IMG/VR virus record: IMGVR_UViG_3300032931_000905 | Location: 25,021-89,020 of that record | From: a virus | DNA: 64,000 nt | Reading direction: 5' to 3' (one strand) | Part shown: positions 1 through 64,000 of the stretch, piece after piece | How positions within the stretch are numbered: position 1 is the first letter of the stretch | Layout: each line of letters opens with the position of its first letter | Program-made: the position numbers and the translations under genes | The notes under the pieces: model-generated | Seen by the model: the letters and a program-made list of their open reading frames with translations, nothing else | Database searches by the model: none | Told to the model about the DNA's origin: nothing

Positions 1-40
1 GATCAATGTCCTGGAAAATTGGTGCCGTCTTAGTAGCCAT
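1..40 (-). CDS. 25: Baseplate wedge gp25-like protein, 5' end only
   Basis: Only the first 13 codons (MATKTAPIFQDID) are inside the window; the gene runs off the left edge. An AAGG ribosome site lies just upstream and a late-type CATAAATA box precedes it. The short N-terminus resembles the start of T4 gp25 family proteins, which also have a SDID or QDID motif near residue 10, and the baseplate neighbours support this. The identity is inferred mostly from context. Confidence 0.5.
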   Translation of the reverse strand, partial: MATKTAPIFQDID

Positions 41-50
41 AATACCTTGT

Positions 51-58
51 ATTTATGT
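51..58 (-). promoter_or_regulatory. Candidate late promoter box CATAAATA
   Basis: One mismatch from the T4 late consensus TATAAATA, 11 bases before the start codon of the truncated gp25-like gene. It lies in the only gap between that gene and its upstream neighbour. Confidence 0.4.
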
Positions 59-885
59 TAGAAGCCCAGAGTCTTACCGACACCGGCACCAAATTCTTGG
101 ATCTTAGGAAAGCCTGGTTTATTCAAGATATCCAGGATGCCTTTCCCCTGGGAGGTACGGTTTGACACGGTTTCGAACACAAATTTGGCACAAGGATCTT
201 GGCTCAAGGCATCGATCATCAGCGCCAGGGCAGCCTGCTTGATCTGGGCCACACATTGCTGCATAAAGGTGGAATCGGCCGAGAAGATTCCTTTGGCAAT
301 ATTGGTCATGTTGGAGAGGGATTGGGCCACTTCGGTGATCGACGCCACCCCATTGATAATCCGATTGCTCACATCCCCTATCGCATTCGTTTTGGAGCCG
401 ATGGCATCCTGACTGAAGATACCCGTCATGCCCCCAATGACTGACAAGCAACCTGAGGCGCCATCCAGTAAGGTCGTATAATCATTCATCTTTTTTCCAA
501 TAGACAAGACCGTTTCGATTCCAGGGAGATGAATGCCCTGACCCTCAGCAATACCAGAGAGTCGATTGGTGTGACTCAGTAAGGTACTCAAGGAGGCGCG
601 AACGTCCGAGAAGGTGCCACTGTTCAACAATTGGGTCGCATCGGTCGTGGTAATCAGCGGATTGGTGACCCCGGCTTGAATGGCTTGTAACTGGGCCTGA
701 ATGTTATTGACCGCTTGATTGGCCCCACCAATGGACGCGGTCATGGGGTTCTGGAACATGGTCGAACGATCTGCGATACCAGAGATCATGGCTTGGGCGC
801 GTTCTCCCATTGGAGGAAGTGTGGCCGCTTTGATTTCAGCCAAACCAGGAATTGAGGGAATGCTAACGGGTATACCAAACGACAT
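58..885 (-). CDS. Putative baseplate-associated structural protein, 275 aa
   Basis: I do not recognise the family. The protein is rich in Ala, Gly, Ser and Thr, has no clear transmembrane segment and has long amphipathic stretches (about residues 55-130 and 165-225) that could be helical. It sits between the PAAR tip protein and the gp25-like gene in a continuous late structural operon, so a baseplate or tail-associated role is the likely one. Its stop is 18 bases before the next start. Function is inferred from position only. Confidence 0.55.
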   Translation of the reverse strand: MSFGIPVSIPSIPGLAEIKAATLPPMGERAQAMISGIADRSTMFQNPMTASIGGANQAVNNIQAQLQAIQAGVTNPLITTTDATQLLNSGTFSDVRASLSTLLSHTNRLSGIAEGQGIHLPGIETVLSIGKKMNDYTTLLDGASGCLSVIGGMTGIFSQDAIGSKTNAIGDVSNRIINGVASITEVAQSLSNMTNIAKGIFSADSTFMQQCVAQIKQAALALMIDALSQDPCAKFVFETVSNRTSQGKGILDILNKPGFPKIQEFGAGVGKTLGF

Positions 886-887
886 GA

Positions 888-1184
888 TTATCCTCCACAG
901 ATGACATCGGGACTACTGGTGAGTACGCGAGACTCACAATCAAGAAAATCGCCTTCACGCATCAGACCCAGGCCATTACACAGCACGGTAGATGATCCGA
1001 TCAGACCACTGGCCCCATGAAAGTCAAACGGCAGCACCGTGCGTACATGGATCTGCCAGGGATCGCCGACTCGGACGACCGAGACCCCGTTGCACAGCAC
1101 ATCAGGGCTCCCGACTACGGGCGAACGAGGTGCGAAGAAATCGTGTCCCGTACATAAATCAGTAATGCGACAGAGACCAGGCAT
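888..1184 (-). CDS. PAAR-like spike tip protein
   Basis: 98 residues with the repeated Pro/Gly/Cys-rich pattern of PAAR proteins: MPGLCRITDLCTGHD at the start, then VVGSPDVLCNG, IGSSTVLCNG and SSPDVICGG. PAAR proteins form the sharp, metal-binding cone that caps the gp5/VgrG spike; in T4 this is gp5.4. It lies directly after the gp5-like gene with a 12-base gap, as expected for a spike and its tip. His and Cys residues at both ends could bind the metal ion. Confidence 0.85.
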   Translation of the reverse strand: MPGLCRITDLCTGHDFFAPRSPVVGSPDVLCNGVSVVRVGDPWQIHVRTVLPFDFHGASGLIGSSTVLCNGLGLMREGDFLDCESRVLTSSPDVICGG

Positions 1185-1196
1185 ACCGTCCTCGCG

Positions 1197-3062
1197 TTAG
1201 ACCAGGGTCGTGGAATAGATCGTGACCACTGGTTTCTCAAGTCCGATATGATAGCGTCGGTCTCGATCATCCAGTCCGTTTCGTTTACCATTCACATACT
1301 CGGTGACATTGATAATATTGCCATAGTCGCCTTTATAGCCTCCGTGATAGACACGGAAATACCAGATGACGAGTTTGGCCGCAATGGCCGCTTGTGACGC
1401 GGCATCAGGATTATTGACCAGATCCAGCCCCACGGCCTTCGAGGCCGCGACATAATTCGCCTTCCCGGTCAATTGGATGAATCCTCTCCCTCGATATTTA
1501 TACCCATCACCCACCGTTTCGTCTTTACTATTGCCCACTTTTCCGGCATAGACACGATTCAGAATGAGATCAGGTTGGCCAAGAAACTTACTGGTATCAT
1601 AGGGAGAATTCGGATCGTCTTTAAAGTAACTCGGCCAAGCACGTAACAGCCCCGTTTTGGAATAGTTGTCATTTTCGACCAGCTTGGTAAAGTTCTGAGA
1701 TTCATGGGCGCACTGTCCCCAAATCATCGCCCGTTGGGTGGCATCCTGGATGCCTGCGGCGTTCAAGGCCTTGACCATGATATCCGCACCTTCCAGAGTG
1801 GTCAGCACCTTCTGAGGTGTGGTATCAGGTGGCGGAGGGAGATTGGTGGGGGCCACCGCTTCGGGGCCTATGGCGGTGGGATCGGCATCGGTGAGCCGTG
1901 CCCCGACCCGTTCCTTGAGTGCCACATTGCCTGCTTCATTGGGGTCTGACGGAGGCGGTGTGGTCGTCTTGGCCGCCTCTTCAACCGCGGCCGCGCGTTC
2001 CCGTTCGCTCGGAGGTGTGAGTGTCGCGGCTGTGGACTTGATAATCGGCGCCTCAGGCGGCCCTAATGGAAACGGGATGCCAGGATTCAATGTCAACGGA
2101 GACCCCTGGATGGCCATGATTCCGGCTGACCACAGGGTCATTTCAGATCCACTCTGCATTCGGATTGGACCTGTGGATTTGAGGGAAGTCTGTCCGGCCA
2201 CCTGAAGATTATAGTTGCCCAGGACATGCACATTCAAATCTTTTTTCACGGTCAGTTGATAGTCTCCAAACACACAGATATTATGATTGACCAATGAAAT
2301 TTCGATGCGAGGACCATGGACCCGTGACACTTTTGTCCCATCGGGATGAATTTCGTCAGAGGTGCCGGATCTGTGGTAAATATGTACCCGTTCGGCCCCT
2401 GGGGTATCATCCAGTTCAATGACATGCCCCGACTCCGTTTCGGTCACATGATTATACGGATAGACCGCCGCATAGGGACTTGTGGGTTCCGAGAAGGTGC
2501 CACCTTTGACGGTGGGAATAGAGGCAATGGTGGTATCTTTCTTCTGTTGGATCAGGGTCTCGGTAATCTTGTCGTTCCGTCCCAGACGAGAGAGATTCGG
2601 TTCGCCTAGGGTCAAGGGATAGGGTGAGGCGGTATCGGCTTCGGTAATTGTGATCGGATCACCTGTGGTCTTTTGATCCAACGACTTTGGGGGACGCGGC
2701 GCGGCTTGAAGCTGTGCGGTGGTGCGCGGATCAGAAAATCCTGTACCAGCGGGAATGCGTGAGCCAGGGACACCCGGTATCAGACCCATGATGCACGGCT
2801 TCTGGCAATAGGGCCCATCCAGATAGAATCCGACCACAAAGTGACCTTCATGGACATTCAAGACATCAGGACCTGAGAGCGGCGACATGGTCAAGGCCCA
2901 GGGGAGTGCCTCTGTGGGAATCATGGTTTTATCGTCGGTATGATCGCCGATGACCCTGACCCGCACACGATTCCGTTTTTCTGGGTCCTGTCGATCTTCG
3001 ACCACACCAATAAACCACTTGAATCCTGACAGACCGAGTTGTCCTGCCTCAATGTCACGCAT
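1197..3062 (-). CDS. 5: Baseplate spike gp5 with C-terminal GH19-type lysozyme/chitinase domain
   Basis: 621 residues. The N-terminus (about 10-110) is the gp5/VgrG OB fold (WFIGVVEDRQDPEKRNRVRV). Residues about 200-330 resemble the repetitive beta-helix needle. After a Pro-rich linker, residues about 425-615 match GH19-type glycan hydrolases: WGQCAHESQNF with the likely catalytic Glu, NRVYAGKVGN, and YRGRGFIQLTGKANY. T4 gp5 carries its lysozyme between the OB fold and the needle; here a GH19-type domain is at the far C-terminus. It should act in the periplasm, cutting peptidoglycan during tail penetration. Confidence 0.88.
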   Translation of the reverse strand: MRDIEAGQLGLSGFKWFIGVVEDRQDPEKRNRVRVRVIGDHTDDKTMIPTEALPWALTMSPLSGPDVLNVHEGHFVVGFYLDGPYCQKPCIMGLIPGVPGSRIPAGTGFSDPRTTAQLQAAPRPPKSLDQKTTGDPITITEADTASPYPLTLGEPNLSRLGRNDKITETLIQQKKDTTIASIPTVKGGTFSEPTSPYAAVYPYNHVTETESGHVIELDDTPGAERVHIYHRSGTSDEIHPDGTKVSRVHGPRIEISLVNHNICVFGDYQLTVKKDLNVHVLGNYNLQVAGQTSLKSTGPIRMQSGSEMTLWSAGIMAIQGSPLTLNPGIPFPLGPPEAPIIKSTAATLTPPSERERAAAVEEAAKTTTPPPSDPNEAGNVALKERVGARLTDADPTAIGPEAVAPTNLPPPPDTTPQKVLTTLEGADIMVKALNAAGIQDATQRAMIWGQCAHESQNFTKLVENDNYSKTGLLRAWPSYFKDDPNSPYDTSKFLGQPDLILNRVYAGKVGNSKDETVGDGYKYRGRGFIQLTGKANYVAASKAVGLDLVNNPDAASQAAIAAKLVIWYFRVYHGGYKGDYGNIINVTEYVNGKRNGLDDRDRRYHIGLEKPVVTIYSTTLV

Positions 3063-3064
3063 GA

Positions 3065-4360
3065 TTATTCTTTTCCTAATTGTTGGACTTGTTGATCCGG
3101 TGCCGGGAGGACGGTCATCCGTGATTCCTTCATGAGTTCGCAGAGACAGACATATTTTTCACGATCTATCTTATGTTGAATCGAGGTGAGCATATACTTA
3201 CCGGAATAGGTCTCATCCAGGATTTTCTCGGCATCGGTATTCAGTATGGCGGCCGGATAATGGAGGGTCACCACGGCACCCACGGTCAGGGTCAGATTCC
3301 CAGGAAGGACCACACGGACTCTATGATTATGTAGCCCCGCCAAATACATCCGGCGTTGAAGGAGGTTCCGATGGATTTCTGTTCCGGCCGGCATGATCCG
3401 ATAGAACGATCCCGGCATCTCTTGGGGCGCCAGATCAAAACGATTCTTGAGGCGTTGGAATGGGGTATAGGTGTTCCCTCTCCCGGTCGCAGGAAATTGT
3501 TGATCCACACTCAGACTCACATCCGATTGGGATTGGGTATCCAGGTCCACGACGGTCATGTGACTGGCATAGGCCCCCAGAGCAATGAGTTGGAATTCAT
3601 CACACCCATGAGGCTGTTCGTATTGCATCACATTGTCGAGTTGTTTCTTGGGATCATTGGAGGTCGTCGGTGTGCGCTGTCGACCAAGATTCCGAGGTCC
3701 CATATTGATATCCAGGATCGACTCGGCCCGGAATAGCGTTTCCACGGCCTTGAAGTGATACCCCAATCGGTTTTCATAGAAGAGAAACGAGGCCGAGAGG
3801 ACCGCGTTAGAAATGGCAATTTCAGCAAACCAATTCAAGGTTTGAAACGGTTTCCATGTGGCGACAATCAACGAGGTCGGAAAATCCGTCGGTTCCACAG
3901 AGAGACGCGCCTGAGGAATCAGGAGTTCCTTCAGACAGATATCCTCCACCATGCTCGATACCGGGCGAATGACATAGGCCTTGGACAGACGCAGTTGTTC
4001 ATTGAGCAGAGCTTCCTCTGAGGTAAAATAGAGGATATAGCTTTCATTGGTGCCCGTTTCATAGATACGATCTCCGAGTTTATAGACTCGAAATGTTTTC
4101 TTGAAGACCACATCCTGGGTGGACTTCTCGAAGGAGATCATCAGATATTCCGATCCCAGGATGGGCACTTCGTTGATGAGATTGTGGGAATCATTAATCA
4201 GAATCGAACCCGATAGGGTGTTGCCGAACAGGTCCTCATAGATGGAAATTTCTTTCCAGATACCTGTGATATCGACCACACGACCTGAGGACGAGATCAG
4301 ATAGAGTTGCGTGATTTGATAGGCCCCAGGGCGGCTGAGACCAATAGGATTGAGGGCCAT
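3065..4360 (-). CDS. 27: Baseplate hub protein, gp27-like
   Basis: 431 residues without membrane segments. Identity rests on position, immediately upstream of the gp5 spike gene with a 2-base gap, plus size and composition fitting T4 gp27 (391 aa), the hub ring that connects the spike to the tail tube. The central part (about 190-340) is less conserved-looking. A more distant hub protein of the same fold is possible. Confidence 0.65.
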   Translation of the reverse strand: MALNPIGLSRPGAYQITQLYLISSSGRVVDITGIWKEISIYEDLFGNTLSGSILINDSHNLINEVPILGSEYLMISFEKSTQDVVFKKTFRVYKLGDRIYETGTNESYILYFTSEEALLNEQLRLSKAYVIRPVSSMVEDICLKELLIPQARLSVEPTDFPTSLIVATWKPFQTLNWFAEIAISNAVLSASFLFYENRLGYHFKAVETLFRAESILDINMGPRNLGRQRTPTTSNDPKKQLDNVMQYEQPHGCDEFQLIALGAYASHMTVVDLDTQSQSDVSLSVDQQFPATGRGNTYTPFQRLKNRFDLAPQEMPGSFYRIMPAGTEIHRNLLQRRMYLAGLHNHRVRVVLPGNLTLTVGAVVTLHYPAAILNTDAEKILDETYSGKYMLTSIQHKIDREKYVCLCELMKESRMTVLPAPDQQVQQLGKE

Positions 4361-4366
4361 ACTCGT

Positions 4367-6286
4367 TTAGTTTCCTGTCAATCGTGCGAGTTGTGCTCGG
4401 GCTTGGAGGAGATAATCCTTCTTGAGTAATTTGATGTGTCGCTTTTTGTCGTTCTTGAGGACTTCGACATCATAGGCACTCAGGCTTCCGGTCGTCACCG
4501 TCGTGGTCACCGTGGTGTGATCGGGGAACGAATAGACTCGCCCATTCACTTCGGTGGCTTGTGGGACCAGCGCATTGCTCTGGGTGGGCTGTTGATAGAC
4601 ACTATTCGCCAGAATCCCTGCCATCGTGACATTCGTAAGATGATATTGCAGCGTGGTCGCGCCGCCGACCCCATGGCGCAGGCCAAACCCACAGGTGGTG
4701 CCACTCAGCGGGGTAGGATCAACATAGGACGCTTCCAGGATGCCGTTGCGATAATACGAAATCGCCGAGCCTTGTGCGACCACACCGAGTTGTGTACCGG
4801 GGGACAGCGAACCGAATGGGCTACTATTGCCTGAAAAGACATACACATTACCGCCGGCCGTCGTATTGGCATTGACCGAACGCTGTAGCGAAAATGAACC
4901 GTTTGAGGTGATCTGATAATCATAGCCGGTCCAGTGATTCCCGACATTATCGGCCGTGCCTCTCACGGCGACCTGGATATAGGCAGGATTGGCCGTAATC
5001 ATGGCACCCACGGTCACGGTGATGCTGTGATCGCCGGTACTCGGCTGTGGGACATTGGCGGTGACAAACCCATAGGAACCGCCGGAATGGATGGTGACCA
5101 ATGGCGTGCTACCAGATCCCGACACAAAGATTCCAGACGGGGCGGCATCGAGGATATGGGAGTTGTCATTCCAGTAGCGATAATCGGTCGAGGGTGATTG
5201 CGTCTTTTGATGGTCTTCGGGGTTCTGCCCGATCATGCCTCGCTGGAAATCTTCTTGTCTTCCCAGGCTGCCATCAGGTCCGACCGTCAGAGTCGTGATC
5301 GAGGTTTTCGTTTGGAGTCCGATCATCCCTTTGGTCCCGGTGATCATGCTAGAGCTATCGACGGCATGGATCATCAGATTGCCATTCAGATGGAGGGTCA
5401 CCAAGTTCCCATAGGCGGCGACTCGGTATTGCATGTTATTCGCTATCGCCACGGTGGCATTGGCCGCGAAATCGTATTTCGTCAGGACGGTCTTGCCTGT
5501 CTGGGCAATCCAATCAAATTCTTCATATTTGTAGAGGACCACATTGGCGCCGTTGCAGGAGATATCCGCGAAATATCCCGACAGTTTATCATGGGTAATG
5601 CCTGTTCGCACCCCCAAGGTAATGAGACCTGTGGCATTGGCCGTAGGACCGATTGTGGCATCAATATATTGATTCGCCGGCATGTCGTGTGTCAGTAAGG
5701 CCGCTCCAGATCCCGTGGTGGATAACGCATTATTCGCAATCACGAATCCCGCAATAGGATCAGTCAGATTGACATTATGACCTGGTAAGATTTGATAATC
5801 CGCACCCAGGGTCGTTCTGGTAAAGGTATCGATATAGGGCACGACCTGAAGGCCCCGTGACTCAAACGCCGTTTGATCGATCACGGTCAAGGCGGAGGCC
5901 ACTTCGGTGTTGGAATTGACGCTATTCAATTGCAGGAGATACAGGCCCGATTGTTGTTGAGCATTGGCCACGCTGCCGTATTTGTTGAGGATCATGGCTT
6001 TGAAATCTTGATAATTCAGTGGCCAATCCAGGACGGGATCGGTGATATTGTTTACCAAGGTGACCAGCCAAAAATACCGAGAATCGCCATAGTACTTATG
6101 GGCAATACTTTCTGGTGTGTCTGATTCCTTGATCTGATAGGGATAGAAGCTTGATGCATTCTGGAGCAACAGTTCCGTAAAGGCCACACGGCGAAAGATG
6201 TTGGTGACCACATCATCCGCACTGGTGGCCGTGGAATCGAGCGTATAGGTCATCAGAGGAAAGTCACCAAAATAAGTAGACGCCAT
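4367..6286 (-). CDS. 53: Baseplate wedge gp53 with large lectin-like insertion
   Basis: 639 residues against about 200 for T4 gp53. Residues 1-110 carry the gp53 signature, including YQIKESDTPESIAHKYYGD (LysM-like), YFWLVTLVNNI and DPVLDWPLN. The C-terminal 45 residues (SAYDVEVLKNDKKRHIKLL) also look like gp53. Between them are about 400 residues rich in Thr, Gly, Asn and Val with two similar halves (about 165-330 and 370-560) that resemble concanavalin/LamG-type jelly rolls, for example MIGLQTKTSITTLTVGPDG. The insertion is unusual and could bind surface glycans. The gene lies between gp48 and gp27. Confidence 0.82.
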   Translation of the reverse strand: MASTYFGDFPLMTYTLDSTATSADDVVTNIFRRVAFTELLLQNASSFYPYQIKESDTPESIAHKYYGDSRYFWLVTLVNNITDPVLDWPLNYQDFKAMILNKYGSVANAQQQSGLYLLQLNSVNSNTEVASALTVIDQTAFESRGLQVVPYIDTFTRTTLGADYQILPGHNVNLTDPIAGFVIANNALSTTGSGAALLTHDMPANQYIDATIGPTANATGLITLGVRTGITHDKLSGYFADISCNGANVVLYKYEEFDWIAQTGKTVLTKYDFAANATVAIANNMQYRVAAYGNLVTLHLNGNLMIHAVDSSSMITGTKGMIGLQTKTSITTLTVGPDGSLGRQEDFQRGMIGQNPEDHQKTQSPSTDYRYWNDNSHILDAAPSGIFVSGSGSTPLVTIHSGGSYGFVTANVPQPSTGDHSITVTVGAMITANPAYIQVAVRGTADNVGNHWTGYDYQITSNGSFSLQRSVNANTTAGGNVYVFSGNSSPFGSLSPGTQLGVVAQGSAISYYRNGILEASYVDPTPLSGTTCGFGLRHGVGGATTLQYHLTNVTMAGILANSVYQQPTQSNALVPQATEVNGRVYSFPDHTTVTTTVTTGSLSAYDVEVLKNDKKRHIKLLKKDYLLQARAQLARLTGN

Positions 6287-6289
6287 GAC

Positions 6290-7480
6290 TTAGTAGCCTT
6301 TCAACACCAAATCTTTGGTGATGTATTCTGTTTCGGTAAATTCGAGCCGCATCCGAATGTTGACGGGCATGCCTTCTCGGATATTGCCTGGTTCTTGATA
6401 GGCAGCAAATCCATTGGGGGCATAATCAAGATCGATGTTTCTGAGGACACAGGTCGAAATTTTTCCCAGTGTGCTAATGGAAAATTCAATGTCGATATCT
6501 CCTGGTGGGATCATCAGAAATCCCAGTCCACCTTGATCGGGTACTTCAGGGGCCGCGAAAAACTTGAAGGCCCGAATGATGCGCTGCACGGCGACCCCTT
6601 CGTCATAGGAGCGAGGCGCAAAATTGAATTCCAGTGTAAAGGTCCGTAAATCAGGAGAGGTATACAAGACTTCGATCATGGGATTGACGGCAAACCCTAA
6701 TTTTGAGAGGACCAGGCCGTCGGGCAGCCCTGTGGCCGCGTCCAGAAACTTCGCTCCTGCGGTTTTGGCGGCCGTAATGGCCCCCGCCAGTGCACCTGAT
6801 CCTGTGCCTGTGGCCACACCTTCGGCGAGTTGGACGCCTGGGGCCAGGGCCTGGACTCGACCGGAATCAGACAGATGGGGATCACGCCATTGTTGAGCAA
6901 AGTTCCATTGCAGGGTATCGGGCATATACAGTCGGATAGAATGTGAGGTCCGCACCGTTTCCCGCGACAAGTCGATGGACGCATATTGCCCTTTGACATC
7001 AGAGCTAATGGGTTGGGCCGATCCGGTCCCGCGACTATTGACTTCCCGCGCAGTCAGTCCTGCCACACCAGCGGAGACGGAGAAGCTCTTTTTTCCGGTC
7101 GTACTCAGGCTCTCATTGAGATTCACGCCTTTATAGGCTTTATTGAAGCGGGAGGCCGTGGTGGCCACATTGAAATAAAATGTCATGTAATGGGGATAGC
7201 GGCTTCCTAATCCCGCAGCGGGATATTGGATCTGATCGAAGTCGAAAAATGATTGTTCGAGCGCCGATAATGGCTCCTGTTTCTGACTCTCTTTGTAATA
7301 TTCGGCTGTGGTATTGACGGCCGTGATAGGTTTCTTTGAGATATCAAAGGCGCCGGTGATCGCCGGGGCGCCAAATGCACCAGGGGCAGGATTGGGCGAA
7401 CTGACGAGACCTGTGCTGATCGGCGCAAAGGACTGTCGGCCAGCGGAAAAGAGTCCTTCGGTACCGGTGAACTCAGCCAT
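6290..7480 (-). CDS. 48: Baseplate tail-tube cap gp48-like
   Basis: 396 residues. The C-terminal half has the tube-fold pattern of T4 gp48: NPMIEVLYTSPDLRTFTLEF, FAPRSYDEG, VQRIIRAFKFF. Gp48 sits on the baseplate and starts tail-tube polymerisation with gp54. Ribosome site AAGGAG is 7 bases from the ATG, and a perfect TATAAATA late box lies about 30 bases upstream. First gene of the minus-strand baseplate operon. Confidence 0.8.
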   Translation of the reverse strand: MAEFTGTEGLFSAGRQSFAPISTGLVSSPNPAPGAFGAPAITGAFDISKKPITAVNTTAEYYKESQKQEPLSALEQSFFDFDQIQYPAAGLGSRYPHYMTFYFNVATTASRFNKAYKGVNLNESLSTTGKKSFSVSAGVAGLTAREVNSRGTGSAQPISSDVKGQYASIDLSRETVRTSHSIRLYMPDTLQWNFAQQWRDPHLSDSGRVQALAPGVQLAEGVATGTGSGALAGAITAAKTAGAKFLDAATGLPDGLVLSKLGFAVNPMIEVLYTSPDLRTFTLEFNFAPRSYDEGVAVQRIIRAFKFFAAPEVPDQGGLGFLMIPPGDIDIEFSISTLGKISTCVLRNIDLDYAPNGFAAYQEPGNIREGMPVNIRMRLEFTETEYITKDLVLKGY

Positions 7481-7485
7481 AAATA
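7478..7485 (+). promoter_or_regulatory. Candidate late promoter box CATAAATA (plus)
   Basis: Late-type box overlapping the start of the gp48 gene on the other strand and about 50 bases upstream of the gp4 gene. Together with the minus-strand box at 7511 it makes a compact divergent late promoter region. Confidence 0.45.
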
Positions 7486-7510
7486 CTCCTTGTGAAAGTC
7501 AGACTGTTGT

Positions 7511-7518
7511 TATTTATA
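7511..7518 (-). promoter_or_regulatory. T4-type late promoter box TATAAATA
   Basis: Perfect T4 late consensus, 31 bases upstream of the gp48 start codon and at the head of the whole minus-strand baseplate operon. The genome also encodes gp33 and DsbA homologues, which act at such promoters. Confidence 0.7.
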
Positions 7519-7534
7519 TCGGAATCCCTGTGCC

Positions 7535-7981
7535 ATGAAATATTATCAAGGTCGCTATACCCCCATTCATCCCGAAAAGTATCAAGGCGAGATCGGGAAC
7601 ATCTGCTATCGCTCGTCCTGGGAAAAACGGGTGATGCTCTGGCTCGATCAACACCCTTCGGTGCTCTGGTGGGGATCGGAATCCTTCCCGATACCGTATA
7701 TGAGTCCCGTGGATAAACGGCCACATCGGTACTTCCCTGATTTTGTGGTGCATATGAGGAAAAAGGATACCAGCGAACAAACATTTATCTGGGAGATTAA
7801 GCCGCACCGAGAGACCATGCTGAGACCGGCCCCTCAACGGTCCTCACGACGATTTCTTCAAGAGGCGGCCACCTACAGCATAAATAGGGCGAAGTGGGAT
7901 GCCTGTGACGCATTTTGTCTGGCCAAGGGATGGACATTTATGGTCATCACCGAAAAGAATATTCCAGGACTGAAGACCTAA
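7535..7981 (+). CDS. 4: Head completion nuclease gp4
   Basis: 148 residues, matching the T4 gp4 family (TnsA-like nuclease fold). Diagnostic segments are GNICYRSSWEKRVMLWLD, FPDFVV and the WEIKP motif, which supply the acidic and Lys residues of a PD-(D/E)XK-type site. Gp4 acts in late head maturation before tail joining. First gene of the plus-strand cluster, followed one base later by the next gene. Confidence 0.88.
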   Translation: MKYYQGRYTPIHPEKYQGEIGNICYRSSWEKRVMLWLDQHPSVLWWGSESFPIPYMSPVDKRPHRYFPDFVVHMRKKDTSEQTFIWEIKPHRETMLRPAPQRSSRRFLQEAATYSINRAKWDACDAFCLAKGWTFMVITEKNIPGLKT

Positions 7982-7982
7982 T

Positions 7983-8579
7983 ATGCCTTCGATACTTCAA
8001 CGAATTCAACAACAATCAGTGGATGCCGGCATGGTCCAACGGACGGATGCCGCCCGGAAATGGCTCCTATCCTTGATTCCGTCCCTCAAGGTGACCTCTA
8101 TGACCTTGATGCAGGATCGTCAGTCCCAGAAGTCCCGCATTTTTGTGGGTCGCATGTATTTTTTCCGGTATGATGCCCTGGGCAAGGATGAATTGCCCTA
8201 TTTTGATCGGTTCCCGTTGGTGATTCCTATCGATCAGTATCACGATGGATTCCTGGCGCTGAATCTCCATTATTTGCCTGTCAAGACGAGAATGATCCTC
8301 ATGAATAAACTCAGTGTCTTGCTCACGACCCCTGGGCGCTATGACGAGCGGACCCGACTCCGCATTTCCTATCGGGTGCTTCAGAGTCATGGTCGGATCT
8401 ATGAGCATACCCCAGCCGTGAAACGCTATCTCTATTCTCAGATCAAATCTCGCTTTTTAGAAGTGCCTGCGCCCCAGTGGGATATCGCCGCCTTGCTCCC
8501 CACGGCGTCATTCCGCGGTGCCACGGTGTCAGAAGTCTATGCCGATTCACGGCAGATCATTCAGAAGAGGAAGACCTAA
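7983..8579 (+). CDS. Conserved T4-type late protein, possibly gp2-like
   Basis: 198 residues. The middle holds a strongly patterned stretch (MYFFRYDALGKDELPYFDRF, FPLVIPIDQYHDGFLALNLHYL) that I associate with T4-type phage virion proteins. In T4, gene 2 (DNA end protector) neighbours gene 4, so gp2 is one possibility, but I cannot confirm it from sequence alone. C-terminus is basic (QIIQKRKT). Confidence 0.5.
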   Translation: MPSILQRIQQQSVDAGMVQRTDAARKWLLSLIPSLKVTSMTLMQDRQSQKSRIFVGRMYFFRYDALGKDELPYFDRFPLVIPIDQYHDGFLALNLHYLPVKTRMILMNKLSVLLTTPGRYDERTRLRISYRVLQSHGRIYEHTPAVKRYLYSQIKSRFLEVPAPQWDIAALLPTASFRGATVSEVYADSRQIIQKRKT

Positions 8580-8580
8580 C

Positions 8581-9321
8581 ATGGCCGGACGTATCGATGA
8601 ATTTTGGTCCCAGATGAAAGATGACGGCATCGCTAAGAATTCCCATTCGGATGTGCGGATCGATCTGCCTCCCTCACTGAGCGGTCTGGGTTGGGGCGGG
8701 ATCGAACAGACCATGAAGTTGCGGTGTGAGTCTGGAGAATTACCGGGTCGTCAAATCGTCTCTAGTGATATCAAAATCTATGGACCCATCTATCGGACGC
8801 CCTATCAATCCGTCTATACCGAACTGAATCTGACCTTTATCGAAACGGCCGATCTTCAAATTCGTCGATTCATGGAAGCCTGGATGGATACCATCTTTGA
8901 TTCTAGCTCGAATGTCCTGGCCTATCAAAACACCTTCCAGGTGTCGATGACGATTACCCAATATCAGGTGGATGCTCGGCCGGGTCAACCCGTCGATGAA
9001 CGAAGTGAATTTTTCCCCGAATTCGGTCCCAATGTATTTGGAGGCAGGCAAGTGGCCACGCCGGCCGCCGCGGGATCATCCCTGGAACCGTCCTTGTTGA
9101 TGTTCATCAAGAATGCGTATCCTGTCAATATCAATCAGATGGCCACCTCATGGGCCGATGACTCCCCTCATCGGGTCCAGGTCGCCTTCTTCTATGAATG
9201 GTATACGATGTCGGCGCCGAATCCGCGTTCGACCAGTGGCGCCAATTCAGGGCTCAAGGAATCTCCGCGTACTATTACGATACCGGGCGGGACGAATGAT
9301 CCGATCCTGGCGAATTTCTAA
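8581..9321 (+). CDS. 54: Baseplate tail-tube initiator gp54-like (tube fold)
   Basis: 246 residues beginning MAGRIDEFWSQ after a GAGGAAG site; longer upstream extensions have no ribosome site. The segment LRCESGELPGRQ, IYGPIYRTPY and FMEAWMDTIFD is the tube-protein pattern shared by gp54 and the gp19 tail tube. Length and position next to gp26/gp51 favour gp54, but a gp19-type assignment cannot be excluded. Confidence 0.7.
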   Translation: MAGRIDEFWSQMKDDGIAKNSHSDVRIDLPPSLSGLGWGGIEQTMKLRCESGELPGRQIVSSDIKIYGPIYRTPYQSVYTELNLTFIETADLQIRRFMEAWMDTIFDSSSNVLAYQNTFQVSMTITQYQVDARPGQPVDERSEFFPEFGPNVFGGRQVATPAAAGSSLEPSLLMFIKNAYPVNINQMATSWADDSPHRVQVAFFYEWYTMSAPNPRSTSGANSGLKESPRTITIPGGTNDPILANF

Positions 9322-9341
9322 TCTATCACATGATGAGGTGA

Positions 9342-10097
9342 ATGATGCTCCCGAAATTAGTGACTCCACAATATGACTATCTGTGTCCGTCAGGGATGCA
9401 AGTGACCTATCGGCCCTTCCTGGTCAGGGAAGAAAAGCTGTTACTCATGGCCCGAGAATCGAATGATGCCAATACGATCATGGACGCGGTCGAGCAAGTC
9501 GTGAAGAATTGTGTGCAGACCTCGGTGCCACTGGATACGTTACCGATGTTTGACATCGAAGCAATCTTCCTGCAACTTCGGGCCCGTTCTGTAGGGGAAT
9601 CGGCGAACCTCCGTTTTCAGTGCCATCAGGTGATCTCGGTCCCTGGGCTTGCTCAGGTCGGTGAGGTGCCCACGTCACGTTCCTGTGATGTGGTCTCGGA
9701 GTATACCGTCGATTTGTTGGGGATTGTCCCGACCTTTGGAGCAGGGCATTCCAAAACGATTCCACTCAACGAGACCGTGGGGTTGATTATGCGGTATCCC
9801 TCGTTCAAGTCGTTCAAGAAATTTATCAATGCGACCTTGAGTACCGAGGACGCCTTTCGGGTGATCGAATCGTGTATTGAGTCGGTCTATGATGCCCAGA
9901 AATTCTATCCCGCAAAGGATGCCTCACCGACGGAACTGCGTGAGTTTCTGGAATCATTGAATACCAAACAAGTGGAGAGTATTGATCACTTTTTTGAGAC
10001 CTTTCCGAAAATTCGGACCACGATCCCGTTCAAGTGTCCTGGGTGTGGCTATACCGAATCCTTGGAGGTCGAAGGGCTCGAATCTTTTTTCGCATAG
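9342..10097 (+). CDS. 26: Baseplate hub subunit gp26-like
   Basis: 251 residues. Resembles the T4 gp26 family: an N-terminal PSGMQVTYRPFLVREEKLLL segment, a middle helical region, and a C-terminal Cys pair (FKCPGCGY). A second Cys pair expected for a zinc site (FQCH, SRSCD) is imperfect. Start could be either of two adjacent ATGs after GAGGTG. T4 gene order 26-51 is kept with the next gene. Confidence 0.75.
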   Translation: MMLPKLVTPQYDYLCPSGMQVTYRPFLVREEKLLLMARESNDANTIMDAVEQVVKNCVQTSVPLDTLPMFDIEAIFLQLRARSVGESANLRFQCHQVISVPGLAQVGEVPTSRSCDVVSEYTVDLLGIVPTFGAGHSKTIPLNETVGLIMRYPSFKSFKKFINATLSTEDAFRVIESCIESVYDAQKFYPAKDASPTELREFLESLNTKQVESIDHFFETFPKIRTTIPFKCPGCGYTESLEVEGLESFFA

Positions 10098-10117
10098 GGA
10101 CCTCACACGATTCGTTG

Positions 10118-10312
10118 ATGAATTACTATAAAACGAATTTTGCGATGGTCCAGCATCATCACTGGGATCTTGACGCATTAGAATCCTTATTACCCTGGGA
10201 GCGGCATGTGTATATTCAGTTACTTCAAGCCTATTTGAAAGATGAAGCCGACGCCCGCGCCTTACAGGCACAGGCACAGAAACACCACACACCACGGAAG
10301 CGCACAGTCTAA
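10118..10312 (+). CDS. 51: gp51-like baseplate hub assembly factor
   Basis: 64 residues beginning MNYYKTNFAMVQHHHW, with LLPWERHVYIQLL in the middle. Small proteins of this type follow gene 26 in T4-like phages, where gp51 catalyses hub assembly and is not in the virion. Its TAA overlaps the next ATG by one base, so translation is probably coupled. Confidence 0.6.
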   Translation: MNYYKTNFAMVQHHHWDLDALESLLPWERHVYIQLLQAYLKDEADARALQAQAQKHHTPRKRTV

Positions 10313-12315
10313 TGGATGATTCAAAAGCCCCCATCGTCAATCTCGGTAAAGAAACTCGGCGCGATATTGCCGGCGCGATTCGTGAGTTGTCTCGTCAATT
10401 TCGAGAACAGCGGGACGAAAAGAAGACGCGCTCCTTTGCCGACAATATTGCTCATGGTATCGCTACCGGAGGTTCGATCAGCGGTTCAGTCAAAGATGCC
10501 GTCGGGGTCTCCGCTGAAAAAGCGAAAGATCGCTTCAAGAAGGCCATTGATCCCGTCCAGATCGTCAAGCGTCTGACAGGCTCCAAATTAGCGACCGTCC
10601 TGGCCGGGAAGGCCTTGGGGCGGAATCCGACCAAGGTTCGTTCCATTGCCGACATACCAGAACCATTCTCCCCAGAACAACAGCAGCAGGACACCTCACC
10701 GACGCCCTATACCACACCACAGGAATCTCCGAGCCAGGTCGGTTCTGAGAAGAATTCAGGTGTCTTTGCGGATATGCTCAAGTACATGGGACTCATCAAT
10801 CTCCAGGTCGCGTCAATTGCCAAGAAGCTCGGTGCCAATGTCGGTCGTAATGCCAAGGGACAATTCAATAAAATGAATGCCCCTCAAGAGAAGATTCTGG
10901 CAGATATTCAGAATCAATTGATCCTGAGCCACACAGAGGATAAAGCCTATCAACAACACGATGCGGATCTTGAAGAGGAACAAGCCAAGAGCCACACAGA
11001 GGATAAAGCCTATCAACAACACGATGCGGATCTTGAAGAGGAACAAGCCAAGCTGCTTCGGCAGTCTGACGCCTTGCAGAAACACGCCCTAGAAGAGGCA
11101 GAAAGGGCCCAGGACCGGGCAGGAAGACAAGGACATCCTGATGAGTCACCTTCTCAGATCGGAAGGCATGGTCTGATCGCCTCGATGCTGGGCAAAGGCG
11201 CCGGACATAAGGATGAAGGCTCTGGTATCTTCGGTGGACTCGCTCGCTTTGGGTCATCGGCCTTGGGGCTCGGTGGAGCGGCGGCGGCCGCGGGTGGTCT
11301 GGCATTGAAAGCCATCAGGCATCCTATTAAGGCCTTGAAATCCGTGGCAGGGGCCGCAGGAAAATTCCTGGCCCATCCCATCGAGACCACAAAGGCAGCG
11401 GTCTCTGCGATCAAGACGATGGCAGGCATCGCACCCAAAGCGGCCGCCGCAGTCGGGGGCATCGCACCCAAAGCCGCAGAGGCAATCACCAAGGCGCCAG
11501 GTGTGGTGTCGAACGTGGCCAAAGGCGGGAAGAAAGCGATTGGTTCCCTGGTCACCAAGCTGATGCCAGGCATGATGAAAAAATATGGTGGAAAGCTCGC
11601 CGGTTCTCTGGTACCAGGTATTGGTACCTTGATCGGTGCCGGGATGACCGTGGGCTCGTTGCTCAAAGGTGATTGGATCGGTGCCGGACTCAATGCGGTG
11701 GGTATGATACCCTATGCTGGTCTGGCGACGATTCCTGCCGCCATTGCGCGTGAAGTCTATTCTGATGTGTATGACGGGGCCGATCCCTTTACTGATCCCC
11801 TACGGGCAGAACGGATGCCTGAGTTATTGGCATCGGTGCGGGAGCAAGTCGGGAACTGGATCTCAGGAAAAGAACAATCACCAACCCAAGTTGCGGATGC
11901 CGACAAGAAGGAAGAGGCCATCGCTGGTACCTCTCCTACTCCTACTACTACTCCTACTACTCCTACTACTCCTACTCCTATGGTCGATGCGGCCGTCGCG
12001 GCCGCCAAGGAGCCCGCCGGTAAATTGGGTTCCGAGGGTCTGTGGGAGAAGTTTGAGAGAGAAGAACGCAGTTCACCGACCGTGTCGCCTGTCCCTCCAA
12101 AAATTGGCGGCGATCAACTCAATGCGCTATCCAGAGAACAGGTGTCCAGTCGTAGTATCAATGGTGATGGTTCGGTCTCGCAATCGCCCCCAGTGGTGAT
12201 GAACAGTAATCCGACCACGAATATTACCAATCAGATGTCACAAAAAATGGGTTCCACACGCAATACTGATTCGAGTTTTCTGCGACGACAAGATGCGTCT
12301 GCCTTTGCCACATAA
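10312..12315 (+). CDS. Putative tape measure / gp29-like hub protein
   Basis: 667 residues, largely helical. The N-terminus is charged, the middle holds Gln/Glu-rich coiled-coil sequence, residues about 320-480 are hydrophobic and Ala/Gly/Lys rich, and the C-terminus is Thr/Pro rich. This layout and the position after gp26-gp51 fit a tail length-determining hub protein such as T4 gp29. A 21-residue unit is duplicated exactly (residues about 206-247). Confidence 0.6.
   Translation: MDDSKAPIVNLGKETRRDIAGAIRELSRQFREQRDEKKTRSFADNIAHGIATGGSISGSVKDAVGVSAEKAKDRFKKAIDPVQIVKRLTGSKLATVLAGKALGRNPTKVRSIADIPEPFSPEQQQQDTSPTPYTTPQESPSQVGSEKNSGVFADMLKYMGLINLQVASIAKKLGANVGRNAKGQFNKMNAPQEKILADIQNQLILSHTEDKAYQQHDADLEEEQAKSHTEDKAYQQHDADLEEEQAKLLRQSDALQKHALEEAERAQDRAGRQGHPDESPSQIGRHGLIASMLGKGAGHKDEGSGIFGGLARFGSSALGLGGAAAAAGGLALKAIRHPIKALKSVAGAAGKFLAHPIETTKAAVSAIKTMAGIAPKAAAAVGGIAPKAAEAITKAPGVVSNVAKGGKKAIGSLVTKLMPGMMKKYGGKLAGSLVPGIGTLIGAGMTVGSLLKGDWIGAGLNAVGMIPYAGLATIPAAIAREVYSDVYDGADPFTDPLRAERMPELLASVREQVGNWISGKEQSPTQVADADKKEEAIAGTSPTPTTTPTTPTTPTPMVDAAVAAAKEPAGKLGSEGLWEKFEREERSSPTVSPVPPKIGGDQLNALSREQVSSRSINGDGSVSQSPPVVMNSNPTTNITNQMSQKMGSTRNTDSSFLRRQDASAFAT
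10927..11052 (+). repeat. Exact 63-bp tandem duplication inside the tape-measure-like gene
   Basis: Two in-frame copies of a 63-base unit, at 10927-10989 and 10990-11052, encoding SHTEDKAYQQHDADLEEEQAK twice. The identity at DNA level indicates a recent event, and it could lengthen the helical rod by about 3 nm per copy. Confidence 0.9.
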
Positions 12316-12319
12316 CACA

Positions 12320-12351
12320 GAAGCCGCTCCCTGTTACCAGAGAACGGCTTC
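12320..12351. terminator. Hairpin between convergent gene ends
   Basis: GAAGCCG (12320-12326) pairs with CGGCTTC (12345-12351) around an 18-base loop that can add two more pairs. It sits between the stop of the plus-strand tape-measure-like gene and the stop of the minus-strand gp32 gene. There is no long T run, so it is a weak or bidirectional terminator candidate. Confidence 0.45.
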
Positions 12352-12382
12352 GATTGCTCGCTTCCTCACATGGAGGATGAGT

Positions 12383-13303
12383 CTACTTCACCAGGGACTT
12401 GAAATAATCCAGTTCTGAATTATCATCATCGACCGCAGGTGCCTCCTTCAACCCCACTTCCAATTCCTTCACCAAGACTGATGCCGGAGCCTGAGTCGGA
12501 CGGAACGGTTCAGGTGCTTTCACTTGGTCCGCCAGCGGGGCTTGCGCGACGGCCACTTGACCTGATCCCAGATAGCGATCCCAATTGGCTTTGATGGCCT
12601 CATAGGTCTTGAATTTGTCTGGGGAAATCAATTCCTTCAAGCAATGTTCCTTGGCGTGCAGGGCCACAAGTTCTTCTTCACTCTGCGAGATCGCCGAGGG
12701 TGCAGCAAACTCAGATTGTCCATAGTTTCTCTGCCCTTCCACTTTGGTGATACGAAGTTTGAAATTCGCACCTTCCCAAAAATCATAGGGCGTCATTGGG
12801 ACCTGATCGGGGAATATGGGCTTGATGGCGTTTTGAATCTTTTCGTAAATCTTGGCGCCAAAACGGAAAATTCTGACGGTGCCTTCGTTGGCGGGGGTCG
12901 CGGGATCTGAGATGACCAGGACATTCATGAAATACTCGACCTTTCGCTTTTGCTTGGAGGCGAGTTCACGATTGACCTTGAGATCGGTCGCCCAGAGGGC
13001 CTTATTGAATTCACAGACCGGACAGGTACCGCCATCCAATGTGGTCGGACAGTTCTCAATGAACCATCGTCCACCCGCATTCTGGAAGGCATGGGTAAAT
13101 TTTCTAATCCAAGGCAAGTCATCTCCGAGGGAGGCAGGAAGGAAACGAATGGTCGCAAAACCATTCCCAGGCTTATCGACGACAGGATACCACATCCGTT
13201 CGTCATCACGATCATATTGCACCTTGGGCTTGTTGCCGGATGCCAGTAATTTTGTGGCCTCTTCAAGAGAACCACGATTGCGTTTGAGTGCTGAAAAATC
13301 CAT
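12383..13303 (-). CDS. 32: Single-stranded DNA binding protein gp32
   Basis: 306 residues from the ATG with GGAGG 5 bases upstream. Resembles T4 gp32: basic N-terminus MDFSALKRNRGSLEE, OB-fold core (FATIRFLPAS, WIRKFTHAF), zinc site from His in FTHAF and Cys in NCPTTLDGGTCPVC, and an acidic C-terminal tail (VDDDNSELDYFK). Binds ssDNA in replication and repair and recruits partners through its tail. gp59 is encoded just upstream, as in T4. Confidence 0.9.
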   Translation of the reverse strand: MDFSALKRNRGSLEEATKLLASGNKPKVQYDRDDERMWYPVVDKPGNGFATIRFLPASLGDDLPWIRKFTHAFQNAGGRWFIENCPTTLDGGTCPVCEFNKALWATDLKVNRELASKQKRKVEYFMNVLVISDPATPANEGTVRIFRFGAKIYEKIQNAIKPIFPDQVPMTPYDFWEGANFKLRITKVEGQRNYGQSEFAAPSAISQSEEELVALHAKEHCLKELISPDKFKTYEAIKANWDRYLGSGQVAVAQAPLADQVKAPEPFRPTQAPASVLVKELEVGLKEAPAVDDDNSELDYFKSLVK

Positions 13304-13363
13304 ATAGACCTCCAAATATAATGTGTAATTCAGATCGTGTTATGTGATCTGTCACTTGTATAT

Positions 13364-13392
13364 AGTATAACAGATTTTTGTGTGTCTGTCAA
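13364..13392 (-). promoter_or_regulatory. sigma70-like promoter of gp32
   Basis: TTGACA (13387-13392), 17-base spacer, TATACT (13364-13369). Both hexamers are near consensus. It overlaps the 3' end of the gp59 gene and gives gp32 its own transcript. Confidence 0.85.
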
Positions 13393-14012
13393 CTGTTTTC
13401 TTGTTGGTGTTGGGCGACCAGGGCCGCGACACGGGCCGAGATCATCGCGGCATCATAGGGGACAAAGAAGGCAAACTTAATGAGTTGCCGATAGAAGGTC
13501 GGCCAGATGATGGTATCCGTCACACGGGTTTTCCACATCGGCAAGAATTGCATGATGTTACCGAGGACACACACCGTCTCAATATCGATCTGCTTGTGTT
13601 GGACCTCTGTGGCCAAGGCGGGCCATCCCCCAGAGGTCACCGTGAGCATATCCATCGGTGTGGTATAGCGATCTAACAAATACCGCAGATCCTTTTCGAT
13701 GGTATACACCAGGGATTCTCGGACTTTGAGATGCGCCTGAAAATGATCCTTATGTTCAGATACATTAATGAGATCACGAATATAGGGTGAGTCATAGAGA
13801 TGATTACAGGCCAAAAAGAGCACCAAATGGTCCTGAGACTGAAACATCTTTGAGAGTTTGACAAAGGACCATTTATCAGGTCTCCGTTCAAAGGCCGCCG
13901 GTGTGAGTGAGCGAGGATGATCCCCATACTTGCCGATATCATAGGCATCCGAGGTCATGTGCAGCTTCACGGCCATATAGAGGCGATAGGCATCAAACGG
14001 TAGAACCGGCAT
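13389..14012 (-). CDS. 59: Helicase loader gp59
   Basis: 207 residues, close to T4 gp59 (217 aa), with the same opening pattern: YRLYMAVKLHM, DIGKYG, FERRPDKWSFVKLSKMF, LVLFLACN. All-helical protein that loads the gp41 helicase on gp32-covered forks. Located immediately upstream of gp32 as in T4. Its last codons overlap the gp32 promoter. Confidence 0.82.
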   Translation of the reverse strand: MPVLPFDAYRLYMAVKLHMTSDAYDIGKYGDHPRSLTPAAFERRPDKWSFVKLSKMFQSQDHLVLFLACNHLYDSPYIRDLINVSEHKDHFQAHLKVRESLVYTIEKDLRYLLDRYTTPMDMLTVTSGGWPALATEVQHKQIDIETVCVLGNIMQFLPMWKTRVTDTIIWPTFYRQLIKFAFFVPYDAAMISARVAALVAQHQQENS

Positions 14013-14145
14013 CGATCAGATCCTCCACATGGACCACCGAAGTCTCTTCCAGAATCATGGGTGCGATGATGTTGGTATAGAAGGCCACCATCATGGGGTC
14101 TTTAGCCTGGATCAACAGGGAATGGAAATAGGCGCGATCATCCAT
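13993..14145 (-). CDS. Small protein, 50 aa
   Basis: Starts MDDRAYFHSLLIQAK. The ATG lies in ATGGATGA, overlapping the stop of the upstream gene by eight bases, so coupling decides the start. Overlaps the gp59 start by 20 bases. No recognised family; one moderately hydrophobic stretch (MMVAFYTNIIAPMI). Confidence 0.5.
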   Translation of the reverse strand: MDDRAYFHSLLIQAKDPMMVAFYTNIIAPMILEETSVVHVEDLIDAGSTV

Positions 14146-14296
14146 TGGCAATGCGTTTCTGCAAACGAAGGCGTTCGCGCAGGGACTTGCCAGGTCTGGC
14201 ATCAAGCCGCTGGATCTGTTGGGCCGGGGTCAACTGATTCCGTTCTGTCTGGCGGAGTTGGGCTTCTTCTCGTTTACGCTGGGTCGTTGGATTCAT
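14138..14296 (-). CDS. Small basic protein, 52 aa
   Basis: MNPTTQRKREEAQLRQTERN and a basic C-terminus (RLRLQKRIANG). GGAG is 9-10 bases upstream of the ATG. Mostly charged and helical. It overlaps both neighbours and shares the ATGGATGA junction with the next gene. Unknown function. Confidence 0.55.
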   Translation of the reverse strand: MNPTTQRKREEAQLRQTERNQLTPAQQIQRLDARPGKSLRERLRLQKRIANG

Positions 14297-14642
14297 GGGA
14301 GACCTCCTTATGTTGTTGCTCTATGGTGACCGATAATAGGGTCGCATACTTGAATGTTCTCCAGGCACCCAGGTCCAGATCCCAGACCGTGAACAACAGA
14401 GGGTCCTTGGCAGGACCGGGATTGAAGGTTTCAATTGAACCTTCTTGGAGCGGTACCGGCACTTTGGGCCTTGACGCCTCAGGTATCATATTCCCCTGGG
14501 TCGTACAGTTCATCAGGCGTAGGACCCCGTTCTTTTTATGAAACGACACGGAGACTCGACCATGGGAGAGGTGTTCACGCAGGCTCTCAGGCGTCATCGG
14601 GACGAAGCGTGATTCATTGTGTAGATACATCTCGTTCAACAT
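14274..14642 (-). CDS. SH3-like barrel protein (DUF2693 type)
   Basis: 122 residues. The segment VSVSFHKKNGVLRLMNCTTQ followed by VWDLDLGAWRTFKY matches a common phage protein with an SH3-like barrel (DUF2693), a presumed WYL-like nucleic-acid or ligand module of unknown function. AAGGAG lies 11 bases before the ATG. Overlaps the next gene by 23 bases. Confidence 0.7.
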   Translation of the reverse strand: MLNEMYLHNESRFVPMTPESLREHLSHGRVSVSFHKKNGVLRLMNCTTQGNMIPEASRPKVPVPLQEGSIETFNPGPAKDPLLFTVWDLDLGAWRTFKYATLLSVTIEQQHKEVSHESNDPA

Positions 14643-14793
14643 GCTCGGTGATACTCCTTTCTAGGTGATCGGTGGATTTGGGTTCGCAGATATAGAATCC
14701 CGACTCCCCAAAAGACGGGCCCACATAATGGGCTCCAGGCATTCCACAGTGACGACACATAGGAACCTTCCCATGTAACTGAAGTCTTTCCAT
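14614..14793 (-). CDS. Small Cys-containing protein, 59 aa
   Basis: Begins MERLQLHGKVPMCRHCGMPG and has a further Cys at about residue 36, so a partial zinc-ribbon is possible. GAGG is 6 bases from the ATG. First gene after the 14830 promoter; its 3' end overlaps the DUF2693-type gene. Confidence 0.6.
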   Translation of the reverse strand: MERLQLHGKVPMCRHCGMPGAHYVGPSFGESGFYICEPKSTDHLERSITEHVERDVSTQ

Positions 14794-14829
14794 ATTATCC
14801 TCGACTCAAGTGTTGTTCGACTCTTGAAT

Positions 14830-14858
14830 AGTATAACACACTGGGACCTAGATGTCAA
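14830..14858 (-). promoter_or_regulatory. sigma70-like promoter
   Basis: TTGACA (14853-14858), 17-base spacer, TATACT (14830-14835), with the shared A/T-rich element AAAATACTGC directly upstream. Drives the small-gene operon toward gp59. Confidence 0.85.
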
Positions 14859-14888
14859 GCAGTATTTTATGTCTACCGATTAGGTACC

Positions 14889-14984
14889 TTATGGTACCAC
14901 AATCTGGTAGGTACAGATGGCAAAGATGGTGGCCACTACCAAAGCGGCCACATACCAATAAAATGCGGTATCGAGGTTGTTCAT
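14889..14984 (-). CDS. Tiny membrane peptide, 31 aa
   Basis: MNNLDTAFYWYVAALVVATI followed by FAICTYQIVVP: one transmembrane helix with a short polar N-terminus. It starts three bases after the porin stop, without a clear ribosome site, so expression would need coupling. Confidence 0.4.
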   Translation of the reverse strand: MNNLDTAFYWYVAALVVATIFAICTYQIVVP

Positions 14985-14987
14985 AGA

Positions 14988-16286
14988 TCAATAATTCCAC
15001 TGTAATTGAAATCGCGCCACTTGTCCGTTGTGGATGTCATAGGGGGCATTGATGGTATCCGTCCGTTTCATCCAGGCATAGGCCACGGTCAATTCAAGCG
15101 ACTTGTTAATTTGGTATTCGACGCCGAGTTCGGTTTCATTCACACTATTGAATGGTGAGTTGGGACGATTCTTCTTGCCGCCATGGTATTCTTGCCAGCG
15201 CACATACGGCATGATATTGTCATACTTATACATGGCCTGGACATATCCACCTTGGAGATAGCCTTCCTGCACGGCCTTGGTCGTCGCATTGTATTCTGGT
15301 CCTCGGCCCCAGTTCCATTCGGCTTGGAGACCAAACGGTTGAGGATACAGGACAAAGTGGGTACCAATGCGTTCATCGTTGATATTCCCACCGTCAGGAA
15401 TCTTGGTCCCTGGTGTGACAGGAACATTGATCAGCCCACGGTAGGCATCGACGCCGACTTGCACGATTTGACCATACGGCAATTCAAAGGGATAGGTACT
15501 ATGCAAGACCACATGCTTATTGTCGTTGGCTTCTGAGACATTCAAGGATTGACCGTTGTAGACTCCGATACCGAAGATGCCATAGTCGCCGGACCCTTTG
15601 AGGCCACTGTCGACCAGGTACTTGAAGACTTTTCTTTTCTCAACAGGGGTGTAATAGAAGAACAGACCTGTATCTCGCTCATTGGGTACGCCGGAATTCA
15701 ACGCATCACTTCGATCAAAGGCGACTCGGTTCTGGCTGGATTGTAGCACATCAAAACTATAGGGGACTTTTGTAATACCTGCTCGGATACGATATTCCTT
15801 GTCCTGTGTCAACCAGAAATCGACATAGGCATCTCGGATTTGAGCAAAGTTCTGATTATTCACGGTACCGGTCGTACCAGGAGGCGCGGCCGCGAGGTCT
15901 ATTTGGGTATACATAGACACCCGCTCATGAACGTCACCTGAGACGATCAGGCGGGCCCGGCGGATCAGAAAGCCTTTGTTGTCCCCGATAGAACTATCAT
16001 ATTCATCGTTGAGTTTTTTATCGTCTAATGTGGCATTGTAGCGGAACTGGGTATAACCACGGAGGCTGATTTTGTCATACCATTTGGGATTGGCGGCCTT
16101 TTCGCTTTTAATCAGGCCTTCTTGTCTCTCTTGATCGGATTTAGATTTGAGCCATTCTTCTTTGGTGATCGTCCCTTTATCATAGAGAATATCATCCAGC
16201 CCTGCATGGGCCATGGTGCACAGACTCAGCCCGAGGACCATGCTGATCGCGGTTAAAGTGCCTACAATTAACGAAGTCTTCAGCAT
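14988..16286 (-). CDS. Outer-membrane porin of the phosphate-selective (OprP/OprO) type
   Basis: 432 residues with a clear Sec signal peptide (hydrophobic core LIVGTLTAISMVLGLSL, cleavage near AHA-GLDD). The mature part has a short periplasmic coil (SDQERQEGLIKSEKAANP) then alternating beta strands. Features of the Porin_O_P family include FLIRRARLIVSG, YTQIDLAA and QIRDAYVDFW, and the C-terminus ends in an outer-membrane sorting strand (ARFQLQWNY). AGGGGG precedes the ATG. Such porins take up phosphate and other anions; here the gene stands in a phage operon beside replication genes, so it is likely host-derived cargo. Confidence 0.85.
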   Translation of the reverse strand: MLKTSLIVGTLTAISMVLGLSLCTMAHAGLDDILYDKGTITKEEWLKSKSDQERQEGLIKSEKAANPKWYDKISLRGYTQFRYNATLDDKKLNDEYDSSIGDNKGFLIRRARLIVSGDVHERVSMYTQIDLAAAPPGTTGTVNNQNFAQIRDAYVDFWLTQDKEYRIRAGITKVPYSFDVLQSSQNRVAFDRSDALNSGVPNERDTGLFFYYTPVEKRKVFKYLVDSGLKGSGDYGIFGIGVYNGQSLNVSEANDNKHVVLHSTYPFELPYGQIVQVGVDAYRGLINVPVTPGTKIPDGGNINDERIGTHFVLYPQPFGLQAEWNWGRGPEYNATTKAVQEGYLQGGYVQAMYKYDNIMPYVRWQEYHGGKKNRPNSPFNSVNETELGVEYQINKSLELTVAYAWMKRTDTINAPYDIHNGQVARFQLQWNY

Positions 16287-16361
16287 CCGTCCCCCTGTGA
16301 ATAAGATGTTGTTTCGACATCTATTTAAGGGCGACAGCGTAAAAACTGAGTAAACGAAGTG

Positions 16362-16652
16362 TTATTTCTGTGTTACATTATTGGTGTCAAAAATCACTTG
16401 TTCTACCTTGGATCGGATCACCGTGAATCCCAGGCCCTGGAAATACTCTGCCATCATGCAGGTCAGGGCAATGGCCGTGTCTTTATGATGATAGAGTTGT
16501 GTGGCATAACAACGGGTTCCGATACCAAGGTCTGGGTCCCCATCGATTTTAGAATAGCGCCATTTGGCACTGGTCACGCATCCTTCTATAAAATCCATAT
16601 CACGATTCAGAGGTTCTATGGTAATATGGCACTCATAATCCAGTTCAGTCAC
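16362..16652 (-). CDS. Unknown protein, 96 aa, GTG start
   Basis: Starts with GTG after GGAAGG (MTELDYECHITIEPL). The CHITIE motif is reminiscent of 2H phosphoesterase-like folds but a second motif is not evident. The start overlaps the stop of the upstream membrane peptide. No family assigned. A 75-base gap with no clear signal separates it from the porin. Confidence 0.55.
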   Translation of the reverse strand: MTELDYECHITIEPLNRDMDFIEGCVTSAKWRYSKIDGDPDLGIGTRCYATQLYHHKDTAIALTCMMAEYFQGLGFTVIRSKVEQVIFDTNNVTQK

Positions 16653-16737
16653 GATCTTTTCCCTTCCAGATCATATAACAGGTGGCACCCATCCAGAGAA
16701 TCACAATGAGCAAGGCAATCATGGCTGGGCGATCCAT
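16645..16737 (-). CDS. Tiny membrane peptide, 30 aa
   Basis: MDRPAMIALLIVILWMGATC then YMIWKGKDRD: single transmembrane helix with a basic end. TGATG overlap with the upstream gene and 8-base overlap with the downstream gene indicate coupled translation. Confidence 0.55.
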   Translation of the reverse strand: MDRPAMIALLIVILWMGATCYMIWKGKDRD

Positions 16738-17195
16738 CAGCGTGGCTCCGGTAATTGAAGGGAGGGATCTTTGCCGGTATAGGTCAGGATCTTTCCTTCT
16801 TCGGTGGTATAGACAAACCCAGTGGTCCCCATATACAATTTCATGTACAATTTCATGAGCATCAGGACGGTGGAGGCCATATAGCCTGCGGCATAATCAG
16901 AGGCTTTAATCATGACACCGGAGAACCCTGAGCGAGCCACACCTTCAGCATAGACAAACGCATCCATGAAAGTGGACACGAATGGTGCATCAATATGGGG
17001 GATTTTGTTCTTGACCGACGTTAAAAGTACGTGATACCGTTCACGCCCTTCGGGAACATCATCGGGCGTCACGATCACACCATAGTCTTTGGAGAGATCA
17101 TCCAGATACAGGAAGATCATCTTCTTGTTGATCGTATCATACCGAAAGGTAAAGCCATCATAGTTCGCGGGCTTCACGGTGAGGATATCAGTCAT
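16737..17195 (-). CDS. Unknown protein, 152 aa
   Basis: No recognised family. Contains a short internal repeat (LMKLYMKLYMG) near residue 115 and a hydrophobic segment about residues 95-125. Overlaps the upstream membrane protein by 8 bases and the next peptide by one base. Confidence 0.6.
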   Translation of the reverse strand: MTDILTVKPANYDGFTFRYDTINKKMIFLYLDDLSKDYGVIVTPDDVPEGRERYHVLLTSVKNKIPHIDAPFVSTFMDAFVYAEGVARSGFSGVMIKASDYAAGYMASTVLMLMKLYMKLYMGTTGFVYTTEEGKILTYTGKDPSLQLPEPR

Positions 17196-17388
17196 GGAGT
17201 AACCTATAGATGGCTTTGAAGGGCCATGAAATAAAGTACCAGAGCCCCAGGAACAGAAAGACCCCCGAGGCCAGAGTCAGGAGGATGCACACGATCACCA
17301 TGGCCAACAGAATAGGGGCCAGGAATATCACAGGGATCGCGGCGACCAGTATGGCTAGGGCGAGTAGAAGAATTGATAACGGTTCCAT
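17188..17388 (-). CDS. Two-helix membrane protein, 66 aa
   Basis: Starts MEPLSILLLALAILVAAIPV with AAGGAG 7 bases upstream. Two hydrophobic segments cover residues 4-45, then WYFISWPFKAIYRLL. A longer start would begin right at the expected transcription start of the 17424 promoter, so the shorter one is chosen. Possible holin-like or membrane-modulating protein; not proven. Confidence 0.6.
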   Translation of the reverse strand: MEPLSILLLALAILVAAIPVIFLAPILLAMVIVCILLTLASGVFLFLGLWYFISWPFKAIYRLLHD

Positions 17389-17423
17389 AACATCTCCTTG
17401 GGGGTTGAACGACATCTAGATAG

Positions 17424-17452
17424 AGTATAGCATGATAGGGCGGGTTTGTCAA
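17424..17452 (-). promoter_or_regulatory. sigma70-like promoter
   Basis: TTGACA (17447-17452), 17-base spacer, TATACT (17424-17429). Begins an operon of small membrane proteins ending at the porin. Confidence 0.82.
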
Positions 17453-17463
17453 GAGGAAAACAA

Positions 17464-17488
17464 AGGGGCAGAGTTGATCCCTGCCCCT
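17464..17488 (-). terminator. Hairpin terminator after gp33
   Basis: AGGGGCAG (17464-17471) pairs with CTGCCCCT (17481-17488) with a 9-base loop. It lies downstream of the gp33-like gene and just before the next promoter, so it insulates the two transcription units. The T run is short (TTTG). Confidence 0.6.
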
Positions 17489-17540
17489 CTGAACATAGAA
17501 ACCTCCTGGGTTGATGACATGAAACGGGAATTGAGACTAT

Positions 17541-17768
17541 TTATATTGGTAATTTCGGAAAATGCTTGGATTTCATCAGATTCATATCCTCAGCATTGGC
17601 CGCCAATTTCTCCTTGAGACTCACACTGACCAAACGGGCGGCCACCTCGATCTCCAAGCCTGTTTGCTCACAGAGATAGAGGATCGCCTCCAAATGCGTC
17701 ATCCCATGATCGACGACCGTTTGTTCGACCTTGATAGAAAAATCGAATATCTCTTTGTTGGTAGGCAT
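17541..17768 (-). CDS. 33: Late-transcription co-activator gp33
   Basis: 75 residues. Matches the phage gp33 family: EAILYLCEQTGLEIEVAARL, VSVSLKEKLAANAED, LMKSKHFPKLPI. Gp33 bridges the host RNA polymerase flap and the sliding clamp at late promoters. It follows dsbA with a TAATG overlap, the T4 order. Supports the late boxes seen elsewhere in the window. Confidence 0.8.
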   Translation of the reverse strand: MPTNKEIFDFSIKVEQTVVDHGMTHLEAILYLCEQTGLEIEVAARLVSVSLKEKLAANAEDMNLMKSKHFPKLPI

Positions 17769-18058
17769 TATGCTTTCGTTGATCCTGTGGTGACCTTGAT
17801 ATACAAACGCTCAAACAGTTCATGATCGGCCACTTCCGCCTCAAAATCCTGCTTGAAGAAGGTTTTGACCAGCTTCGTGAAGATTTTCTTGGGGATTTCC
17901 GTTTCTGCCACGATCTTCTTGACCGTTTCTGTGACATATTCCCGTTCACCGCGAGCCCGCGTCATGGCGCCTGCACATTCCTTGACGCCGTGATAAATCT
18001 TGGCGCGTTTCTCGTCGGAGAGATTGTTGATACTAAAATCGCCCTTGGGGGTCTTCAT
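17768..18058 (-). CDS. dsbA: Late-transcription dsDNA-binding protein DsbA
   Basis: 96 residues. The C-terminal half (EIPKKIFTKLVKTFFKQDF, EAEVADHELFERLY) follows the pattern of T4 DsbA, which binds DNA near late promoters. AAGGAG lies upstream of the ATG. The T4 order rnh-dsbA-33-59-32 is preserved in outline, with other genes inserted. Confidence 0.68.
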   Translation of the reverse strand: MKTPKGDFSINNLSDEKRAKIYHGVKECAGAMTRARGEREYVTETVKKIVAETEIPKKIFTKLVKTFFKQDFEAEVADHELFERLYIKVTTGSTKA

Positions 18059-18603
18059 AATGACGGCTCCTTGTAAAAGAGATGATGATCTATCGCAGTC
18101 ACAAACACCTTTTGTTTGGACCACTGAGGATGCACATACACGGCATGAAAGTAGGTTGCATTCCCTATTCTGAGTAGTATAGCACGACTGAAGGTGTTTG
18201 TCAAGACTCTTTTTGCAAGATCGTGTGATTCATGCCAGATCTTAAAATTGACCTTTCGGGATGGCTCACAATGAAACGAAAACTGGCAGATGCGTTTCTC
18301 ATTGACCACAAAGGATTGCGCGATCACACCACAGACGGTATTGGGGTATCGCCGACTGACGACCCGATTCACGATCACCAGCGCCACGGCCTCTTTTCCG
18401 GCTACGCTTTCGTGTCCGGCTTCATAATAAATGGCGCGGGTCAGACAGTCGAGATCGTGTGTTTTGGTGGTCTGGGAGACAAAGACTGGATGGGGTTCAA
18501 ATGGTGGCGGAGCGATGGCCTGATGGGTCTCCCCATAGAGGAGACTGACAGAACCCACGAACAGCGTGATGCCTAACAGGATTTTACGAAGAGAGTGCCC
18601 CAT
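18055..18603 (-). CDS. SleB-like cell wall hydrolase
   Basis: 182 residues from an ATG giving an N-terminal signal or anchor (SLRKILLGITLFVGSVSLL). The core CLTRAIYYEAGHESVAGKEA, VALVIVNRVVSRRYP, CQFSFHC and ATYFHAVYVHPQW is that of the SleB/CwlJ hydrolase_2 family; the Glu in YYEA is the usual catalytic residue. Probably the endolysin or another wall-degrading enzyme exported to the periplasm. The dsbA promoter is embedded in its 3' end. Confidence 0.82.
   Translation of the reverse strand: MGHSLRKILLGITLFVGSVSLLYGETHQAIAPPPFEPHPVFVSQTTKTHDLDCLTRAIYYEAGHESVAGKEAVALVIVNRVVSRRYPNTVCGVIAQSFVVNEKRICQFSFHCEPSRKVNFKIWHESHDLAKRVLTNTFSRAILLRIGNATYFHAVYVHPQWSKQKVFVTAIDHHLFYKEPSL
18176..18204 (-). 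promoter_or_regulatory. sigma70-like promoter inside the SleB-like gene
   Basis: TTGACA (18199-18204), 17-base spacer, TATACT (18176-18181), in the coding sequence of the hydrolase. Positioned to express dsbA and gp33 separately from upstream genes. Confidence 0.78.
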
Positions 18604-19267
18604 AGGTGGTGAGTACCTCATATAATTCGTCAAGATGCGGTCGAGTCTTTTCGCAAATGATAGTCGGCTGGGTCTGACCTTCGACGGCAATGAGGATCGC
18701 CACGTGAGGCACCCGGAGACCTGTGCGCTCATGGATCATCAACGCATAGGCCGCGCATTGTAACACATAATGCTGGCACCAGTCACGGCGTTTCGGTTTA
18801 CCAGAGGTCTTATAATCTACGACCGTCATGATACCATCAATCGTCACAATCAGATCACAGGTACCAGCAAGCTTGAGGGTATCGGAATAGAGGGGTACTT
18901 CGGTACCATGAACGGTCTGGACATGCTGATCGAGCCAGGGACGAAGTTGTTGGAATAACTGATTGGTGCGGTCGCCTAACTCTTCATCAGGCTTGAGATC
19001 GTTATTCAGATAGGATTCACAGACTTTATGGAGGGTGGTCCCGCGGCCTGCCGCATCAGTAGAGACCCGGTTGGCTTCCACGGTACCGACTCGTTTTCTC
19101 CAGGCGATGATCGCCCCTTGGTTGATCTTGCCCATGACACTTGAGACGGACGGATAGCGAGCACCAGACGGGGTCAAGTAGGTGCGCCCCTGCCCTGAGT
19201 TTTCTTGGATCAAGTCATAGGATAATCCACCCAGAGGCGCGTGTTGGAAATACTTCAAAATGGACAC
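18584..19267 (-). CDS. PD-(D/E)XK exonuclease, RecB/MGME1-like
   Basis: 227 residues. Nuclease motifs are in order: RGTTLHKVCESYL, LAGTCDLIVTIDG (Asp), VVDYKTSGKPK (the D-x-K core) and QHYVLQCAAYALM (Gln/Tyr motif IV). This is the RecB-like fold of MGME1-type exonucleases found in T4-type cyanophages; a role in DNA processing or recombination is likely. Overlaps PhoH upstream by 13 bases and the SleB-like gene downstream. Confidence 0.82.
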   Translation of the reverse strand: MSILKYFQHAPLGGLSYDLIQENSGQGRTYLTPSGARYPSVSSVMGKINQGAIIAWRKRVGTVEANRVSTDAAGRGTTLHKVCESYLNNDLKPDEELGDRTNQLFQQLRPWLDQHVQTVHGTEVPLYSDTLKLAGTCDLIVTIDGIMTVVDYKTSGKPKRRDWCQHYVLQCAAYALMIHERTGLRVPHVAILIAVEGQTQPTIICEKTRPHLDELYEVLTTYGALSS

Positions 19268-19968
19268 CGTTCCCGATAGGCATTTTCGGCAATCAGAAAA
19301 TCTTTGACCAGATCATCACGTACAATGTCCTGAGTCCCGAATTCAATACAGCAAAATTTTCCCATATCCCGAAGAATTTCCATAAAATGTCCGAGTCCTG
19401 TGCGTTCATCATGGCGCTGAAGATCCGATTGGCGATAATCACCACAGAAAATCAGCCGGCAGTTCTTGCCTATGCGGGTAATAATCGTATGCAATTCATG
19501 ATAGGACATATTCTGCATTTCATCGACCACAATCACCGCATCAGAGAAGGTCACCCCGCGAAGGTACGAGGTGGTCGTAAACTTCAAACTTCCTCGACCT
19601 TTGAGGTGTTCATAGGCATCAGCGCGTTCCAGGAGATCATTACAAATATCCCGATAGGGGTCTTCATAGACTGCAATCTTTTCTTTCAAGGTGCCTGGCA
19701 TGAACCCAATTTCGCGTGAGGGTACAACCGAGCGCACAATAATCACTTTATCGTAGAGCGGAATCACCTGGCTTGGCGTCGGGAGCGTCATCATCAAGGC
19801 CAGATTCAAGGAAATAAAGGTCTTGCCTGTGCCTGCCACACCATGGAGTAAGAGATGATCGCCTCTGTGAAAGGCCTTGAAGGTGTCGGATTGATTGATC
19901 GTGAGGGGCTTGACTCGTCGGAGGATGAGGGGTGACGCTACGATATCGAGGGTTTTGCGTTTGGCCAT
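19255..19968 (-). CDS. phoH: PhoH-like P-loop ATPase
   Basis: 237 residues with Walker A GVAGTGKT, Walker B VIVVDEMQN and the PhoH motifs VIIVRSVVPSREIGFMPG and LIFCGDYRQSDL. Common in marine and freshwater T4-type phages; predicted RNA-linked helicase or ATPase, often tied to phosphate stress though its real role is unclear. Confidence 0.9.
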   Translation of the reverse strand: MAKRKTLDIVASPLILRRVKPLTINQSDTFKAFHRGDHLLLHGVAGTGKTFISLNLALMMTLPTPSQVIPLYDKVIIVRSVVPSREIGFMPGTLKEKIAVYEDPYRDICNDLLERADAYEHLKGRGSLKFTTTSYLRGVTFSDAVIVVDEMQNMSYHELHTIITRIGKNCRLIFCGDYRQSDLQRHDERTGLGHFMEILRDMGKFCCIEFGTQDIVRDDLVKDFLIAENAYRERCPF

Positions 19969-20016
19969 GCGCGTTCCACCTTTCGATGTTAGAAATAAAA
20001 TGCCTCACGGATTTCA

Positions 20017-20313
20017 TTATATTTCTCGGCGACCTTTGTATGAGCGGGATTCGATGTTCCCAACTTTGGTATGACCATCGTGGGAGGTGGCTTTCTTCCA
20101 AAAGCGTTTCATGGGTTCAAGGATGCCATGACGAAAATCATCAGGAACCTTCTGCACACCCAGATGGAAGGGATCACCAATTCTGGTTGCGGCAAGGAAG
20201 ACCACGCTGTATTGGGGATTGGCGGATTGCCACTCCGTTTGCGCCTGAATACTGGCAAAGGTGTATTCAACAATCTCGCGGGTCTCGGTATGCTGGAAGG
20301 AGTTTGTGACCAT
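20017..20313 (-). CDS. Conserved small phage protein, 98 aa
   Basis: Begins MVTNSFQHTETREIVEYTF and contains GDPFHLGVQKVPDDFRHGI. It resembles a T4-type phage protein related to FmdB zinc ribbons, but the usual Cys pairs are missing here. A CTAAATA late-type box lies 6 bases before the ATG and there is no ribosome site, so the mRNA may be nearly leaderless. Confidence 0.6.
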   Translation of the reverse strand: MVTNSFQHTETREIVEYTFASIQAQTEWQSANPQYSVVFLAATRIGDPFHLGVQKVPDDFRHGILEPMKRFWKKATSHDGHTKVGNIESRSYKGRREI

Positions 20314-20374
20314 ACAGTGTATTTAGCCCTATTGACGGATACGGATGGCCGTATCCGTCTTGGTATGTTTGTGA

Positions 20375-20740
20375 TTAGACTGCGGCGAGTTCGGCTTCTG
20401 TCACCAGCGGTGCCGCAACGACCGGCGTGACGGCCGCGGTCAGCCCCGTCACATCAGGCACAATGGCGCCCGCGTTTCGACGATCCTGTAGATAGGACAA
20501 CATCGTTTCACGATTCATCAGGGTATAGGACACATTCTGTTTGGCGCCAGTCCTGACAATGAGGGCACCGCGCTTTTTGAGTTCCCACATATAGGTCGGA
20601 ATGCGCCCAGGGACGAGAATCCCTTGCAGCGTAATCAACAATTCGGCATGGGTCACCACACGCGGTGCCGGGCTACCAGACATGAGGACCACCAAAATTT
20701 GTTCTGCCACCGACAACTTCTTATGCAATGTACCGGACAT
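20375..20740 (-). CDS. Putative winged-helix protein, 121 aa
   Basis: Residues 8-85 look like a winged helix (SVAEQILVVLM, THAELLITLQ, YMWELKKRGALIVRTG). The C-terminal 30 residues are Ala/Val/Thr rich. No family recognised; a DNA-binding regulator is possible. Confidence 0.55.
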   Translation of the reverse strand: MSGTLHKKLSVAEQILVVLMSGSPAPRVVTHAELLITLQGILVPGRIPTYMWELKKRGALIVRTGAKQNVSYTLMNRETMLSYLQDRRNAGAIVPDVTGLTAAVTPVVAAPLVTEAELAAV

Positions 20741-20795
20741 AATCCCACAACCTCCATTAAATGAATAACACAGATAAAACGACTACCATAAGTTA

Positions 20796-20824
20796 AGTAT
20801 AGCACATTCCTGCCGACTTGTCAA
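20796..20824 (-). promoter_or_regulatory. sigma70-like promoter
   Basis: TTGACA (20819-20824), 17-base spacer, TATACT (20796-20801). The -35 overlaps the stop of the upstream 60-aa gene. Drives the winged-helix gene and genes beyond it. Confidence 0.82.
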
Positions 20825-21003
20825 GTCTTTTTTACGGTTACGGTATCACGATCCTCGTCCATGAGGCGGACCAGTTCCTTGGGTGTCATGGCATACCGAA
20901 TACCATGACTCGCCGAACGGATCACACCACTATACATCAGCATTCGAATGGCCTGGCGCCGTCGCTTTCGACGGTCCAACGCATTTTTAATGTAGTGTAT
21001 CAC
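20821..21003 (-). CDS. Small basic protein, 60 aa, GTG start
   Basis: The frame VIHYIKNALDRRKRRRQAI to the TGA is basic and helix-rich, then AMTPKELVRLMDEDRD. The GTG is four bases after the upstream stop, so coupling is plausible although no strong ribosome site is present. Confidence 0.45.
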   Translation of the reverse strand: MIHYIKNALDRRKRRRQAIRMLMYSGVIRSASHGIRYAMTPKELVRLMDEDRDTVTVKKT

Positions 21004-21007
21004 GCGA

Positions 21008-21286
21008 TCACTTTGCTTTCTTTGTGGCCTTGATCTTGGCCGTTTTCTTTGGTGGCCCGTTTGTAATCCAGGTCTTGATCGACTTCCTGGCACTGAGGTT
21101 TCCCGGCTTCCAGGGTAACCCTTTCGAGGACATGGAAGGCTGGGCCGAGGGCGGCGCAAACGAGTAGGCATCATGGGGCTTAATCTGTTTGATTTTGCCT
21201 CCGTTGAGGACCCATTCGTCTACCAGCGCCTTCAGTTCTTCGCGGGTTATTTCTTTGTTGGCTAACAGTTCATCACGTACTTGCAT
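21008..21286 (-). CDS. Small basic protein, 92 aa
   Basis: MQVRDELLANKEITREELKA, then Pro/Ser-rich and ending in a Lys-rich tail (TAKIKATKKAK). AAGGAG 9 bases upstream. Unknown; the tail could bind nucleic acid. Confidence 0.55.
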   Translation of the reverse strand: MQVRDELLANKEITREELKALVDEWVLNGGKIKQIKPHDAYSFAPPSAQPSMSSKGLPWKPGNLSARKSIKTWITNGPPKKTAKIKATKKAK

Positions 21287-21318
21287 TATCTCGTTCTCCT
21301 TGAGTAATATGATTGATC

Positions 21319-21723
21319 CTACTGAGTCTTCTTCTTTGTGACGGCTTTCTTGGGTGCTGTGCGCTTCATTGCCTTGGCATGTTGCAGACCTGTCAGGGCT
21401 TCTGCTTCATCGGCTCGTGCGGCCTCCAGTCGGGCATCAGATAGGGCCGAGTCCAGTGCTATCTGCACCAAGGCACGGTGGTTCTTTTCTGACTGCCAAA
21501 GATGTTCCGCCTGGGCCAACTCGGACCGTAGATCCTCAATCACCCTTTCGCGGCTGTCGATCCATGTACTGAGGCTCTCGACCTGGTGCGTGAGATAACC
21601 GATCTCTGTGAAGGGCCAGAATCTCCGGTACCATTCCGTGGTAAACGCGAGGCGGGCCACCATGGCGAGTACCATACACCCGATCAAGGCCAGACCGATG
21701 ACAAATTCCATTCCGATTTCCAT
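21319..21723 (-). CDS. Membrane-anchored coiled-coil protein, possible i-spanin
   Basis: 134 residues: N-terminal helix (FVIGLALIGCMVLAMVA), then heptad-like sequence from residue 40 to 115 and a basic tail (KKAVTKKKTQ). This matches the layout of an inner-membrane spanin, but many phage proteins look alike. The ATG overlaps the stop of the upstream membrane protein (TAATG). Confidence 0.5.
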   Translation of the reverse strand: MEIGMEFVIGLALIGCMVLAMVARLAFTTEWYRRFWPFTEIGYLTHQVESLSTWIDSRERVIEDLRSELAQAEHLWQSEKNHRALVQIALDSALSDARLEAARADEAEALTGLQHAKAMKRTAPKKAVTKKKTQ

Positions 21724-21869
21724 TATGTTTTTCCTTCCATCGTACACATGACCAAGGCGGAGACACCATAGCACAACCAGACCACCGCCCACTTCACATG
21801 ACCTTGATACAGGGAGAACCCTGCGGCGGCGACATACAAGATCCCGTTGATAATCACAAAATAATTCAT
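21723..21869 (-). CDS. Small membrane protein, 48 aa
   Basis: MNYFVIINGILYVAAAGFSL, then a second hydrophobic stretch (WAVVWLCYGVSALVMC). Two likely transmembrane helices. Joined to its neighbours by ATGA at the start and TAATG at the end. Could be a small holin; no proof. Confidence 0.55.
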   Translation of the reverse strand: MNYFVIINGILYVAAAGFSLYQGHVKWAVVWLCYGVSALVMCTMEGKT

Positions 21870-22210
21870 GCGCCGTCTTCCTGGGCTTCATCCTCAAACA
21901 AGTCATCTTGAGGAAGTAGAGACTCCTCTGGGTCCCAATCATCACGGTTTGTGGTATCTTCCGATTGTTTTGGATCATTCATCCAGCGTAAGAATTCCTG
22001 GTATTTGTCGTGCGACAACCACAAGGCCGTCATATGCGATTCCAAGAATCCCACGGTCAGGTCTCGTTCCTCTGTGGTGGCGTCCGCCTTTCGCAGGCGC
22101 TCCAAGCACTTGAGAATTTCTAAGGTATGTTCGTGCATCCACCAGAGACTATCAGCAGGAGGCGTGGGTCTCGGTACTCTCGGATCTATCGGTTCATCCA
22201 GTAAATTCAT
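21866..22210 (-). CDS. Acidic unknown protein, 114 aa
   Basis: MNLLDEPIDPRVPRPTPPAD, a helical middle (HEHTLEILKCLERLRKADAT) and a strongly acidic C-terminus (QDDLFEDEAQED). ATGA overlaps on both sides. No known family. Confidence 0.55.
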   Translation of the reverse strand: MNLLDEPIDPRVPRPTPPADSLWWMHEHTLEILKCLERLRKADATTEERDLTVGFLESHMTALWLSHDKYQEFLRWMNDPKQSEDTTNRDDWDPEESLLPQDDLFEDEAQEDGA

Positions 22211-22263
22211 TCTTGGCTTCCTTTCGGCTTTTCGTCGCCCTCAAAGGCCTGTGGTTCGCTCAT
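22207..22263 (-). CDS. Possible 18-aa leader peptide
   Basis: MSEPQAFEGDEKPKGSQE, with GGAG 7 bases upstream and an ATGA overlap to the next gene. May serve mainly to couple translation. Confidence 0.3.
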   Translation of the reverse strand: MSEPQAFEGDEKPKGSQE

Positions 22264-22274
22264 CTTCTACTCCG

Positions 22275-22403
22275 TTATGGATTCAGTATCCTTGTGAGGT
22301 CTGCGGCCAAGGCCTTGAAGGCCCGTATGATAGCCGATTCCGCACAGGCCCATTCATAATACAACACCACACACAACAAAATCCATCCTAGCCAGGCAAA
22401 CAT
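22275..22403 (-). CDS. Tiny membrane protein, 42 aa
   Basis: MFAWLGWILLCVVLYYEWAC followed by a basic amphipathic end. One transmembrane helix. Its ATG overlaps the stop of the PagL-like gene (TAATG). Confidence 0.5.
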   Translation of the reverse strand: MFAWLGWILLCVVLYYEWACAESAIIRAFKALAADLTRILNP

Positions 22404-22864
22404 TAGAACACCCAACCCGTCTGAATCGTGACCATGTTCATGCCGATATTCGGACCATCAGCGGTATTCAGACCCAGGGCTTTTCCATTCGACATATGCC
22501 ACAACTCTACACCCAAGCGAAAATCTTTGTATCCTACGCTCACTTGCCCGCCCAGACCAAACTGGGTCCGCTGGGGCAATTCGATCTGTGAATGATCGAC
22601 ATACGAGACACCGAATCTCGGCGTCAAGGTCACACTATAATCTGGCTTCGGCTCAAACTTGAAGCCGTATTGTAACTCGGTGCCATAGAAACCGTTTGTG
22701 GTCGCTTTGGCATTGATTCCCCAACCCTTGTCACAAGTCTGCACTGAGACAATCGCGGCATTTCCCGCGGTATTCTGGTGCTTGGATTGTTTGAAATCTG
22801 TGGAGGCCATGTATCCTGCCATCAGGACGGGGGCTAAACATAATGTGGCCACTTCTCTAATCAC
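22403..22864 (-). CDS. PagL-like lipid A deacylase (outer-membrane barrel)
   Basis: 153 residues with a GTG start 7 bases after AAGGAG. Signal peptide-like N-terminus (VATLCLAPVLMAGYMAS), then beta strands with aromatic ends. Near the C-terminus the motif VELWHMSNG followed by PNIGMNM and TIQTGWVF matches the His-x-Ser-Asn catalytic region of PagL/acyloxyacyl hydrolases (PF09411-type). Such enzymes remove an acyl chain from lipid A in the outer membrane. Phage carriage suggests host surface remodelling, perhaps superinfection exclusion. The upstream catalytic acid cannot be placed with certainty. Confidence 0.68.
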   Translation of the reverse strand: MIREVATLCLAPVLMAGYMASTDFKQSKHQNTAGNAAIVSVQTCDKGWGINAKATTNGFYGTELQYGFKFEPKPDYSVTLTPRFGVSYVDHSQIELPQRTQFGLGGQVSVGYKDFRLGVELWHMSNGKALGLNTADGPNIGMNMVTIQTGWVF

Positions 22865-22904
22865 TCTGAGTCTCCTTGTTATTCTCGTCAATCTCTATAG
22901 TGTT

Positions 22905-22933
22905 ATAGTAACACAGGGGCACAGAGAATGCAA
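22905..22933 (-). promoter_or_regulatory. Promoter of the TTGCAT class
   Basis: TTGCAT (22928-22933), 17-base spacer, TACTAT (22905-22910), followed by ACACTATAGAGATTGACG. The same downstream sequence follows the promoter at 48826. Upstream lies an ATTATAATCCTCTAATC element shared with two other promoters. Confidence 0.55.
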
Positions 22934-22994
22934 GCAAAAAGTGAGAGATTAGAGGATTATAATGTTCCAGAAGTGCAATAAAATCAACTACTTA

Positions 22995-23276
22995 TTATAA
23001 GTCATTGATATCATTGATATGTTCGTGATTCGTGGGAATAGGTTCTATCAGAAGAAAGGAATACGCCGTATATCCCTCATTTTTCATCTTTCCGGTACAG
23101 GATAGACTGGCTAGCCGACAAAAACGCTCTAGATCGCCCTCAAACGAGAGATCATCACAGAAGGCGATCAATTCATCACCTGGCGAGAGTTCGTTGATCC
23201 TGAGCCGAATGTGGAGGATTGGGAAGGGACAAACCATGCCCCGGCAATCTACAATAGGGATACCGGAATGTTCCAT
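22995..23276 (-). CDS. tusA: TusA-family sulfurtransferase-like protein
   Basis: 93 residues. DCRGMVCPFPILHIRLRIN carries the Cys-Pro-x-Pro motif of TusA/SirA, with the active Cys conserved, then the usual SPGDELIAFCDD strand. TusA hands persulfide sulfur to the relay that thiolates U34 of Lys, Glu and Gln tRNAs and feeds other pathways. AGGA precedes the ATG. A second homologue lies at 42709. Confidence 0.82.
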   Translation of the reverse strand: MEHSGIPIVDCRGMVCPFPILHIRLRINELSPGDELIAFCDDLSFEGDLERFCRLASLSCTGKMKNEGYTAYSFLLIEPIPTNHEHINDINDL

Positions 23277-23277
23277 C

Positions 23278-23445
23278 TTATTCCTGTAATAACTCGGCTT
23301 TACTCTCGTTGGTCGACTCTTTTGCCAGGGACGAGAGATTTTGGCGCATCAGGGCGACCAACTTACTCTGGAGGACGGCAATATTGCCTTCGTTCTTTTC
23401 GATTTGGGCGACCAGGTCTCTGATCTGTTCATCGACGGTTTTCAT
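23278..23445 (-). CDS. Small coiled-coil protein, 55 aa
   Basis: MKTVDEQIRDLVAQIEKNEG with heptad spacing through most of its length, then a Glu/Lys tail. GGAG is 9 bases before the second of two close ATGs. Precedes the TusA-like gene by one base. Confidence 0.55.
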   Translation of the reverse strand: MKTVDEQIRDLVAQIEKNEGNIAVLQSKLVALMRQNLSSLAKESTNESKAELLQE

Positions 23446-23602
23446 GTTCATAGCTCCGATCATCATCGTGAAACTCCGATGGGGTATCCTGGTATCGAGG
23501 TTCCCGATTGGGTTTAGGTTTTTTACTGCCCTGCGTCTGTTCCTTGTTGTCCCGAAACTTCTGTGGTTTCTTATTCTTTTCGATCAACCGAGTGCCAAAC
23601 AT
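23429..23602 (-). CDS. Small charged protein, 57 aa
   Basis: MFGTRLIEKNKKPQKFRDNK, then Pro/Lys-rich and a His/Asp-rich end. Strong GGAGAACAAGGC leader. Likely disordered. Overlaps the next gene by 17 bases. Unknown. Confidence 0.5.
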   Translation of the reverse strand: MFGTRLIEKNKKPQKFRDNKEQTQGSKKPKPNREPRYQDTPSEFHDDDRSYEHENRR

Positions 23603-23623
23603 GCCTTGTTCTCCTTGTATGAG

Positions 23624-23890
23624 TTATTCTGCGCTTGCACGACCATCATCGATATGATGATGTTGAAAATCTAACCAGGCATGTCCTAATTCGTGCAAGA
23701 GGATATACCGTTTTCTATTGAGGGGAAGACTTTTCCGAATGTAGATGGTGCGTCCATCCACATACCAGAGACCGTCGGAACCATGGTCCTTTCGATTGAA
23801 TTCGCCATTGCTGAGTTGCTTGACCGTAATGACATACCCAAACGGCAGGACCACCTTTCGAGGAATCCTGGCTTGTCCTATGTGTGCCAT
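23624..23890 (-). CDS. Small zinc metallopeptidase-like protein
   Basis: 88 residues beginning MAHIGQARIPRKV. The motif YILLHELGHAWLDFQHHH is a zincin HExxH site of the ImmA/IrrE-like type. Overlaps the glycosyltransferase 3' end by 13 bases. Substrate unknown. Confidence 0.65.
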   Translation of the reverse strand: MAHIGQARIPRKVVLPFGYVITVKQLSNGEFNRKDHGSDGLWYVDGRTIYIRKSLPLNRKRYILLHELGHAWLDFQHHHIDDGRASAE

Positions 23891-24591
23891 GGTAGGGAGT
23901 CTCCGTGTTGTGACGCCATATACTGATTGCCGTTGACAAAGAATTGTAAGGCCGGCGAAGTTGAGGAGGCTCCGAGACGATAATTGACTGTGTGTTGTTT
24001 GGTGCTTCGGCAATTCGGAAAGTAGTGAAGCAGATTCCCGAAAAATTGTCGATCTGCCGCATACTTCCCATACCAGGTATGTCCAACTTTGGTCGCAATG
24101 TCCCGCGGTATTGCAAAACAGGAGGTATCAATATGATGGGTATCGACCGTACCCGCAATCGGATACTTGGGACCCAGGCTTTCGCAATTATCAGGGCACA
24201 AGAACTCACCTTTGAGGGTGACGATGTTCCGCAGGGTAAACGCCCAGGAACCTGGACTGAGGACCTTCCGATAGGCCTCAATGAAATTCGGTTCGGCATA
24301 GTTATCTTCATCCAGATAACACAAGACCTCTTCGTTGACTAAAAACGAGGCCGCCGCATAGGCCCGATGCCCATACCAGCCACCGGCACCGATGTTTTCC
24401 GTGAGCCAGATAAACTTCATTTTATCGGTCAGGCCGACACGCATCACGATCTTATTCACGGCCGCATTGTACTGACTCCCATCGACAATGATATAATGCA
24501 CACAATCCTGTGCCTTGACGGACTCAAGACACTCCTCAAGTTCTGGCTTCCCAATCGTAGGGGTAATGACGGCCATCGTTCCGGTAAACAT
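23878..24591 (-). CDS. GT-A type glycosyltransferase, family 2-like
   Basis: 237 residues from the ATG that overlaps the preceding stop (TAATG) with GGGAGG upstream. Features: AVITPTIGKPELEECLESV, HYIIVDGS, TENIGAGGWYGHR, and LCYLDEDNY holding the metal-binding acidic motif. Probably modifies a phage or host component such as DNA, capsid or surface glycan; the target is not evident. Confidence 0.75.
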   Translation of the reverse strand: MFTGTMAVITPTIGKPELEECLESVKAQDCVHYIIVDGSQYNAAVNKIVMRVGLTDKMKFIWLTENIGAGGWYGHRAYAAASFLVNEEVLCYLDEDNYAEPNFIEAYRKVLSPGSWAFTLRNIVTLKGEFLCPDNCESLGPKYPIAGTVDTHHIDTSCFAIPRDIATKVGHTWYGKYAADRQFFGNLLHYFPNCRSTKQHTVNYRLGASSTSPALQFFVNGNQYMASQHGDSLPWHT

Positions 24592-25025
24592 TATGCCTTG
24601 ACCTCCCACGGCATATCAGGATAGGCTTGCTTGACCAGGGTGGCCGTCAAATGAGGTACCGCGAGTGTTTTGTTGATGACCCCGGCCAACAAGGAGGCTT
24701 CGTCCTTATGGAGACAGGCCAATAAGGTATGGAGATTCTGCTCCGCTTTGCGAGGGGACATGGTCCCTTTTCGGGCAGGATGATCCTTGACAAAGATATA
24801 TAATTTTTTCACTTCTTGTTCCAGATAGGCCAGATTCAATCCCGCCGGATCGACGGAGGGCTTATACTTCGGTACCGTGACCTCAAACACCGTGGAGGGA
24901 TTGAAGGCATAATTCAAAAATTCCTTGAGTCCAGGGCTCGTATATTCACGGAGTATCCGCACTCGTTCCGCATCGTTGGGGGCGAGTGTGAGCTTATCGA
25001 AAATTTCTGAGAATAAGAAAATCAT
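24591..25025 (-). CDS. Conserved T4-type phage protein (DUF6433-like)
   Basis: 144 residues starting MIFLFSEIFDKL after AGAAGG. Contains LREYTSPGLKEFLNYAFNP and a helical C-terminal half (NLHTLLACLHKDEASLLAGV), the pattern of a small protein common beside rnh in T4-type cyanophages. Role unknown. Confidence 0.65.
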   Translation of the reverse strand: MIFLFSEIFDKLTLAPNDAERVRILREYTSPGLKEFLNYAFNPSTVFEVTVPKYKPSVDPAGLNLAYLEQEVKKLYIFVKDHPARKGTMSPRKAEQNLHTLLACLHKDEASLLAGVINKTLAVPHLTATLVKQAYPDMPWEVKA

Positions 25026-25035
25026 GGTATCCCTT

Positions 25036-25902
25036 CTAAAATTCATCAATCACGGAGATTAACTGAGTGAGTTGCTTCTTGACGAGGTATTGGAGAAACT
25101 CGCCTTTGGTATTCCGAGGTGCCTGGGTATGCGCCTGGACGATCTCGTTTTTCAGTGTCGCAGGGATCTGCTTCAGATCAATGAGGACCTGATTCCGATG
25201 ATAATTCCGCAACATCGTCGCATCACAGAAGGCCTCTGGCGGTTGCATCAACCATTGCACCAATTTCTTTTCTGTAATAGGTCGTTGCCGTCCACCGGTC
25301 ACAAACACATCATCAGGAGAGAGGATATTCGGAATGCCGTCATCCTTATCCCCACGAATGATCAATTGCTTGAGTTGCATCGCGGGCATGGATTCGATAA
25401 TAAACTTTTTGAGCACCGGGGCATACTGTCGGACATTCTCATCGATTTGTAACTGAGGAAAGTCTTTATCACCAGAGATAATCAACACAGGCTCCGATGC
25501 GGCGACATACGGCACCAAGGTCCCAATCACATCATCCGCTTCGGCCCCGTTGACCTTCACAGAGGTATAGGGTGTGTGCGTGAAGACTTCATCCAGGATC
25601 GTATTCATATGATAATGGATCGAGATCCAATCAAAGGTCGAGGTCATACGGTTGGCGGCACGCCGGGCTTTATAGTGGGGGAAGAGGTTCCTTCGCCAGT
25701 AGGTCGACGAATCGAATGCCAGGACGACCCCAGCAGACTGGGACGTATTGGCAAAGGTGCGTTTGAATTTGTTGACATTGCTCCGAAGAGAATTCAAGAC
25801 AATCGCTCTGAGCAAGTCTTCATTGATGGGGGAATTTTTTTGCATCGCAATGTGTTGAAACATTGATGCGTAGGCGATATTCGAGATGTCAATGATAATC
25901 AT
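25036..25902 (-). CDS. rnh: 5'-3' exonuclease / RNase H (flap endonuclease family)
   Basis: 288 residues with the FEN/PIN metal-site residues in order: IIIDISNIAYA, VVLAFDSSTYWRR, HYKARRAAN, AEADDVIGTLVP and ISGDKDFPQLQ. T4 RNase H removes RNA primers and flaps during lagging-strand synthesis. It precedes a DUF6433-like gene by 10 bases and belongs to the T4-like rnh-dsbA-33-59-32 series. Confidence 0.85.
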   Translation of the reverse strand: MIIIDISNIAYASMFQHIAMQKNSPINEDLLRAIVLNSLRSNVNKFKRTFANTSQSAGVVLAFDSSTYWRRNLFPHYKARRAANRMTSTFDWISIHYHMNTILDEVFTHTPYTSVKVNGAEADDVIGTLVPYVAASEPVLIISGDKDFPQLQIDENVRQYAPVLKKFIIESMPAMQLKQLIIRGDKDDGIPNILSPDDVFVTGGRQRPITEKKLVQWLMQPPEAFCDATMLRNYHRNQVLIDLKQIPATLKNEIVQAHTQAPRNTKGEFLQYLVKKQLTQLISVIDEF

Positions 25903-25918
25903 GATGTATAGGTATCGT

Positions 25919-27043
25919 TTACAGAACTTTGAGTAACAGACAATCCTTATTTATGCGCCCAGCAAGCAGCTTCTCTTTGGTGGATATCTCCCCCAGGAAA
26001 TGTTTGGTCTGGACCTTTCCTGCCTTGATGAATTGGGGGATTTGTTGTAGGGGCTTACGGAGCGTTTTCCCCACAGAACGAGATGCGGTATAATTCAGAA
26101 TCGAGGAACCCTTGATGGATAATCCTTCGTCAGTATCGGCGACATAGACACCCAATTGTCGGGTCCTGATATTATACACATACAAGGCCGACGCCCCGAT
26201 GATCTTTTTGGCATCGATGGAGGAGGCGGCATACTCACCAAATTGCTCTGTGGTGTCGTGATATTTGAGGTGTTTGGTCAGTTGTTCGGGGGTCTTGACT
26301 TTTTTCTTTCGGGGTGCCTTCTGTTGATGCACCTCGCCGATGGTCAATAACGCATCCGACATGATTTGATCGGCATAGGATTCCAGCTTGATGATTTCTG
26401 GTATCGTAAAATTTGAGTACCCTTCGACCAACTGCGCGTCGGTCCCTGCCAGGACGATTCGGTATTCATCCCGCATCTGCTTAAACTTATTGATGATCGC
26501 GGGAATCTGGTCCTGGGTCAGTTCATGCTTTTGGATAATCGTCAGAGGCGACTGGCTCCGCTTACAGTCCGACAGAATCAATTCATCGACCGCCTGATCC
26601 AACGCACCCAGACAAGCAGACAGTTGAGCCTGTGAGGAGGTATTCGCAGGTTTGACTTTGACGGTCTTGGGTCGATCTGAGGTCTCCCCTTTGATGATGA
26701 CTGGGGGCAAGGCAATCTCCTTGTCCATTTTCTGTATGGCGTTCTGGAGCCACACGGATGCCTTGGGAGACAGCACGGCGCCGCGCATCAGCATTCGGCA
26801 CACATAGCCTAGCGTATTGGGGCGACTCTTGATTTTCGTTTCAGTATAGTCAATCTGATGCTTGGTACAAAAGCTTTGGAGATATTTGTGGGCATGGGAG
26901 GTGTCCCGATGCTGATTATACCAGTTGAGGTGTCGGCACAATTCCATCTCTTCCAGGGGCACCAAACCATCAAAGGTCGGTTCTTCGCCACCACTAATGG
27001 CATGGAGTCTGGATTCGTTGGATTCTTTTTTTGAAGAAGGCAT
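25919..27043 (-). CDS. Unknown protein, 374 aa
   Basis: Starts MPSSKKESNESRLHAISGGE with GAGG upstream. Mostly helical; the middle (about 125-260) is Lys/Glu rich, the C-terminus (about 280-374) contains ASALYVYNIRTRQLGVYVAD. Large conserved proteins of this kind occur near rnh in T4-type phages, but I cannot name a family. Confidence 0.6.
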   Translation of the reverse strand: MPSSKKESNESRLHAISGGEEPTFDGLVPLEEMELCRHLNWYNQHRDTSHAHKYLQSFCTKHQIDYTETKIKSRPNTLGYVCRMLMRGAVLSPKASVWLQNAIQKMDKEIALPPVIIKGETSDRPKTVKVKPANTSSQAQLSACLGALDQAVDELILSDCKRSQSPLTIIQKHELTQDQIPAIINKFKQMRDEYRIVLAGTDAQLVEGYSNFTIPEIIKLESYADQIMSDALLTIGEVHQQKAPRKKKVKTPEQLTKHLKYHDTTEQFGEYAASSIDAKKIIGASALYVYNIRTRQLGVYVADTDEGLSIKGSSILNYTASRSVGKTLRKPLQQIPQFIKAGKVQTKHFLGEISTKEKLLAGRINKDCLLLKVL

Positions 27044-27054
27044 AAGTCCTCGCG

Positions 27055-27306
27055 TTAAGTAATAATATTTTTGGGATCAGGAAGATTGTTGTCTGGTTGA
27101 GCGACGATGATCGGGTCATATACCGTAAAGACAAATGAAGGGGTACAGGGGCATCGAAGGACCAACGGACTATTAATTGCTTTACAATTCGGGCACCTCC
27201 AACCTTCAGGTACGGTGGCTGACTTCCCTTCACAAAACGCAGAAGGCGAATCAGTCAAGGGCCATGGTCTAGACTCGGCAAACCCTATGGTGGCGTGGTG
27301 TGTCAT
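27055..27306 (-). CDS. Small zinc-ribbon-like protein, 83 aa
   Basis: Contains CPNC and CPC separated by about 12 residues (WRCPNCKAINSPLVLRCPC). A CTAAATA box lies 9 bases before the ATG. Unknown role. Confidence 0.55.
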   Translation of the reverse strand: MTHHATIGFAESRPWPLTDSPSAFCEGKSATVPEGWRCPNCKAINSPLVLRCPCTPSFVFTVYDPIIVAQPDNNLPDPKNIIT

Positions 27307-27317
27307 TGTATCCCTAT

Positions 27318-27584
27318 TTAGAATCGCACATTACCTTCATCGCCATCTTTATCGGCCCCTCGATTATAAATGGCCGACGTGGCAATCACCGTGACCTTCA
27401 CAAAGGTGGGAGTCCCACACTTGGGGCAGTCATAGGGTGAGTGTCGATTGAGGTCTCCCAGGACGGCCATGGGTACCGTATCGAGGGTAAAGACTTCCAA
27501 GAGACATTCGCCGGATTTGGATTGAAACTCAATATCCGTGTGACACTTGGGGCATGGTACCATAACCGAATCAAACATACCCAT
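27318..27584 (-). CDS. Zinc-ribbon protein, 88 aa
   Basis: MGMFDSVMVPCPKCHTDIEF and DCPKCGTPTFVKV: two CPKC knuckles about 41 residues apart, a complete four-Cys zinc site. AAGGAA lies 8 bases upstream. Ends before a CTAAATA box of the next gene. Confidence 0.65.
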   Translation of the reverse strand: MGMFDSVMVPCPKCHTDIEFQSKSGECLLEVFTLDTVPMAVLGDLNRHSPYDCPKCGTPTFVKVTVIATSAIYNRGADKDGDEGNVRF

Positions 27585-27588
27585 ATGA

Positions 27589-27855
27589 TTATTCCTTTGG
27601 TATTTTAGCAGCCAACAATCTGATACGCTTACCTGGTGCGTAACAGGAGTACCCATCGTCTTCTGGAATGCCATTTCGGACTAATTCCATTTCCACTTCC
27701 CTGAGATCCGCCACATGCTCCTTGCAGGAAAACTCAAACAGCTGTCGGTTATGGTAGGCTTTGGTCGTCAAGTCTTGAATCATATCCATCAATTCACACT
27801 TAGACAATTGAAAAAGAGTTTCCCGATCAATTTTTGGCGCATCTTTCAATGGCAT
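27589..27855 (-). CDS. Unknown protein, 88 aa
   Basis: MPLKDAPKIDRETLFQLSKC, helical, with a C-terminal basic patch (PGKRIRLLAAKIPKE). GGGAG upstream. Overlap with no other gene. No family recognised. Confidence 0.5.
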   Translation of the reverse strand: MPLKDAPKIDRETLFQLSKCELMDMIQDLTTKAYHNRQLFEFSCKEHVADLREVEMELVRNGIPEDDGYSCYAPGKRIRLLAAKIPKE

Positions 27856-27857
27856 AT

Positions 27858-27929
27858 CAATGTCTCCCCCAAAAGAACCCCATCAACATGACAATAAACA
27901 CAACGGTCATGCAAATGTCTGTAACCATA
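27858..27929 (-). CDS. Tiny membrane peptide, 23 aa
   Basis: MVTDICMTVVFIVMLMGFFW plus GRH: a single transmembrane helix. GGAAGG is well placed, inside the end of the upstream gene. Confidence 0.45.
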
Positions 27930-27930
27930 T

Positions 27931-28158
27931 TTATCCTTCCAGTGGTTCGTTGGATGCCCCGGCTTGGTAAACTTTCTCAAGTATCTTGCGGTTCCTCTCA
28001 ATTGTCTCTTCCAATCCGCAGTTACAGATACCCGGAGGCACTTCCTCGTTCGCACAGCCCTCGGCTGCCAAAGGGCAGGAGTACCAGGAGTCATCATTCC
28101 AATAATGACCCCTGGAAACTTCTTCTGCAAGTATTCGCAGGTTCATCCTTTCACACAC
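27931..28158 (-). CDS. Small Cys-rich protein, 75 aa
   Basis: Contains CPLAAEGC and CNCG, which could form a small metal site. Starts either with GTG at 28158 or ATG at 28146, both overlapping the end of rtcB. Unknown. Confidence 0.5.
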   Translation of the reverse strand: MCERMNLRILAEEVSRGHYWNDDSWYSCPLAAEGCANEEVPPGICNCGLEETIERNRKILEKVYQAGASNEPLEG

Positions 28159-29315
28159 AGCACCTGGCGCAATGTCGCCACGATTTTCACCAAGTCTTTT
28201 TGATTTTCCATGACCTGGTCAATGTTCTTGTACGCCCCAGGCAATTCATCGATGATGCCAGCGTCCTTCCGACACATGATACCATCAGTCTGTATAAGTA
28301 CATCCTTCAGATCAAACGCTTGCTTTGCCTTGCTTCGTGACATGACACGGCCTGCGCCGTGAGAGCATGAACAGAACGATTCGCTGTTTCCCAGGCCTTC
28401 AACGATATATGATCGGGTGCCCATCGATCCAGGAATAATGCCCATATCACCAACCCTAGCACGTACAGCCCCTTTGCGTGTAACAATAACATTTTCCCCA
28501 TAGTGATCCTCCCGTTCTGCGTAGTTATGATGGCAGTTCACGGTCAATTGAGGGGCAATCACCGTGTCCTTGTCTCCAAAAATCACTTCAGCAATCGAGC
28601 GCATCACCAACTGCATCATGACTTCGCGGTTCTTCATGGCATACCGCTGGGCCCACTGAAGGTCCCGCCAGTACTCATTGAACAGTTCGGTGCCATCGTG
28701 CAAGTATGCAAGGTTCGGGTCTTCCAAGGAAATCATATAGGTCTTCATGACTTCCTTAGCCCGATCAATATAATAGTTCCCAATCCTGTTCCCAATACCG
28801 CGGGAACCTGAATGCAGCATGACCCAGACATTTTCTTCTAAGTCAATACACACCTCGATGAAATGGTTTCCACCACCGAGGGTGCCCATCTGCTTGACCA
28901 CGCGCATAGGATCATCCAAAATCTTTTCAGGAAGCAATTCATAGCCTTCCATGCTGAATGGTGCTGCCGCAGAGTTGTGCATGTCCTGCCCAACAGGTAC
29001 CGCCTTGCTAATCGAGTCAAACAATCCCTGCAAGTTGTCAGGCAACCGCTTGGACTTGAATGGCATCTTGGCCGCCATCATGCCACAGCCGATATCGACC
29101 CCGACACACGCAGGCACCACCGCACCCTTGGTGGCGACGACAGAACCGACAGTCGCCCCAATGCCATAATGCACATCAGGCATGACTGCGACATGCTTAT
29201 AGATAAACGGCAACGTCGCCGTGTTCTTGAGTTGATCCAGGGCCTGGGATTCCACCGTCTCAATAGGAGACCAAATCTTGATTGGCTTAGGGGTTGAATT
29301 TATCACATTAAACAT
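28143..29315 (-). CDS. rtcB: RNA-splicing ligase RtcB
   Basis: 390 residues. Key motifs: PDVHYGIGATVGSV, VGVDIGCGM (metal Cys/Asp), GGGNHFIE, HSGSRGIGN and CSCSHGAGRVMSRSKA with the His that carries GMP. RtcB joins 2',3'-cyclic phosphate and 5'-OH RNA ends using GTP and Mn2+. In a phage with about 39 tRNAs it may reseal tRNAs cut by host nucleases; that is inference. Confidence 0.92.
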   Translation of the reverse strand: MFNVINSTPKPIKIWSPIETVESQALDQLKNTATLPFIYKHVAVMPDVHYGIGATVGSVVATKGAVVPACVGVDIGCGMMAAKMPFKSKRLPDNLQGLFDSISKAVPVGQDMHNSAAAPFSMEGYELLPEKILDDPMRVVKQMGTLGGGNHFIEVCIDLEENVWVMLHSGSRGIGNRIGNYYIDRAKEVMKTYMISLEDPNLAYLHDGTELFNEYWRDLQWAQRYAMKNREVMMQLVMRSIAEVIFGDKDTVIAPQLTVNCHHNYAEREDHYGENVIVTRKGAVRARVGDMGIIPGSMGTRSYIVEGLGNSESFCSCSHGAGRVMSRSKAKQAFDLKDVLIQTDGIMCRKDAGIIDELPGAYKNIDQVMENQKDLVKIVATLRQVLCVKG

Positions 29316-29691
29316 ACATCACCTTTTCTTTGATCCAACGGGTTACTTCTCTGGCCACGATCCGGCACAAGACCACTCTGGGTACACTCTCTAACCAGGA
29401 TACGGTATAGGGGTCGGGGGCATCCTGTAACAAATCTGCTTGGTCGAGGATCGCATCGATCCGTTTGTGTTCTTCTACGAGGATCGCCTTTTTGGCATTC
29501 ATGATTTCGTCGGTCTGGATCTTCCTCAAGTCTTTTTCAATGTTCTCAGATTCCTTGAGGAATGCCGCAAGGAGAGTATCGATTTTCTCTGTCAGTTCTT
29601 GAGCGGTCATGGGGGTCCACCCGTCCTGGGGTTGTCTACGATACGACAACACCCCATTGATGATTTTCTCTTGATAAAAGAGTACACCCAT
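29308..29691 (-). CDS. Unknown helical protein, 127 aa
   Basis: Begins MGVLFYQEKIINGVLSYRR; the rest is helical (LLAAFLKESENIEKDLRKIQ). Ends with a basic amphipathic helix overlapping the rtcB start by 8 bases. Ribosome site is weak; start uncertain. Confidence 0.5.
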   Translation of the reverse strand: MGVLFYQEKIINGVLSYRRQPQDGWTPMTAQELTEKIDTLLAAFLKESENIEKDLRKIQTDEIMNAKKAILVEEHKRIDAILDQADLLQDAPDPYTVSWLESVPRVVLCRIVAREVTRWIKEKVMYV

Positions 29692-29698
29692 GAGTGAT

Positions 29699-29809
29699 CT
29701 ACCAGGAATTCCACAACACAATCGAAAATCCAATCCAAAATACGACGACCATCAACACACCAAAGATTCCGACACCCAGGATCGCCAGCGTAATCGCCAG
29801 TTCAAACAT
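29699..29809 (-). CDS. Tiny membrane peptide, 36 aa
   Basis: MFELAITLAILGVGIFGVLM then VVVFWIGFSIVLW. One long or two short transmembrane helices. ATGTTTGA overlap with the upstream gene suggests coupled translation. Confidence 0.5.
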   Translation of the reverse strand: MFELAITLAILGVGIFGVLMVVVFWIGFSIVLWNSW

Positions 29810-29993
29810 TACACACGGACTCCGCCACATACCTGGCATACTTTTTCTTATCGTGATTCACGGCGTCCTCGTATTCGGAGGTCATGAAGTCCTTAGGTTC
29901 CAATTCGTCAAATTCCTCAAACGCCCGTTTCAGGTCCTCGCGGTTTTCGAGAATCCACAGATGATATGGTATAGGGTCTTTATGCGAAAACAT
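29802..29993 (-). CDS. Small acidic protein, 63 aa
   Basis: MFSHKDPIPYHLWILENRED, then Glu/Asp-rich helix and a Lys patch. GAGGG is upstream, inside the end of the previous gene. Unknown. Confidence 0.5.
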   Translation of the reverse strand: MFSHKDPIPYHLWILENREDLKRAFEEFDELEPKDFMTSEYEDAVNHDKKKYARYVAESVCNV

Positions 29994-30177
29994 ACACGGC
30001 CCTCTTTCGTTCAAAATCCTCAAGAATCCATTTGACCTGACGGTCAGAGAGAATCGGATGAATAAACCCAGTCACCGAATTGAAAAGCAGGTTCGCCTGG
30101 CGATCATAGACCTTCAGGTGTTCCTTGGTCCTGGACCACTTCAATTCCAAATCGAGATCGGATAGTTCTTTACTCAT
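29980..30177 (-). CDS. Small protein, 65 aa
   Basis: MSKELSDLDLELKWSRTKEH, charged and helical. GGAGG lies 5 bases before the ATG. Overlaps the next gene by 14 bases. Unknown. Confidence 0.5.
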   Translation of the reverse strand: MSKELSDLDLELKWSRTKEHLKVYDRQANLLFNSVTGFIHPILSDRQVKWILEDFERKRAVYVFA

Positions 30178-30230
30178 AACATCCTCCATTCAAGTATTTT
30201 GTGGCACCACTTATACGATTCACTCTTTCC

Positions 30231-31382
30231 CTATTCATAGTCACGAATAGCAACCCCAACCGGGAATATCGGTATACCAGAATCAGACAGGGCCTGATAT
30301 CTAACTGTAAGGGGCAAATTCATATACTGCTCACGATTCTTCCATTGTTCCTGGCGGACTTCATCCGCCCCTTTGCATCGGACGCTGAAGGTCTTGCCAT
30401 TCTTGATCGTGCAGACGAATATCGCCTTGCCTTCATCTTTACCTGTTCCTTCATCACACCCGACAATCTTAAATTCCGCATCCAAAAAGTCTTTATGTTT
30501 TTGGAGTTGATTGTCACGATATTGAAAGTTATACGCTTCATTGCCACCGCTGCGTATAATGGAACCTTCGTAACCCGCGGCCATATACTCGGCATGGATC
30601 TTGTCGATATTCTTGGGAGACAGGATCTTGATCGTCTCGACCAATCGGAGATAGTTCAGGCCAGTAGGAATGTTCTGGCGATACTTGATATACCGATCTG
30701 CGAATCCCAACTTGTCGGTCGTCGGGCGATCATAGCACCAGAATTTCACATACTTCTTCAGTCTATCAAGTTCCGGCGTCTTCTCGTCTTTTATCAAGGA
30801 CATGAGTTCTTGGAAGGTCAGGTCCCCGTGGTTATACATTTCCCCATCGAGGATATCCCCATTTTTCATGAAACTCAAAAACTCCTGCTCCATGTAGAGA
30901 TTGAAATTTTTGTACTGCTTGGACTTACGCGACCAAAAGATGATCTTGTTGTCTTTTCGTTCGACCAAACAACGGACCCCGTTCAGCTTCGGCTGGATAT
31001 ACGCGGGCCATACAAGATGTTGAGACCTCTCTTTATACTTCTGCGCCAGCATCGGTAGAAGCTTGAGTTGGATTTTCCCCATCCCTTTGTCAATCGTAGG
31101 CAGGTGGATAGAGTAATTGCTATCATGTTTTTTCTTCCATTTCGATTCGGCCTCTAAGAGGGCCTGCTCATACGGGGTCGTTTCATTAGACTTGCCGATG
31201 TTCATACCAGCGCGAATCGTTTCAGGTGAATGCTGAATCTTTCCATTAAGTTGGCCATGTGAGACCGTAATCACGGCGTCTTTGGCATATTCAGACACCT
31301 GAATGTCCCAGACCTTGGTCACCCCTTTGGAGGAAGTGCCGTACAGCGTAGGGAATTTTTTAGTGGCTTTGGGAAGGGTCAT
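30231..31382 (-). CDS. ATP-dependent DNA ligase
   Basis: 383 residues from the ATG with AGGAG 8 bases upstream. Residues 1-80 form a WGR-like N-terminal region (LYGTSSKGVTKVWDIQ). The nucleotidyltransferase core has motif I QPKLNGVRCL (active Lys; Asn in place of the common Asp), motif III DGEMYNHG, motif IV GSIIRS and the OB domain end VRCKGADEVRQEQW. Seals nicks in phage replication and repair. Confidence 0.85.
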   Translation of the reverse strand: MTLPKATKKFPTLYGTSSKGVTKVWDIQVSEYAKDAVITVSHGQLNGKIQHSPETIRAGMNIGKSNETTPYEQALLEAESKWKKKHDSNYSIHLPTIDKGMGKIQLKLLPMLAQKYKERSQHLVWPAYIQPKLNGVRCLVERKDNKIIFWSRKSKQYKNFNLYMEQEFLSFMKNGDILDGEMYNHGDLTFQELMSLIKDEKTPELDRLKKYVKFWCYDRPTTDKLGFADRYIKYRQNIPTGLNYLRLVETIKILSPKNIDKIHAEYMAAGYEGSIIRSGGNEAYNFQYRDNQLQKHKDFLDAEFKIVGCDEGTGKDEGKAIFVCTIKNGKTFSVRCKGADEVRQEQWKNREQYMNLPLTVRYQALSDSGIPIFPVGVAIRDYE

Positions 31383-31418
31383 GTCGGAGGCTCCTGTTTG
31401 TTTGTTGTTCATATTAAG

Positions 31419-31447
31419 AGTATAACATAACAGGATCGGGGTGTCAA
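31419..31447 (-). promoter_or_regulatory. sigma70-like promoter of the ligase gene
   Basis: TTGACA (31442-31447), 17-base spacer, TATACT (31419-31424), preceded by AAAATAGTTC and followed by CTTAATATGA. The same layout recurs at 33608, 41191 and 47639. Confidence 0.85.
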
Positions 31448-31450
31448 GAA

Positions 31451-31627
31451 CTATTTTGAGGGGTAAGTCTTTGATTTAGAAGGGTTTGTCGGTTTTCGTC
31501 TCTTGGGCTTGATAAATTCCCGCTCAATCCTGAGATAATTCTGGCGCATGATCGCCTCCGCGTGATTCACGCCGGAATTCACGATCTCGTTCCAATCATC
31601 AGAGCATTGTTGTCGGTCTTTAGACAT
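31451..31627 (-). CDS. Small basic protein, 58 aa
   Basis: MSKDRQQCSDDWNEIVNSGV, ending in a Lys/Ser/Pro-rich tail (RKPTNPSKSKTYPSK). AAGG lies in the end of the PEP-CTERM gene; the two overlap by 8 bases. Confidence 0.5.
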   Translation of the reverse strand: MSKDRQQCSDDWNEIVNSGVNHAEAIMRQNYLRIEREFIKPKRRKPTNPSKSKTYPSK

Positions 31628-32477
31628 GAGCATACCTTCTGAATCCCATGACCATGCCGACGGCGAGGAACAGATAGATCCATGTGGACGGTTCGGGCAC
31701 ATTCGTCTGTGGCACATTAGGAGCAACAGGAGGCGCGGTCGTCGTAAACGAGATCGGCGCATCATAGGAACAGGGCCGGGCAATGCTCTGACAGACTCGG
31801 AGATTATCAAAGCCCACCGTGAATCCAGGGGTCGTCGTCGCATGCCCAAAATTAAACACCAGGGCGCCTATGGGGGCATTATGAGCAAACACGGTAGGGA
31901 CATTCGTATTGATCGGAATGTTCATGGTATCCAGGTCATAGTGGAACCATCCAGTTCCAGGCGGGATGCCGATACCCAAGGCAAACACATTCGGGCCCGC
32001 ATCAGGGCCTTCGTTCCCTAAAATATTGATCTGCAAGAAGGCAGCATTATCATGGTAGATATCCACGCCTTGGAAGGTAAACTCGGCGTCATGCTTGCCA
32101 GGCTCGGCGTCATGCTTGCCATGAAGACCTAGGGCCGGAATGTAGGTCATCATATTCGTGGATAAATTTTGAAAGATATTAGTCGTGGCCATGTGATTAA
32201 AAATGGCATTCGTCGCATTCCCACCGATACCAGATTCCAAGTTCCAATCGACCAATGAGGCCACTTGACTCATGCGAAACGGGCCCGCATTGACGGTAGG
32301 CGGTTCGATGCCTGGAAAACCATTCAATTGATTGGTGGCAGACACTATCGGCACCAGCGCATCAAAATTGATCGTCGTGGCCTGTACCCGCCCAGTCATG
32401 ACCAGACACGCCAGGATTACCATGGACGCCCCCAGGGCCCAGACACCGACTCGTTGTAACATCGTTCTATTCTTCAT
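31620..32477 (-). CDS. PEP-CTERM sorted exported protein
   Basis: 285 residues with AAGGAG 7 bases upstream. N-terminal signal peptide (VGVWALGASMVILACLVM, cleaved near VQA). The C-terminus is a textbook PEP-CTERM tripartite signal: VPEPS, a hydrophobic helix (TWIYLFLAVGMVMG) and a basic end (FRRYAHV). Exosortases of the host recognise such signals. The body is Ala/Asn/Thr-rich beta protein, including a GKHDAE repeat. Two exported genes in one phage (with the porin) suggest envelope modification. Confidence 0.85.
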   Translation of the reverse strand: MKNRTMLQRVGVWALGASMVILACLVMTGRVQATTINFDALVPIVSATNQLNGFPGIEPPTVNAGPFRMSQVASLVDWNLESGIGGNATNAIFNHMATTNIFQNLSTNMMTYIPALGLHGKHDAEPGKHDAEFTFQGVDIYHDNAAFLQINILGNEGPDAGPNVFALGIGIPPGTGWFHYDLDTMNIPINTNVPTVFAHNAPIGALVFNFGHATTTPGFTVGFDNLRVCQSIARPCSYDAPISFTTTAPPVAPNVPQTNVPEPSTWIYLFLAVGMVMGFRRYAHV

Positions 32478-32512
32478 CTTATTGCTCCTTGATTGTAGAG
32501 TCATACCTATTT

Positions 32513-32620
32513 CTATGCGAGAATCCAGTACACCAGGACAGCCAGGGCCCATAAGGTGATCGAGACCACGAGGCCCCACAGGATACCGACGGCCGGCGCT
32601 AAGTTATCGTGTTGTTTCAT
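32513..32620 (-). CDS. Tiny membrane peptide, 35 aa
   Basis: MKQHDNLAPAVGILWGLVVS then ITLWALAVLVYWILA. Long hydrophobic helix. ATGA overlap with the upstream gene. Confidence 0.5.
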   Translation of the reverse strand: MKQHDNLAPAVGILWGLVVSITLWALAVLVYWILA

Positions 32621-32847
32621 AGGTTCACACCTTTGAGTAGATAGGAGGTCGTCGTCAACTGCATGACAAACTCTTCCACGACACATCCCACATAGGGATT
32701 GTACGCCGGATCGCTTTGAGATAACTTCAAATGGGCACGCAAGTGATTCAGGGCCACCCATGTCTTACCCTGCTTGGTCCACGTAATCCGATGAGGTGAA
32801 CCTCCGGTACTATACAGACCGTGGGGATTGCGTATCTTATAGATCAT
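32617..32847 (-). CDS. Unknown protein, 76 aa
   Basis: MIYKIRNPHGLYSTGGSPHR, then WTKQGKTWVALNHLRAHLKL. Typical small accessory phage protein. GAGGAG precedes the ATG closely. Confidence 0.55.
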   Translation of the reverse strand: MIYKIRNPHGLYSTGGSPHRITWTKQGKTWVALNHLRAHLKLSQSDPAYNPYVGCVVEEFVMQLTTTSYLLKGVNL

Positions 32848-32854
32848 TCTCTCC

Positions 32855-33091
32855 TCAATTCAGATCCATGCCACACACCCTTTCAGGTATGCTGACTTCA
32901 AAATTTGGATCGTTCTTCGGATCGACCCAACGGAAATCCTTGCCATCTTGGCTACGAATAAACAGGCGACCATCTGAAGGCGTCACCCCGGCCATCGTGG
33001 CCCTGTCAAGGTCCCACAAGAACCCACGGTTCAAGCACACCGTCTTGCCTTTGCGGGTCTTGGGTATCAATTGGACTCGTTCGTTCTTCAT
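32855..33091 (-). CDS. Unknown protein, 78 aa
   Basis: MKNERVQLIPKTRKGKTVCL, basic N-terminus, then WDLDRATMAGVTPSDGRLFI. GGTGGG upstream. Its start overlaps the preceding stop by 4 bases. Confidence 0.55.
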   Translation of the reverse strand: MKNERVQLIPKTRKGKTVCLNRGFLWDLDRATMAGVTPSDGRLFIRSQDGKDFRWVDPKNDPNFEVSIPERVCGMDLN

Positions 33092-33309
33092 ATCCCACCA
33101 TCTAACTCCATCACCTGCCTGGTGAGGTCATCGTTCTCAGCGGTCAATAGATCGATTTGGTGTGCATGGGCCTCGATCATGTTCAGAAGGAATAGGATAT
33201 CCTTCTGACCTTGGCGGATAAACTTCGTGGTATCCATGAGGTCCTTCAAGGGGTCCAAGGATTCCCAACGGCCAAGCAGTGTTTCAATCTCAATCATCGT
33301 CTTGTTCAT
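33088..33309 (-). CDS. Small coiled-coil protein, 73 aa
   Basis: MNKTMIEIETLLGRWESLDP, helical, C-terminal heptads (AHAHQIDLLTAENDDLTRQV). GGAG lies 9 bases upstream. Unknown. Confidence 0.55.
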   Translation of the reverse strand: MNKTMIEIETLLGRWESLDPLKDLMDTTKFIRQGQKDILFLLNMIEAHAHQIDLLTAENDDLTRQVMELDGGI

Positions 33310-33464
33310 CACAGTCTCCATTCATCGGCACAACGGACAAGTTCGGCCGCATTGCGGTCCGGTCGCTTATAGGTAAATAGAAAGTTCAGCCGTTGGTATT
33401 CCTGGGCCTCGGCCATCAATTCCTCATACCGATCCTCAAGGCCCTGTCGTTCTTGGGGTGTCAA
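33309..33464 (-). CDS. Small protein, 51 aa, TTG start
   Basis: Start chosen at TTG in TCTTGA, which overlaps the previous stop and has GGGAG upstream; a GTG at 33506 is an alternative. Ends AELVRCADEWRL, a motif shared with the gene at 46850. Confidence 0.45.
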   Translation of the reverse strand: MTPQERQGLEDRYEELMAEAQEYQRLNFLFTYKRPDRNAAELVRCADEWRL

Positions 33465-33601
33465 GATCGTCTCCCTGCGGTCTCTTCGTCTTTTTCCCAC
33501 AGGCACAGGTCACAGAGGTATTCGGCGTCACTTTGGTTCAGGTACTCATCCACGCAGCGGCATCGGTCACAATCGGTCTGTCTCAATTCGGTGCTCATCA
33601 T
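33461..33601 (-). CDS. Four-Cys zinc-finger protein, 46 aa, probably leaderless
   Basis: MMSTELRQTDCDRCRCVDEY and YLCDLCLWEKDEE: CxxC pairs 17 residues apart, a complete small zinc site. The ATG lies only about 7 bases after the -10 of the 33608 promoter with no room for a ribosome site, so the mRNA would begin at or near the start codon. Confidence 0.6.
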   Translation of the reverse strand: MMSTELRQTDCDRCRCVDEYLNQSDAEYLCDLCLWEKDEETAGRRS

Positions 33602-33607
33602 AATAAG

Positions 33608-33637
33608 AGTATAGCATAAGTGGCACAAGGAAGTCAA
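33608..33637 (-). promoter_or_regulatory. sigma70-like promoter
   Basis: TTGACT (33632-33637), 18-base spacer, TATACT (33608-33613), with AAAATAGTTC upstream and CTTATTATGATG downstream. Confidence 0.78.
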
Positions 33638-33640
33638 GAA

Positions 33641-34075
33641 CTATTTTGTGTAGTAAGTCTTTGAATTATAAGGGGTTTTGCTATCGGGTAACCAATGTCT
33701 TCGATCTTCGACCTCTTTTCGCTTGGACATCAGCAATCGATAGGCCTTATCCATCGACATGGCACGATATTTCATGAGATACCAGAGAATGGTCAAAGGC
33801 GAGCGTTCGACCCCATAGGCACAATGCACCAGGACTTGGTGACCTTGTGTCAGATGTTGATGAATCCAGTCAGCGGCTTCATCCATCTTGACGGGATCAG
33901 CGACGATTTGATCCTGGGCGTTCCAGGTGGTGGTAGGAATAGAATGGGCTCGGCGCATTCTGCCAGGTTCCCCTGGCCACATCACACAGAGAATGTGCAT
34001 GTCCTTGGGGGCTGTGGCCGCGCCAGTTCGGCTGCCTAGAAAGAGATTCTCACTGATTTCATCATAACCAAACAT
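33641..34075 (-). CDS. Dual-specificity phosphatase-like protein
   Basis: 144 residues from ATG 34075 (a TTG at 34099 is possible). Signature VLVHCAYGVERSP is the CX5R loop of DSP/PTP enzymes, and Asp residues about 30-40 before it could be the general acid. N-terminal ISENLFLGSRTGAA also fits the fold. May dephosphorylate host or phage proteins. No clear ribosome site; the HNH gene ends 4 bases before. Confidence 0.78.
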   Translation of the reverse strand: MFGYDEISENLFLGSRTGAATAPKDMHILCVMWPGEPGRMRRAHSIPTTTWNAQDQIVADPVKMDEAADWIHQHLTQGHQVLVHCAYGVERSPLTILWYLMKYRAMSMDKAYRLLMSKRKEVEDRRHWLPDSKTPYNSKTYYTK

Positions 34076-34079
34076 ACAG

Positions 34080-34688
34080 TTATTTTGTGATCGGTTCAAA
34101 TTTTCTGGTGATGGGGTTCAATTTCCTTCCCAATTGTGCAAGTCTCAGTTTCTCTTTTGTTGCATCGGAGTGTTGGTGTGAATGCCCCTGCTTTCCGGTC
34201 TTTGTTGTGCTTATTTTCATGCGTGTCTCTTCACTGACACTATGACCCATTTTCGACTCACTAATGTTTTGTTTTCGTTCCTCAGAAAAGATTCTACCAA
34301 TGTTCCATTGATTACCCAACTTTTGCTTACTCATAAGTTCTTTTGCCTCATCAGTATGCCTATAACCTAATCCATATTGTTTCCCGATATGGGTCTGTGA
34401 TATCCGAGCCTTTGCCTCATCGGTATGCCGATAACCTAACCCATGCTTGTTTCCACGATTTGCTACAATTTGCCGCTGGTGGACAATCTCTTCTTTACCC
34501 AGTGTGTTAGTCAAACCTTGATAAGCAATTCGATCTTGCCATGCTCCGTATTGTTCAAATAACCATCTATGACATTCAGCATGTTGATCTACAGAAAGAT
34601 ACACTACATTACCAGAATCATCAACACCATCCAACGAACCAAAGCGCCGTTTCCATTCATGTTTTGGAATGATATGATGACGGTGCAA
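34080..34688 (-). CDS. HNH homing endonuclease with NUMOD3 repeats
   Basis: 202 residues, TTG start with AGGAG (inside the end of porB) 8 bases upstream. HNH core HRHHIIPKHEW, NVVYLSVDQHAECH. Repeated DNA-binding units GLGYRHTDEAK occur twice, plus IFSEERKQNISESK: NUMOD3-like. Markedly more A+T rich than the porB and phosphatase genes it separates, suggesting separate origin. Related to the genes at 43619 and 58279. Confidence 0.85.
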   Translation of the reverse strand: MHRHHIIPKHEWKRRFGSLDGVDDSGNVVYLSVDQHAECHRWLFEQYGAWQDRIAYQGLTNTLGKEEIVHQRQIVANRGNKHGLGYRHTDEAKARISQTHIGKQYGLGYRHTDEAKELMSKQKLGNQWNIGRIFSEERKQNISESKMGHSVSEETRMKISTTKTGKQGHSHQHSDATKEKLRLAQLGRKLNPITRKFEPITK

Positions 34689-34691
34689 GAT

Positions 34692-35603
34692 TCAGGCTCC
34701 TACCGCAACTGTTACCCGCGAGGCCAATGCTTTTGCCTTCGCTTTTTCGTCTGCTTTCTTTGCAGCTAAATCAGCGAGAAACGACTTTGCAAGATCAGAA
34801 ATATATTCAACTGGTTGAAACCTCTCACCAGGCTTTTCCGAATCCCTCATTTCTTGCAGCCCCTCCATGCTATTCTTTCCGATTTCCAGAATGCACGGTG
34901 TGTAAATTTGACAATACGAAGGACCCAGTTCCCTAGCAACCATGATCGAGTTTTTGATATGCCTTTCAACTAAACTGGGCTTGCTGCAAGTGAACTTGGC
35001 GATATATTGACAGCCAGATTCACGAGCGATCTCAGGCAGACGAACTTTATCAAACAACTTTCCTACAGGCGCCATCTTCGCCACAAAGCCTTTTTGCATC
35101 AGACCAGATTCCTGGCCACCGGTGTTCGCATACAATTCATTGTCGAAGCAAATCGTCGTGAACTTCTCTTGACGGAACCAGGCTTGCAAGGTCATATCGA
35201 GGCCGATATCCACGGTAGCCCCATCGCCTGCGAGGACGACCACATCTTTTGTCTTGTTGGGGAATCGAACAGAGAGGGCGCGCTTGAGGCCTGAGGCAAT
35301 GGCGTTTTGATTACCGAAGAGTGAGTGGATGTTATGGACGGCGACCATTGGAAATACCAGACTGGTACACCCTGTGGAACCGACCATGACCGTATCTTCT
35401 GGGTTAGGGAGCGAGGCGAGGATATACCTGAAGGCCATGGACTCTGGGCACCCGGCGCAGAGGGAATGGGATTCGATCAATTCCTTCTTGTTGCCAATGT
35501 CCTTCCAACCGCGGTCTTCCTTGCCATAGGTGGCATTGGAGACCAGTTCTTTGTATTCTGGGGGCATGATGTCGAAGAGATCGGGGGAAATGGTAGGAAT
35601 CAT
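34692..35603 (-). CDS. porB: 2-oxoacid (pyruvate):ferredoxin oxidoreductase, beta subunit
   Basis: 303 residues with AGGAG upstream. Thiamine-diphosphate site AGDGATVDIGLD and DNELYANTGGQ; iron-sulfur Cys in SLCAGCPES, GSTGCTS and YTPCI, so all four ligands of the beta-subunit [4Fe-4S] cluster are present. The enzyme interconverts pyruvate or another 2-oxoacid with acyl-CoA and CO2 using ferredoxin. The sequence has the unusually long N-terminus and Lys-rich tail (KKADEKAKAKA) of a subset of these proteins. No alpha, gamma or delta subunit is nearby, so it must act with host subunits or replace the host beta subunit. Confidence 0.9.
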   Translation of the reverse strand: MIPTISPDLFDIMPPEYKELVSNATYGKEDRGWKDIGNKKELIESHSLCAGCPESMAFRYILASLPNPEDTVMVGSTGCTSLVFPMVAVHNIHSLFGNQNAIASGLKRALSVRFPNKTKDVVVLAGDGATVDIGLDMTLQAWFRQEKFTTICFDNELYANTGGQESGLMQKGFVAKMAPVGKLFDKVRLPEIARESGCQYIAKFTCSKPSLVERHIKNSIMVARELGPSYCQIYTPCILEIGKNSMEGLQEMRDSEKPGERFQPVEYISDLAKSFLADLAAKKADEKAKAKALASRVTVAVGA

Positions 35604-35638
35604 TGGTCAAATCTCCTGGTGACGGGAGTTGCATGGTG

Positions 35639-35645
35639 TATTTAG
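35639..35645 (-). promoter_or_regulatory. Late-type CTAAATA box upstream of porB
   Basis: CTAAATA followed by CACCATGC, about 36 bases before the porB ATG. Similar boxes stand before the genes at 20313 and 27306. Suggestive only. Confidence 0.35.
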
Positions 35646-35650
35646 GGGTA

Positions 35651-35724
35651 TGGTCGACCCTACAGGTTACGCTCCTGTCTCACCGCAATGTCAATGCGGT
35701 ATTCTGCTAATGAACTAAGGGTCG
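35651..35724 (-). tRNA. tRNA-Val (anticodon GAC)
   Basis: Seven-base acceptor CGACCCT/AGGGTCG, anticodon loop TTGACAT, encoded CCA. D loop ATTAGCA (A18 G19) and T loop AGCGTAA (G55 C56): the altered contact type. Confidence 0.85.
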
Positions 35725-35727
35725 TTG

Positions 35728-35803
35728 TGGTCTGCCTGGAGGGATTTGAGCCCCCATCCTCCCGGTTCGAAGCCGAGTAGTCTTCCAGTTGACGTACAGG
35801 CAG
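35728..35803 (-). tRNA. tRNA-Arg (anticodon UCG)
   Basis: Acceptor CTGCCTG/CAGGCAG, anticodon loop CTTCGAA, encoded CCA. D loop has GG; T loop CTCAAAT keeps U55 C56. Canonical contacts. Confidence 0.88.
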
Positions 35804-35826
35804 TCTAGATCAAAAAATCTTTCCAT

Positions 35827-35853
35827 GCGTAGATTACACGGTCTATTCTACGC
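35827..35853 (-). terminator. Hairpin followed by T run between two tRNAs
   Basis: GCGTAGA pairs with TCTACGC; on minus it is followed within about 10 bases by ATTTTTTG. Could end transcription or act as a processing signal between tRNA-Arg genes. Confidence 0.4.
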
Positions 35854-35862
35854 AAACCTTAT

Positions 35863-35937
35863 TGGTGCCACGGGTGGGATTCTAACCCACGTTGTCCCGC
35901 TTAGGAGGCAGGTGCCTGTACACTAGGCTACCGCGGC
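35863..35937 (-). tRNA. tRNA-Arg (anticodon CCU)
   Basis: Acceptor GCCGCGG/CCGTGGC, anticodon loop CTCCTAA, encoded CCA. D loop AGTGTAC has G18 U19 and T loop TTAGAAT has U55 A56: a compensated 19-56 change from G-C to U-A. Confidence 0.87.
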
Positions 35938-35941
35938 GTTA

Positions 35942-36017
35942 TGGACTCGCTGGTGGGATTCTCACCCACAACCTTCCAGGTAGAAACTGGAAATGCAAAT
36001 AATTACACCTCAGCGAG
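35942..36017 (-). tRNA. tRNA-Arg (anticodon UCU)
   Basis: Acceptor CTCGCTG/CAGCGAG, anticodon loop TTTCTAC, encoded CCA. T loop TGAGAAT (G55 A56); D loop AATTATTT offers A18 U19. Altered contact type. Confidence 0.82.
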
Positions 36018-36022
36018 ATATT

Positions 36023-36097
36023 TGGTGCTCCCAGAGAGTATCGATCTCTCTTTTCCTGGTTGAGAACCAGGCGAACTAGCCAGTATTCGATGGGAGC
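36023..36097 (-). tRNA. tRNA-Glu (anticodon CUC)
   Basis: Acceptor GCTCCCA/TGGGAGC, anticodon loop TTCTCAA, encoded CCA. D loop with GG, T loop ATCGATA. The upstream protein gene ends inside its 5' quarter. Confidence 0.9.
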
Positions 36098-36507
36098 GTA
36101 TTATGCGTCGGCCAATAATATGGCAGGTCCGTTGGCTCGACCCAATGAAACTGCCCGTAATACTTTGGGTCTTTTCTCAATAAGTTACTTCGGTGTGCGC
36201 TATGAAATTGCTCAGAGTTGTGCCAAGGTGGATAGACAACAGGGCACTCAACGACATATAAGGGCATGTTATTGTTATACCCTCGACTTATCCATTCCTC
36301 GATGCAGGTATTCACATACAATTTCAGCGCATGTTCATACCCCTTCCACATCAACACCGCAGGATGATTTTTCCATCCTTGCTTTGCAGACGGATTCAAC
36401 AACACATTCAAAATCTGCATTCCTTCGACTCGTTGTTTTCCTAACCGACGATAATCTAAGGCTTGCACAGATTTCTTAAAAGAGGGGTAGGGCAAAAATG
36501 TTTGCAT
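36076..36507 (-). CDS. Pyrimidine dimer DNA glycosylase-like protein (MSMEG_6728 type), leaderless
   Basis: 143 residues. MQTFLPYPSFKKSVQALDYR, RLGKQRVEGMQILN, WKNHPAVLMWKGYE and EWISRGY match a widespread phage and bacterial family related to T4 endonuclease V. The ATG is about 6 bases after a perfect -10, so the mRNA should be leaderless. The last 22 bases overlap the tRNA-Glu gene. Confidence 0.72.
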   Translation of the reverse strand: MQTFLPYPSFKKSVQALDYRRLGKQRVEGMQILNVLLNPSAKQGWKNHPAVLMWKGYEHALKLYVNTCIEEWISRGYNNNMPLYVVECPVVYPPWHNSEQFHSAHRSNLLRKDPKYYGQFHWVEPTDLPYYWPTHNTLPSNTG

Positions 36508-36512
36508 GAGAG

Positions 36513-36541
36513 ATTATAGCACAGTATTCATGCCCTGTCAA
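36513..36541 (-). promoter_or_regulatory. Consensus sigma70 promoter
   Basis: TTGACA (36536-36541), 17-base spacer, TATAAT (36513-36518): both hexamers are exact consensus. Upstream TTATAATAGCAC. Located between the tmRNA and the downstream gene. Confidence 0.88.
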
Positions 36542-36555
36542 GTGCTATTATAAAT

Positions 36556-36860
36556 TGGTGGAGATGCCGGGAATTGAACCCGGGTCCAAAAGCAACGTCA
36601 AAGTCAGATTTTCATGCTAGTCAATCTTACAACGCCCGCCAAAGGGATTGACACCTTCTACGGTCTTCTTGAGCGCACAACTTGCCTCCAAGAATGACGC
36701 TTCACCACCTACAGGAGCCTATCAGTGGGTCAACGGGCCGCGATTAAGCGGCCATTGCCAGTTCGTGTTCGACAATTCGGTTTTTCCAAGTATTAACGAG
36801 GTCCTGGTCCTCGGCATGTCCGTTCTTCTCTATACGCCTCTGTCGATACCTGTCATCCCC
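36556..36860 (-). ncRNA. ssrA: tmRNA (SsrA)
   Basis: About 305 nt. The 5' GGGGATG pairs with the 3' CATCTCC, followed by ACCA. The 3' T arm CCGGG/CCCGG with loop TTCAATT is tRNA-like. Internal reading frame ends with codons for ELAMAA then TAA, the typical tag end recognised by Clp proteases, and a GCGGCC hairpin overlaps the stop. Rescues stalled ribosomes. The exact resume codon is not certain. Confidence 0.9.
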
Positions 36861-36868
36861 TTTCATTG

Positions 36869-37069
36869 TTACCATGAGTCATAGTCTGTCAAATTACACA
36901 TGATACCGGTAGCCATATTTTCGACTTCAATGACCGTACCGATACCTGTCGGAGAAACATGAAACTCAAATGCCATGGGGCGTCCACCTGAGAGTTTCTT
37001 CTGTTTGCTCTGTTTGCGAATAAAGACTTCCAGGTTCTTCACTTCTTTTGCATTCAATTGAAACTTCAT
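36869..37069 (-). CDS. Small protein, 66 aa
   Basis: MKFQLNAKEVKNLEVFIRKQ with GGAG 7 bases upstream, then PMAFEFHVSPTGIGTVIEV. Sits 8 bases before the tmRNA 5' end, so probably on the same primary transcript. Unknown. Confidence 0.55.
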   Translation of the reverse strand: MKFQLNAKEVKNLEVFIRKQSKQKKLSGGRPMAFEFHVSPTGIGTVIEVENMATGIMCNLTDYDSW

Positions 37070-37083
37070 ACTATACTCCAAAA

Positions 37084-37168
37084 TGGCGGAGAGGTGAGTA
37101 GTCGAAACCCAACCTTTCGGTCCCACCCGCTTCAAACGGGGTTCAGTGCCCTGACTGATTACCTCTCC
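37084..37168 (-). tRNA. tRNA-Ser (anticodon UGA)
   Basis: Class II with long variable arm. Acceptor GGAGAGG/CCTCTCC, anticodon loop TTTGAAG, T loop TTCGACT, D loop with GGG, encoded CCA. Confidence 0.88.
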
Positions 37169-37255
37169 TCAATATCCTAGAAGCCAGGTGGCCACGACAC
37201 CAATAGTCGCCGTAATCACAAAGGCTAAACCTAATGCTTTCCAATTGATCTGCAT
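37169..37255 (-). CDS. Tiny membrane peptide between tRNAs, 28 aa
   Basis: MQINWKALGLAFVITATIGV then VATWLLGY, with a strong GGAGG 6 bases upstream. Its TGA touches the 5' end of tRNA-Ser(UGA). Confidence 0.5.
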   Translation of the reverse strand: MQINWKALGLAFVITATIGVVATWLLGY

Positions 37256-37269
37256 AGTATACCTCCAAA

Positions 37270-37357
37270 TGGCGGAAGAGACAGGATTTGAACCTGCGTG
37301 GCTTTGACACCGCATCCCTTTCCAAGGGAGCCCGATTGGCCTCTCTGGCACTCTTCC
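37270..37357 (-). tRNA. tRNA-Ser (anticodon GGA)
   Basis: Class II. Acceptor GGAAGAG/CTCTTCC, anticodon loop TTGGAAA, T loop TTCAAAT, encoded CCA. Confidence 0.88.
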
Positions 37358-37367
37358 AAAAAACTTA

Positions 37368-37457
37368 TGGCGGAAGTGTGAGGACATGCTCCCCAGGGTA
37401 TCTAAGGCCCCAATCCGCTTTCGAGACGGTTCCGACACCTTGATCGGTTACACTTCC
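37368..37457 (-). tRNA. tRNA-Ser (anticodon CGA)
   Basis: Class II. Acceptor GGAAGTG/CACTTCC, anticodon loop CTCGAAA, encoded CCA. T loop AGCATGT (G55 C56) and D loop TCAAGGTG (A18 G19 possible): altered type. Confidence 0.82.
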
Positions 37458-37460
37458 ATA

Positions 37461-37547
37461 TGGCGGAAGAGGGAGGACTCGAACCCCACGGTGTGACCCG
37501 CAATCCGGTTAGCACCCGGTTCAGCTACCCTGCACTGGTCCTCTTCC
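37461..37547 (-). tRNA. tRNA-Ser (anticodon GCU)
   Basis: Class II. Acceptor GGAAGAG/CTCTTCC, anticodon loop GTGCTAA, T loop TTCGAGT, encoded CCA. Confidence 0.87.
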
Positions 37548-37557
37548 ATCTAAAATT

Positions 37558-37840
37558 GAGGAGCGCCCAACCATTGTCACATACACCCCATCCCTACCAT
37601 GCACCGCCTCATCCAATCAGTGTGCTGCGTAGGTGTGAAGGATTGTGTATTTCCCTTCACCCGTCAGAATCGGCGTTCGCTATGGATTAACAACGCCACG
37701 ATTCTGTAAAACATTTTACCCCAGTATCCAGATTAGACCGTCGATCAAACGGCCGCTGTTGTCCTTCGTCCGCTGTGGTAAATGCCTTAGGTTCGTATGT
37801 CGGTCTCGCCTGAGAGAAAGCCTTGCGGCCTACGCTCCTC
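37558..37840 (-). ncRNA. Large structured RNA A in the tRNA island
   Basis: Bounded by an 8-bp helix, GAGGAGCG (37558-37565) with CGCTCCTC (37833-37840). Inside: 37665-37671 with 37700-37706 and 37672-37677 with 37692-37697 form a 13-bp stem with a 2-base bulge; 37635-37640/37655-37660; 37706-37710/37715-37719; GGCCGC 37751-37756 with GCGGCC 37825-37830. A 51-codon ORF in it lacks a ribosome site. Fits an ornate non-coding RNA; class not recognised. Confidence 0.7.
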
Positions 37841-37844
37841 ATTA

Positions 37845-37921
37845 TGGTGTCCCTGGGTGGACTTGAACCACCGATTTCAGACTTCGCAGGTCTGCGTCTT
37901 TTCCATCTGGACCACAGGGAC
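37845..37921 (-). tRNA. tRNA-Arg (anticodon GCG)
   Basis: Acceptor GTCCCTG/CAGGGAC, anticodon loop CTGCGAA, T loop TTCAAGT, D loop with GG, encoded CCA. Confidence 0.88.
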
Positions 37922-37935
37922 ATATTTCTGGCACA

Positions 37936-38010
37936 TGGTGAACGGTGCTGGTACTGCCCCAGCTTAGTCTTCCTTGTAAGGGAAGTGCATATCTTTCCTG
38001 CCCACCGTCC
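37936..38010 (-). tRNA. tRNA-Val (anticodon UAC)
   Basis: Acceptor GGACGGT/ACCGTTC (one wobble), anticodon loop CTTACAA, encoded CCA. T loop GGCAGTA (G55 C56); D loop GGAAAGATA with A18 G19. Altered type. Confidence 0.8.
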
Positions 38011-38018
38011 GTAACGTA

Positions 38019-38093
38019 TGGAGCCCTCAACCGGACTTGCGCCGGTCTATCCACCTTACCAAGGTGGCGAATCGCTATCTATTCTTTGAGGGC
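38019..38093 (-). tRNA. tRNA-Thr (anticodon GGU)
   Basis: Acceptor GCCCTCA/TGAGGGC, anticodon loop TTGGTAA, encoded CCA. D loop AGATAGCG, T loop CGCAAGT: altered type. Confidence 0.86.
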
Positions 38094-38115
38094 ATATTTA
38101 TTCGTATGGGAGCAT

Positions 38116-38192
38116 TGGTGCCGAAGGAGGGATTCGAACCCTCACTGTGCTGCTTTTGAGACAGCCGCCTCCTGCCGTTGGGCTACTTCGGC
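38116..38192 (-). tRNA. tRNA-Leu (anticodon CAA), class I body
   Basis: Acceptor GCCGAAG/CTTCGGC, anticodon loop CTCAAAA, encoded CCA. T loop TTCGAAT, D loop with GG. The variable region is only about 5 nt, whereas bacterial Leu tRNAs have a long arm. Confidence 0.82.
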
Positions 38193-38197
38193 ATAAT

Positions 38198-38274
38198 TGG
38201 TGCTGGCGAGAGGAATCGAACCTCCACTTGTCCAGATTTTAAGTTTGGTGACTCTGCCTTTGGTCTACGCCAGC
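38198..38274 (-). tRNA. tRNA-Leu (anticodon UAA), class I body
   Basis: Acceptor GCTGGCG/CGCCAGC, anticodon loop CTTAAAA, T loop TTCGATT, D loop with GG, encoded CCA. Short variable region ACAAG as in the other two Leu tRNAs. Confidence 0.82.
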
Positions 38275-38279
38275 ATACA

Positions 38280-38354
38280 TGGAGCCCCGTACCGGATGTG
38301 CGCCGGTTTCTGCGGTGTACGAAACCGCTGAATCACTATCAATTCTTACAGGGC
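38280..38354 (-). tRNA. tRNA-Thr (anticodon CGU)
   Basis: Acceptor GCCCTGT/ACGGGGC, anticodon loop TTCGTAC, encoded CCA. D loop TGATAGTG, T loop CGCACAT: altered type. First RNA after the 38357 promoter. Confidence 0.85.
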
Positions 38355-38356
38355 AT

Positions 38357-38385
38357 AGTATAACACGACCCCCGATTATTGTCAA
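38357..38385 (-). promoter_or_regulatory. sigma70-like promoter of a tRNA operon
   Basis: TTGACA (38380-38385), 17-base spacer, TATACT (38357-38362), two bases upstream of tRNA-Thr(CGU). Nothing else clear is seen in 38386-38488. Confidence 0.85.
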
Positions 38386-38488
38386 GTACAAAAGTGTTCC
38401 TGCTCCTTCTAGCCTTCTAGGGTCCCCTCATACCAGGATTGGGGTAGCGGATCGTTGCCGCCTCGGGTCGTGATAAGTTATACCAGAA

Positions 38489-38836
38489 TTAGACTCGGGC
38501 GTCCAGCGCGGCGGTCACTTCCTGCACCCCTGCCAATGTGGCGTCCAAGGCGGCTGGTGCCACTAATCCTGCTTGACCCGCGGTCAAGGCATCAACTTGG
38601 GTCTGCAAGGTCTGCAAGGCGGCCAACTTCACGGCGTCACGGGCGGCTTCTGCCACCTGTGCGGCCTTCAAATCTGCAACGGCACTTTCTAATTCTGCAA
38701 CTGTAGCCATGTGTGTGTCTCCTCGTTGAATAAGTTGTTTCACTAACCGATATAACTCCTCGATGGAATGCTCGTCACCACCCATACAAAAATCGTGTAC
38801 CGACTTCAACCCCTCAAACGTTTCATCATGTTGCAT
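38489..38836 (-). CDS. Coiled-coil protein with possible internal start, 115 aa
   Basis: AAGGAGG precedes the first ATG (MQHDETFEGLKSVHDFC) and GAGGAG precedes an in-frame ATG that would give a 73-residue form (MATVAELESAVADLKAAQVA). The C-terminal part is Ala/Leu/Gln-rich coiled coil ending in VTAALDARV. A TATAAATA box stands 22 bases upstream, so this is a late gene, perhaps virion-associated, inside the tRNA island. Confidence 0.6.
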   Translation of the reverse strand: MQHDETFEGLKSVHDFCMGGDEHSIEELYRLVKQLIQRGDTHMATVAELESAVADLKAAQVAEAARDAVKLAALQTLQTQVDALTAGQAGLVAPAALDATLAGVQEVTAALDARV

Positions 38837-38857
38837 AACGCACCCTCCTTCTAGGAG

Positions 38858-38865
38858 TATTTATA
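38858..38865 (-). promoter_or_regulatory. T4-type late promoter box TATAAATA
   Basis: Exact consensus between tRNA-Pro(CGG) and the coiled-coil gene at 38489. Confidence 0.65.
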
Positions 38866-38870
38866 CGCAT

Positions 38871-38945
38871 TGGTCAGGCTGGTTGGACTCGCACCAACAT
38901 GGTCTCCGTTCCGAACGGAGTAGTCAACTTTTGACCCACAGCCTG
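38871..38945 (-). tRNA. tRNA-Pro (anticodon CGG)
   Basis: Acceptor CAGGCTG/CAGCCTG, anticodon loop TTCGGAA, encoded CCA. D loop AAAAGTT, T loop TGCGAGT: altered type. Confidence 0.85.
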
Positions 38946-38950
38946 AATCA

Positions 38951-39024
38951 TGGAGCGGGATGCGGGTTCTGCCCCCGCGACACCGGTTTGGAAGACCAGC
39001 ATGTTGCTGCTACACCAATCCCGC
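38951..39024 (-). tRNA. tRNA-Gly (anticodon UCC)
   Basis: Acceptor GCGGGAT/ATCCCGC, anticodon loop CTTCCAA, encoded CCA. D loop AGCAGCA, T loop GGCAGAA: altered type. The upstream gene's stop lies inside its 5' end. Confidence 0.86.
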
Positions 39025-39237
39025 ATTATTCTTTATCAATACACCGATCTTTCGTAACAGGGCACTACCGAATTCTTTGGCGATATCATTCTCCATGTCA
39101 GGAGGATTGTACTCCAAAAAATCTTCAACCAATACCTCAGACATTGTAAGGGTGACCGTAATCTGTTTACGGAATTCATCGTCGATATCCATTCTCACCG
39201 ATTCGACAATCACCAGGTCTTGGTCTTTGGGTCTCAT
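39010..39237 (-). CDS. Small protein, 75 aa, 3' end in a tRNA
   Basis: MRPKDQDLVIVESVRMDIDD with GAGG upstream; the rest is charged (NPPDMENDIAKEFGSALLRK). The last 15 bases are the 5' end of tRNA-Gly(UCC). Confidence 0.5.
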   Translation of the reverse strand: MRPKDQDLVIVESVRMDIDDEFRKQITVTLTMSEVLVEDFLEYNPPDMENDIAKEFGSALLRKIGVLIKNNAGLV

Positions 39238-39247
39238 ACTATCCTCA

Positions 39248-39322
39248 TGGAGCGGGTGGTGGGAATCGAACCCACATGATCCTTCTTGGCAGAAAGGTGA
39301 ACTACCAATGTTCCACACCCGC
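39248..39322 (-). tRNA. tRNA-Gly (anticodon GCC)
   Basis: Acceptor GCGGGTG/CACCCGC, anticodon loop CTGCCAA, T loop TTCGATT, D loop ATTGGTA, encoded CCA. Confidence 0.9.
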
Positions 39323-39326
39323 GTTA

Positions 39327-39400
39327 TGGTGCTCCCTCGGAGAATCGAACTCCGGTGTGCCGGTCTTCAGGCGGTCGCTCTACTTTTGAGCTATTGAGGC
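39327..39400 (-). tRNA. Degenerate tRNA-Phe-like gene (anticodon GAA)
   Basis: T arm (CGGAG/CTCCG, loop TTCGATT), D stem GCTC/GAGC and CCA are intact, anticodon loop CTGAAGA gives GAA. The acceptor pairs poorly (GCCTCAA against AGGGAGC, three mismatches) and the anticodon stem has two mismatches. D loop AAAAGTA is of the altered type while the T loop is canonical, so it may be a recombinant or decaying gene. Confidence 0.55.
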
Positions 39401-39404
39401 ATAA

Positions 39405-39480
39405 TGGCTCCAGGGGCAGGGATCGAACCTGCGACATCCTCATTAACAGTGAGGCGCAACTACCGCTGTGCTACCCTGGA
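39405..39480 (-). tRNA. tRNA-Asn (anticodon GUU)
   Basis: Acceptor TCCAGGG/CCCTGGA, anticodon loop CTGTTAA, T loop TTCGATC, D loop AGCGGTA, encoded CCA. Confidence 0.9.
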
Positions 39481-39496
39481 ATACATTCTATACTTA

Positions 39497-39570
39497 TGGT
39501 AGGGGTTCATGGTACCGCCCCATGGTTCACGGCTTCAGAAACCGTTGTCTTGCTATTAGACGAAACCCCT
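39497..39570 (-). tRNA. tRNA-Gln (anticodon CUG)
   Basis: Acceptor AGGGGTT/AACCCCT, anticodon loop TTCTGAA, encoded CCA. D loop AATAGCA, T loop GGCGGTA: altered type. Confidence 0.85.
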
Positions 39571-39575
39571 ATAAA

Positions 39576-39650
39576 TGGAAGCCCCCGTTGGAGTTGCACC
39601 AACCTAATCCGGGTCAAAGCCGGATGCCTAAGCTGCTCGGCCAGGAGGCA
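39576..39650 (-). tRNA. tRNA-Gln (anticodon UUG)
   Basis: Acceptor TGCCTCC/GGGGGCT with an open first pair (U1-U72), anticodon loop CTTTGAC, encoded CCA. D loop GAGCAGCTTA, T loop TGCAACT: altered type. Confidence 0.8.
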
Positions 39651-39667
39651 ATAATTTCTTTTTTCTT

Positions 39668-39742
39668 TGGTGGTCCGCCAGGGAATTGCACCCTGTTCCC
39701 CGGTTTAAGAGACCGGTGCTCATCTACTAAAGCTTGCAGACC
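39668..39742 (-). tRNA. tRNA-Lys (anticodon CUU)
   Basis: Acceptor GGTCTGC/GCGGACC, anticodon loop CTCTTAA, encoded CCA. D loop TAGTAGAT, T loop TGCAATT: altered type. Confidence 0.85.
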
Positions 39743-39750
39743 GTCTATCT

Positions 39751-39825
39751 TGGAGTACCGGATAGGAATTGCACCTACATAGAGCGGCTTTGCAGGCCGC
39801 TGCCTCGCTATTCAGCCACCGGTAC
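39751..39825 (-). tRNA. tRNA-Cys (anticodon GCA)
   Basis: Acceptor GTACCGG/CCGGTAC, anticodon loop CTGCAAA, U73, encoded CCA. T loop TGCAATT and D loop lacking GG: altered type. Confidence 0.87.
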
Positions 39826-39835
39826 AAAATTCTCG

Positions 39836-39928
39836 TTACCAGGTAAACAGAACCCATCCTACTGAGAGGGAAAAGGACCTATAGTTATCTCGGTCCACTG
39901 TGGCATCGTATAGTAAATGACCCCACAT
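39836..39928 (-). CDS. Tiny ORF between tRNAs, 30 aa
   Basis: MWGHLLYDATVDRDNYRSFS then LSVGWVLFTW. GGAGGGTATC gives a strong ribosome site. The last part resembles an amphipathic beta strand. Unknown. Confidence 0.4.
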   Translation of the reverse strand: MWGHLLYDATVDRDNYRSFSLSVGWVLFTW

Positions 39929-39942
39929 GATACCCTCCATTA

Positions 39943-40018
39943 TGGCGCGCCGGACGGGAATCGAACCCGCTTGGTTCTCCTCGACAGGGAGATGTCCTTA
40001 CCAAATGACTCCCAGCGC
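39943..40018 (-). tRNA. tRNA-Asp (anticodon GUC)
   Basis: Acceptor GCGCTGG/CCGGCGC, anticodon loop CTGTCGA, T loop TTCGATT, D loop with GG, encoded CCA. Confidence 0.88.
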
Positions 40019-40020
40019 AT

Positions 40021-40155
40021 TTATTCTTTATCTCTTGCTTCCTTTTCCATGCGCTTGATCTTGTCCAGGTCCTTTGCGGTCCAACAGGGAGCCGCCCCAA
40101 CCTTATGTGGTTTGCACATCGGACAACTTCTCTTCTTGGACTTGTAAACTTTCAT
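40021..40155 (-). CDS. Conserved small basic phage protein, 44 aa
   Basis: MKVYKSKKRSCPMCKPHKVG is a recurrent small phage protein with one CPMC knuckle. AGGAG lies 7 bases upstream. Role unknown. Confidence 0.6.
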   Translation of the reverse strand: MKVYKSKKRSCPMCKPHKVGAAPCWTAKDLDKIKRMEKEARDKE

Positions 40156-40174
40156 CAAGTCTCCTGTCAACTTA

Positions 40175-40258
40175 TGGTGGAGGTAGTAGGAATCGAACCT
40201 ACTGGGTATTAGCAAGGCTTTTACAGAGCCCCCTCGCGCCGTACGAGACTATACCTCC
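40175..40258 (-). tRNA. tRNA-Tyr (anticodon GUA)
   Basis: Class II. Acceptor GGAGGTA/TACCTCC, anticodon loop CTGTAAA, T loop TTCGATT, D loop with GG, encoded CCA. Confidence 0.88.
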
Positions 40259-40265
40259 GTTCACT

Positions 40266-40456
40266 GGTCGGCAGGCGCCTTTCCGTCTTGCATCAGAAGA
40301 ACAATGCCGCTCGGCGAAACGCCGCGGAACTGATCTTTCCTAAGCCGTCATGGTGGCTATCCTGCCTCAATCGAAAACTTTGGGCACGTAAGCACTTCGT
40401 AGTGGTACGCATCAAGCAACCCGCCGACCTCTATCTTTGGGGCGCTTGACTGCCCC
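40266..40456 (-). ncRNA. Large structured RNA B in the tRNA island
   Basis: A 10-bp helix closes 40266-40275 with 40420-40429. Inside: 40387-40390/40406-40409 stacked on 40393-40396/40401-40404; 40292-40296/40330-40334 enclosing 40307-40310/40324-40327 and 40313-40316/40320-40323; 40343-40346/40355-40358. A further hairpin 40439-40443/40452-40456 lies on the 5' side. No ORF with a ribosome site. Directly follows tRNA-Glu(UUC) in transcription order. Confidence 0.65.
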
Positions 40457-40460
40457 GCCG

Positions 40461-40535
40461 TGGTGCCCCCACTGGGTATCGATCCCAGTTTTTCTGCTTG
40501 AAAGGCAGATGAACTAGCCAGTATTCGATGGGGGC
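40461..40535 (-). tRNA. tRNA-Glu (anticodon UUC)
   Basis: Acceptor GCCCCCA/TGGGGGC, anticodon loop CTTTCAA, T loop ATCGATA, D loop with GG, encoded CCA. Sandwiched between structured RNAs B and C. Confidence 0.9.
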
Positions 40536-40552
40536 GTAGTTCAAAAATGTAG

Positions 40553-40925
40553 GGTAACTTAATCAGCCTTTAGGCCTTGCTGAAGGAAACGCGCATTTCC
40601 CGTCTGGACTTACTTTGGTGGCCAGACTCTCGTTACCACTTGCTCGTCAAAAATTTGGGGTGCCTTGGTCCTCAGTTATTCCCCGGCAGGGAGGACTCCG
40701 CGAATTGCCAGGCCAGATGTTCCCAGATTCAGCACCCCTTGGGAACCCACGAAATATGCCGGGGGAAGATTTCACGTTCGTACCAACTTCTTCGGATTTT
40801 GAATAACGCACCATATCTATGCACGTTACCCCAGTCCGTTGGTGTTCCGACCCGACTCTCTGCCTCTGATCTTCTGAGAGGACTTAAAATGACCGGCGCT
40901 TCTGATCGTGGTACCGGGCTTCCAC
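40553..40925 (-). ncRNA. Large structured RNA C with two pseudoknots
   Basis: About 373 nt. Helix 40553-40558/40632-40637 closes a four-way junction with stems 40563-40567/40579-40583, 40585-40589/40596-40600 and 40602-40607/40622-40627. An H-type pseudoknot joins 40668-40673/40691-40696 with 40681-40688/40757-40764. A second joins the loop of 40719-40725/40740-40746 to 40657-40663 (7 bp with 40732-40738). Further stems: 40782-40787/40838-40843, 40804-40808/40824-40828, 40863-40867/40877-40881, 40908-40911/40922-40925. Resembles GOLLD/ROOL-type ornate RNA in setting and complexity; I cannot assign it. Confidence 0.75.
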
Positions 40926-40926
40926 T

Positions 40927-41184
40927 TTAGACCATACTTAACTGGACACTAAAACCACACCATGTTCCTGCAAGCCCAACAGCCGGATCTTTTTCTCGGA
41001 TTCGTTCCAGTTCAGTGATGGCGGCTCTCACGGCATCATTGACCTTCGTAAAATCTCCTACCCCGTTCACTATCGCGGCCCTAGACGTAAAAAACGAAAT
41101 CCCATTGATTATGACCCTGAACCGCTGAAACGTCTCAAACTCTTTCACAGCTTGTTTCCTCTGTTGTGTTTTCTCAATCATCAT
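40927..41184 (-). CDS. Small protein, 85 aa, probably leaderless
   Basis: MMIEKTQQRKQAVKEFETFQ, then RVIINGISFFTS and an Ala/Glu-rich helix. The ATG lies 7 bases after the -10 of the 41191 promoter, leaving no room for a ribosome site. Its stop is one base before structured RNA C, which must be on the same transcript. Confidence 0.55.
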   Translation of the reverse strand: MMIEKTQQRKQAVKEFETFQRFRVIINGISFFTSRAAIVNGVGDFTKVNDAVRAAITELERIREKDPAVGLAGTWCGFSVQLSMV

Positions 41185-41190
41185 ATTAAG

Positions 41191-41219
41191 AGTATAACAG
41201 AGCCCCTACACAGAGTCAA
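41191..41219 (-). promoter_or_regulatory. sigma70-like promoter of an RNA-island operon
   Basis: TTGACT (41214-41219), 17-base spacer, TATACT (41191-41196), preceded by AAATAATGC and by ACATTATATTTCTCTAATG; followed by CTTAATATGATG. Confidence 0.85.
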
Positions 41220-41272
41220 GCATTATTTGCCACATTAGAGAAATATAATGTACTGCAAAATCAACAACTTAG

Positions 41273-41361
41273 TGGTACACCGGTTGGGAATCGGACCCAA
41301 TCGAGGTGGTAATCTGCCACAAAGAGGTTATAAATCTCTCTTGCCTCCAAGGCGCCGGTGC
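41273..41361 (-). tRNA. Class II tRNA-like gene with apparent anticodon UAU
   Basis: Acceptor GCACCGG/CCGGTGT, CCA, T arm with loop TCCGATT and a long variable arm (GTGG/CCAC). The anticodon arm AGAGA-TTTATAA-CCTCT reads UAU (Ile) with a mismatched closing pair; a one-base shift reads AUA (Tyr). Long variable arms belong to Leu, Ser or Tyr tRNAs, so the identity is ambiguous. Confidence 0.6.
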
Positions 41362-41371
41362 AAAACTTTTA

Positions 41372-41440
41372 TGAGCGGAAGACTGGTAACTACGTCTTCC
41401 CTTTCCCCTCTGCGCTGTCTCACCAATTACAGAGGACTCA
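41372..41440 (-). ncRNA. Small two-hairpin RNA between tRNAs
   Basis: TGAG/CTCA (41372-41375/41437-41440) closes two stems, 41377-41383/41394-41400 (7 bp) and 41407-41412/41430-41435 (6 bp). tRNA-sized but without CCA, T arm or anticodon arm. Confidence 0.45.
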
Positions 41441-41448
41441 AAAACTTA

Positions 41449-41522
41449 TGGTGGGACGCAAGGGACTTGCACCCTCATCTTTCGGCTTAAAAGGCCGATA
41501 TTCTGCGTTGAACTAACGTCCC
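41449..41522 (-). tRNA. tRNA-Lys (anticodon UUU)
   Basis: Acceptor GGGACGT/GCGTCCC, anticodon loop CTTTTAA, encoded CCA. D loop AACGCA, T loop TGCAAGT: altered type, with possible C18-G55. Confidence 0.85.
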
Positions 41523-41529
41523 GTCTCTA

Positions 41530-41606
41530 TGGTGCGCCTGAGAGGATTTGAACCTCCACTGTACGGTTTCTAAAACCGTCGCCTCCTGCCGTTGGGCTAC
41601 AGGCGC
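41530..41606 (-). tRNA. tRNA-Leu (anticodon UAG), class I body
   Basis: Acceptor GCGCCTG/CAGGCGC, anticodon loop TTTAGAA, T loop TTCAAAT, encoded CCA. D arm GCCCAACGGCAGGAGGC is the same as in tRNA-Leu(CAA); the variable region is again short (ACAGT). Confidence 0.85.
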
Positions 41607-41613
41607 GTAATGT

Positions 41614-41687
41614 TGGTCGCGGTAGAGGAACTTGCATCCTCTCGATACGACTTATGAAATCGTTCGGCTTCGCTGGTGCCTACCGCG
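41614..41687 (-). tRNA. tRNA with anticodon CAU (Met, or Ile2)
   Basis: Acceptor CGCGGTA/TACCGCG, anticodon loop TTCATAA, encoded CCA. D loop ACCAGCGAA, T loop TGCAAGT: altered type. Whether it is Met or lysidine-modified Ile2 cannot be told. The homing endonuclease stop overlaps its 5' end. Confidence 0.82.
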
Positions 41688-42309
41688 TCTGCTTCATTTT
41701 TCTACCCTTGATCCATCCAACCGGAATAGGATCGGTCTTTTTTATTTGACCATTCTCGTATGTCTGAGGATTCGTAATCCATATTTTACCAAAATTAGGA
41801 TTTCGTTCTCCAAGATTAGCAATGGCGTTGGCTGCGCCTATTTTCTTTTTGCTTTCATCAGAATGGTGCTTGCCGGCGAATCCATTCACCATCAAACCAT
41901 TAGCCCAGGCATCCTTTGCTGTCTGCCTACATATCTCTATAGTTTGGGGTGTATGTCTTTTACCAAGGAAAGGACGGGCTGATTTCCCTCCCAGGCTATG
42001 TAAACGGCGCCAATCTTCGGGTGTTCTATTCCTATTGATGAAATCAAATCCCCCTTCACCACCAGATTTCAAATTATAACTTTGTGGTCCAAGGACGACC
42101 AATTCTTTTTCTTTGGTAAACATTTCCTCCGCTGAGGAGGCTTCAAATAAAATCTCTTTCTTGAAATTATCCAGTCCGTATTTCGTGACGGCTTGCTTCA
42201 GGACTGTACCGGAACCCATGTACCCATCATCTTTATCTAAGGTCTTATGGCATCCGATATAGGTTTTTCCATTCAGGACATTCATAATTTGGTATACAAG
42301 ATAGTGCAT
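41680..42309 (-). CDS. GIY-YIG homing endonuclease
   Basis: 209 residues from ATG 42309 with AAGGAG upstream. N-terminal HYLVYQIMNVLNGKTYIGCH holds the GIY-YIG-type motif, then LDKDDGYMGSG; the C-terminal half has NUMOD3-like repeats (KHHSDESKKKIGAANA). Its last 8 bases are the 5' end of a tRNA with anticodon CAU. A perfect late box lies 22 bases upstream, as for T4 I-TevI. Confidence 0.85.
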   Translation of the reverse strand: MHYLVYQIMNVLNGKTYIGCHKTLDKDDGYMGSGTVLKQAVTKYGLDNFKKEILFEASSAEEMFTKEKELVVLGPQSYNLKSGGEGGFDFINRNRTPEDWRRLHSLGGKSARPFLGKRHTPQTIEICRQTAKDAWANGLMVNGFAGKHHSDESKKKIGAANAIANLGERNPNFGKIWITNPQTYENGQIKKTDPIPVGWIKGRKMKQTR

Positions 42310-42330
42310 AGTTAGTCTCCTTCTATGCAC

Positions 42331-42338
42331 TATTTATA
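42331..42338 (-). promoter_or_regulatory. T4-type late promoter box TATAAATA
   Basis: Exact late consensus upstream of the GIY-YIG endonuclease gene, well spaced from its ribosome site. Confidence 0.65.
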
Positions 42339-42388
42339 ATAGTTCAATACCTAGGTATCAAACTCCCCCTGTTTCTCAAGAGGGCGGG

Positions 42389-42462
42389 TTGCGGGTACTG
42401 GAAATCGAATCCAGTGAACTCCAGGTTATGAGCCTGGTGAGATGCCACTTCTCCAACCCGCA
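42389..42462 (-). tRNA. tRNA-Met (anticodon CAU)
   Basis: Acceptor TGCGGGT/ACCCGCA, anticodon loop CTCATAA, T loop TTCGATT, D loop AGTGGCA. CCA is not fully encoded (CCC follows the discriminator). Confidence 0.87.
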
Positions 42463-42468
42463 GATTCT

Positions 42469-42690
42469 TTATAATGGCAATAACTCTTCTTCTAAAACTT
42501 CTGGCCAATAGATTCCACCAGCGTGAACGGGCTCCCTCACTTCATAGACCCAGGACTTCTCTAACACAGACCAAAAAACATCCTCCACCTTCAAGACGGT
42601 ATCTCCTATACGCCTGACCTTCTGCCCAATATTAAACTTGGAGTCATTCATCGGGATATCTGACTCGGTACGATAATCTTTCACCTTCAT
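42469..42690 (-). CDS. Small protein, 73 aa
   Basis: MKVKDYRTESDIPMNDSKFN with GGGAG upstream. FNIGQKVRRIGDTVLKVEDV looks like an SH3/KOW-like barrel. Unknown. Confidence 0.55.
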   Translation of the reverse strand: MKVKDYRTESDIPMNDSKFNIGQKVRRIGDTVLKVEDVFWSVLEKSWVYEVREPVHAGGIYWPEVLEEELLPL

Positions 42691-42708
42691 GGTCTCTCCC
42701 ATAATAAA

Positions 42709-42948
42709 TTAGACTGCTTTCTTGATCCGCACCAGGTGGTACGAATCCACCACTTCATGAGTCAAGATCGTATGCCCATCCTGTTCGACACTTCTAGGCA
42801 CATTCTTAATCGGGGCCCCATCATCGAGCAGGACCGCAAGGATCTGCCCTTCTTCCAGGTCATCCAATTGTAACTTTGTTTTCACAAAATTAAACGGACA
42901 CATCACCCCGCGCAAATCTAAAAATTCTTCCTCACCAATTTTGCTCAT
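42709..42948 (-). CDS. tusA: TusA-family protein, second copy
   Basis: 79 residues. DLRGVMCPFNFVKTKLQLDD keeps the active Cys but has Asn in place of the second Pro of Cys-Pro-x-Pro. LEEGQILAVLLDDG fits the family strand. Located inside the tRNA island, which fits a role in thiolating phage tRNAs, though this is inference. Confidence 0.8.
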   Translation of the reverse strand: MSKIGEEEFLDLRGVMCPFNFVKTKLQLDDLEEGQILAVLLDDGAPIKNVPRSVEQDGHTILTHEVVDSYHLVRIKKAV

Positions 42949-42951
42949 ATG

Positions 42952-43107
42952 TTACTTTCGATGCGCCTGGATCGCGGCACTTAACTTTCGATACACTTCT
43001 TTGGCGGCCATGGTCCATTCCTCTTGCGCCGGGTACCCGAGAAACGCGGCCTCTGAGGCTTTCTGTTCATCATAGGACAAGGATCGAACGGGTACTTTCG
43101 TTTCCAT
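42952..43107 (-). CDS. Small protein, 51 aa
   Basis: METKVPVRSLSYDEQKASEA with a strong GGAGG 4 bases before the ATG. Helical C-terminus (MAAKEVYRKLSAAIQAHRK). Unknown. Confidence 0.55.
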   Translation of the reverse strand: METKVPVRSLSYDEQKASEAAFLGYPAQEEWTMAAKEVYRKLSAAIQAHRK

Positions 43108-43134
43108 GTGACCTCCATAGATGGAAGAATCCTA

Positions 43135-43215
43135 CTGAGGCGTCCTGACCGCTAGACGAACCCGCGTCGAATGCCGCCGGTGCAGGATTCGAACCTGCGT
43201 TTCCTCATGCTCTAC
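43135..43215 (-). pseudogene. tRNA fragments
   Basis: 43173-43215 (minus) is a 3' half with T arm GCAGG-TTCGAAT-CCTGC, similar to that of the adjacent tRNA-Pro(UGG), but no matching 5' half or CCA. It is followed by a 5' half-like segment (43135-43172) with D arm GTC-TAGCGGTCAG-GAC. The two do not pair with each other. Likely remnants of recombination. Confidence 0.45.
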
Positions 43216-43218
43216 AAA

Positions 43219-43293
43219 TGGTCTAGGTGACAGGATTCGAACCTGCATGATCTCGGCCCCAAACCGAGTGCCTGGCCATTAGGCTACACCTAG
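43219..43293 (-). tRNA. tRNA-Pro (anticodon UGG)
   Basis: Acceptor CTAGGTG/CACCTAG, anticodon loop TTTGGGG, T loop TTCGAAT, D loop AATGGCC, encoded CCA. Confidence 0.9.
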
Positions 43294-43311
43294 ATACGCT
43301 CTACAAACTTA

Positions 43312-43385
43312 TGGTGGACCGCCAGGGAGTCTCACCCTGTCTTCTCCGGTGCAAGCGGAGTGTGCTCATGTAACACCTGCGGCCC
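43312..43385 (-). tRNA. tRNA-Ala (anticodon UGC)
   Basis: Acceptor GGGCCGC/GCGGTCC, anticodon loop CTTGCAC, encoded CCA. D loop TTACATGA (A18 U19) and T loop TGAGACT (G55 A56): altered, doubly compensated. Confidence 0.85.
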
Positions 43386-43396
43386 GTATGTTTATC

Positions 43397-43464
43397 GTCT
43401 AAGGGTTATATCGTGAATCAATCTGGCCATTTAGCGGCCACGGAGCAACTCACAACCCTTAGAC
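43397..43464 (-). ncRNA. Long hairpin RNA between tRNAs
   Basis: GTCTAAGGGTT (43397-43407) pairs perfectly with 43454-43464 (11 bp), continued by GTGA/TCAC (43413-43416/43450-43453) and TGGCC/GGCCA (43424-43428/43436-43440) with a 7-base loop. Rod-like; not a tRNA. Confidence 0.55.
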
Positions 43465-43470
43465 TACATG

Positions 43471-43541
43471 GGTGACGGACGGGTACTGCCCCCGCGTATC
43501 CTGTGCCACAAACAGGCGCTCTACTATTGAGCTACAGTCAC
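43471..43541 (-). tRNA. tRNA-His (anticodon GUG)
   Basis: Acceptor GTGACTG/CCGTCAC with one mismatch, C73 as expected for His, anticodon loop TTGTGGC. D loop AATAGTA, T loop GGCAGTA: altered type. CCA is not encoded. Confidence 0.82.
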
Positions 43542-43570
43542 AATCGATCCTCAGTGTCTCTCTGAGGAAA

Positions 43571-43644
43571 TGGAGCCGAAACCGGGAATCGAACCCGAAT
43601 CCACGCATTACAAGTGCGTTATGTTTCCATTACACCATTCCGGC
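43571..43644 (-). tRNA. tRNA-Thr (anticodon UGU)
   Basis: Acceptor GCCGGAA/TTTCGGC, anticodon loop CTTGTAA, T loop TTCGATT, D loop AATGGAA, encoded CCA. Its first 26 bases are also the 3' end of the HNH gene. Confidence 0.88.
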
Positions 43645-44152
43645 ATCTCTCAAAATGATAACGCTTCATTGCATTTCTACCTCCGACCTTTTGGCAGCGA
43701 GGACAGGTGACCTTTGAGTAGGTGACCCCAGTTTTACTTAAAATCATTTTCCTAACCTGTGACTCAGGTATCTTTTTTCCTCTCCAAATAGCACCAGCAG
43801 CATCCTTTTGTTTTTGAGAATTTTTCATGCCAAGCCGTGCTTGGTTTCCTTTCATGAATTCAACTCTGGCGGCATTCTGTTCTGCGGTACGCTTGACTCC
43901 CAGGGCTCTCTTCTTTCCTGTATTAGCAAACGATGCTGCCAATCTATGTGCTTCCTCTTTTCCTATCTGCTTTGAAATACTCAATGCCGCAATGTTGTCG
44001 TACTGACTCCCATTCAATTCTACGAGTAACCGGTGAACCTGAGCATGTTGTTCTGTTGTCAGGTTCACCAAATTCTCTTGAGCGTTCAAACCTCTGACAT
44101 TTCCAAACCGACTCTTCCACTCATGTCGGGGTATTACATGATGCCACGGCAT
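43619..44152 (-). CDS. HNH homing endonuclease overlapping tRNA-Thr
   Basis: 177 residues, ATG with AGGTGG upstream. HHVIPRHEWKSRFGNVRG and NLVNLTTEQHAQVHR form the HNH core; a C-terminal Cys/His motif (CPRCQKVGG, YHFERC) resembles a zinc finger. The last eight codons lie in tRNA-Thr(UGU). Clearly related to the genes at 34080 and 58279. Confidence 0.85.
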   Translation of the reverse strand: MPWHHVIPRHEWKSRFGNVRGLNAQENLVNLTTEQHAQVHRLLVELNGSQYDNIAALSISKQIGKEEAHRLAASFANTGKKRALGVKRTAEQNAARVEFMKGNQARLGMKNSQKQKDAAGAIWRGKKIPESQVRKMILSKTGVTYSKVTCPRCQKVGGRNAMKRYHFERCRNGVMET

Positions 44153-44161
44153 ACGATCCAC

Positions 44162-44689
44162 CTATTCAAGAGAAGTATGCCAATAAAGGTATGAAACCCA
44201 GTTCTCCGGGGTCTTACGGATACCCACGGTCACGGTCAACACCTGGCTCCATACGGGTTGCTTCGGTGTCTTGAGCAAACGCATTCCTGCTTGCCCTGGT
44301 GTGCGCCCCGCCTTACGAGAATTGCACGGTACGCAAGCCGTGATAATGTTTTCCCAGGACTTCTTGCCACCCAAGGCCACTGGGTTCACATGGTCGAAAG
44401 TCAGTTCTTCCGTGGGGAACTTCACACCACAGTATCCGCACTTGCAACCGTCACGGGCAAAAATGTTCGCCCTGGTAAACTTGACTGGGATCTTGCGCTT
44501 GAGTCTGACCATGGTCAACATTCGCAAGACCGAAGGGATCTTCATGGAAAACGAAATCGAATGGATCTCTTCATCGTGTTCCTCAATGACTTCCGCCTTC
44601 CCCTGGCACCAGAGGGTCACGGCTCGTTGCCACGACACAATCTGCAAGGGCTCGTAACTGTGATTCAGCACTAATGTAAAGGCGCTCAT
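44162..44689 (-). CDS. HNH endonuclease, bacterial type
   Basis: 175 residues from ATG 44689 with AAGGAAG upstream. NHSYEPLQIVSWQRAVTLW, FARDGCKCGYCGVKF, LTFDHVNPVALGG, WENIITACVPCNSRK: HNH with paired zinc CxxC motifs. This type is common in bacteria and differs from the other homing nucleases here. Role may be mobile or restriction-like. Confidence 0.82.
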   Translation of the reverse strand: MSAFTLVLNHSYEPLQIVSWQRAVTLWCQGKAEVIEEHDEEIHSISFSMKIPSVLRMLTMVRLKRKIPVKFTRANIFARDGCKCGYCGVKFPTEELTFDHVNPVALGGKKSWENIITACVPCNSRKAGRTPGQAGMRLLKTPKQPVWSQVLTVTVGIRKTPENWVSYLYWHTSLE

Positions 44690-44713
44690 AATAACTTCCT
44701 TCTTGAAGGCACA

Positions 44714-44787
44714 TGGCATACCTACGAGGAATTGCACCCCGATCATTCGTTTTGGAGACGAATATGTTGCTGTTACACCACAGGTAT
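44714..44787 (-). tRNA. tRNA-Trp (anticodon CCA)
   Basis: Acceptor ATACCTG/TAGGTAT, G73, anticodon loop CTCCAAA, encoded CCA. D loop AACAGCA, T loop TGCAATT: altered type. Confidence 0.87.
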
Positions 44788-44793
44788 ATGTCT

Positions 44794-45009
44794 CTTGTGG
44801 TATGGACCGCGTTTCTTTCCGATCATTCGTTCAGACTTCTTGCAATTCCTCAAGAATGAATGGGCCAATGCTGCCAACCACCACAAGTCAATCGTTCATA
44901 ATCCGATACGGCTTGTTACCGTCGAAGCAGCACCTTATGATTGCCCTTCCGCATGTCAGTAGTTGCACTTCCCTTCATGCGTCTAGGACCCTGTCTTGGC
45001 CAGAACAGG
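44794..45009 (-). ncRNA. Structured RNA D between tRNA-Ile and tRNA-Trp
   Basis: Helices: CTTGTGGT 44794-44801 with ACCACAAG 44880-44887; inside it 44824-44828/44858-44862 and 44837-44842/44851-44856; then 44950-44955/44976-44981 (6 bp) and 44990-44994/45005-45009. About 215 nt without a convincing ORF. Confidence 0.55.
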
Positions 45010-45015
45010 AGGTAT

Positions 45016-45089
45016 TGGTACGCATTCACAGAATTGCACTGTGATCATCCGCTAATCGGGCGGAGGTACTGCTGTTGTACGAAATGCGT
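45016..45089 (-). tRNA. tRNA-Ile (anticodon GAU)
   Basis: Acceptor ACGCATT/AATGCGT, encoded CCA, anticodon loop CCGATTA with C at the usually invariant U33. D loop AACAGCA, T loop TGCAATT: altered type. Confidence 0.84.
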
Positions 45090-45097
45090 ATACTATT

Positions 45098-45175
45098 TGG
45101 TGGAGTGCCTGGGGTTCCAACCCAGCTATATCCTACATGCCATGCAGGTGACCACCGCCAGCAGTCTCGCACCCC
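45098..45175 (-). tRNA. tRNA-Ala (anticodon GGC)
   Basis: Acceptor GGGGTGC/GCACTCC, anticodon loop ATGGCAT, encoded CCA. T loop TTGGAAC has G56; the D loop TGCTGGCGGTG can offer C19. Another compensated variant. Confidence 0.82.
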
Positions 45176-45192
45176 AAATTCTTCCCACATTC

Positions 45193-45301
45193 TGAGAGTG
45201 TCTTCTGGTTGTTGGTCGCCGATACCCTAGGGCATATGACCTCCCCACTCTACGGTCGCGCTCACCAGATCGTTCACTATATCCCGTGGAGGGCACTCTC
45301 A
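45193..45301 (-). ncRNA. Structured RNA E at the 5' edge of the RNA island
   Basis: 109 nt closed by TGAGAGTG (45193-45200) with CACTCTCA (45294-45301). Inside: 45205-45209/45264-45268 and 45214-45217/45238-45241. No ORF. Confidence 0.55.
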
Positions 45302-45330
45302 TGATTCAAAAATTCTTCCCCAAAAACAAA

Positions 45331-45359
45331 AAAGAGCGGGGATTTCTCCCTCGCTCTTT
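45331..45359 (-). terminator. Strong intrinsic terminator
   Basis: On minus, AAAGAGCG and CGCTCTTT (45352-45359/45331-45338) plus inner GGGA/TCCC pairs, then TTTTTTGTTTTTGG. Ends the short transcript of the 34-aa ORF. Confidence 0.85.
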
Positions 45360-45392
45360 TGGTAACCTATGACTGGGAGAAGTCGATAGGTC

Positions 45393-45497
45393 TTACATAT
45401 CGGTACCGAACATTGGAATCCCAAAGGACGCCTGCCAGGCATTCATGCCTTCAGGTGATTGGGTATTCAGTTTGCTATAAGTACAATGGCTCTGCAT
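45393..45497 (-). CDS. Short ORF of a stand-alone transcript, 34 aa
   Basis: MQSHCTYSKLNTQSPEGMNA then WQASFGIPMFGTDM. It is the only ORF between a near-consensus promoter and a strong terminator, giving a transcript of about 190 nt. Ribosome site is weak (GAGA). Could be a small early host-takeover peptide or a small RNA. Confidence 0.45.
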   Translation of the reverse strand: MQSHCTYSKLNTQSPEGMNAWQASFGIPMFGTDM

Positions 45498-45521
45498 AAT
45501 CGTTCTCACACCGTTAAAGAG

Positions 45522-45550
45522 AGTATAACACAATCAGGATCGCTTGTCAA
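45522..45550 (-). promoter_or_regulatory. sigma70-like promoter of the short transcript
   Basis: TTGACA (45545-45550), 17-base spacer, TATACT (45522-45527), with the AAAATAGTGC element upstream. Confidence 0.86.
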
Positions 45551-45591
45551 GCACTATTTTCAGTTCTATTTAGGGAAGTTCGTGGTTTGCT

Positions 45592-45888
45592 CTAAAACCC
45601 AACAAAATCATCCGTTTCGTCGTCGTCGCCCTTCTCATGCCACGGATAGTCACCGTCCGTATTGGCTACCCCAAATCCCTGCTTAGTTGAGGGTAGCAGC
45701 ATCAGATCATGCCCCCGTAAAATTTCCAGAACTGATAAATTCATCACCAGGGTGGCATCCATATTCCACAAGAAGGCCTCGGCCTTCTCTTTGGTGGAAA
45801 ACCTGAGGGCCTTATGGGTCTCCATATTGGCCACGACTTTGTTGTTCTGTCCGGTCACGACCAGAATATATTCGTATTCGTTTAACAT
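45592..45888 (-). CDS. Unknown protein, 98 aa
   Basis: MLNEYEYILVVTGQNNKVVA, FSTKEKAEAFLWNMDAT, acidic C-terminus (GDDDETDDFVGF). A GTG two codons earlier is an alternative start. AGGTGG is close to the ATG. Confidence 0.55.
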   Translation of the reverse strand: MLNEYEYILVVTGQNNKVVANMETHKALRFSTKEKAEAFLWNMDATLVMNLSVLEILRGHDLMLLPSTKQGFGVANTDGDYPWHEKGDDDETDDFVGF

Positions 45889-45898
45889 ACCCACCTAT

Positions 45899-46084
45899 TT
45901 ATTCAATGTCCATACCAGAACGGATGACCTTCATGAGTTTCCAAGAATCCTTGAGCACCTCAGCCGTATACAGCTTGCGTTCAACCACGGCATTCTGTTC
46001 CAGGGCTTTGAGGCGCTGGATCTGGATATCCAGACGGTGTTGTAATGAGTCTTTGGCGGCCTGTCCAGATCCAAGCGATTTCAT
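45899..46084 (-). CDS. Small helical protein, 61 aa
   Basis: MKSLGSGQAAKDSLQHRLDI with GGAG upstream. All helix, coiled-coil-like. Unknown. Confidence 0.5.
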   Translation of the reverse strand: MKSLGSGQAAKDSLQHRLDIQIQRLKALEQNAVVERKLYTAEVLKDSWKLMKVIRSGMDIE

Positions 46085-46085
46085 C

Positions 46086-46301
46086 TTAGGCTCCAAAGAT
46101 CGGACCCAGGGCACTGGTCAGGAGATACATAGCCAGGCGATACCCGAACCACACAGGCCAGAAGCATCCATAGAGGAGTCCCCACCAAAATCCATAGACA
46201 CCCCAGACCGCCCAGAACACCCCCAGACCAACACCTGAGATACCCAGGGCTGGATACGGGACATAATGGTTTTTCGTCTTGATCGTCTTGATCGTGTCCA
46301 T
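46086..46301 (-). CDS. Membrane protein, 71 aa
   Basis: MDTIKTIKTKNHYVPYPALG then Gly/Trp-rich hydrophobic sequence (GVFWAVWGVYGFWWGLLYG). Two probable transmembrane helices. GGGGAG upstream. Confidence 0.55.
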   Translation of the reverse strand: MDTIKTIKTKNHYVPYPALGISGVGLGVFWAVWGVYGFWWGLLYGCFWPVWFGYRLAMYLLTSALGPIFGA

Positions 46302-46302
46302 G

Positions 46303-46572
46303 TTACTCGCTCCCCAGGATTGCGGCTGCACCTAACAAGGTCGCTGTCGGGGCACTCATCGGTACGCCGGTGTCAATGGTCAACTCAGTCGGTGCCACCG
46401 GATGATGTTCCAGATAGGTCCCATGATGCGGCCGCGCGGGATTCGGTGTCTGGTATTGGACCTCTCTCCAGGCCTGCCGGCGGGCTTTTTCCTGAGGTGC
46501 AAGGTTCCGAGATTCTGCGCGAAGCACACGGGCCTCCGCACAACGAACAAGCCGAGTCATTGATGGTGTCAT
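46303..46572 (-). CDS. Unknown protein, 89 aa
   Basis: Start at the ATG following GGAGG (MTPSMTRLVRCAEARVLRAE). Basic N-terminal half, then Pro/Thr-rich. A start six codons earlier is possible. Confidence 0.45.
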   Translation of the reverse strand: MTPSMTRLVRCAEARVLRAESRNLAPQEKARRQAWREVQYQTPNPARPHHGTYLEHHPVAPTELTIDTGVPMSAPTATLLGAAAILGSE

Positions 46573-46853
46573 GATCCGAGATACCTCCATGGTGTAGAAT
46601 ATACAGAATACCTAAAATGCTTATGAAACGCTGACTTGGAAATCTGCGACACACTCTCGACCTTCAAGGGCTCGTCGATGTACCGATTACCAGAGGCCAC
46701 ATGGATCAAGAGGACCTGGCCGGCCTTGATCTGGGCCAGGAGGTAGACCTGTTCCGCCTCAGGTTCAGGTTCAAGACAGCCCTTCGTGGTGATACCAAAT
46801 TGCATCCCTGTGGCAAAATACTTCGGTTCTTTGATCGTCACTCTCTTCTTCAT
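46569..46853 (-). CDS. Unknown protein, 94 aa
   Basis: MKKRVTIKEPKYFATGMQFG with GGAG upstream; VYLLAQIKAGQVLLIHVASG suggests a small beta barrel. ATGA overlap with the gene upstream. Confidence 0.55.
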   Translation of the reverse strand: MKKRVTIKEPKYFATGMQFGITTKGCLEPEPEAEQVYLLAQIKAGQVLLIHVASGNRYIDEPLKVESVSQISKSAFHKHFRYSVYSTPWRYLGS

Positions 46854-47002
46854 GCTAATCTCCATTCATCCGCCAAGTGCACCAATTCCTGGGCCGTCGG
46901 CTCATTAGGTTCTGTGTCTTCTTCGTCGTCCAACTCAGGCCAAGACTGGGCTATGAGGCGCCTGTTGGTCTCGTCGATCTGTCTCCGTTCTAACTTGGTC
47001 AT
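46850..47002 (-). CDS. Small acidic protein, 50 aa
   Basis: MTKLERRQIDETNRRLIAQS, acidic centre, ending AQELVHLADEWRLA. The final motif is shared with the small gene at 33309. ATGA overlaps at both ends; AAGG upstream. Confidence 0.55.
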   Translation of the reverse strand: MTKLERRQIDETNRRLIAQSWPELDDEEDTEPNEPTAQELVHLADEWRLA

Positions 47003-47205
47003 GCGGTCACCTTTCTCAGCAATTCCGCAGCCCCCAAGGGATCATATAGGGTCGATCCTCTGTGGACCCTGGTGCCATAATTCATGGTCTTCAAGACAAT
47101 ATAGACTTGATCCATCACCCCTGCCTCATTGTAGAACAAGGTCACGACATGGCCCAAGGCTCGGGCTCGGTCTCGTAGGGTCTTGATTTCTGCCAGGTGG
47201 GTCAT
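46999..47205 (-). CDS. Small protein, 68 aa
   Basis: MTHLAEIKTLRDRARALGHV and VYIVLKTMNYGTRVHRG. Unknown; coupled to the next gene by ATGA. Confidence 0.5.
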   Translation of the reverse strand: MTHLAEIKTLRDRARALGHVVTLFYNEAGVMDQVYIVLKTMNYGTRVHRGSTLYDPLGAAELLRKVTA

Positions 47206-47207
47206 GA

Positions 47208-47462
47208 TTACTTCAACTTTCCTGTCTTGGAATCCGCAGCCAACGCATAATACCCAGCCGTCTGAATTTGATCGAACATGGCACTGATATTAGCCTGAAG
47301 GCAGTGCCGCCACTTCGCTAAAAACTCTTTGTTCTCTGCACCAGGTGTTAGGGACTCCATGGTAAGGAACAATGAACTCAGGTTATTATGGACCGACACC
47401 TCTGCACCACCTATCTCCTGTAACAATGCTCGCTTGGTCTTCAACATCTTCTGTGGTTTCAT
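47208..47462 (-). CDS. Small helical protein, 84 aa
   Basis: MKPQKMLKTKRALLQEIGGA with AAGG upstream, helical throughout. Unknown. Confidence 0.5.
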   Translation of the reverse strand: MKPQKMLKTKRALLQEIGGAEVSVHNNLSSLFLTMESLTPGAENKEFLAKWRHCLQANISAMFDQIQTAGYYALAADSKTGKLK

Positions 47463-47464
47463 GA

Positions 47465-47599
47465 TTACCGCACCACCTTGCGGCCCATGCGAGCCGGGAT
47501 CTTCGTGGTCTGTTTCTTCTGGGCGCCGTACGCTTTCGCATCTTTGCACATCGTCACTTTTCCGCCTCGATTCAAAAATTCTTGTACTGTCTCGTTCAT
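47465..47599 (-). CDS. Small conserved basic protein, 44 aa
   Basis: MNETVQEFLNRGGKVTMCKD, then Lys/Arg-rich. AAGGGGG lies upstream. The same frame also reaches a pair of ATGs directly after the promoter, so a longer leaderless form is possible. Confidence 0.55.
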   Translation of the reverse strand: MNETVQEFLNRGGKVTMCKDAKAYGAQKKQTTKIPARMGRKVVR

Positions 47600-47638
47600 C
47601 GCATCCCCCTTGTTAAAAGTCACATTCATCATAGTAAG

Positions 47639-47667
47639 AGTATAACATACGGGTATCTCAGAGTCAA
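47639..47667 (-). promoter_or_regulatory. sigma70-like promoter
   Basis: TTGACT (47662-47667), 17-base spacer, TATACT (47639-47644), AAAATAATGC upstream, CTTACTATGATG downstream. Nearly the same layout as at 41191. Confidence 0.82.
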
Positions 47668-47720
47668 GCATTATTTTCGTATGTAACTCGTTGATTTTAC
47701 TTGGTACCTGAAGAAATTGT

Positions 47721-47927
47721 TCATGATTTCTTCCTCACTTCGACAAAGGCCTCTGCTCTCAGGCAGGCCCCGTTGGATAATTGATACAGGCGCAGATCCT
47801 TGTTCGATGGATCGACCTCGATGGCCTGGGGTGACGTACCGACGATCCCCATGACCACGGCGATGGTGAAACTCCCTGGGCCCCAGGTATACTTGACCCA
47901 GTCTCCGACTTCTATGGTTTTCATCAT
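47721..47927 (-). CDS. Small barrel-like protein, 68 aa
   Basis: MMKTIEVGDWVKYTWGPGSF, probable SH3-like barrel, basic C-terminus. GAGG lies before two adjacent ATGs. Confidence 0.5.
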   Translation of the reverse strand: MMKTIEVGDWVKYTWGPGSFTIAVVMGIVGTSPQAIEVDPSNKDLRLYQLSNGACLRAEAFVEVRKKS

Positions 47928-47928
47928 C

Positions 47929-48777
47929 TTACCTCATACAGGTGACAACGGCCAGCTTCTGCCATCCGTTGGGGTTCATCTTGAGGAGACCCGCAAGCTT
48001 GAGGACCATACGGAGAGACAATTCACGCAATTTCTCCTGGTGCTTCACAATAAACGCCAGGATCTCAGATTCCTGGGTTGCGGTATATCCGGTATCCTTC
48101 AGCATCCCTTGTGCCAGGACCTGCTTGATCCTCACAATATAATCGAGCTTGGTGTGCATTGCCAGATCCAGATAGTGGCTTCTGGAAATCATCGCTTCAA
48201 AATGGGGCGCCAACTTGGTGCCCTGCTGAATCATGGCATCGAAGTCATAATTCGTAATGAAAATGATCGAACCTTCAAACTCAAAGGACCTGGGGAGGCG
48301 TTCGCCTTCCTCGTCTTCCATCTTGGACTCGGTGAGCCATGACAGGGTCCGCGTCTTGGTCATGTCGCAGGCGGTCTTGAGGATATTCAGCGACACATCA
48401 TCGCCAAACACCGAATCCGCATCGTCAAACACGATCACGCAGTTTTTGTGGCGGAAATCAAACAAGGTCTTATACAGACCGGTCGGGCGCACAAAGCCGC
48501 GGACCATCTTGGTCTGATAGCCCTTTTTCTCTAGCCCCTCGGTCACTTGCATGACGCCGTGGGACTTACCAAGACCCGCAGGTCCTGAGATAATCAGACT
48601 CCGATTCTTTCCGGTTGCGGTCGCTTGGGCCATCAGATTCATGGCTGCAAAACGGTCGGTCAACTTTATCAGGACTTCAGCTTCGGTTTCCACTGGGCGC
48701 ACGATCTGCGGCACGTTCAGCCCCTTGCGGAAGGCGATCATCTGAGCTTTTGTCCGTCTATGTCGTTTGGTCTTCAC
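47929..48777 (-). CDS. AAA-type ATPase
   Basis: 282 residues with GTG start and GGAG upstream. Walker A SGPAGLGKSHGV, Walker B CVIVFDDADSVFGDD, sensor region SIIFITNYDF. Residues 1-30 are basic. Single AAA module without accessory domains; phage homologues are common but their targets are unknown. Confidence 0.75.
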   Translation of the reverse strand: MKTKRHRRTKAQMIAFRKGLNVPQIVRPVETEAEVLIKLTDRFAAMNLMAQATATGKNRSLIISGPAGLGKSHGVMQVTEGLEKKGYQTKMVRGFVRPTGLYKTLFDFRHKNCVIVFDDADSVFGDDVSLNILKTACDMTKTRTLSWLTESKMEDEEGERLPRSFEFEGSIIFITNYDFDAMIQQGTKLAPHFEAMISRSHYLDLAMHTKLDYIVRIKQVLAQGMLKDTGYTATQESEILAFIVKHQEKLRELSLRMVLKLAGLLKMNPNGWQKLAVVTCMR

Positions 48778-48825
48778 TTCGTTCTTCTCCGTGTTAATCT
48801 GTTATTCGTCAATCTCTATAGTGTT

Positions 48826-48854
48826 ATAGTAACATAGTGATACCATAAATGCAA
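48826..48854 (-). promoter_or_regulatory. Promoter of the TTGCAT class (AAA gene)
   Basis: TTGCAT (48849-48854), 17-base spacer, TACTAT (48826-48831), then ACACTATAGAGATTGACG as at 22905. The AAA gene follows. Confidence 0.55.
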
Positions 48855-48865
48855 GAGAAATCGTC

Positions 48866-48884
48866 TAGTTCTTTGGTAGGGGGT
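48866..48884. repeat. 19-bp direct repeat, copy 1
   Basis: TAGTTCTTTGGTAGGGGGT, also exact at 50081-50099. Both copies lie just upstream (minus sense) of promoter-like sequences. Confidence 0.7.
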
Positions 48885-49018
48885 CTGTTCATGGATTGAA
48901 CAGCGTGATTCCCCATAGTAGGAGTCGAATCGCCGAATATCGTTGATCCTGGGCCTTCCTGAGCGGTTGTAGAGCATAGTCTGAGGTGAACGGCATAACA
49001 CTGTGCAAAATTGTGCAG

Positions 49019-49117
49019 TTAGATACAGTACGCAAAGAGGATAAGCACGGCGACAATCACGGCAATAGTCCAGGCGGTTTGCTGCATTTCTTTCATATTT
49101 GCGTCTGATCGGTTCAT
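49019..49117 (-). CDS. Tiny membrane peptide, 32 aa
   Basis: MNRSDANMKEMQQTAWTIAV then IVAVLILFAYCI. C-terminal transmembrane helix. Weak ribosome site. Confidence 0.4.
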   Translation of the reverse strand: MNRSDANMKEMQQTAWTIAVIVAVLILFAYCI

Positions 49118-49146
49118 GGGATCTTTCTGTTAGAGGCAAGGGTCGT

Positions 49147-49219
49147 GCCTCGGGTTGGAGCGAGCGAGTCTATTATTTTGGTCGCACACCCTGGAACCAG
49201 TCGCAATTCCGCCCGAGGC
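49147..49219 (-). ncRNA. Possible structured RNA element
   Basis: GCCTCGGG (49147-49154) pairs with CCCGAGGC (49212-49219), closing 57 nt with an inner GGAA/TTCC stem. tRNA-sized but with no tRNA arms. May be a transcript-end structure. Confidence 0.35.
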
Positions 49220-49228
49220 TACCCTGAC

Positions 49229-49318
49229 TCAAAACCATACTAATCGTTGGCATCTGGATTCTTGTTTTTCTCGTCTTCGATCTCGTGGTCCTCGGCGATT
49301 ACCGTTGAAGTAAGGCAT
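49229..49318 (-). CDS. Tiny Arg-rich ORF, 29 aa
   Basis: MPYFNGNRRGPRDRRREKQE then SRCQRLVWF, with AAAGGA upstream overlapping the previous stop. Possible RNA-binding peptide; weak evidence. Confidence 0.35.
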   Translation of the reverse strand: MPYFNGNRRGPRDRRREKQESRCQRLVWF

Positions 49319-49322
49319 GATC

Positions 49323-49466
49323 TTATCCTTTGAAATACAGGTAGTAGCCTAGCACTAAGAGGCCAATGGCCAACACTTTCAACATCTTCTGATACATGAG
49401 GCGATTCAAGGCCTTGAGTTCCTCGCGGCTCATCATTTCCTCATGTTCATCATTGGCGCCAAACAT
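49323..49466 (-). CDS. Small tail-anchored membrane protein, 47 aa
   Basis: MFGANDEHEEMMSREELKAL then a C-terminal helix (VLAIGLLVLGYYLYF). TAATG overlap with the upstream gene. Confidence 0.5.
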   Translation of the reverse strand: MFGANDEHEEMMSREELKALNRLMYQKMLKVLAIGLLVLGYYLYFKG

Positions 49467-49690
49467 TATGCGTACCTCTTGCGGGTATCCTCATACACGG
49501 CAAACGTGGTCGCAAATCGCTTCAGGCAGCCTGATCGCTTGGAATACTTCGAACGAGTATCGCCAATCGCGGTGTTACGGGGGCCACGATACATGACCCG
49601 GATTTTCTTTGTGGTATAGCCCTTCATGAACCGCATGGTCATGTCAAATTCACTCATCGGGATATTTTTCAGAATGCTTCGTTCTTTCAT
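49466..49690 (-). CDS. Small basic protein, 74 aa
   Basis: MKERSILKNIPMSEFDMTMR with GGAG upstream; the C-terminal half is Lys/Arg rich. Unknown. Confidence 0.5.
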   Translation of the reverse strand: MKERSILKNIPMSEFDMTMRFMKGYTTKKIRVMYRGPRNTAIGDTRSKYSKRSGCLKRFATTFAVYEDTRKRYA

Positions 49691-49729
49691 CGTCTTCTCC
49701 ATTATGTTTCGTTCAATCATCATGGTATA

Positions 49730-49758
49730 AGTGTAACATAGTGGCAGAGAGAATGCAA
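49730..49758 (-). promoter_or_regulatory. Promoter of the TTGCAT class
   Basis: TTGCAT (49753-49758), 17-base spacer, TACACT (49730-49735). Upstream ACATTATAATTGTCTAATC matches the element before the 22905 and 41191 promoters. Confidence 0.5.
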
Positions 49759-49781
49759 GAGAAATCTGCCAGATTAGACAA

Positions 49782-50045
49782 TTATAATGTATCACAAGTC
49801 ATTGATTTTGCTGTTCTTTTCAGAAAGCTATGGGTAGACTCGCTCGCAGGAATAAGCCGGGCATCCCAAAATGCTGTTTTTCGAACTTCTTTGGTCTTTG
49901 GGTCCATCCAGGCAACCCAGACATAGTGCCGACCGTATTTCATGCCAGCATCTTCCACGACCAAGCCAGAAACTCGTTTCATGCCATACTTATCCGCATG
50001 TCGGACGATAGCACCAAGGGAGATGTTTTTTTGTGAAATCTTCAT
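49782..50045 (-). CDS. Unknown protein, 87 aa
   Basis: MKISQKNISLGAIVRHADKY, RHYVWVAWMDPKTKEVRKTA. GGGAG upstream. Likely beta barrel; unknown. Confidence 0.5.
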   Translation of the reverse strand: MKISQKNISLGAIVRHADKYGMKRVSGLVVEDAGMKYGRHYVWVAWMDPKTKEVRKTAFWDARLIPASESTHSFLKRTAKSMTCDTL

Positions 50046-50075
50046 GCTGTATTCTCCCATATTGGGCAGAATAAG

Positions 50076-50228
50076 TCAAGTAGTTCTTTGGTAGGGGGTA
50101 TTTCGTGTTGTCAGTGGGCGGCCGCTCGCTAATTCCCTCGATAATTGATGGGCCAGGGATTTTAAGATCACCTCATACATGTATTCCTCGCTCTGGTTGA
50201 GCCGGTACAACTCAGTGTCATCTAGCAT
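50076..50228 (-). CDS. Small protein, 50 aa
   Basis: MLDDTELYRLNQSEEYMYEV, helical, then Thr/Arg-rich. Its 3' end contains the second copy of the 19-bp repeat. Overlaps the gene upstream by 11 bases. Confidence 0.45.
   Translation of the reverse strand: MLDDTELYRLNQSEEYMYEVILKSLAHQLSRELASGRPLTTRNTPYQRTT
50081..50099. repeat. 19-bp direct repeat, copy 2
   Basis: Exact copy of 48866-48884, placed before TTGACT (50075-50080 region) upstream of the 49782 gene. Confidence 0.7.
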
Positions 50229-50439
50229 GGATTTCTCTTGAGTGGCGGTTTAAGGAATGGGAGGCCGTTATCCGTGAGTCCTGCACGATAAATGACTCTT
50301 CATCTGGGAGCGCAGCCATCCAGTTCTGGGGGAGGCCGCGCCGGGCATCATTATGGTCCCTCAACGGGTCCCTCAATGGGTACCCGCGCCGGGCATCAGT
50401 ATGGTTTCTCACATGTTGGGTGAATGCCGACCAGTTCAT
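50218..50439 (-). CDS. Unknown protein, 73 aa
   Basis: MNWSAFTQHVRNHTDARRGY with an internal repeat (HTDARRGYPLRD / HNDARRGLPQN). ATGA overlap with the gene upstream. Confidence 0.45.
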   Translation of the reverse strand: MNWSAFTQHVRNHTDARRGYPLRDPLRDHNDARRGLPQNWMAALPDEESFIVQDSRITASHSLNRHSREIHAR

Positions 50440-50732
50440 GGTTGTATCACGGGCTCGATCACCGAAGGAGTGGCCGGGGTCCTCTCGGTCCGTAATTCCT
50501 TGACCAAGGAGACCGTATCACAACCTGCTCGCACATACTGACTATCCATTAAACAGCGAACCGCCGCAAGATCGGCCTTCTGATCGATGGCATGACGAAT
50601 CAAGGAGGCATTGAGTTTGTTGCTGGTCACATTGTTGACGGTGATGCCCAGAATAAACACCATCGCCAGGATGCCCAGCACCACGATCAAATAGCGAAGG
50701 TCTTTTGAGTTATCATGTGGATTAAAGGACAT
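50436..50732 (-). CDS. Membrane-anchored protein, 98 aa
   Basis: N-terminal helix (YLIVVLGILAMVFILGIT) followed by a helical soluble part with two Cys. Overlaps the previous gene by 11 bases. Unknown. Confidence 0.5.
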   Translation of the reverse strand: MSFNPHDNSKDLRYLIVVLGILAMVFILGITVNNVTSNKLNASLIRHAIDQKADLAAVRCLMDSQYVRAGCDTVSLVKELRTERTPATPSVIEPVIQP

Positions 50733-50964
50733 GAGAATTCTCTACTTTCTTGGCGGTCACGATCACCGTGGAGCGCGAGGTTTGTTGTTTCTTGGTGTAT
50801 TCCTCCATGATCTCGGCCTTCTGGGGAATGGGTAACGTGGAATACTTGGTATAGGTCATACCCTTCATGGAGGTGAGCCATGTTCTCAGGGCGCCTCTGG
50901 TGCCTATGGTCTTGTTCCCCTTGTAATCCTTCTTCTGTTCTGCATCGCTGCTATAATTCGACAT
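50722..50964 (-). CDS. Small basic protein, 80 aa
   Basis: MSNYSSDAEQKKDYKGNKTI and EIMEEYTKKQQTSRSTVIVT. Lys rich; unknown. Confidence 0.5.
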   Translation of the reverse strand: MSNYSSDAEQKKDYKGNKTIGTRGALRTWLTSMKGMTYTKYSTLPIPQKAEIMEEYTKKQQTSRSTVIVTAKKVENSHVL

Positions 50965-50991
50965 GATGATCCTTTGGTTAATGTAAGGGAA

Positions 50992-51153
50992 TTATATCTT
51001 CTTGATCGTATTGGCATTCGCCGTAATCACAATATTCGGGGATTCCTCAAGCCGAATCCGGGCGGATTCTTGTTTGAAATCCAAGGACTCAAGCTTCCCT
51101 GTGACGCCCACATGATACCCAGAAATGAATTTTACTCGATCTCCTGGTTTCAT
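50992..51153 (-). CDS. Small SH3/KOW-like protein, 53 aa
   Basis: MKPGDRVKFISGYHVGVTGK, alternating beta pattern to the end (IVITANANTIKKI). ATGA overlap with the upstream gene. Confidence 0.55.
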   Translation of the reverse strand: MKPGDRVKFISGYHVGVTGKLESLDFKQESARIRLEESPNIVITANANTIKKI

Positions 51154-51356
51154 TCATCACCATCCTTATCACGACTGTTGAAAAAATCAGTCAATGCGTC
51201 TTGCGCCGTTCCCAAGGCCTTTTGTGTTTGGACCGTTCGATTGTCGCGGCAATAGGAACATTGATTATGGTTCCGGCAATGGGGATCGAATGCCTTGGAC
51301 TTCCGATACGGCTTCCGTTGTTCCTTGCCTGAGGCAATCGCTTTATCCAGTGACAT
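51150..51356 (-). CDS. Small Cys-containing protein, 68 aa, leaderless
   Basis: Core FDPHCRNHNQCSYCRDNRT is a recurring small zinc-binding protein of phages and bacteria. The ATG follows the -10 of the 51364 promoter by 7 bases, so no leader. Confidence 0.6.
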   Translation of the reverse strand: MSLDKAIASGKEQRKPYRKSKAFDPHCRNHNQCSYCRDNRTVQTQKALGTAQDALTDFFNSRDKDGDE

Positions 51357-51363
51357 AGGCGTT

Positions 51364-51392
51364 ATTATACACTATTGGGTGCTGGTTGTCAA
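51364..51392 (-). promoter_or_regulatory. Consensus sigma70 promoter
   Basis: TTGACA (51387-51392), 17-base spacer, TATAAT (51364-51369): perfect hexamers. It overlaps the 3' end of the upstream gene. Confidence 0.88.
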
Positions 51393-51803
51393 GTGAATTT
51401 TTTTGAGATGGGCTTTTCGAATACGGCATGATACCCATTCATTAAAATACCGATCTGAGAGGAGCGCATGTCTGGTAAATATCTCGAATGCCTCGAAATA
51501 GGAACATTCGGCCCTTGAATGGCAGAGATGGAGAATGGTTCTGGTATACCGATCGGTACCGTTCTGTGCAATTTCCGCCTTCAGGACTTCGTTTGATCCC
51601 CAGTATCCGACCCAATCGGAGGTCTTGCGGATCTTCTTCTTTTTCCCTTTGATCTGCTTGGTGCCGGCTTTGGTAAAGAATTTTTTCCCACAATATTTCA
51701 TGCCCGTGGTCGTATCCTCGATCAGATACACGAAGCCCCACAGCTTCGTGAGATCGGTGGTGGTATCGGGAAACAGGCCTCCTTGATAGGTCCAGTCACT
51801 CAT
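51372..51803 (-). CDS. GIY-YIG-like protein (Seg-like endonuclease family)
   Basis: 143 residues. WGFVYLIEDTTTGMKYCGKK is a degenerate GIY-YIG start; WVGYWGSNEVLKAEIAQNG and ECSYFEAFEIF complete the pattern of phage proteins described as Seg-like endonucleases. Catalytic competence is uncertain. Confidence 0.7.
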   Translation of the reverse strand: MSDWTYQGGLFPDTTTDLTKLWGFVYLIEDTTTGMKYCGKKFFTKAGTKQIKGKKKKIRKTSDWVGYWGSNEVLKAEIAQNGTDRYTRTILHLCHSRAECSYFEAFEIFTRHALLSDRYFNEWVSCRIRKAHLKKIHLTTSTQ

Positions 51804-51806
51804 CGG

Positions 51807-51986
51807 TTATCCTTCATCATCGTCATCGTGTTGCCAGGCCCAATCAGGCCTAGGGGTTTCGTCTTTGAGATTCAATTTTTCACCACAAAACGGACAATAA
51901 ATCAACTCACCTTCGGTACTCACCTCATCGAAGATCACTACAAATGTTGCTTCACATTCTGAGCAATGAATCTGCGGAGAAGACAT
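51807..51986 (-). CDS. Zinc-ribbon protein, 59 aa
   Basis: QIHCSECEATF and YCPFCGEKL: two CxxC knuckles, acidic tail. TAATG overlap with the upstream gene. Confidence 0.6.
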   Translation of the reverse strand: MSSPQIHCSECEATFVVIFDEVSTEGELIYCPFCGEKLNLKDETPRPDWAWQHDDDDEG

Positions 51987-52240
51987 TATAGAATTTTTCC
52001 GGCATTGGATGCCAACAGGACAATGATATCGAGGCTCTGTTGCAGAATCAATTTGGTTTCAAGCGCATTGGTATAATTGATCACGCGCACCAGCCGCTCA
52101 AGATCCTGGATGAGTTCTTGATATTCTGAGGGGGTGAGTTCTCCGTTCTTCAGGGCATCATGGACCTGTGCCAGGCGCAGCGCACAATCTGCAATGTCTT
52201 TATTGGGATGAAAAAATAAGGTCTTTAGTTGTTCAATCAT
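51986..52240 (-). CDS. Helical protein, 84 aa
   Basis: MIEQLKTLFFHPNKDIADCA; four-helix-like composition. TAATG overlaps at both ends. Unknown. Confidence 0.5.
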   Translation of the reverse strand: MIEQLKTLFFHPNKDIADCALRLAQVHDALKNGELTPSEYQELIQDLERLVRVINYTNALETKLILQQSLDIIVLLASNAGKIL

Positions 52241-52620
52241 TAGGGCCTCGGTTTCCTTCCCACCACATCAAGGAGGGTGTGGGTCATCAGTTCAATGTTC
52301 GAATATTTCATACGACAATATGTAGGACTGACATTGGGATCAGCTTTCACTCGGACCATCAGGGCCTCGACGGATTCGTTGATCTCCCGCAAGGACTGGA
52401 AGGTGTTCTCGTTATCGGGAAGATGTCGGGCATAGTTTCGTGTAAATCGGCTTTGTGTATACAGCCGTTCAACATGGGCGACTTCGCAATTGGGAATTTC
52501 TGCCAGGGTCACCAGGCCCACGATTTCCGTGTATTCTGTGGCATCAAACTTAGGTGGAAGGAGGCCACAACCCACAAACAACAGCGTACACACAAATAAG
52601 AGAATCGGAACAATTTTCAT
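52240..52620 (-). CDS. Lipoprotein, 126 aa
   Basis: Signal peptide with lipobox (LLFVCTLLFVGC), Cys 18 as the lipidation site. The rest is helical and soluble. Could be an outer-membrane spanin or exclusion lipoprotein, but the length is greater than usual for o-spanins. Confidence 0.6.
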   Translation of the reverse strand: MKIVPILLFVCTLLFVGCGLLPPKFDATEYTEIVGLVTLAEIPNCEVAHVERLYTQSRFTRNYARHLPDNENTFQSLREINESVEALMVRVKADPNVSPTYCRMKYSNIELMTHTLLDVVGRKPRP

Positions 52621-52629
52621 AGGGCTCCT

Positions 52630-53049
52630 TTAGGGTGTCGTGATGATCGTCGTTTCCTTACCGCGCGTGGCCGCAGACTTGGCAAACCATCGCACGGCAT
52701 AATAGGTATACTTCGCACGAATAGGCCACATACCATCTTCAATACACAGGTCTTTGAGGAGACGGTCTGCCAGAGGACGATAGATATTCTTCTCGACCAG
52801 ACCCAATCGGCATAACTGATAGAGCGCATCATGCACCAACGATCCACGCATAAAACTTGGTGTGTCCCAGGTCGGACCTGATGGACCGTCCCAGGCATAG
52901 CCTTTCCTGACGACCAGAATACGATCAGGACAGAACCGCAGATAATCGGTCATAATTTCCTTGGGGACTCGCGGAAAGTAATCAGGCACCGTACACTCAT
53001 ACTCATAACACACCTGATACTTATATCCGCCTTTATAGATCAGTTGCAT
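52630..53049 (-). CDS. DUF1353 family protein
   Basis: 139 residues, ATG with GAGGGG upstream. VRKGYAWDGPSGPTWDTPSF and RGSLVHDALYQLCRLG are the DUF1353 signature, common in phages; function not known. Confidence 0.78.
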   Translation of the reverse strand: MQLIYKGGYKYQVCYEYECTVPDYFPRVPKEIMTDYLRFCPDRILVVRKGYAWDGPSGPTWDTPSFMRGSLVHDALYQLCRLGLVEKNIYRPLADRLLKDLCIEDGMWPIRAKYTYYAVRWFAKSAATRGKETTIITTP

Positions 53050-53141
53050 CGTCCCCTCCACGCAATCCAGGCACCAAGATCGACAATCCAGCCACCCACT
53101 CTCGCAAGGCCACACCCTAGCTGCCATCTCCAATCAGTCAT
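53040..53141 (-). CDS. Small Trp-rich peptide, 33 aa
   Basis: MTDWRWQLGCGLARVGGWIV then DLGAWIAWRGRCN. Amphipathic or membrane active. ATGA overlap with the gene upstream and 10-base overlap with the next. Confidence 0.4.
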   Translation of the reverse strand: MTDWRWQLGCGLARVGGWIVDLGAWIAWRGRCN

Positions 53142-53353
53142 ACCGTCACCGGTGCGTCATTCCGCTTGGCCCGCCAGGTGTCACAGTTTGCGTTGACATA
53201 GGGTCGAAACGCATTCTTATCAATGATCCAATCAGGGCACTCGCAGGACATGCGGGCCTTGGTCACGGTCGGATGATCGCATCGAACTTCGGTGACTTCA
53301 CCCTGGGACATCTCTGACACACTGGACCAAACACAGGTACCGCAGTTTTGCAT
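53138..53353 (-). CDS. Cys-rich protein, 71 aa
   Basis: MQNCGTCVWSSVSEMSQGEV and SCECPDWI: six Cys. Follows the reductase gene by 9 bases. Unknown; metal binding likely. Confidence 0.55.
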   Translation of the reverse strand: MQNCGTCVWSSVSEMSQGEVTEVRCDHPTVTKARMSCECPDWIIDKNAFRPYVNANCDTWRAKRNDAPVTV

Positions 53354-53362
53354 CGTCGCCTC

Positions 53363-55153
53363 CTAAATTTGACACACTCCGCTCGGGCATTCCATGACCG
53401 CTTCGGTCCCTGTGGTATGCGTGTCCTTGAATCGTTTCTTCGCATCCTTGAGTGGGATCGCTGACAATGGTGGCAATTCCACATCACCCGCGGCATTGAT
53501 ATAGCCTCGCGTCTTTTCACGATAGAAGGTCGTACCCTTGAGATGGGGGAGATATTCCAGCCAGAGTTTTTCCATATCTTCCATCGGATAATCATGGGGT
53601 AGATTGATCGTTTTCGATACCGCATTGTCCACATGCTTTTGAATGATCCGCTGGACCTCCAGATGATCGCGCACCGTGAGGTCATGCGTCCCCACAAAAT
53701 GCTCCACGCCTTTCTGTTCGAGCATAAACTTTTCAAACAACGGATGAAAGACCAATTCTGTCTTACGGGCATCCCCTTCCCAATAGCGGCGTTCATAGGC
53801 CGGCGCAAACATCGGTTCGATACCAGAGGAGCAATTCTCGCTGAGGATGCTGACGGTCCCTGTGGGTGCTTGGGTCAAGATTGCACAATTGCGAATACCA
53901 TGTTCCAAGACCAATGATTTTGTTTTGGAAGGCATCCGTTTCATGAATCCTGATTCCACATGCTTGAGAGGATTGCACAGCGGGAAGGCACCTTTCTCAA
54001 CAGCCAATAAGACACTAGCTTCATAGGCGGCCTTGGAGATAAACCGATAGAGTTTATCCACAAACTTATTACCTTCTTCTGAACCATAGCGATACCCCAA
54101 CAAGGCTAAGGTATCGGCTAATGCTGTGGTACCCAGACCAATGCGGCGAAGGTTTTTCGCATTATCTTGCATTTTTATGAGAGGAAAATGGTTCACTGAG
54201 AGGGCATTGTCCAAAAATCGCACTCCCAAACGAATCGTATCTCCCAATTTTGCATAATTTATTTCACCTTCCTCAACAAATCGTGAAAGGACGATGTGAC
54301 CCAGGCAACAATTCCCGAAGGCTTCTAATGCAATCTCACCACAGGGATTGGTCGTGACCAGTTCTTCAATATAATAGATGTTGGATTCATGCTCAATCAG
54401 TTCCCAATTCAAGAACCCAGGTTCGGCTGAGTTGTAGGCATTTTTTACTATAACATCCCAAAGTGATCGCGCCTTGATCTGTCGCTTATACTGCCCCTTC
54501 CAATGTAGTTCGATTTCCCCATCATCTTTCACGGCTTTGATAAAGGCTTTGGTATGGCGGGATCGCACAGACACATTGGCATGGGTGAGTTCACCTTTGA
54601 CCAATTTAGCAGAGAGAAATTCTTCTATGTCGGGATGGCTAAGATCCAGGGAGAACATGAGTGCTACTCGGCGTTGACCTCCCGCTCGTATGGGCCCCGC
54701 ACAACCGTCCAATAAACGCATCAATTCTACCGCTCCCGGTGCGGCACCCCGCTGGCCAGCAATAGTTGCGCCACGCGGCCTCACATCCGAGAAATCATCA
54801 CCACAACCCCCACCAGTCATGCTGGTCACGATAAGATTATATGCTGACTCACCCCACCCTTCCTTGGAGTCCTTGTTGGGATTCAGCACGAAACAATTGA
54901 GGAGTTGAGGGTTAGGACGACCTGAGTTATACCAGATTCTCCCACCAGGTACAAAAAGATTAGAAGACAGGATATCATAAAATTTATTACGGTAACAGGC
55001 CTGTTTTGCTGGTGTCTCAGCCAAAGCCATCTGTGAGGCGACCCGTATACAAGCCTCTTGCCAGGTCTCTGTGTCGGTGAATGAATACCTATCTCGAAAA
55101 ATCTTCTCCGAGAATCCTGTTGGTGTGAATGTCGGTAAGTTATATTGATCCAT
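53363..55153 (-). CDS. nrdJ: Class II (cobalamin-dependent) ribonucleotide reductase
   Basis: 596 residues, ATG with AGGAG upstream. Active-site elements: LLNCFVL (first redox Cys), TNPCGEIAL (radical Cys and Glu), and the C-terminal redox pair in ECPSGVCQI. Length and lack of an NrdB gene fit the adenosylcobalamin type. Makes deoxynucleotides for phage replication and depends on host B12. Next to thyX and primase. Confidence 0.85.
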   Translation of the reverse strand: MDQYNLPTFTPTGFSEKIFRDRYSFTDTETWQEACIRVASQMALAETPAKQACYRNKFYDILSSNLFVPGGRIWYNSGRPNPQLLNCFVLNPNKDSKEGWGESAYNLIVTSMTGGGCGDDFSDVRPRGATIAGQRGAAPGAVELMRLLDGCAGPIRAGGQRRVALMFSLDLSHPDIEEFLSAKLVKGELTHANVSVRSRHTKAFIKAVKDDGEIELHWKGQYKRQIKARSLWDVIVKNAYNSAEPGFLNWELIEHESNIYYIEELVTTNPCGEIALEAFGNCCLGHIVLSRFVEEGEINYAKLGDTIRLGVRFLDNALSVNHFPLIKMQDNAKNLRRIGLGTTALADTLALLGYRYGSEEGNKFVDKLYRFISKAAYEASVLLAVEKGAFPLCNPLKHVESGFMKRMPSKTKSLVLEHGIRNCAILTQAPTGTVSILSENCSSGIEPMFAPAYERRYWEGDARKTELVFHPLFEKFMLEQKGVEHFVGTHDLTVRDHLEVQRIIQKHVDNAVSKTINLPHDYPMEDMEKLWLEYLPHLKGTTFYREKTRGYINAAGDVELPPLSAIPLKDAKKRFKDTHTTGTEAVMECPSGVCQI

Positions 55154-55197
55154 ACTTCTCCTGTTTAGTTTTACAGTTATCACATGATGCTTGTAGG

Positions 55198-55881
55198 TCA
55201 TTTCTTTGAAAGATTCAATTCTTCCCAGGCCGTCACGGCAACAGGGCACACCGGACGAATCAATTCAAGCATTGCCAGAGCATAAACACGTATTTCGTAC
55301 TGGGCATGAGAATGCGTCCTGAGCCCAAGAAAATGAAACAGATTATGAAGGTTGACCGTACCGAACATTTGCGAATAGGTAGCCACAGGCAACACCGCGC
55401 GAGCCAGTTCGCGTGGGCAACCTTCAGCCAACAGATCATGATACATCTTGAATGAGACTTGGTTGGTGACCCTCATCCATTCACGCATCTCTTCTGCCTT
55501 GGGATGCAGTTCATCCGTTCGCATTTGTTTATTGGAGGCAGACTGTGTGGTGATCTGCGCGGCGTCTGGTACATAAAATTCTTCGGGGAGTTCAGTGTAT
55601 CGCGCAGACATTTCATTATAGGCCCAGGTCCGATGACGATGCCATTGACGGAACACAAAGATCGGGGCTTTCACATCAAAAGTAAAGGTCACGGATTCCA
55701 GTGGTGTGGTATGACGATTCTTGATGAGGTATTGAATCAGTTTCGCATCCTTCCCTGCATCCTCACCGGTGCGCCACACGGCATCATAACTCACCCGGGC
55801 CGAACGGACAATCGACAAATCCGAACCCATGTGATCCACCAAACGCACATGCCCATGATCTAAGACCTTCACTTCACTCAT
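55198..55881 (-). CDS. thyX: Flavin-dependent thymidylate synthase ThyX
   Basis: 227 residues. ThyX motif region QWHRHRTWAYNEMSARY, plus STPLE-like HTTPLESV and a C-terminal AQYEIRVYALAMLE. Converts dUMP to dTMP with FAD and folate. The start overlaps the primase end by 4 bases (ATGA). Confidence 0.9.
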   Translation of the reverse strand: MSEVKVLDHGHVRLVDHMGSDLSIVRSARVSYDAVWRTGEDAGKDAKLIQYLIKNRHTTPLESVTFTFDVKAPIFVFRQWHRHRTWAYNEMSARYTELPEEFYVPDAAQITTQSASNKQMRTDELHPKAEEMREWMRVTNQVSFKMYHDLLAEGCPRELARAVLPVATYSQMFGTVNLHNLFHFLGLRTHSHAQYEIRVYALAMLELIRPVCPVAVTAWEELNLSKK

Positions 55882-56921
55882 GCCAAGACTCCCTTGTTCA
55901 TCATACATTTTTTCCAAAACACTAATTTCGTCAATCCGACGATGCCTGAGGTCACTGTACTATCTATAACAGATTTAATTTCCGATTGTGTCGCGCCGTG
56001 CTGGATCATCTCATTGATATCTTTGCCCTTTATGGTACTCGGCCAGATCACGACCTGATGACCCGCTTTCAAGGCACGCCCCATTTGTCCGACGATATCC
56101 ACATTCCGCGGTTCATTGTCATAAATCAACACAATTTGGCTCGCACTCAAGCGTTGAGCTGCACCGATCAAATTGGCGTCTCCTGACGCAACTGCGTTCG
56201 TTATAAAGAGGGAATCGAGCGGTCCCTCGGTCAGATAGACACACTGAGATTGATTGATCTGTTCGATGCCAAAGACCAGCTTTGTGGTATCCTGAAGGGA
56301 CTTATCGCGCACGGTGATATACCGTAGGGTGGAACTGGATGCCGACAGGGACCGTCCTGAGACCGCTTGCAGCGCGCCTTGGATATCCCGATAGGGGATA
56401 ATCAGACGGGCATCGTCCTGGACCGCTTTACCATGATCAGGAAAGACTTCATCCAGGAATTGTTTATAATGCTCGGTATAGTAGAGGCGAGACCAGGTGG
56501 TGTTGGGTAGGCATCGACGCTGAAGATACTTCACACAGTCATGAGTCTCAGGCAAGCGATCACACCGTGTGGCCGTCACAAACCGTTCCGCGGTATTACC
56601 AACTTTCGGTACGACCAGGGCCCGTGTGATCGGGGCATCGGAATACCCAGGACGAAACTTTTCCAGGCAGTATTCGCGGTAGAGGGTGGGATCGAACTGC
56701 TTCAGCACCTTCGCTATTGTTGTAGAGATTGTGCAATTATGACAATAATAAATCCACCGCTGACCTTTTGTATAAATATATCCACGACATTTGGTTTTAT
56801 TTTTCTGAGAGTCACCGCAATAGATGCACCGAAAAATAGCAGCATTATCCCCCTTCCAATGAAACTGTGGTAGGTGGTGGGAAAACATATTGATATATTT
56901 CTTTTCAATCCAATCCGACAT
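55878..56921 (-). CDS. 61: DNA primase, gp61-like
   Basis: 347 residues, ATG with GGAG upstream. N-terminal zinc ribbon CIYCGDSQKNKTKCRG and YYCHNC; toprim motifs CVYLTEGPLDSLF and VLIYDNEPRN. Makes RNA primers for the lagging strand with the helicase. Confidence 0.85.
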   Translation of the reverse strand: MSDWIEKKYINMFSHHLPQFHWKGDNAAIFRCIYCGDSQKNKTKCRGYIYTKGQRWIYYCHNCTISTTIAKVLKQFDPTLYREYCLEKFRPGYSDAPITRALVVPKVGNTAERFVTATRCDRLPETHDCVKYLQRRCLPNTTWSRLYYTEHYKQFLDEVFPDHGKAVQDDARLIIPYRDIQGALQAVSGRSLSASSSTLRYITVRDKSLQDTTKLVFGIEQINQSQCVYLTEGPLDSLFITNAVASGDANLIGAAQRLSASQIVLIYDNEPRNVDIVGQMGRALKAGHQVVIWPSTIKGKDINEMIQHGATQSEIKSVIDSTVTSGIVGLTKLVFWKKCMMNKGVLA

Positions 56922-56932
56922 AGGGGTACTCC

Positions 56933-57273
56933 ATGACAGATCATCATTATAACTCAATTTCACGTAAAAGTCAAGACATTTCTCCAGGAAATGTATTTGG
57001 TAAATGGACGGTGCTATACTCGCCTATGGATATACCAGGGGGGGTCCGTATAAGGTCATATTTGAACATCGCGCCATGATGGCGAAACAATTAGGTAGGG
57101 CCTTGAGAAAAAATGAGAATGTCCATCATAAGAATGGCATTCGGAATGATAATAGGCAGGAGAATTTGGAGTTATGGACCACCGCTCAGCCACCTGGGCA
57201 ACGTGTAACAGATAAATTGAAATGGTGTCGAGAATTTTTACAACACTATGAGGGCGTGTCAAGCTTATTTTAA
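56933..57273 (+). pseudogene. HNH homing endonuclease with a frameshift
   Basis: The only plus-strand gene in this part. The N-terminal piece (from ATG 56933) reads [20 protein letters not shown]; the C-terminal piece in another frame reads [27 protein letters not shown] and NLELW, the HNH core. The frames meet at a run of six G (about 57039-57044). Either a decayed gene, a slippage site or a sequencing error. Confidence 0.65.
56946..56974 (-). promoter_or_regulatory. sigma70-like promoter of the primase operon
   Basis: TTGACT (56969-56974), 17-base spacer, TATAAT (56946-56951). Drives primase, thyX and nrdJ. Confidence 0.8.
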
Positions 57274-57711
57274 GAAGATATTCACGACCAGGGTGATTAA
57301 GGCCCCAGTGACCATGGCACCACCCGCGATCATCCACATCCAATGTTCTAGTTTTCTGAGACGATCTTCGGTCGTATCAAGATGTGCGGCATTGGGGTTC
57401 TTGGCCATGTACCAAGGATTTTCGGGGTCCATCAGGACTTTATCAATGCGATGATCGATATCCTTCAATTCCGTATCAAATGCCTCAAACATCTTTTCGA
57501 ACTGGGCATGTCTCTGCTCATGCAGCTTAATCATGGAACACAAGCCGGCATTCATCTCTTGGATTTTCACTAAGGTCTCGGTCAACTTATCAGTGACTTT
57601 GGTATGCGAGACCATGTCCTTCTCCAACATGCCCACGGCAATCTTCAGATCGTTCATCTCATTCCCTACTTGGATGGCATGTGCTCCGGTTTTCCCTGTT
57701 GGTTCCATCAT
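57265..57711 (-). CDS. Coiled-coil protein with C-terminal membrane anchor, 148 aa
   Basis: Long heptad region (about 20-95) then a C-terminal helix ([20 protein letters not shown]). Located beside the holin gene. Could take part in lysis or membrane association; not recognised. Confidence 0.5.
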
Positions 57712-57734
57712 GAAACTCCATTCACGTTCTTGTC

Positions 57735-58277
57735 TTAGTTGAGCTTATCTGCCAGATTAGAAATTTGCTTATCCTTATTCGATGATCCCAGACTTGATCC
57801 AAAGTAATACCCCAGGACCAATCCCACCGCGGCATCCAGGGTGCCCAAGGAACGCATGACGATATTCATCTGTGAGGCCTCTAAGGTATAGGCCAAGACC
57901 CAGAACTGCACTCCGATATACAGACCCATCACACAACCCGCAAGAATGCGAGGGGTGTAATCTCTGACGGCGATTTCCCGCTGACGAGCATTTGCGGTAT
58001 CCGCAGTTTGTAGGGTATAGAGATCAATGTCGAGTTTCTTGAGTTCGGTTTCCAAGGTGGCATCGATCTTCTTGAGTTCAACCAGTTGTTCAGGTGTGGC
58101 CGCTTGAAGGGCCGCACCAATTTCTGCCGGGGACGCTTTGGGGGCTAAGCCCAGGACCGTGACGAGTTTTTGTGTGGCTAATCCTGCGAGCGGCCCACCA
58201 AGAAGGGTGGCAGCGGTCGGCGCAATCGCACCAATGATACCCTCGGCTGCTGCTCCAATGTCGCTTAATATACTCAT
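57735..58277 (-). CDS. Holin (3TM superfamily)
   Basis: 180 residues, ATG with AAAGGG upstream. Charged middle (ARQREIAVRDYTPRILAG) then two strong transmembrane segments (LYIGVQFWVLAYTL and AAVGLVLGYYFGS), with an additional hydrophobic N-terminal region. This is the pattern of the 3-TM holin family. Forms membrane lesions at lysis. Confidence 0.72.
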   Translation of the reverse strand: MSILSDIGAAAEGIIGAIAPTAATLLGGPLAGLATQKLVTVLGLAPKASPAEIGAALQAATPEQLVELKKIDATLETELKKLDIDLYTLQTADTANARQREIAVRDYTPRILAGCVMGLYIGVQFWVLAYTLEASQMNIVMRSLGTLDAAVGLVLGYYFGSSLGSSNKDKQISNLADKLN

Positions 58278-58278
58278 G

Positions 58279-58782
58279 TTATCGCCCTTTCTTACAATTA
58301 TCAAAATGATAACGCTTCATATTCGTTTTACTAGAAATTCCACATATGGGACATGTCACTTTCGGCTGTTTACTCCAAAATAATGTTCTGGCCATCCGTT
58401 GTTTCTCTTTCACTAATGGATCAGATTGGATTAACATACTTCTTTTCTTATGTACGGTACTTTTCGGAATTCCCTTTAAGGCCTGACTTATTTTTCGTCT
58501 GGTCTCTGCTGACTTTGGAATCCCTTTACTTTTCATCCCCTGTAGTCTGCTTATCTGGGAGATAATTTCCTCTTTTCCTATTTGCCCCAACAAAGCTAAC
58601 CAGGCAATTTTATCTTCGAGTTTACCGTAGGATTCCCACAACCACCGATGCGCCAACGCATGTTGTGTTGTTGACAAAAAGATAATGTTATCAGCTTCAT
58701 TAACTCCATTGAGATTACCGAATCGTTCTTTCCATTCGTGCTTTGGTATAATGTGATGTCGATGATTATCGACCACGACCAT
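58279..58782 (-). CDS. HNH homing endonuclease
   Basis: HRHHIIPKHEWKERFGNLNG and DNIIFLSTTQHALAHRWLW, NUMOD-like repeats (KSAETRRKISQALKG), C-terminal Cys/His finger (CPICGISSK, YHFDNC). A+T rich relative to its neighbours. Inserted between the holin and a virion-type gene; overlaps the latter by 17 bases. Start may be ATG or an internal GTG. Confidence 0.85.
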   Translation of the reverse strand: MVVVDNHRHHIIPKHEWKERFGNLNGVNEADNIIFLSTTQHALAHRWLWESYGKLEDKIAWLALLGQIGKEEIISQISRLQGMKSKGIPKSAETRRKISQALKGIPKSTVHKKRSMLIQSDPLVKEKQRMARTLFWSKQPKVTCPICGISSKTNMKRYHFDNCKKGR

Positions 58783-59563
58783 ACCTCAAAAATTGCATAT
58801 GACCAGAGGATTGATCCTGTACAATAATCGGTTTGCCGTAATTCCGATTCCCAAAATCTCGTATGGACTGTCCGATGGTATCGGTGCCCACATAATGATG
58901 ATAATGCGCGTACTTTTTCTTGCCTAATCGCGCCTTATGAAAATACTCCGAGGGCACCTGAAAGACTTCCTGGCCAGCGAATTTTGTGCGAGAGACTGTG
59001 GGACCGTCCTCATCGACCCGGAGTTCGCCTGGACCTGATTCGATGGCTTCGCTCGTCACTTGTTTCAACAACTTTTTTGGCAGCAAACGAGTCAGCATCT
59101 TGGTGCGGGCTTTCTGTTGAATCCCTGGTTCACCTTTAGGTCCAACGCCGATCCCTGCCACACCACCTGATCCCGCGGCATTGACCGCGGCCTCTTCCTT
59201 GATTACACCATACATCTCAGGATGGAGTTGATTATAGTCACGCATCGCCAACCCAACGACTGCATTAGCATCGCGTTCCAGTTCCAATAGTGGGAGCGTA
59301 TCCAACTCACCGGATTCCCTCTGCTTATGATGCACCAGTTCATGTCCTAATGTCCTGAGCGTATCGGCAATATGTCGACCCTGGGTGGCCACGACTACCG
59401 ATCCATCGGAAGGTTGATAGTGACCAAAGGAGGCATTCCCGGTCTGTGCCACAAAGGACACCTCAGGGCAGTCGTCAATCCCCAAGGTCCCGCACATAAA
59501 CTCAATAAAGTCTGCCACATAATCTGTGAGGACTGGGGTCAGCGATTCAATCAAGAGACGCAT
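58766..59563 (-). CDS. Metallopeptidase-like protein, 265 aa
   Basis: RTLGHELVHHKQRESGELD is a zincin HExxH site, with a Glu 16 residues beyond. The C-terminal part (KYAHYHHYVGTDTIGQSIR) is separate. T4-type phages often carry such proteins in the virion gene region. Substrate unknown. Confidence 0.6.
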   Translation of the reverse strand: MRLLIESLTPVLTDYVADFIEFMCGTLGIDDCPEVSFVAQTGNASFGHYQPSDGSVVVATQGRHIADTLRTLGHELVHHKQRESGELDTLPLLELERDANAVVGLAMRDYNQLHPEMYGVIKEEAAVNAAGSGGVAGIGVGPKGEPGIQQKARTKMLTRLLPKKLLKQVTSEAIESGPGELRVDEDGPTVSRTKFAGQEVFQVPSEYFHKARLGKKKYAHYHHYVGTDTIGQSIRDFGNRNYGKPIIVQDQSSGHMQFLRYGRGR

Positions 59564-59925
59564 TATCGAGGTCTCCGCATAGAAATATCTTCCAGCCGAT
59601 TAATACGCTCAGACGAAGCTTTTATCCATGCTCTGAGGCGTTCATTCTCCGCATTCAGTTCTACGATGGCTTGGGTGTCCAGGGCTTGTTGGGTAATCAA
59701 TTCTTCGACTTTTGTGCGGGTATAACCTATCTGGACCTCATAGCCTTTGAGTTGCTGGTTTCGACCTTCTTTGGCGGTGGCCAAGCTACTGGAGGCATCA
59801 GAGTAGACACCAAAAATCATCGCCCCAATGACCAGATACTCACTGAGTTTATAGAGAGGGGATTTTTTCAATGACTCAGGCAAGACCTCTTTCAAGGCCC
59901 CAAACGCTTGTTCTAACCCTGACAT
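59563..59925 (-). CDS. Membrane-linked coiled-coil protein, 120 aa
   Basis: Hydrophobic segment YLVIGAMIFGVYSD followed by heptads to the C-terminus and a basic end. Similar layout to an i-spanin; near the holin. Unproven. Confidence 0.5.
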   Translation of the reverse strand: MSGLEQAFGALKEVLPESLKKSPLYKLSEYLVIGAMIFGVYSDASSSLATAKEGRNQQLKGYEVQIGYTRTKVEELITQQALDTQAIVELNAENERLRAWIKASSERINRLEDISMRRPR

Positions 59926-60317
59926 GATCGTACCTTCCTCAAGATCGCGGCGGCCGCCTGATTAATCTGTATTTCAGAGGAACGAATCGTCCGACCCCTG
60001 ATCCCCTGGACCCGCTCTGGCATATAATTCAAAAACAACAAAAAGGTTTTGAGCACCGGATGATCAATGGGCCGTAAGTAATAAAACAACATACGAGTCG
60101 AGGATTCGACCCCAAACACGTTATAGATGATCGTCAGATGATTCAAGATCAGGCGTTCTCTGAGATCCCCATCTTTCAAAAATCTCCGCAACAGGCGCTT
60201 GACATAATTGAAATGTTTCAGATCCTCTTCAAATTCCGACCAAAGACAACCAGGTCGCTCATACGCTTTGGCGGCGAACATGAAGATATTTTCAGGGCTC
60301 AAATCATCGAAGGCCAT
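59913..60317 (-). CDS. Conserved T4-type phage protein, 134 aa
   Basis: MAFDDLSPENIFMFAAKAYE, FNYVKRLLRRFLKDGDLRER, NHLTIIYNVFGVESSTRML. All-helical protein recurrent in T4-type marine phages. Role unknown. Confidence 0.6.
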   Translation of the reverse strand: MAFDDLSPENIFMFAAKAYERPGCLWSEFEEDLKHFNYVKRLLRRFLKDGDLRERLILNHLTIIYNVFGVESSTRMLFYYLRPIDHPVLKTFLLFLNYMPERVQGIRGRTIRSSEIQINQAAAAILRKVRSCQG

Positions 60318-60350
60318 AATCACATCATCCCATACATAATAAAAAATGCG

Positions 60351-60737
60351 TTATCCTTGTGGTCCTCTTGGGTTTGGGGCACTGTGCCCATAATCCGTGT
60401 GCCACGAATCCTTCTCTCGTCTAGATGATGCTGAATCGGCATCATACTGTGTATGTCGTGAATGCGCGTCAAGGTGCTTGGCCAATTCGCTCATACCTTT
60501 GGCATATTTGCCTTTTTGTTTATGTTCAGCACTAAAATTGACCTTATGTTCAAAGGCACCAGTCTTGGGGTGCATATGAATTTCATGACCTGTATGATCG
60601 GGGTGAGTGTATACGGTGGTATCATGGTTTGACCCGGTGCTAACAATACGGTGACTCTTCTTCCAGCCTGCTGCTCGCAGATCCTTATGGGGAGTCGAGG
60701 TCCCCGACTCAGTAAGATAGTCATTAAACGTTTTCAT
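60351..60737 (-). CDS. Probable internal head protein with capsid-targeting N-terminus
   Basis: Begins MKTFNDYLTESGTS, matching the capsid-targeting sequence of T4 internal proteins (MKTYQEFIxEA), which the gp21 protease removes. The rest is small, very His/Lys rich and hydrophilic, as expected of proteins packed and injected with DNA. Confidence 0.55.
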   Translation of the reverse strand: MKTFNDYLTESGTSTPHKDLRAAGWKKSHRIVSTGSNHDTTVYTHPDHTGHEIHMHPKTGAFEHKVNFSAEHKQKGKYAKGMSELAKHLDAHSRHTQYDADSASSRREKDSWHTDYGHSAPNPRGPQG

Positions 60738-61095
60738 CAGATTCGTCCCCTTCGTTGGCGTTGGCCATCAAGGTGTGGAGTTCGGCTTCGGTCAACACTT
60801 CGGCATAGCAATCATACCAGCCGGTCTCTTCCTGAAAAAACGCAAAGTAGAGAAAGGTGGTCTCGGTCAATCCATAGACATCTTCGCCATCGGCATCATG
60901 AATATCCATCAAGGCATAGGGCAGATGATATCCATTCTCAGTCAACACCGATTGGACCTTGGCCCAGGCGGATTCTGGACCGAGCAGAGGGCCCGCAAGG
61001 GCCTCGGCAAGATCGCCGTTGAGCGCATCGCGGGCCTCCACGCTATCGAGATCGGCCGATGCCATAGGCATCGTATCACCAAAAGATTCACTCAT
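60724..61095 (-). CDS. Unknown acidic protein, 123 aa
   Basis: MSESFGDTMPMASADLDSVE with AAGGGA upstream; acidic throughout, ending GDESDENV. Its stop overlaps the next start by about 14 bases. Seen in T4-type phages near virion genes; unknown. Confidence 0.5.
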   Translation of the reverse strand: MSESFGDTMPMASADLDSVEARDALNGDLAEALAGPLLGPESAWAKVQSVLTENGYHLPYALMDIHDADGEDVYGLTETTFLYFAFFQEETGWYDCYAEVLTEAELHTLMANANEGDESDENV

Positions 61096-61102
61096 GGTTC
61101 CC

Positions 61103-61717
61103 TTAGCTTGGGAAAAGGTTTGGATCAAGAGATCCGACCACGTTCGCAGCCTGAGATCCAGTCGCCACGAGCGTTTCATACATGACGCGATTGGCCCGGC
61201 CGCCCATGGTGATCGTCACCACAGCAGGGGTGCCGGAGGAACCAGGCACATTCAAGGTTGGTGTCGAGGCATAGCTACCTGACAGGTTGATTGACACGTT
61301 GGCCAGACTGCCGCCAGCATTGGCCTGGAAGAATAAGTTGGCACTGGTATTACCCAGACCGCCAGCAAGTCCACCGCCGCCAGTAATCGTGACATAACCA
61401 CCACCCGCGGCATAGCCCGTTCCACCGGAGGTCACGACCGCGGTAGCGACTGGACCGGTACCTGCCTTGCGGAGGTTCCATCCAGCATGCTGAGTCGATG
61501 ACGCTTCACCGCGTGTGGTATTACCGGTGTTGGCGCGTTGTGCGGCCGACACCCCAAATACTCCCATCGCAATGTTCGGCACAAACGCACTAATGCGTAC
61601 ATTTTGATAGGCGGTATTACCAGTCAAGAGGACTCCGCCGTTGGCTGATCCTCCCAATCCAGTCAATCCGAACTTTGGTGCGGATGCTTGTGTATTTGCT
61701 GATCCCCAGAGACTCAT
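61103..61717 (-). CDS. Gly-rich virion structural protein, 204 aa
   Basis: MSLWGSANTQASAPKFGLTG start, then low-complexity Gly/Ala/Thr sequence with repeated beta-like units (VTSGGTGYAAGGGYVTITGG). The opening resembles a cyanophage structural protein. Probably decorates the virion. Confidence 0.55.
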   Translation of the reverse strand: MSLWGSANTQASAPKFGLTGLGGSANGGVLLTGNTAYQNVRISAFVPNIAMGVFGVSAAQRANTGNTTRGEASSTQHAGWNLRKAGTGPVATAVVTSGGTGYAAGGGYVTITGGGGLAGGLGNTSANLFFQANAGGSLANVSINLSGSYASTPTLNVPGSSGTPAVVTITMGGRANRVMYETLVATGSQAANVVGSLDPNLFPS

Positions 61718-61743
61718 AGTGCTACTCCTTTATTTAATGAACG

Positions 61744-62277
61744 TTAATGAAATCCTAATTCTTTCAGCTTCATAAGAGTCACTTTCGCATTCACATGATG
61801 AATTCCTATACCCCCGGCCGCTGTAAATTCGGCAATATTCTTGGGATGATCGTCAATTAAGATATTTTGTCGAATACCGGACCGGGCATATAACTGTTTC
61901 TCTTCGCGTTTCACCACATGAATACGGTTGTGGGGGACCTTCAGGTATTTATCCAACCATCGAATCTTACCAGGCCCACATGCGTCATCCCAGGAGGCTT
62001 TGGCGGTCAGGATTTCCGGATCATACCGTTCAATGAAATTCCAGAGTACACGATAGTCCGTCATCGGAGGCAACGAGGACCAAAATCCCGCATGACTCAT
62101 GACCAGTTTGCGGCGATCTTGTTTTTCCACTTTATCCAAATAGGGGGTATCAAATGGATGCCCCAGCACCGATTCCGCACCCCGTAAAAAATCGACCAGC
62201 ACCCCGTCCATATCGCAGAACAGGGTGCCGTAGTGTGTCGTGGATGGGTGCATCTCTCTGATTGTTCGCGTTCCCAT
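61744..62277 (-). CDS. HAD-family phosphatase / 5' nucleotidase-like
   Basis: 177 residues. CDMDGVLVDFLRG is HAD motif I; ILTAKASWDD and LIDDHPKN supply motifs II and IV. Likely dephosphorylates nucleotides or a sugar phosphate. Confidence 0.78.
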   Translation of the reverse strand: MGTRTIREMHPSTTHYGTLFCDMDGVLVDFLRGAESVLGHPFDTPYLDKVEKQDRRKLVMSHAGFWSSLPPMTDYRVLWNFIERYDPEILTAKASWDDACGPGKIRWLDKYLKVPHNRIHVVKREEKQLYARSGIRQNILIDDHPKNIAEFTAAGGIGIHHVNAKVTLMKLKELGFH

Positions 62278-62298
62278 AGTCGCCCATCATTCCATCGA

Positions 62299-62826
62299 TT
62301 ACGCCAGGGTTGGTACTCCGGCATTAATGACAATGGCGCCTGCTTCAGAGGCGATGACTGTGACATCCAAGGTGCCCACCAAGGCACGAACACCCTCACC
62401 GAGATCGGCATCGGCCGTCACGGAGACCTGTGCCGTACCCAAGGGCCCGACGGCGACCACATCAGCAGAGAGACCATCTGCGGCGGGGACGACCGACAAC
62501 ACCGTGGCGTCTGAGGTGCCCCAGACTGGAAGACCGTCTACGACCGCTGGATTTCCCTTGGCCGAGACAAATGCTACCGCTAAGGTCACTTTTTGTACGT
62601 CTGTCAGAATCAATGCCATGTCAGCACTCCTTTGTAGATGGACGATTTGGGCGGTCCCTATCGGAACAGGTAATGTCCCTCGGAGGTTCCTCACAGGTCC
62701 GAGTGTCCATATGACTCGATCCTGCTGTGTTGCTGGTACTGGTACTGGTACTGTATCCGTCTGACGGTTGATATAGACGTTGACCGTGACACCATCAGTG
62801 GTACAATATGCTTGTGTCTTAGGCAT
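62299..62826 (-). CDS. Ig-like structural protein, 175 aa, with in-frame internal start
   Basis: C-terminal 105 residues look like a bacterial Ig-like (Big-type) domain (VSAKGNPAVVDGLPVWGTSD, AQVSVTADADLG). AAGGAG precedes an in-frame ATG at 62619, so a short form may also be made. The first ATG follows a late box closely. Likely a virion decoration protein. Confidence 0.6.
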   Translation of the reverse strand: MPKTQAYCTTDGVTVNVYINRQTDTVPVPVPATQQDRVIWTLGPVRNLRGTLPVPIGTAQIVHLQRSADMALILTDVQKVTLAVAFVSAKGNPAVVDGLPVWGTSDATVLSVVPAADGLSADVVAVGPLGTAQVSVTADADLGEGVRALVGTLDVTVIASEAGAIVINAGVPTLA

Positions 62827-62829
62827 AGC

Positions 62830-62837
62830 TATTTATG
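62830..62837 (-). promoter_or_regulatory. Candidate late promoter box CATAAATA
   Basis: One mismatch to the T4 late consensus, 4 bases before the start codon at 62826, so transcription would begin at or past it; more likely it serves the internal start at 62619. Confidence 0.4.
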
Positions 62838-62848
62838 CTTTCGCCCTG

Positions 62849-64000
62849 TTATCGTACCGATCCGCCGGGCATATTGGCGACCGATAAGACTGGGGTCAGG
62901 ATTGGATCAGCTTCGAATTTATCTTTGGACTTGCCTATCACGACAGGATCAATGGCCTTTTCCTTCTTGACCTTAGGGGCCTCTCCTTGTTCCTCATCGT
63001 CCTGGGTATTATCAGGCTTCTCTGGCTTCTCGGTTGATTTAGGGGCCATGGGGAAGGCTTCTCTGAGAATGCGTCTGATGGTCTGTCGGTATGGATAGTC
63101 TTCTGTGACAGTCACAGGGATGCGTGTGGCCGATCCCTTCGCATCTTGCTTGACAATCCAGCGTTGACCTTCGGGATCAAATTGTGCGGTGGCATGTCTG
63201 GTATGATCGTCCCACTCCGCTTTGGTAATCGTCATTCTCGTCGGTCCCCCATCTTCGGTCATCGCCATCCCCTTTTCGGTACCATCACCAGAGATTCCGA
63301 TACCGGTCCCTGGACGATCAGGTTCATCATGCAATTCATGGAGGGACGCGGAGACCGTGGACTTTCTATTCTGTCTCTCTTCCTTGTCAGCCCGCTTCCA
63401 GGCTTTATTACCCAGACCTGGGGTCTTGGGGTTCAACTGTTGCTTGATCGTCCGACTAAGGTTCTTTCGGCGAGCATAGGCATCTTTCCTGTAATCATCA
63501 TTCCACTGGGCCTTCAGGTCGGCCTCTTCCAGGTTCGCTTTGGCCAGCTTTGTATAGTAATCAGGGCGTTCACCCAGATGATCTCGCGCAATCTCTTCGG
63601 CTGTCTGGTCAGAGGTGGCATGTTCATGCTCGACCTTGATACCCTTGGCAATTTGGTCCTTGATCGTATCCAGAGAGACCCCATGCTTCTGGGCAATCTC
63701 TTCGGCCGAAAGGGTCTTGACATTCAAGGAGGCTTCAGTCAAGGCCTGGCGACGATAGGTGTCCCAGGCAGATTCTTTCAGTTCCTTTGCTGTCTTCGTG
63801 GCTAACTTAGTGAGTTCGCGGTTTGCGAGACCCAACAGGTTCTTGGCGGCGCGGCCGCGACGGGCAAACTTATCGATATCACTCTGGGAACGAAGGTTCT
63901 TACGCAGGGCTTCGTGAATCACGGTCTTGACGGTGTTGAAGGTGTTGGGATGCTCGGCTTTGGTGATGGTATAATTGAGGTGCTCTGGGGACATATTCTC
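62849..64000 (-). CDS. DUF5661-containing virion-region protein, 5' end possibly outside
   Basis: At least 381 residues. HGVSLDTIKDQIAKGIKVEH and EIARDHLGERPDYYTKLAK match the DUF5661 module. The N-terminal part is basic and helical; the C-terminus is Lys/Glu rich. First in-window ATG is 63994, but the frame stays open to the edge. Neighbouring genes suggest a head or packaged protein. Confidence 0.6.
   Translation of the reverse strand, partial: ENMSPEHLNYTITKAEHPNTFNTVKTVIHEALRKNLRSQSDIDKFARRGRAAKNLLGLANRELTKLATKTAKELKESAWDTYRRQALTEASLNVKTLSAEEIAQKHGVSLDTIKDQIAKGIKVEHEHATSDQTAEEIARDHLGERPDYYTKLAKANLEEADLKAQWNDDYRKDAYARRKNLSRTIKQQLNPKTPGLGNKAWKRADKEERQNRKSTVSASLHELHDEPDRPGTGIGISGDGTEKGMAMTEDGGPTRMTITKAEWDDHTRHATAQFDPEGQRWIVKQDAKGSATRIPVTVTEDYPYRQTIRRILREAFPMAPKSTEKPEKPDNTQDDEEQGEAPKVKKEKAIDPVVIGKSKDKFEADPILTPVLSVANMPGGSVR

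Follow-up and report, generated by a model that had tools for sequence, protein, structure and literature searches.

Compensated changes at the D-loop/T-loop contacts of phage tRNAs, including a large tRNA array of a probable Nitrospira phage

The contacts G18-U55 and G19-C56 between the D loop and the T loop are textbook near-invariant features of tRNA. Staphylococcal cell-wall tRNA-Gly and metazoan mitochondrial tRNAs depart from the G18/G19 and T-loop consensus, and some non-translational tRNAs are without the G18/G19 contacts. The cell-wall and mitochondrial tRNAs lose or weaken the elbow contacts, whereas the tRNAs encoded in the 64,000-nucleotide stretch of viral DNA analyzed here (the window; IMG/VR record IMGVR_UViG_3300032931_000905, positions 25,021 to 89,020) re-form them. 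Compared with the canonical bacterial elongator tRNA (RF00005), whose Rfam gathering cut-off is exceeded by most window tRNA genes, they share the cloverleaf, U33, R57 and, in nearly all, an encoded CCA, but G18-U55 and G19-C56 have been replaced in phage tRNAs by A18-G55 and by U19-A56, A19-U56 or C19-G56.

Two further groups of RNAs are useful comparators. T-loops with a G in the second place are known, as in UGxRA and, in T-boxes, AGAGA (PMC7583486), and when two T-loops pair, each inserts its residue 5 against residue 2 of the other (PMC4810234); in the T-box stem I, RNase P and 23S L1 stalk T-loops it is such a second-place G that is contacted by an intercalated A (PMC7583486, PMC4810234). 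The phage elbow would resemble these interdigitated T-loops in its way of working, not by membership: there, two T-loops interlock, whereas the A of the phage tRNA would come from its own D loop. Phage tRNAs that escape tRNases (PMC10264068; T5 tRNA-Lys against PARIS AriB, PMC12409363) likewise differ from those of the host at conserved places, but the changes there lie in the anticodon arm, whereas here they lie in the elbow and are pairwise compensated, and a defense target would be hypothetical. The eLife 2023 study makes no mention of the T-loop, D-loop or elbow (PMC10264068), and our literature searches found, among the papers covered, no earlier report of the covariation described below.

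The host of the window phage is probably Nitrospira. Its array, 39 tRNA genes and one tmRNA mixed with small ORFs and homing-type endonucleases, has all its tRNAs on the minus strand. ARAGORN returned 25 tRNAs and the tmRNA from the window, and the total of 39 was reached by adding Rfam and a custom cloverleaf scan that scores nothing at positions 18, 19, 55 and 56; altered elbows occur in some, not all, of the 14/39 genes that ARAGORN missed. The array genes form full cloverleaves with intact stems. The features referred to below, including every gene with an altered elbow, are as follows.

28143..29315, minus strand, RtcB RNA ligase of the tRNA repair or splicing type
35654..45175, minus strand, tRNA array with tmRNA
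35654..35724, minus strand, tRNA-Val(GAC), A18 G19 / G55 C56, A54-U58
35866..35937, minus strand, tRNA-Arg(CCU), G18 U19 / U55 A56
35945..36017, minus strand, tRNA-Arg(UCU), A18 U19 / G55 A56
36556..36860, minus strand, tmRNA, canonical UUC T loop in the tRNA-like part
37371..37457, minus strand, tRNA-Ser(CGA), G55 C56, A54-U58; D loop UCAAGGUG ambiguous, AG or GG
37939..38010, minus strand, tRNA-Val(UAC), A18 G19 / G55 C56, G54-G58
38022..38093, minus strand, tRNA-Thr(GGU), A18 G19 / G55 C56
38283..38354, minus strand, tRNA-Thr(CGU), A18 G19 / G55 C56
38874..38945, minus strand, tRNA-Pro(CGG), A18 G19 / G55 C56
38954..39024, minus strand, tRNA-Gly(UCC), A18 G19 / G55 C56, G54-G58
39330..39400, minus strand, tRNA-Phe(GAA), A18 G19 / U55 C56, sole A18-U55 case of the window
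39500..39570, minus strand, tRNA-Gln(CUG), A18 G19 / G55 C56, G54-G58
39579..39650, minus strand, tRNA-Gln(UUG), A18 G19 / G55 C56
39671..39742, minus strand, tRNA-Lys(CUU), A18 G19 / G55 C56, A8-U14
39754..39825, minus strand, tRNA-Cys(GCA), A18 G19 / G55 C56
41276..41361, minus strand, tRNA with long variable arm, probable anticodon UAU, C55 C56; D loop UUGGA (GG kept)
41452..41522, minus strand, tRNA-Lys(UUU), G55 C56, 6-base D loop AACGCA, an exception
41617..41687, minus strand, tRNA with CAU anticodon (Met/Ile), G55 C56; AG within D loop
43315..43385, minus strand, tRNA-Ala(UGC), A18 U19 / G55 A56, A8-U14, G3-U70 retained
43471..43541, minus strand, tRNA-His(GUG), A18 G19 / G55 C56, G54-G58
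44717..44787, minus strand, tRNA-Trp(CCA), A18 G19 / G55 C56
45019..45089, minus strand, tRNA-Ile(GAU), A18 G19 / G55 C56
45101..45175, minus strand, tRNA-Ala(GGC), U55 G56; D loop GCUGGCGGU offers G18 C19, GG possible too; G3-U70

The original prediction, that about half of the 39 genes carry altered elbows that covary, is borne out. T-loop positions 55-56 read U55C56 in 18/39 genes, G55C56 in 16/39 (the sixteen N-G-C loops that had been claimed), G55A56 in two (Ala UGC and Arg UCU), and U55A56 (Arg CCU), U55G56 (Ala GGC) and C55C56 (41276-41361, absent from the original prediction) in one each. The canonical G18-U55 contact is therefore lacking in the 18/39 genes with G55, and A18 is present in 17/18 of these versus 1/21 of the others (Fisher p = 6e-9, with Ser CGA counted as A18). 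C56 is kept in 35 genes; the canonical G19-C56 contact is lacking in Arg CCU, Arg UCU and Ala UGC, Ala GGC has G56, and base 56 is accompanied by its Watson-Crick partner at 19 with few exceptions or ambiguous cases. The cloverleaf scan reproduces the claimed A18 U19 with G55 A56 in Arg UCU and Ala UGC, and cmscan independently gives G18, U19 and A56 for Arg CCU.

Some of the claimed pairings hold only in part. Nearly all N-G-C loops go with A18 G19, but Lys UUU has no clear A18 (its cmscan alignment is G18 C19), and the D loop of Ser CGA, like that of Ala GGC, can be read either as the compensating dinucleotide or as GG; for Ala GGC a C19 partner for G56 is available and likely, yet GG can be read as well. 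Finally, TTC, ATC and CTC loops were said to retain GG, which is so for TTC except in tRNA-Phe, where A18 (D loop AAAAGUA) stands with an ordinary UUC T loop, its A18-U55 state being a possible intermediate. T loops of the UGxRA type (U54, G55, purine 57, A58), as UGCAA, UGCGA or UGAGA, are found in 10/18 G55 genes, and the remaining 8/18 differ at 54 and 58 (GGCRG, AGCRU, CGCAA, CGCAC).

Relatives sought through the POR gene gave a single array-bearing one (L011), and those found through the baseplate gene were short contigs. In pattern scans of IMG/VR, altered elbows with compensation turned up in 275 contig stretches and 41 anticodons, counts that do not measure prevalence, the contigs having partly been picked for holding altered loops. 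Such elbows also occur in E. coli phages (T5 tRNA-Ile, VR20 tRNA-Arg), and tRNA-Cys(GCA) of Vibrio phage 2.275.O carries A18/G55. In a strict set limited to 7-base D loops, where D-loop numbering is fixed, the 18-55 pairs were GU 64, AG 33, GC 1 and AU 1, with G55 facing A18 in 33/33, and the 19-56 pairs were GC 96, UA 2 and AU 1. The mutual information of 18-55 in this set, 0.85 bits, was matched by 0/2000 within-record permutations, and no other D/T-loop column pair exceeded 0.28; among 7-base-loop tRNAs not chosen by pattern, A18 accompanies G55 in 39/39. Among the 7-base D loops of the IMG/VR scans, A56 occurs with U19 in 10/10, G56 with C19 in 11/11 and U56 with A19 in 34/35; all four Watson-Crick pairs are seen at 19-56, double transversions among them. 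Over all D loops the corresponding counts are 71/73 for U19 with A56, 61/64 for C19 with G56 and 101/102 for A19 with U56, but in relaxed counts over long D loops GU is found in 49% of canonical tRNAs too, and the case for U19 therefore rests on the 7-base loops and the absence of GG. An ungapped alignment of 60 sequences was 98.3% paired at 19-56, with a covariation score of 1.18; the score was 0.22 after shuffling, and sliding the columns never gave more than 0.36.

Homologues make the same point. tRNA-His(GUG) of the window is 79% identical in its arms to a Nitrospira tRNA-His bearing GG / UUC, and 166 homologue pairs of many types differ in the elbow at about 80% or more arm identity. Structure-based numbering of the D loop does not restore GG, and related phages show compensation and not random decay. 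Hundreds of unrelated phage tRNAs, together with close homologues changed on both sides, uphold the proposal that an alternative tertiary contact is maintained, and the covariation is specific to the 18-55 and 19-56 column pairs.

Derivation of the altered elbows from the probable host is rejected on the Nitrospira tRNA genes read, which have canonical loops only, with UUC in 45/45; a G55 pattern gave 4 matches in 296 Nitrospirota genomes, none a cloverleaf by the custom scan, and a U56 pattern gave 4 matches in 198, the 3 examined of which are not cloverleaves; in a control the canonical pattern matched in 59/61 genomes.

Taken as a whole, we think it rather probable that these are working phage tRNAs whose elbow has been re-paired, two contacts each having been altered along with its partner. 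The 19-56 pair would remain Watson-Crick (G-C, U-A, A-U or C-G), and at 18-55 either G18 would meet U55 or C55 or A18 would meet G55. By analogy with UGxRA T-loops, G55 would make the T-loop U-turn, and A18 may intercalate, in line with its covariation with G55, much as an A does where two T-loops pair in T-boxes, RNase P and the L1 stalk, with the stacking of A58, residue 18, R57 and the 19-56 pair predicted to be retained as in normal tRNA. We infer that the altered tRNAs are aminoacylated and used in translation. According to the T5 record, T5 tRNA-Ile(GAU), whose elbow is G18 A19 / U55 U56, becomes an amber suppressor upon anticodon change, and such an elbow is therefore able to work in translation.

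As to the driver, we lean, with even confidence, toward a release of phage tRNAs from host-wide sequence constraint, accompanied by compensation, and favor it over escape. Phage tRNAs add to a full host set and may have no need to satisfy maintenance enzymes that read the sequence (TruB, TrmA, TrmH, ThiI and others); the letters could then drift while the ribosome, RNase P, EF-Tu and the synthetases still require the shape, and uncompensated states would soon be lost. The 54-58 pairs vary (UA 1943, AU 93, GG 50) with R57 kept in 99.9%, and the 8-14 contact varies too, with partial compensation, though some D stems may be misplaced by the custom scan; this variation agrees with a general loosening of sequence constraint no less than with enzyme evasion. 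Release by itself leaves unexplained why certain phages rich in tRNA genes, CcrBL9 and Pumpernickel with their large arrays, are fully canonical (as are the T4 tRNAs examined) while in others more than half of the tRNAs are altered, and why the heterogeneity among contigs is greater than binomial.

A less probable but serious alternative is that positive selection alters the elbow in order that host readers of G18, G19, U55 or C56, be they tRNases, tRNA-directed toxins or modification enzymes, stop acting on it, while the shape-reading ribosome and RNase P still accept it. Such evasion, suggested in the original prediction, is not required by the data. Within the comparison made, altered elbows are seen in phage tRNAs only, all four Watson-Crick pairs are in use, contigs differ in altered-elbow use beyond binomial expectation (chi2 257, 102 df), and the window phage encodes RtcB. 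Escape by anticodon-arm changes has precedent (PMC10264068, PMC12409363), and AriB is thought to touch the D-loop and other parts (PMC12409363). Cas12a3 contacts the T-arm backbone, but the contacts described are to phosphates, and our analysis identified no known defense nuclease able to tell apart the bases at 19, 55 or 56. Moreover, every amino acid is affected with only modest bias, in contrast to the isoacceptor specificity of many known tRNases. The wider reading, that in many phage lineages selection makes the elbow unreadable to such readers with pair geometry kept, and that the cellular letters reflect recognition for maintenance or defense and not folding, we hold to be slightly more doubtful still. 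TruB acts by isomerising a uridine, and pseudouridine 55 would thus be impossible in G55 tRNAs, as predicted; its loss cannot be the common cause, however, and its avoidance as a single cause is rejected, because the 19-56 variants retain U55.

It is very unlikely that sequence diversification serves to curb recombination among dozens of tandem tRNA genes sharing GGTTCRANTCC. Blocks of tRNA genes are lost in T5 deletion variants (PMC12409363), but 42/275 stretches with a compensated altered elbow hold no other tRNA (some of them being short), the large arrays of Pumpernickel and CcrBL9 are canonical, and pairing is not predicted. Random drift of dispensable tRNAs, with the matches due to chance or alignment artifact, could account for the few unmatched cases (Lys UUU; the expected dinucleotide is absent in 2/91 G55C56 and 6/222 U55C56 tRNAs), but it is rejected by the compensation and the stems: the matching dinucleotide accompanies about 98% of G55C56 loops, while just 9.8% of canonical tRNAs have AG at an allowed position, loops of fixed numbering agree, and the share of tRNAs with three mismatch-free stems is 72% among the altered and 73% among the canonical phage tRNAs. 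Equally implausible is a subset with a non-translational role (decoy, primer or regulatory RNA) like that of staphylococcal cell-wall tRNA-Gly; loss of the G18/G19 contacts does mark some non-translational tRNAs, but here the contacts are retained, 41 anticodons are involved, both tRNA-Ala genes (43315-43385, 45101-45175) keep the G3-U70 identity element and the T5 tRNA with a changed anticodon suppresses amber codons.

For tRNA finders, the 14/39 genes missed by ARAGORN are of practical relevance. More broadly, these phages provide hundreds of natural double exchanges of near-invariant elbow contacts, and the exchanges separate the requirements of the fold (Watson-Crick pairing at 19-56, a matched contact at 18-55 and R57) from what cells conserve on other grounds. 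This suggests that cells conserve the elbow letters for reasons beyond the fold, and it becomes directly testable whether translation itself, or recognition only, depends on pseudouridine 55 and the elbow letters.

The window covers bases 25021-89020 of a virus record 89 kb long. The phage is a T4-like myovirus whose genes include those for the baseplate, an RtcB ligase, a ribonucleotide reductase and a primase. Its tRNA array lies among the following features.

35654-45175, minus strand: tRNA array, 39 tRNA genes and a tmRNA
34692-35603, minus strand: thiamine-pyrophosphate (TPP) enzyme, 2-oxoacid:ferredoxin oxidoreductase (POR) beta type, sharing 84-85% identity with Nitrospira genes, adjoining the array
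41680-42330, 44162-44746 and 34080-34688, minus strand: GIY-YIG/NUMOD3 and HNH homing-type endonuclease genes, interspersed with or next to the tRNA genes

At the elbow contacts 18-55 and 19-56, canonically G18-U55 and G19-C56, the T loops of the 39 genes carry U55 C56 in 18 cases and G55 C56 in 16, with G55 A56 in two and U55 A56, U55 G56 and C55 C56 in one each. Most G55 genes have a D loop of the form xxxAGxx (the 7-base loops are AACAGCA, AATAGTA, AGCAGCA and ATTAGCA), both G55 A56 genes carry A18 U19, and the U55 A56 gene carries G18 U19. The predicted pairing of A18 with G55 is upheld in the window (Fisher p = 6e-9), the exceptions being Phe, which combines A18 and U55, and Lys UUU, whose D loop has 6 bases, and the D loops of Ser CGA and Ala GGC are ambiguous to read. 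Recovery of GG by realigning the D loop, an objection to which the original prediction was exposed, is ruled out in 7-base loops, since these allow a single numbering of 18 and 19. Elsewhere in these tRNAs, U8-A14 has become A8-U14 in several genes (including 43315-43385, 39671-39742 and 38283-38354, minus strand), making 4-thiouridine at position 8 impossible there. The three tRNA-Leu genes (CAA, UAA and UAG; 38119-38274 and 41533-41606, minus strand) have variable arms of 5-6 bases; a long variable arm is usual in bacterial tRNA-Leu.

Covariation at both contacts, also predicted, was found. In a strict set of tRNAs with 7-base D loops, mutual information is 0.85 bits for 18-55 and at most 0.28 for any other D/T-loop column pair; it is 0.22 for 19-56, where few sequences vary. 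When 60 sequences were aligned without gaps and stratified by elbow state, 98.3% had a standard 19-56 pair, versus 51.8% after shuffling and at most 66.7% with a slid partner. Among tRNAs whose arms are about 80% or more identical, 166 pairs differ in their 55-56 state, for example Gly UCC (89%; AAUGGUA/UUCGAUU versus AAUGAUA/UUUGAUU), Arg ACG (91%; AUCGUAUA/UUAGAUU versus AUCGCAUA/UUGGACU) and Ile GAU (93%; AAAGGCA/AUCGUUA versus AAAAGAA/AGCGUUA), and a canonical-elbow Nitrospira tRNA-His is 79% identical in its arms to the window tRNA-His.

IMG/VR was scanned for T arms with G55, A56, G56 or U56 followed by CCA, the upstream cloverleaf being read elbow-blind by a scanner that may misplace D stems; contigs were partly picked for altered loops, so the counts are no measure of prevalence. 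Related phages show matched rather than randomly decayed loops: among the matches listed, G55C56 occurs with AG in 89/91, U55C56 with GG in 216/222, C55C56 with GG in 4/4 and G55A56 with AU in 3/3, all as predicted, and A56 occurs with U19 in 71/73, G56 with C19 in 61/64 and U56 with A19 in 101/102 (10/10, 11/11 and 34/35 in 7-base D loops). In tRNAs with 7-base loops that were not pattern-picked, 18-55 is GU in 494, AG in 39, GC in 14, UU in 4 and AC in 1, and 19-56 is GC in 520, AU in 17, UA in 6, CG in 1 and unmatched in 8. Compensated altered elbows occur in at least 275 stretches and at least 41 anticodons in these scans, with no other tRNA detected in 42 of the stretches. Among named phages, altered elbows are seen in tRNA-Ile(GAU) of T5 (G18 A19/U55 U56), which an anticodon change turns into an amber suppressor according to the T5 record, tRNA-Arg(UCU) of coliphage VR20 (G18 U19/U55 A56; similar sequence in 38 phage records) and tRNA-Cys(GCA) of Vibrio phage 2.275.O (A18 G19/G55 C56). 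T loops are canonical in the tRNAs of CcrBL9 and Pumpernickel and in those T4 tRNAs that the scan recovered.

The TPP enzyme gene, a candidate auxiliary metabolic gene whose relatives on other IMG/VR contigs are 72-76% identical, points by its identity to Nitrospira as the most likely host, on the strength of this one gene. A 176 kb phage contig, L011, has a POR gene 81% identical to that of the window and the same kind of array, with different members altered: for Cys and Gln CUG the window has the altered elbow and L011 the canonical one, and the reverse holds for Gly GCC, Glu CUC and Thr UGU, each by either in-place switching or gene replacement. L011 further contains Arg CCU with G18 A19/U55 U56 and Arg GCG with G18 C19/U55 G56. 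A tRNA-Val(GAC) near-identical to that of the window lies at 12127-12197 of another IMG/VR contig, L423 (3300032053_000597). The phage also encodes a phosphate-selective porin O/P (14988-16286, minus strand), and a stretch between tRNA genes, 40570-40930 (minus strand), which lacks a convincing ORF or tRNA and partly folds into hairpins, could encode unassigned small RNAs, as in T5. In the case of the tmRNA (36556-36860, minus strand), present in the L011 record too, the ARAGORN tag GEASFLEASCALKK...CKID is probably a miscall; positions 36773-36744 read GTC GAA CAC GAA CTG GCA ATG GCC GCT TAA, or VEHELAMAA, which resembles the Nitrospira tag ANQELALAA.

Residue 18 of a normal tRNA is intercalated between 57 and 58 and touches 55, and 19 pairs with 56 (PMC4810234). 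T-boxes contain T-loops whose second residue is G (UGxRA, AGAGA; PMC7583486). When T-loops pair, the partner contributes its residue 5, which is A in both of these consensus sequences; it intercalates and contacts residue 2 (PMC4810234). Because such loops exist and the intercalating A touches residue 2, it is plausible that A18-G55 reuses this contact, an inferred geometry. Across phage tRNAs, R57 is retained in 99.9%, and 54-58 (UA, AU, GG, AA and CA) and 8-14 vary, often in a compensating way, so the network of tertiary contacts seems to be constrained in structure and released in sequence.

The literature searched contained no earlier account of this covariation. Two causes fit the data. 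Escape from elbow-reading host factors, the slightly less favored one, would account for the restriction of altered elbows to phages and for heterogeneity among them. The G55 genes are indeed closed to TruB, as predicted, and avoidance of pseudouridine 55 as common cause is rejected because the 19-56 variants retain U55. Host derivation is rejected, with UUC in 45/45 Nitrospira tRNAs read; in Nitrospirota genomes, the one phylum used as bacterial control, G55 and U56 patterns were about as frequent as expected by chance and none of the fetched matches was a cloverleaf, and the canonical pattern matched in 59/61 genomes. Decay is rejected because stems are as intact in the 600 altered phage tRNAs as in the 2114 canonical ones. 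We slightly favor release from the host-wide sequence constraint, which together with compensation would produce altered elbows and would account for their breadth, the absence of any strong isoacceptor bias and the variation at several contacts.
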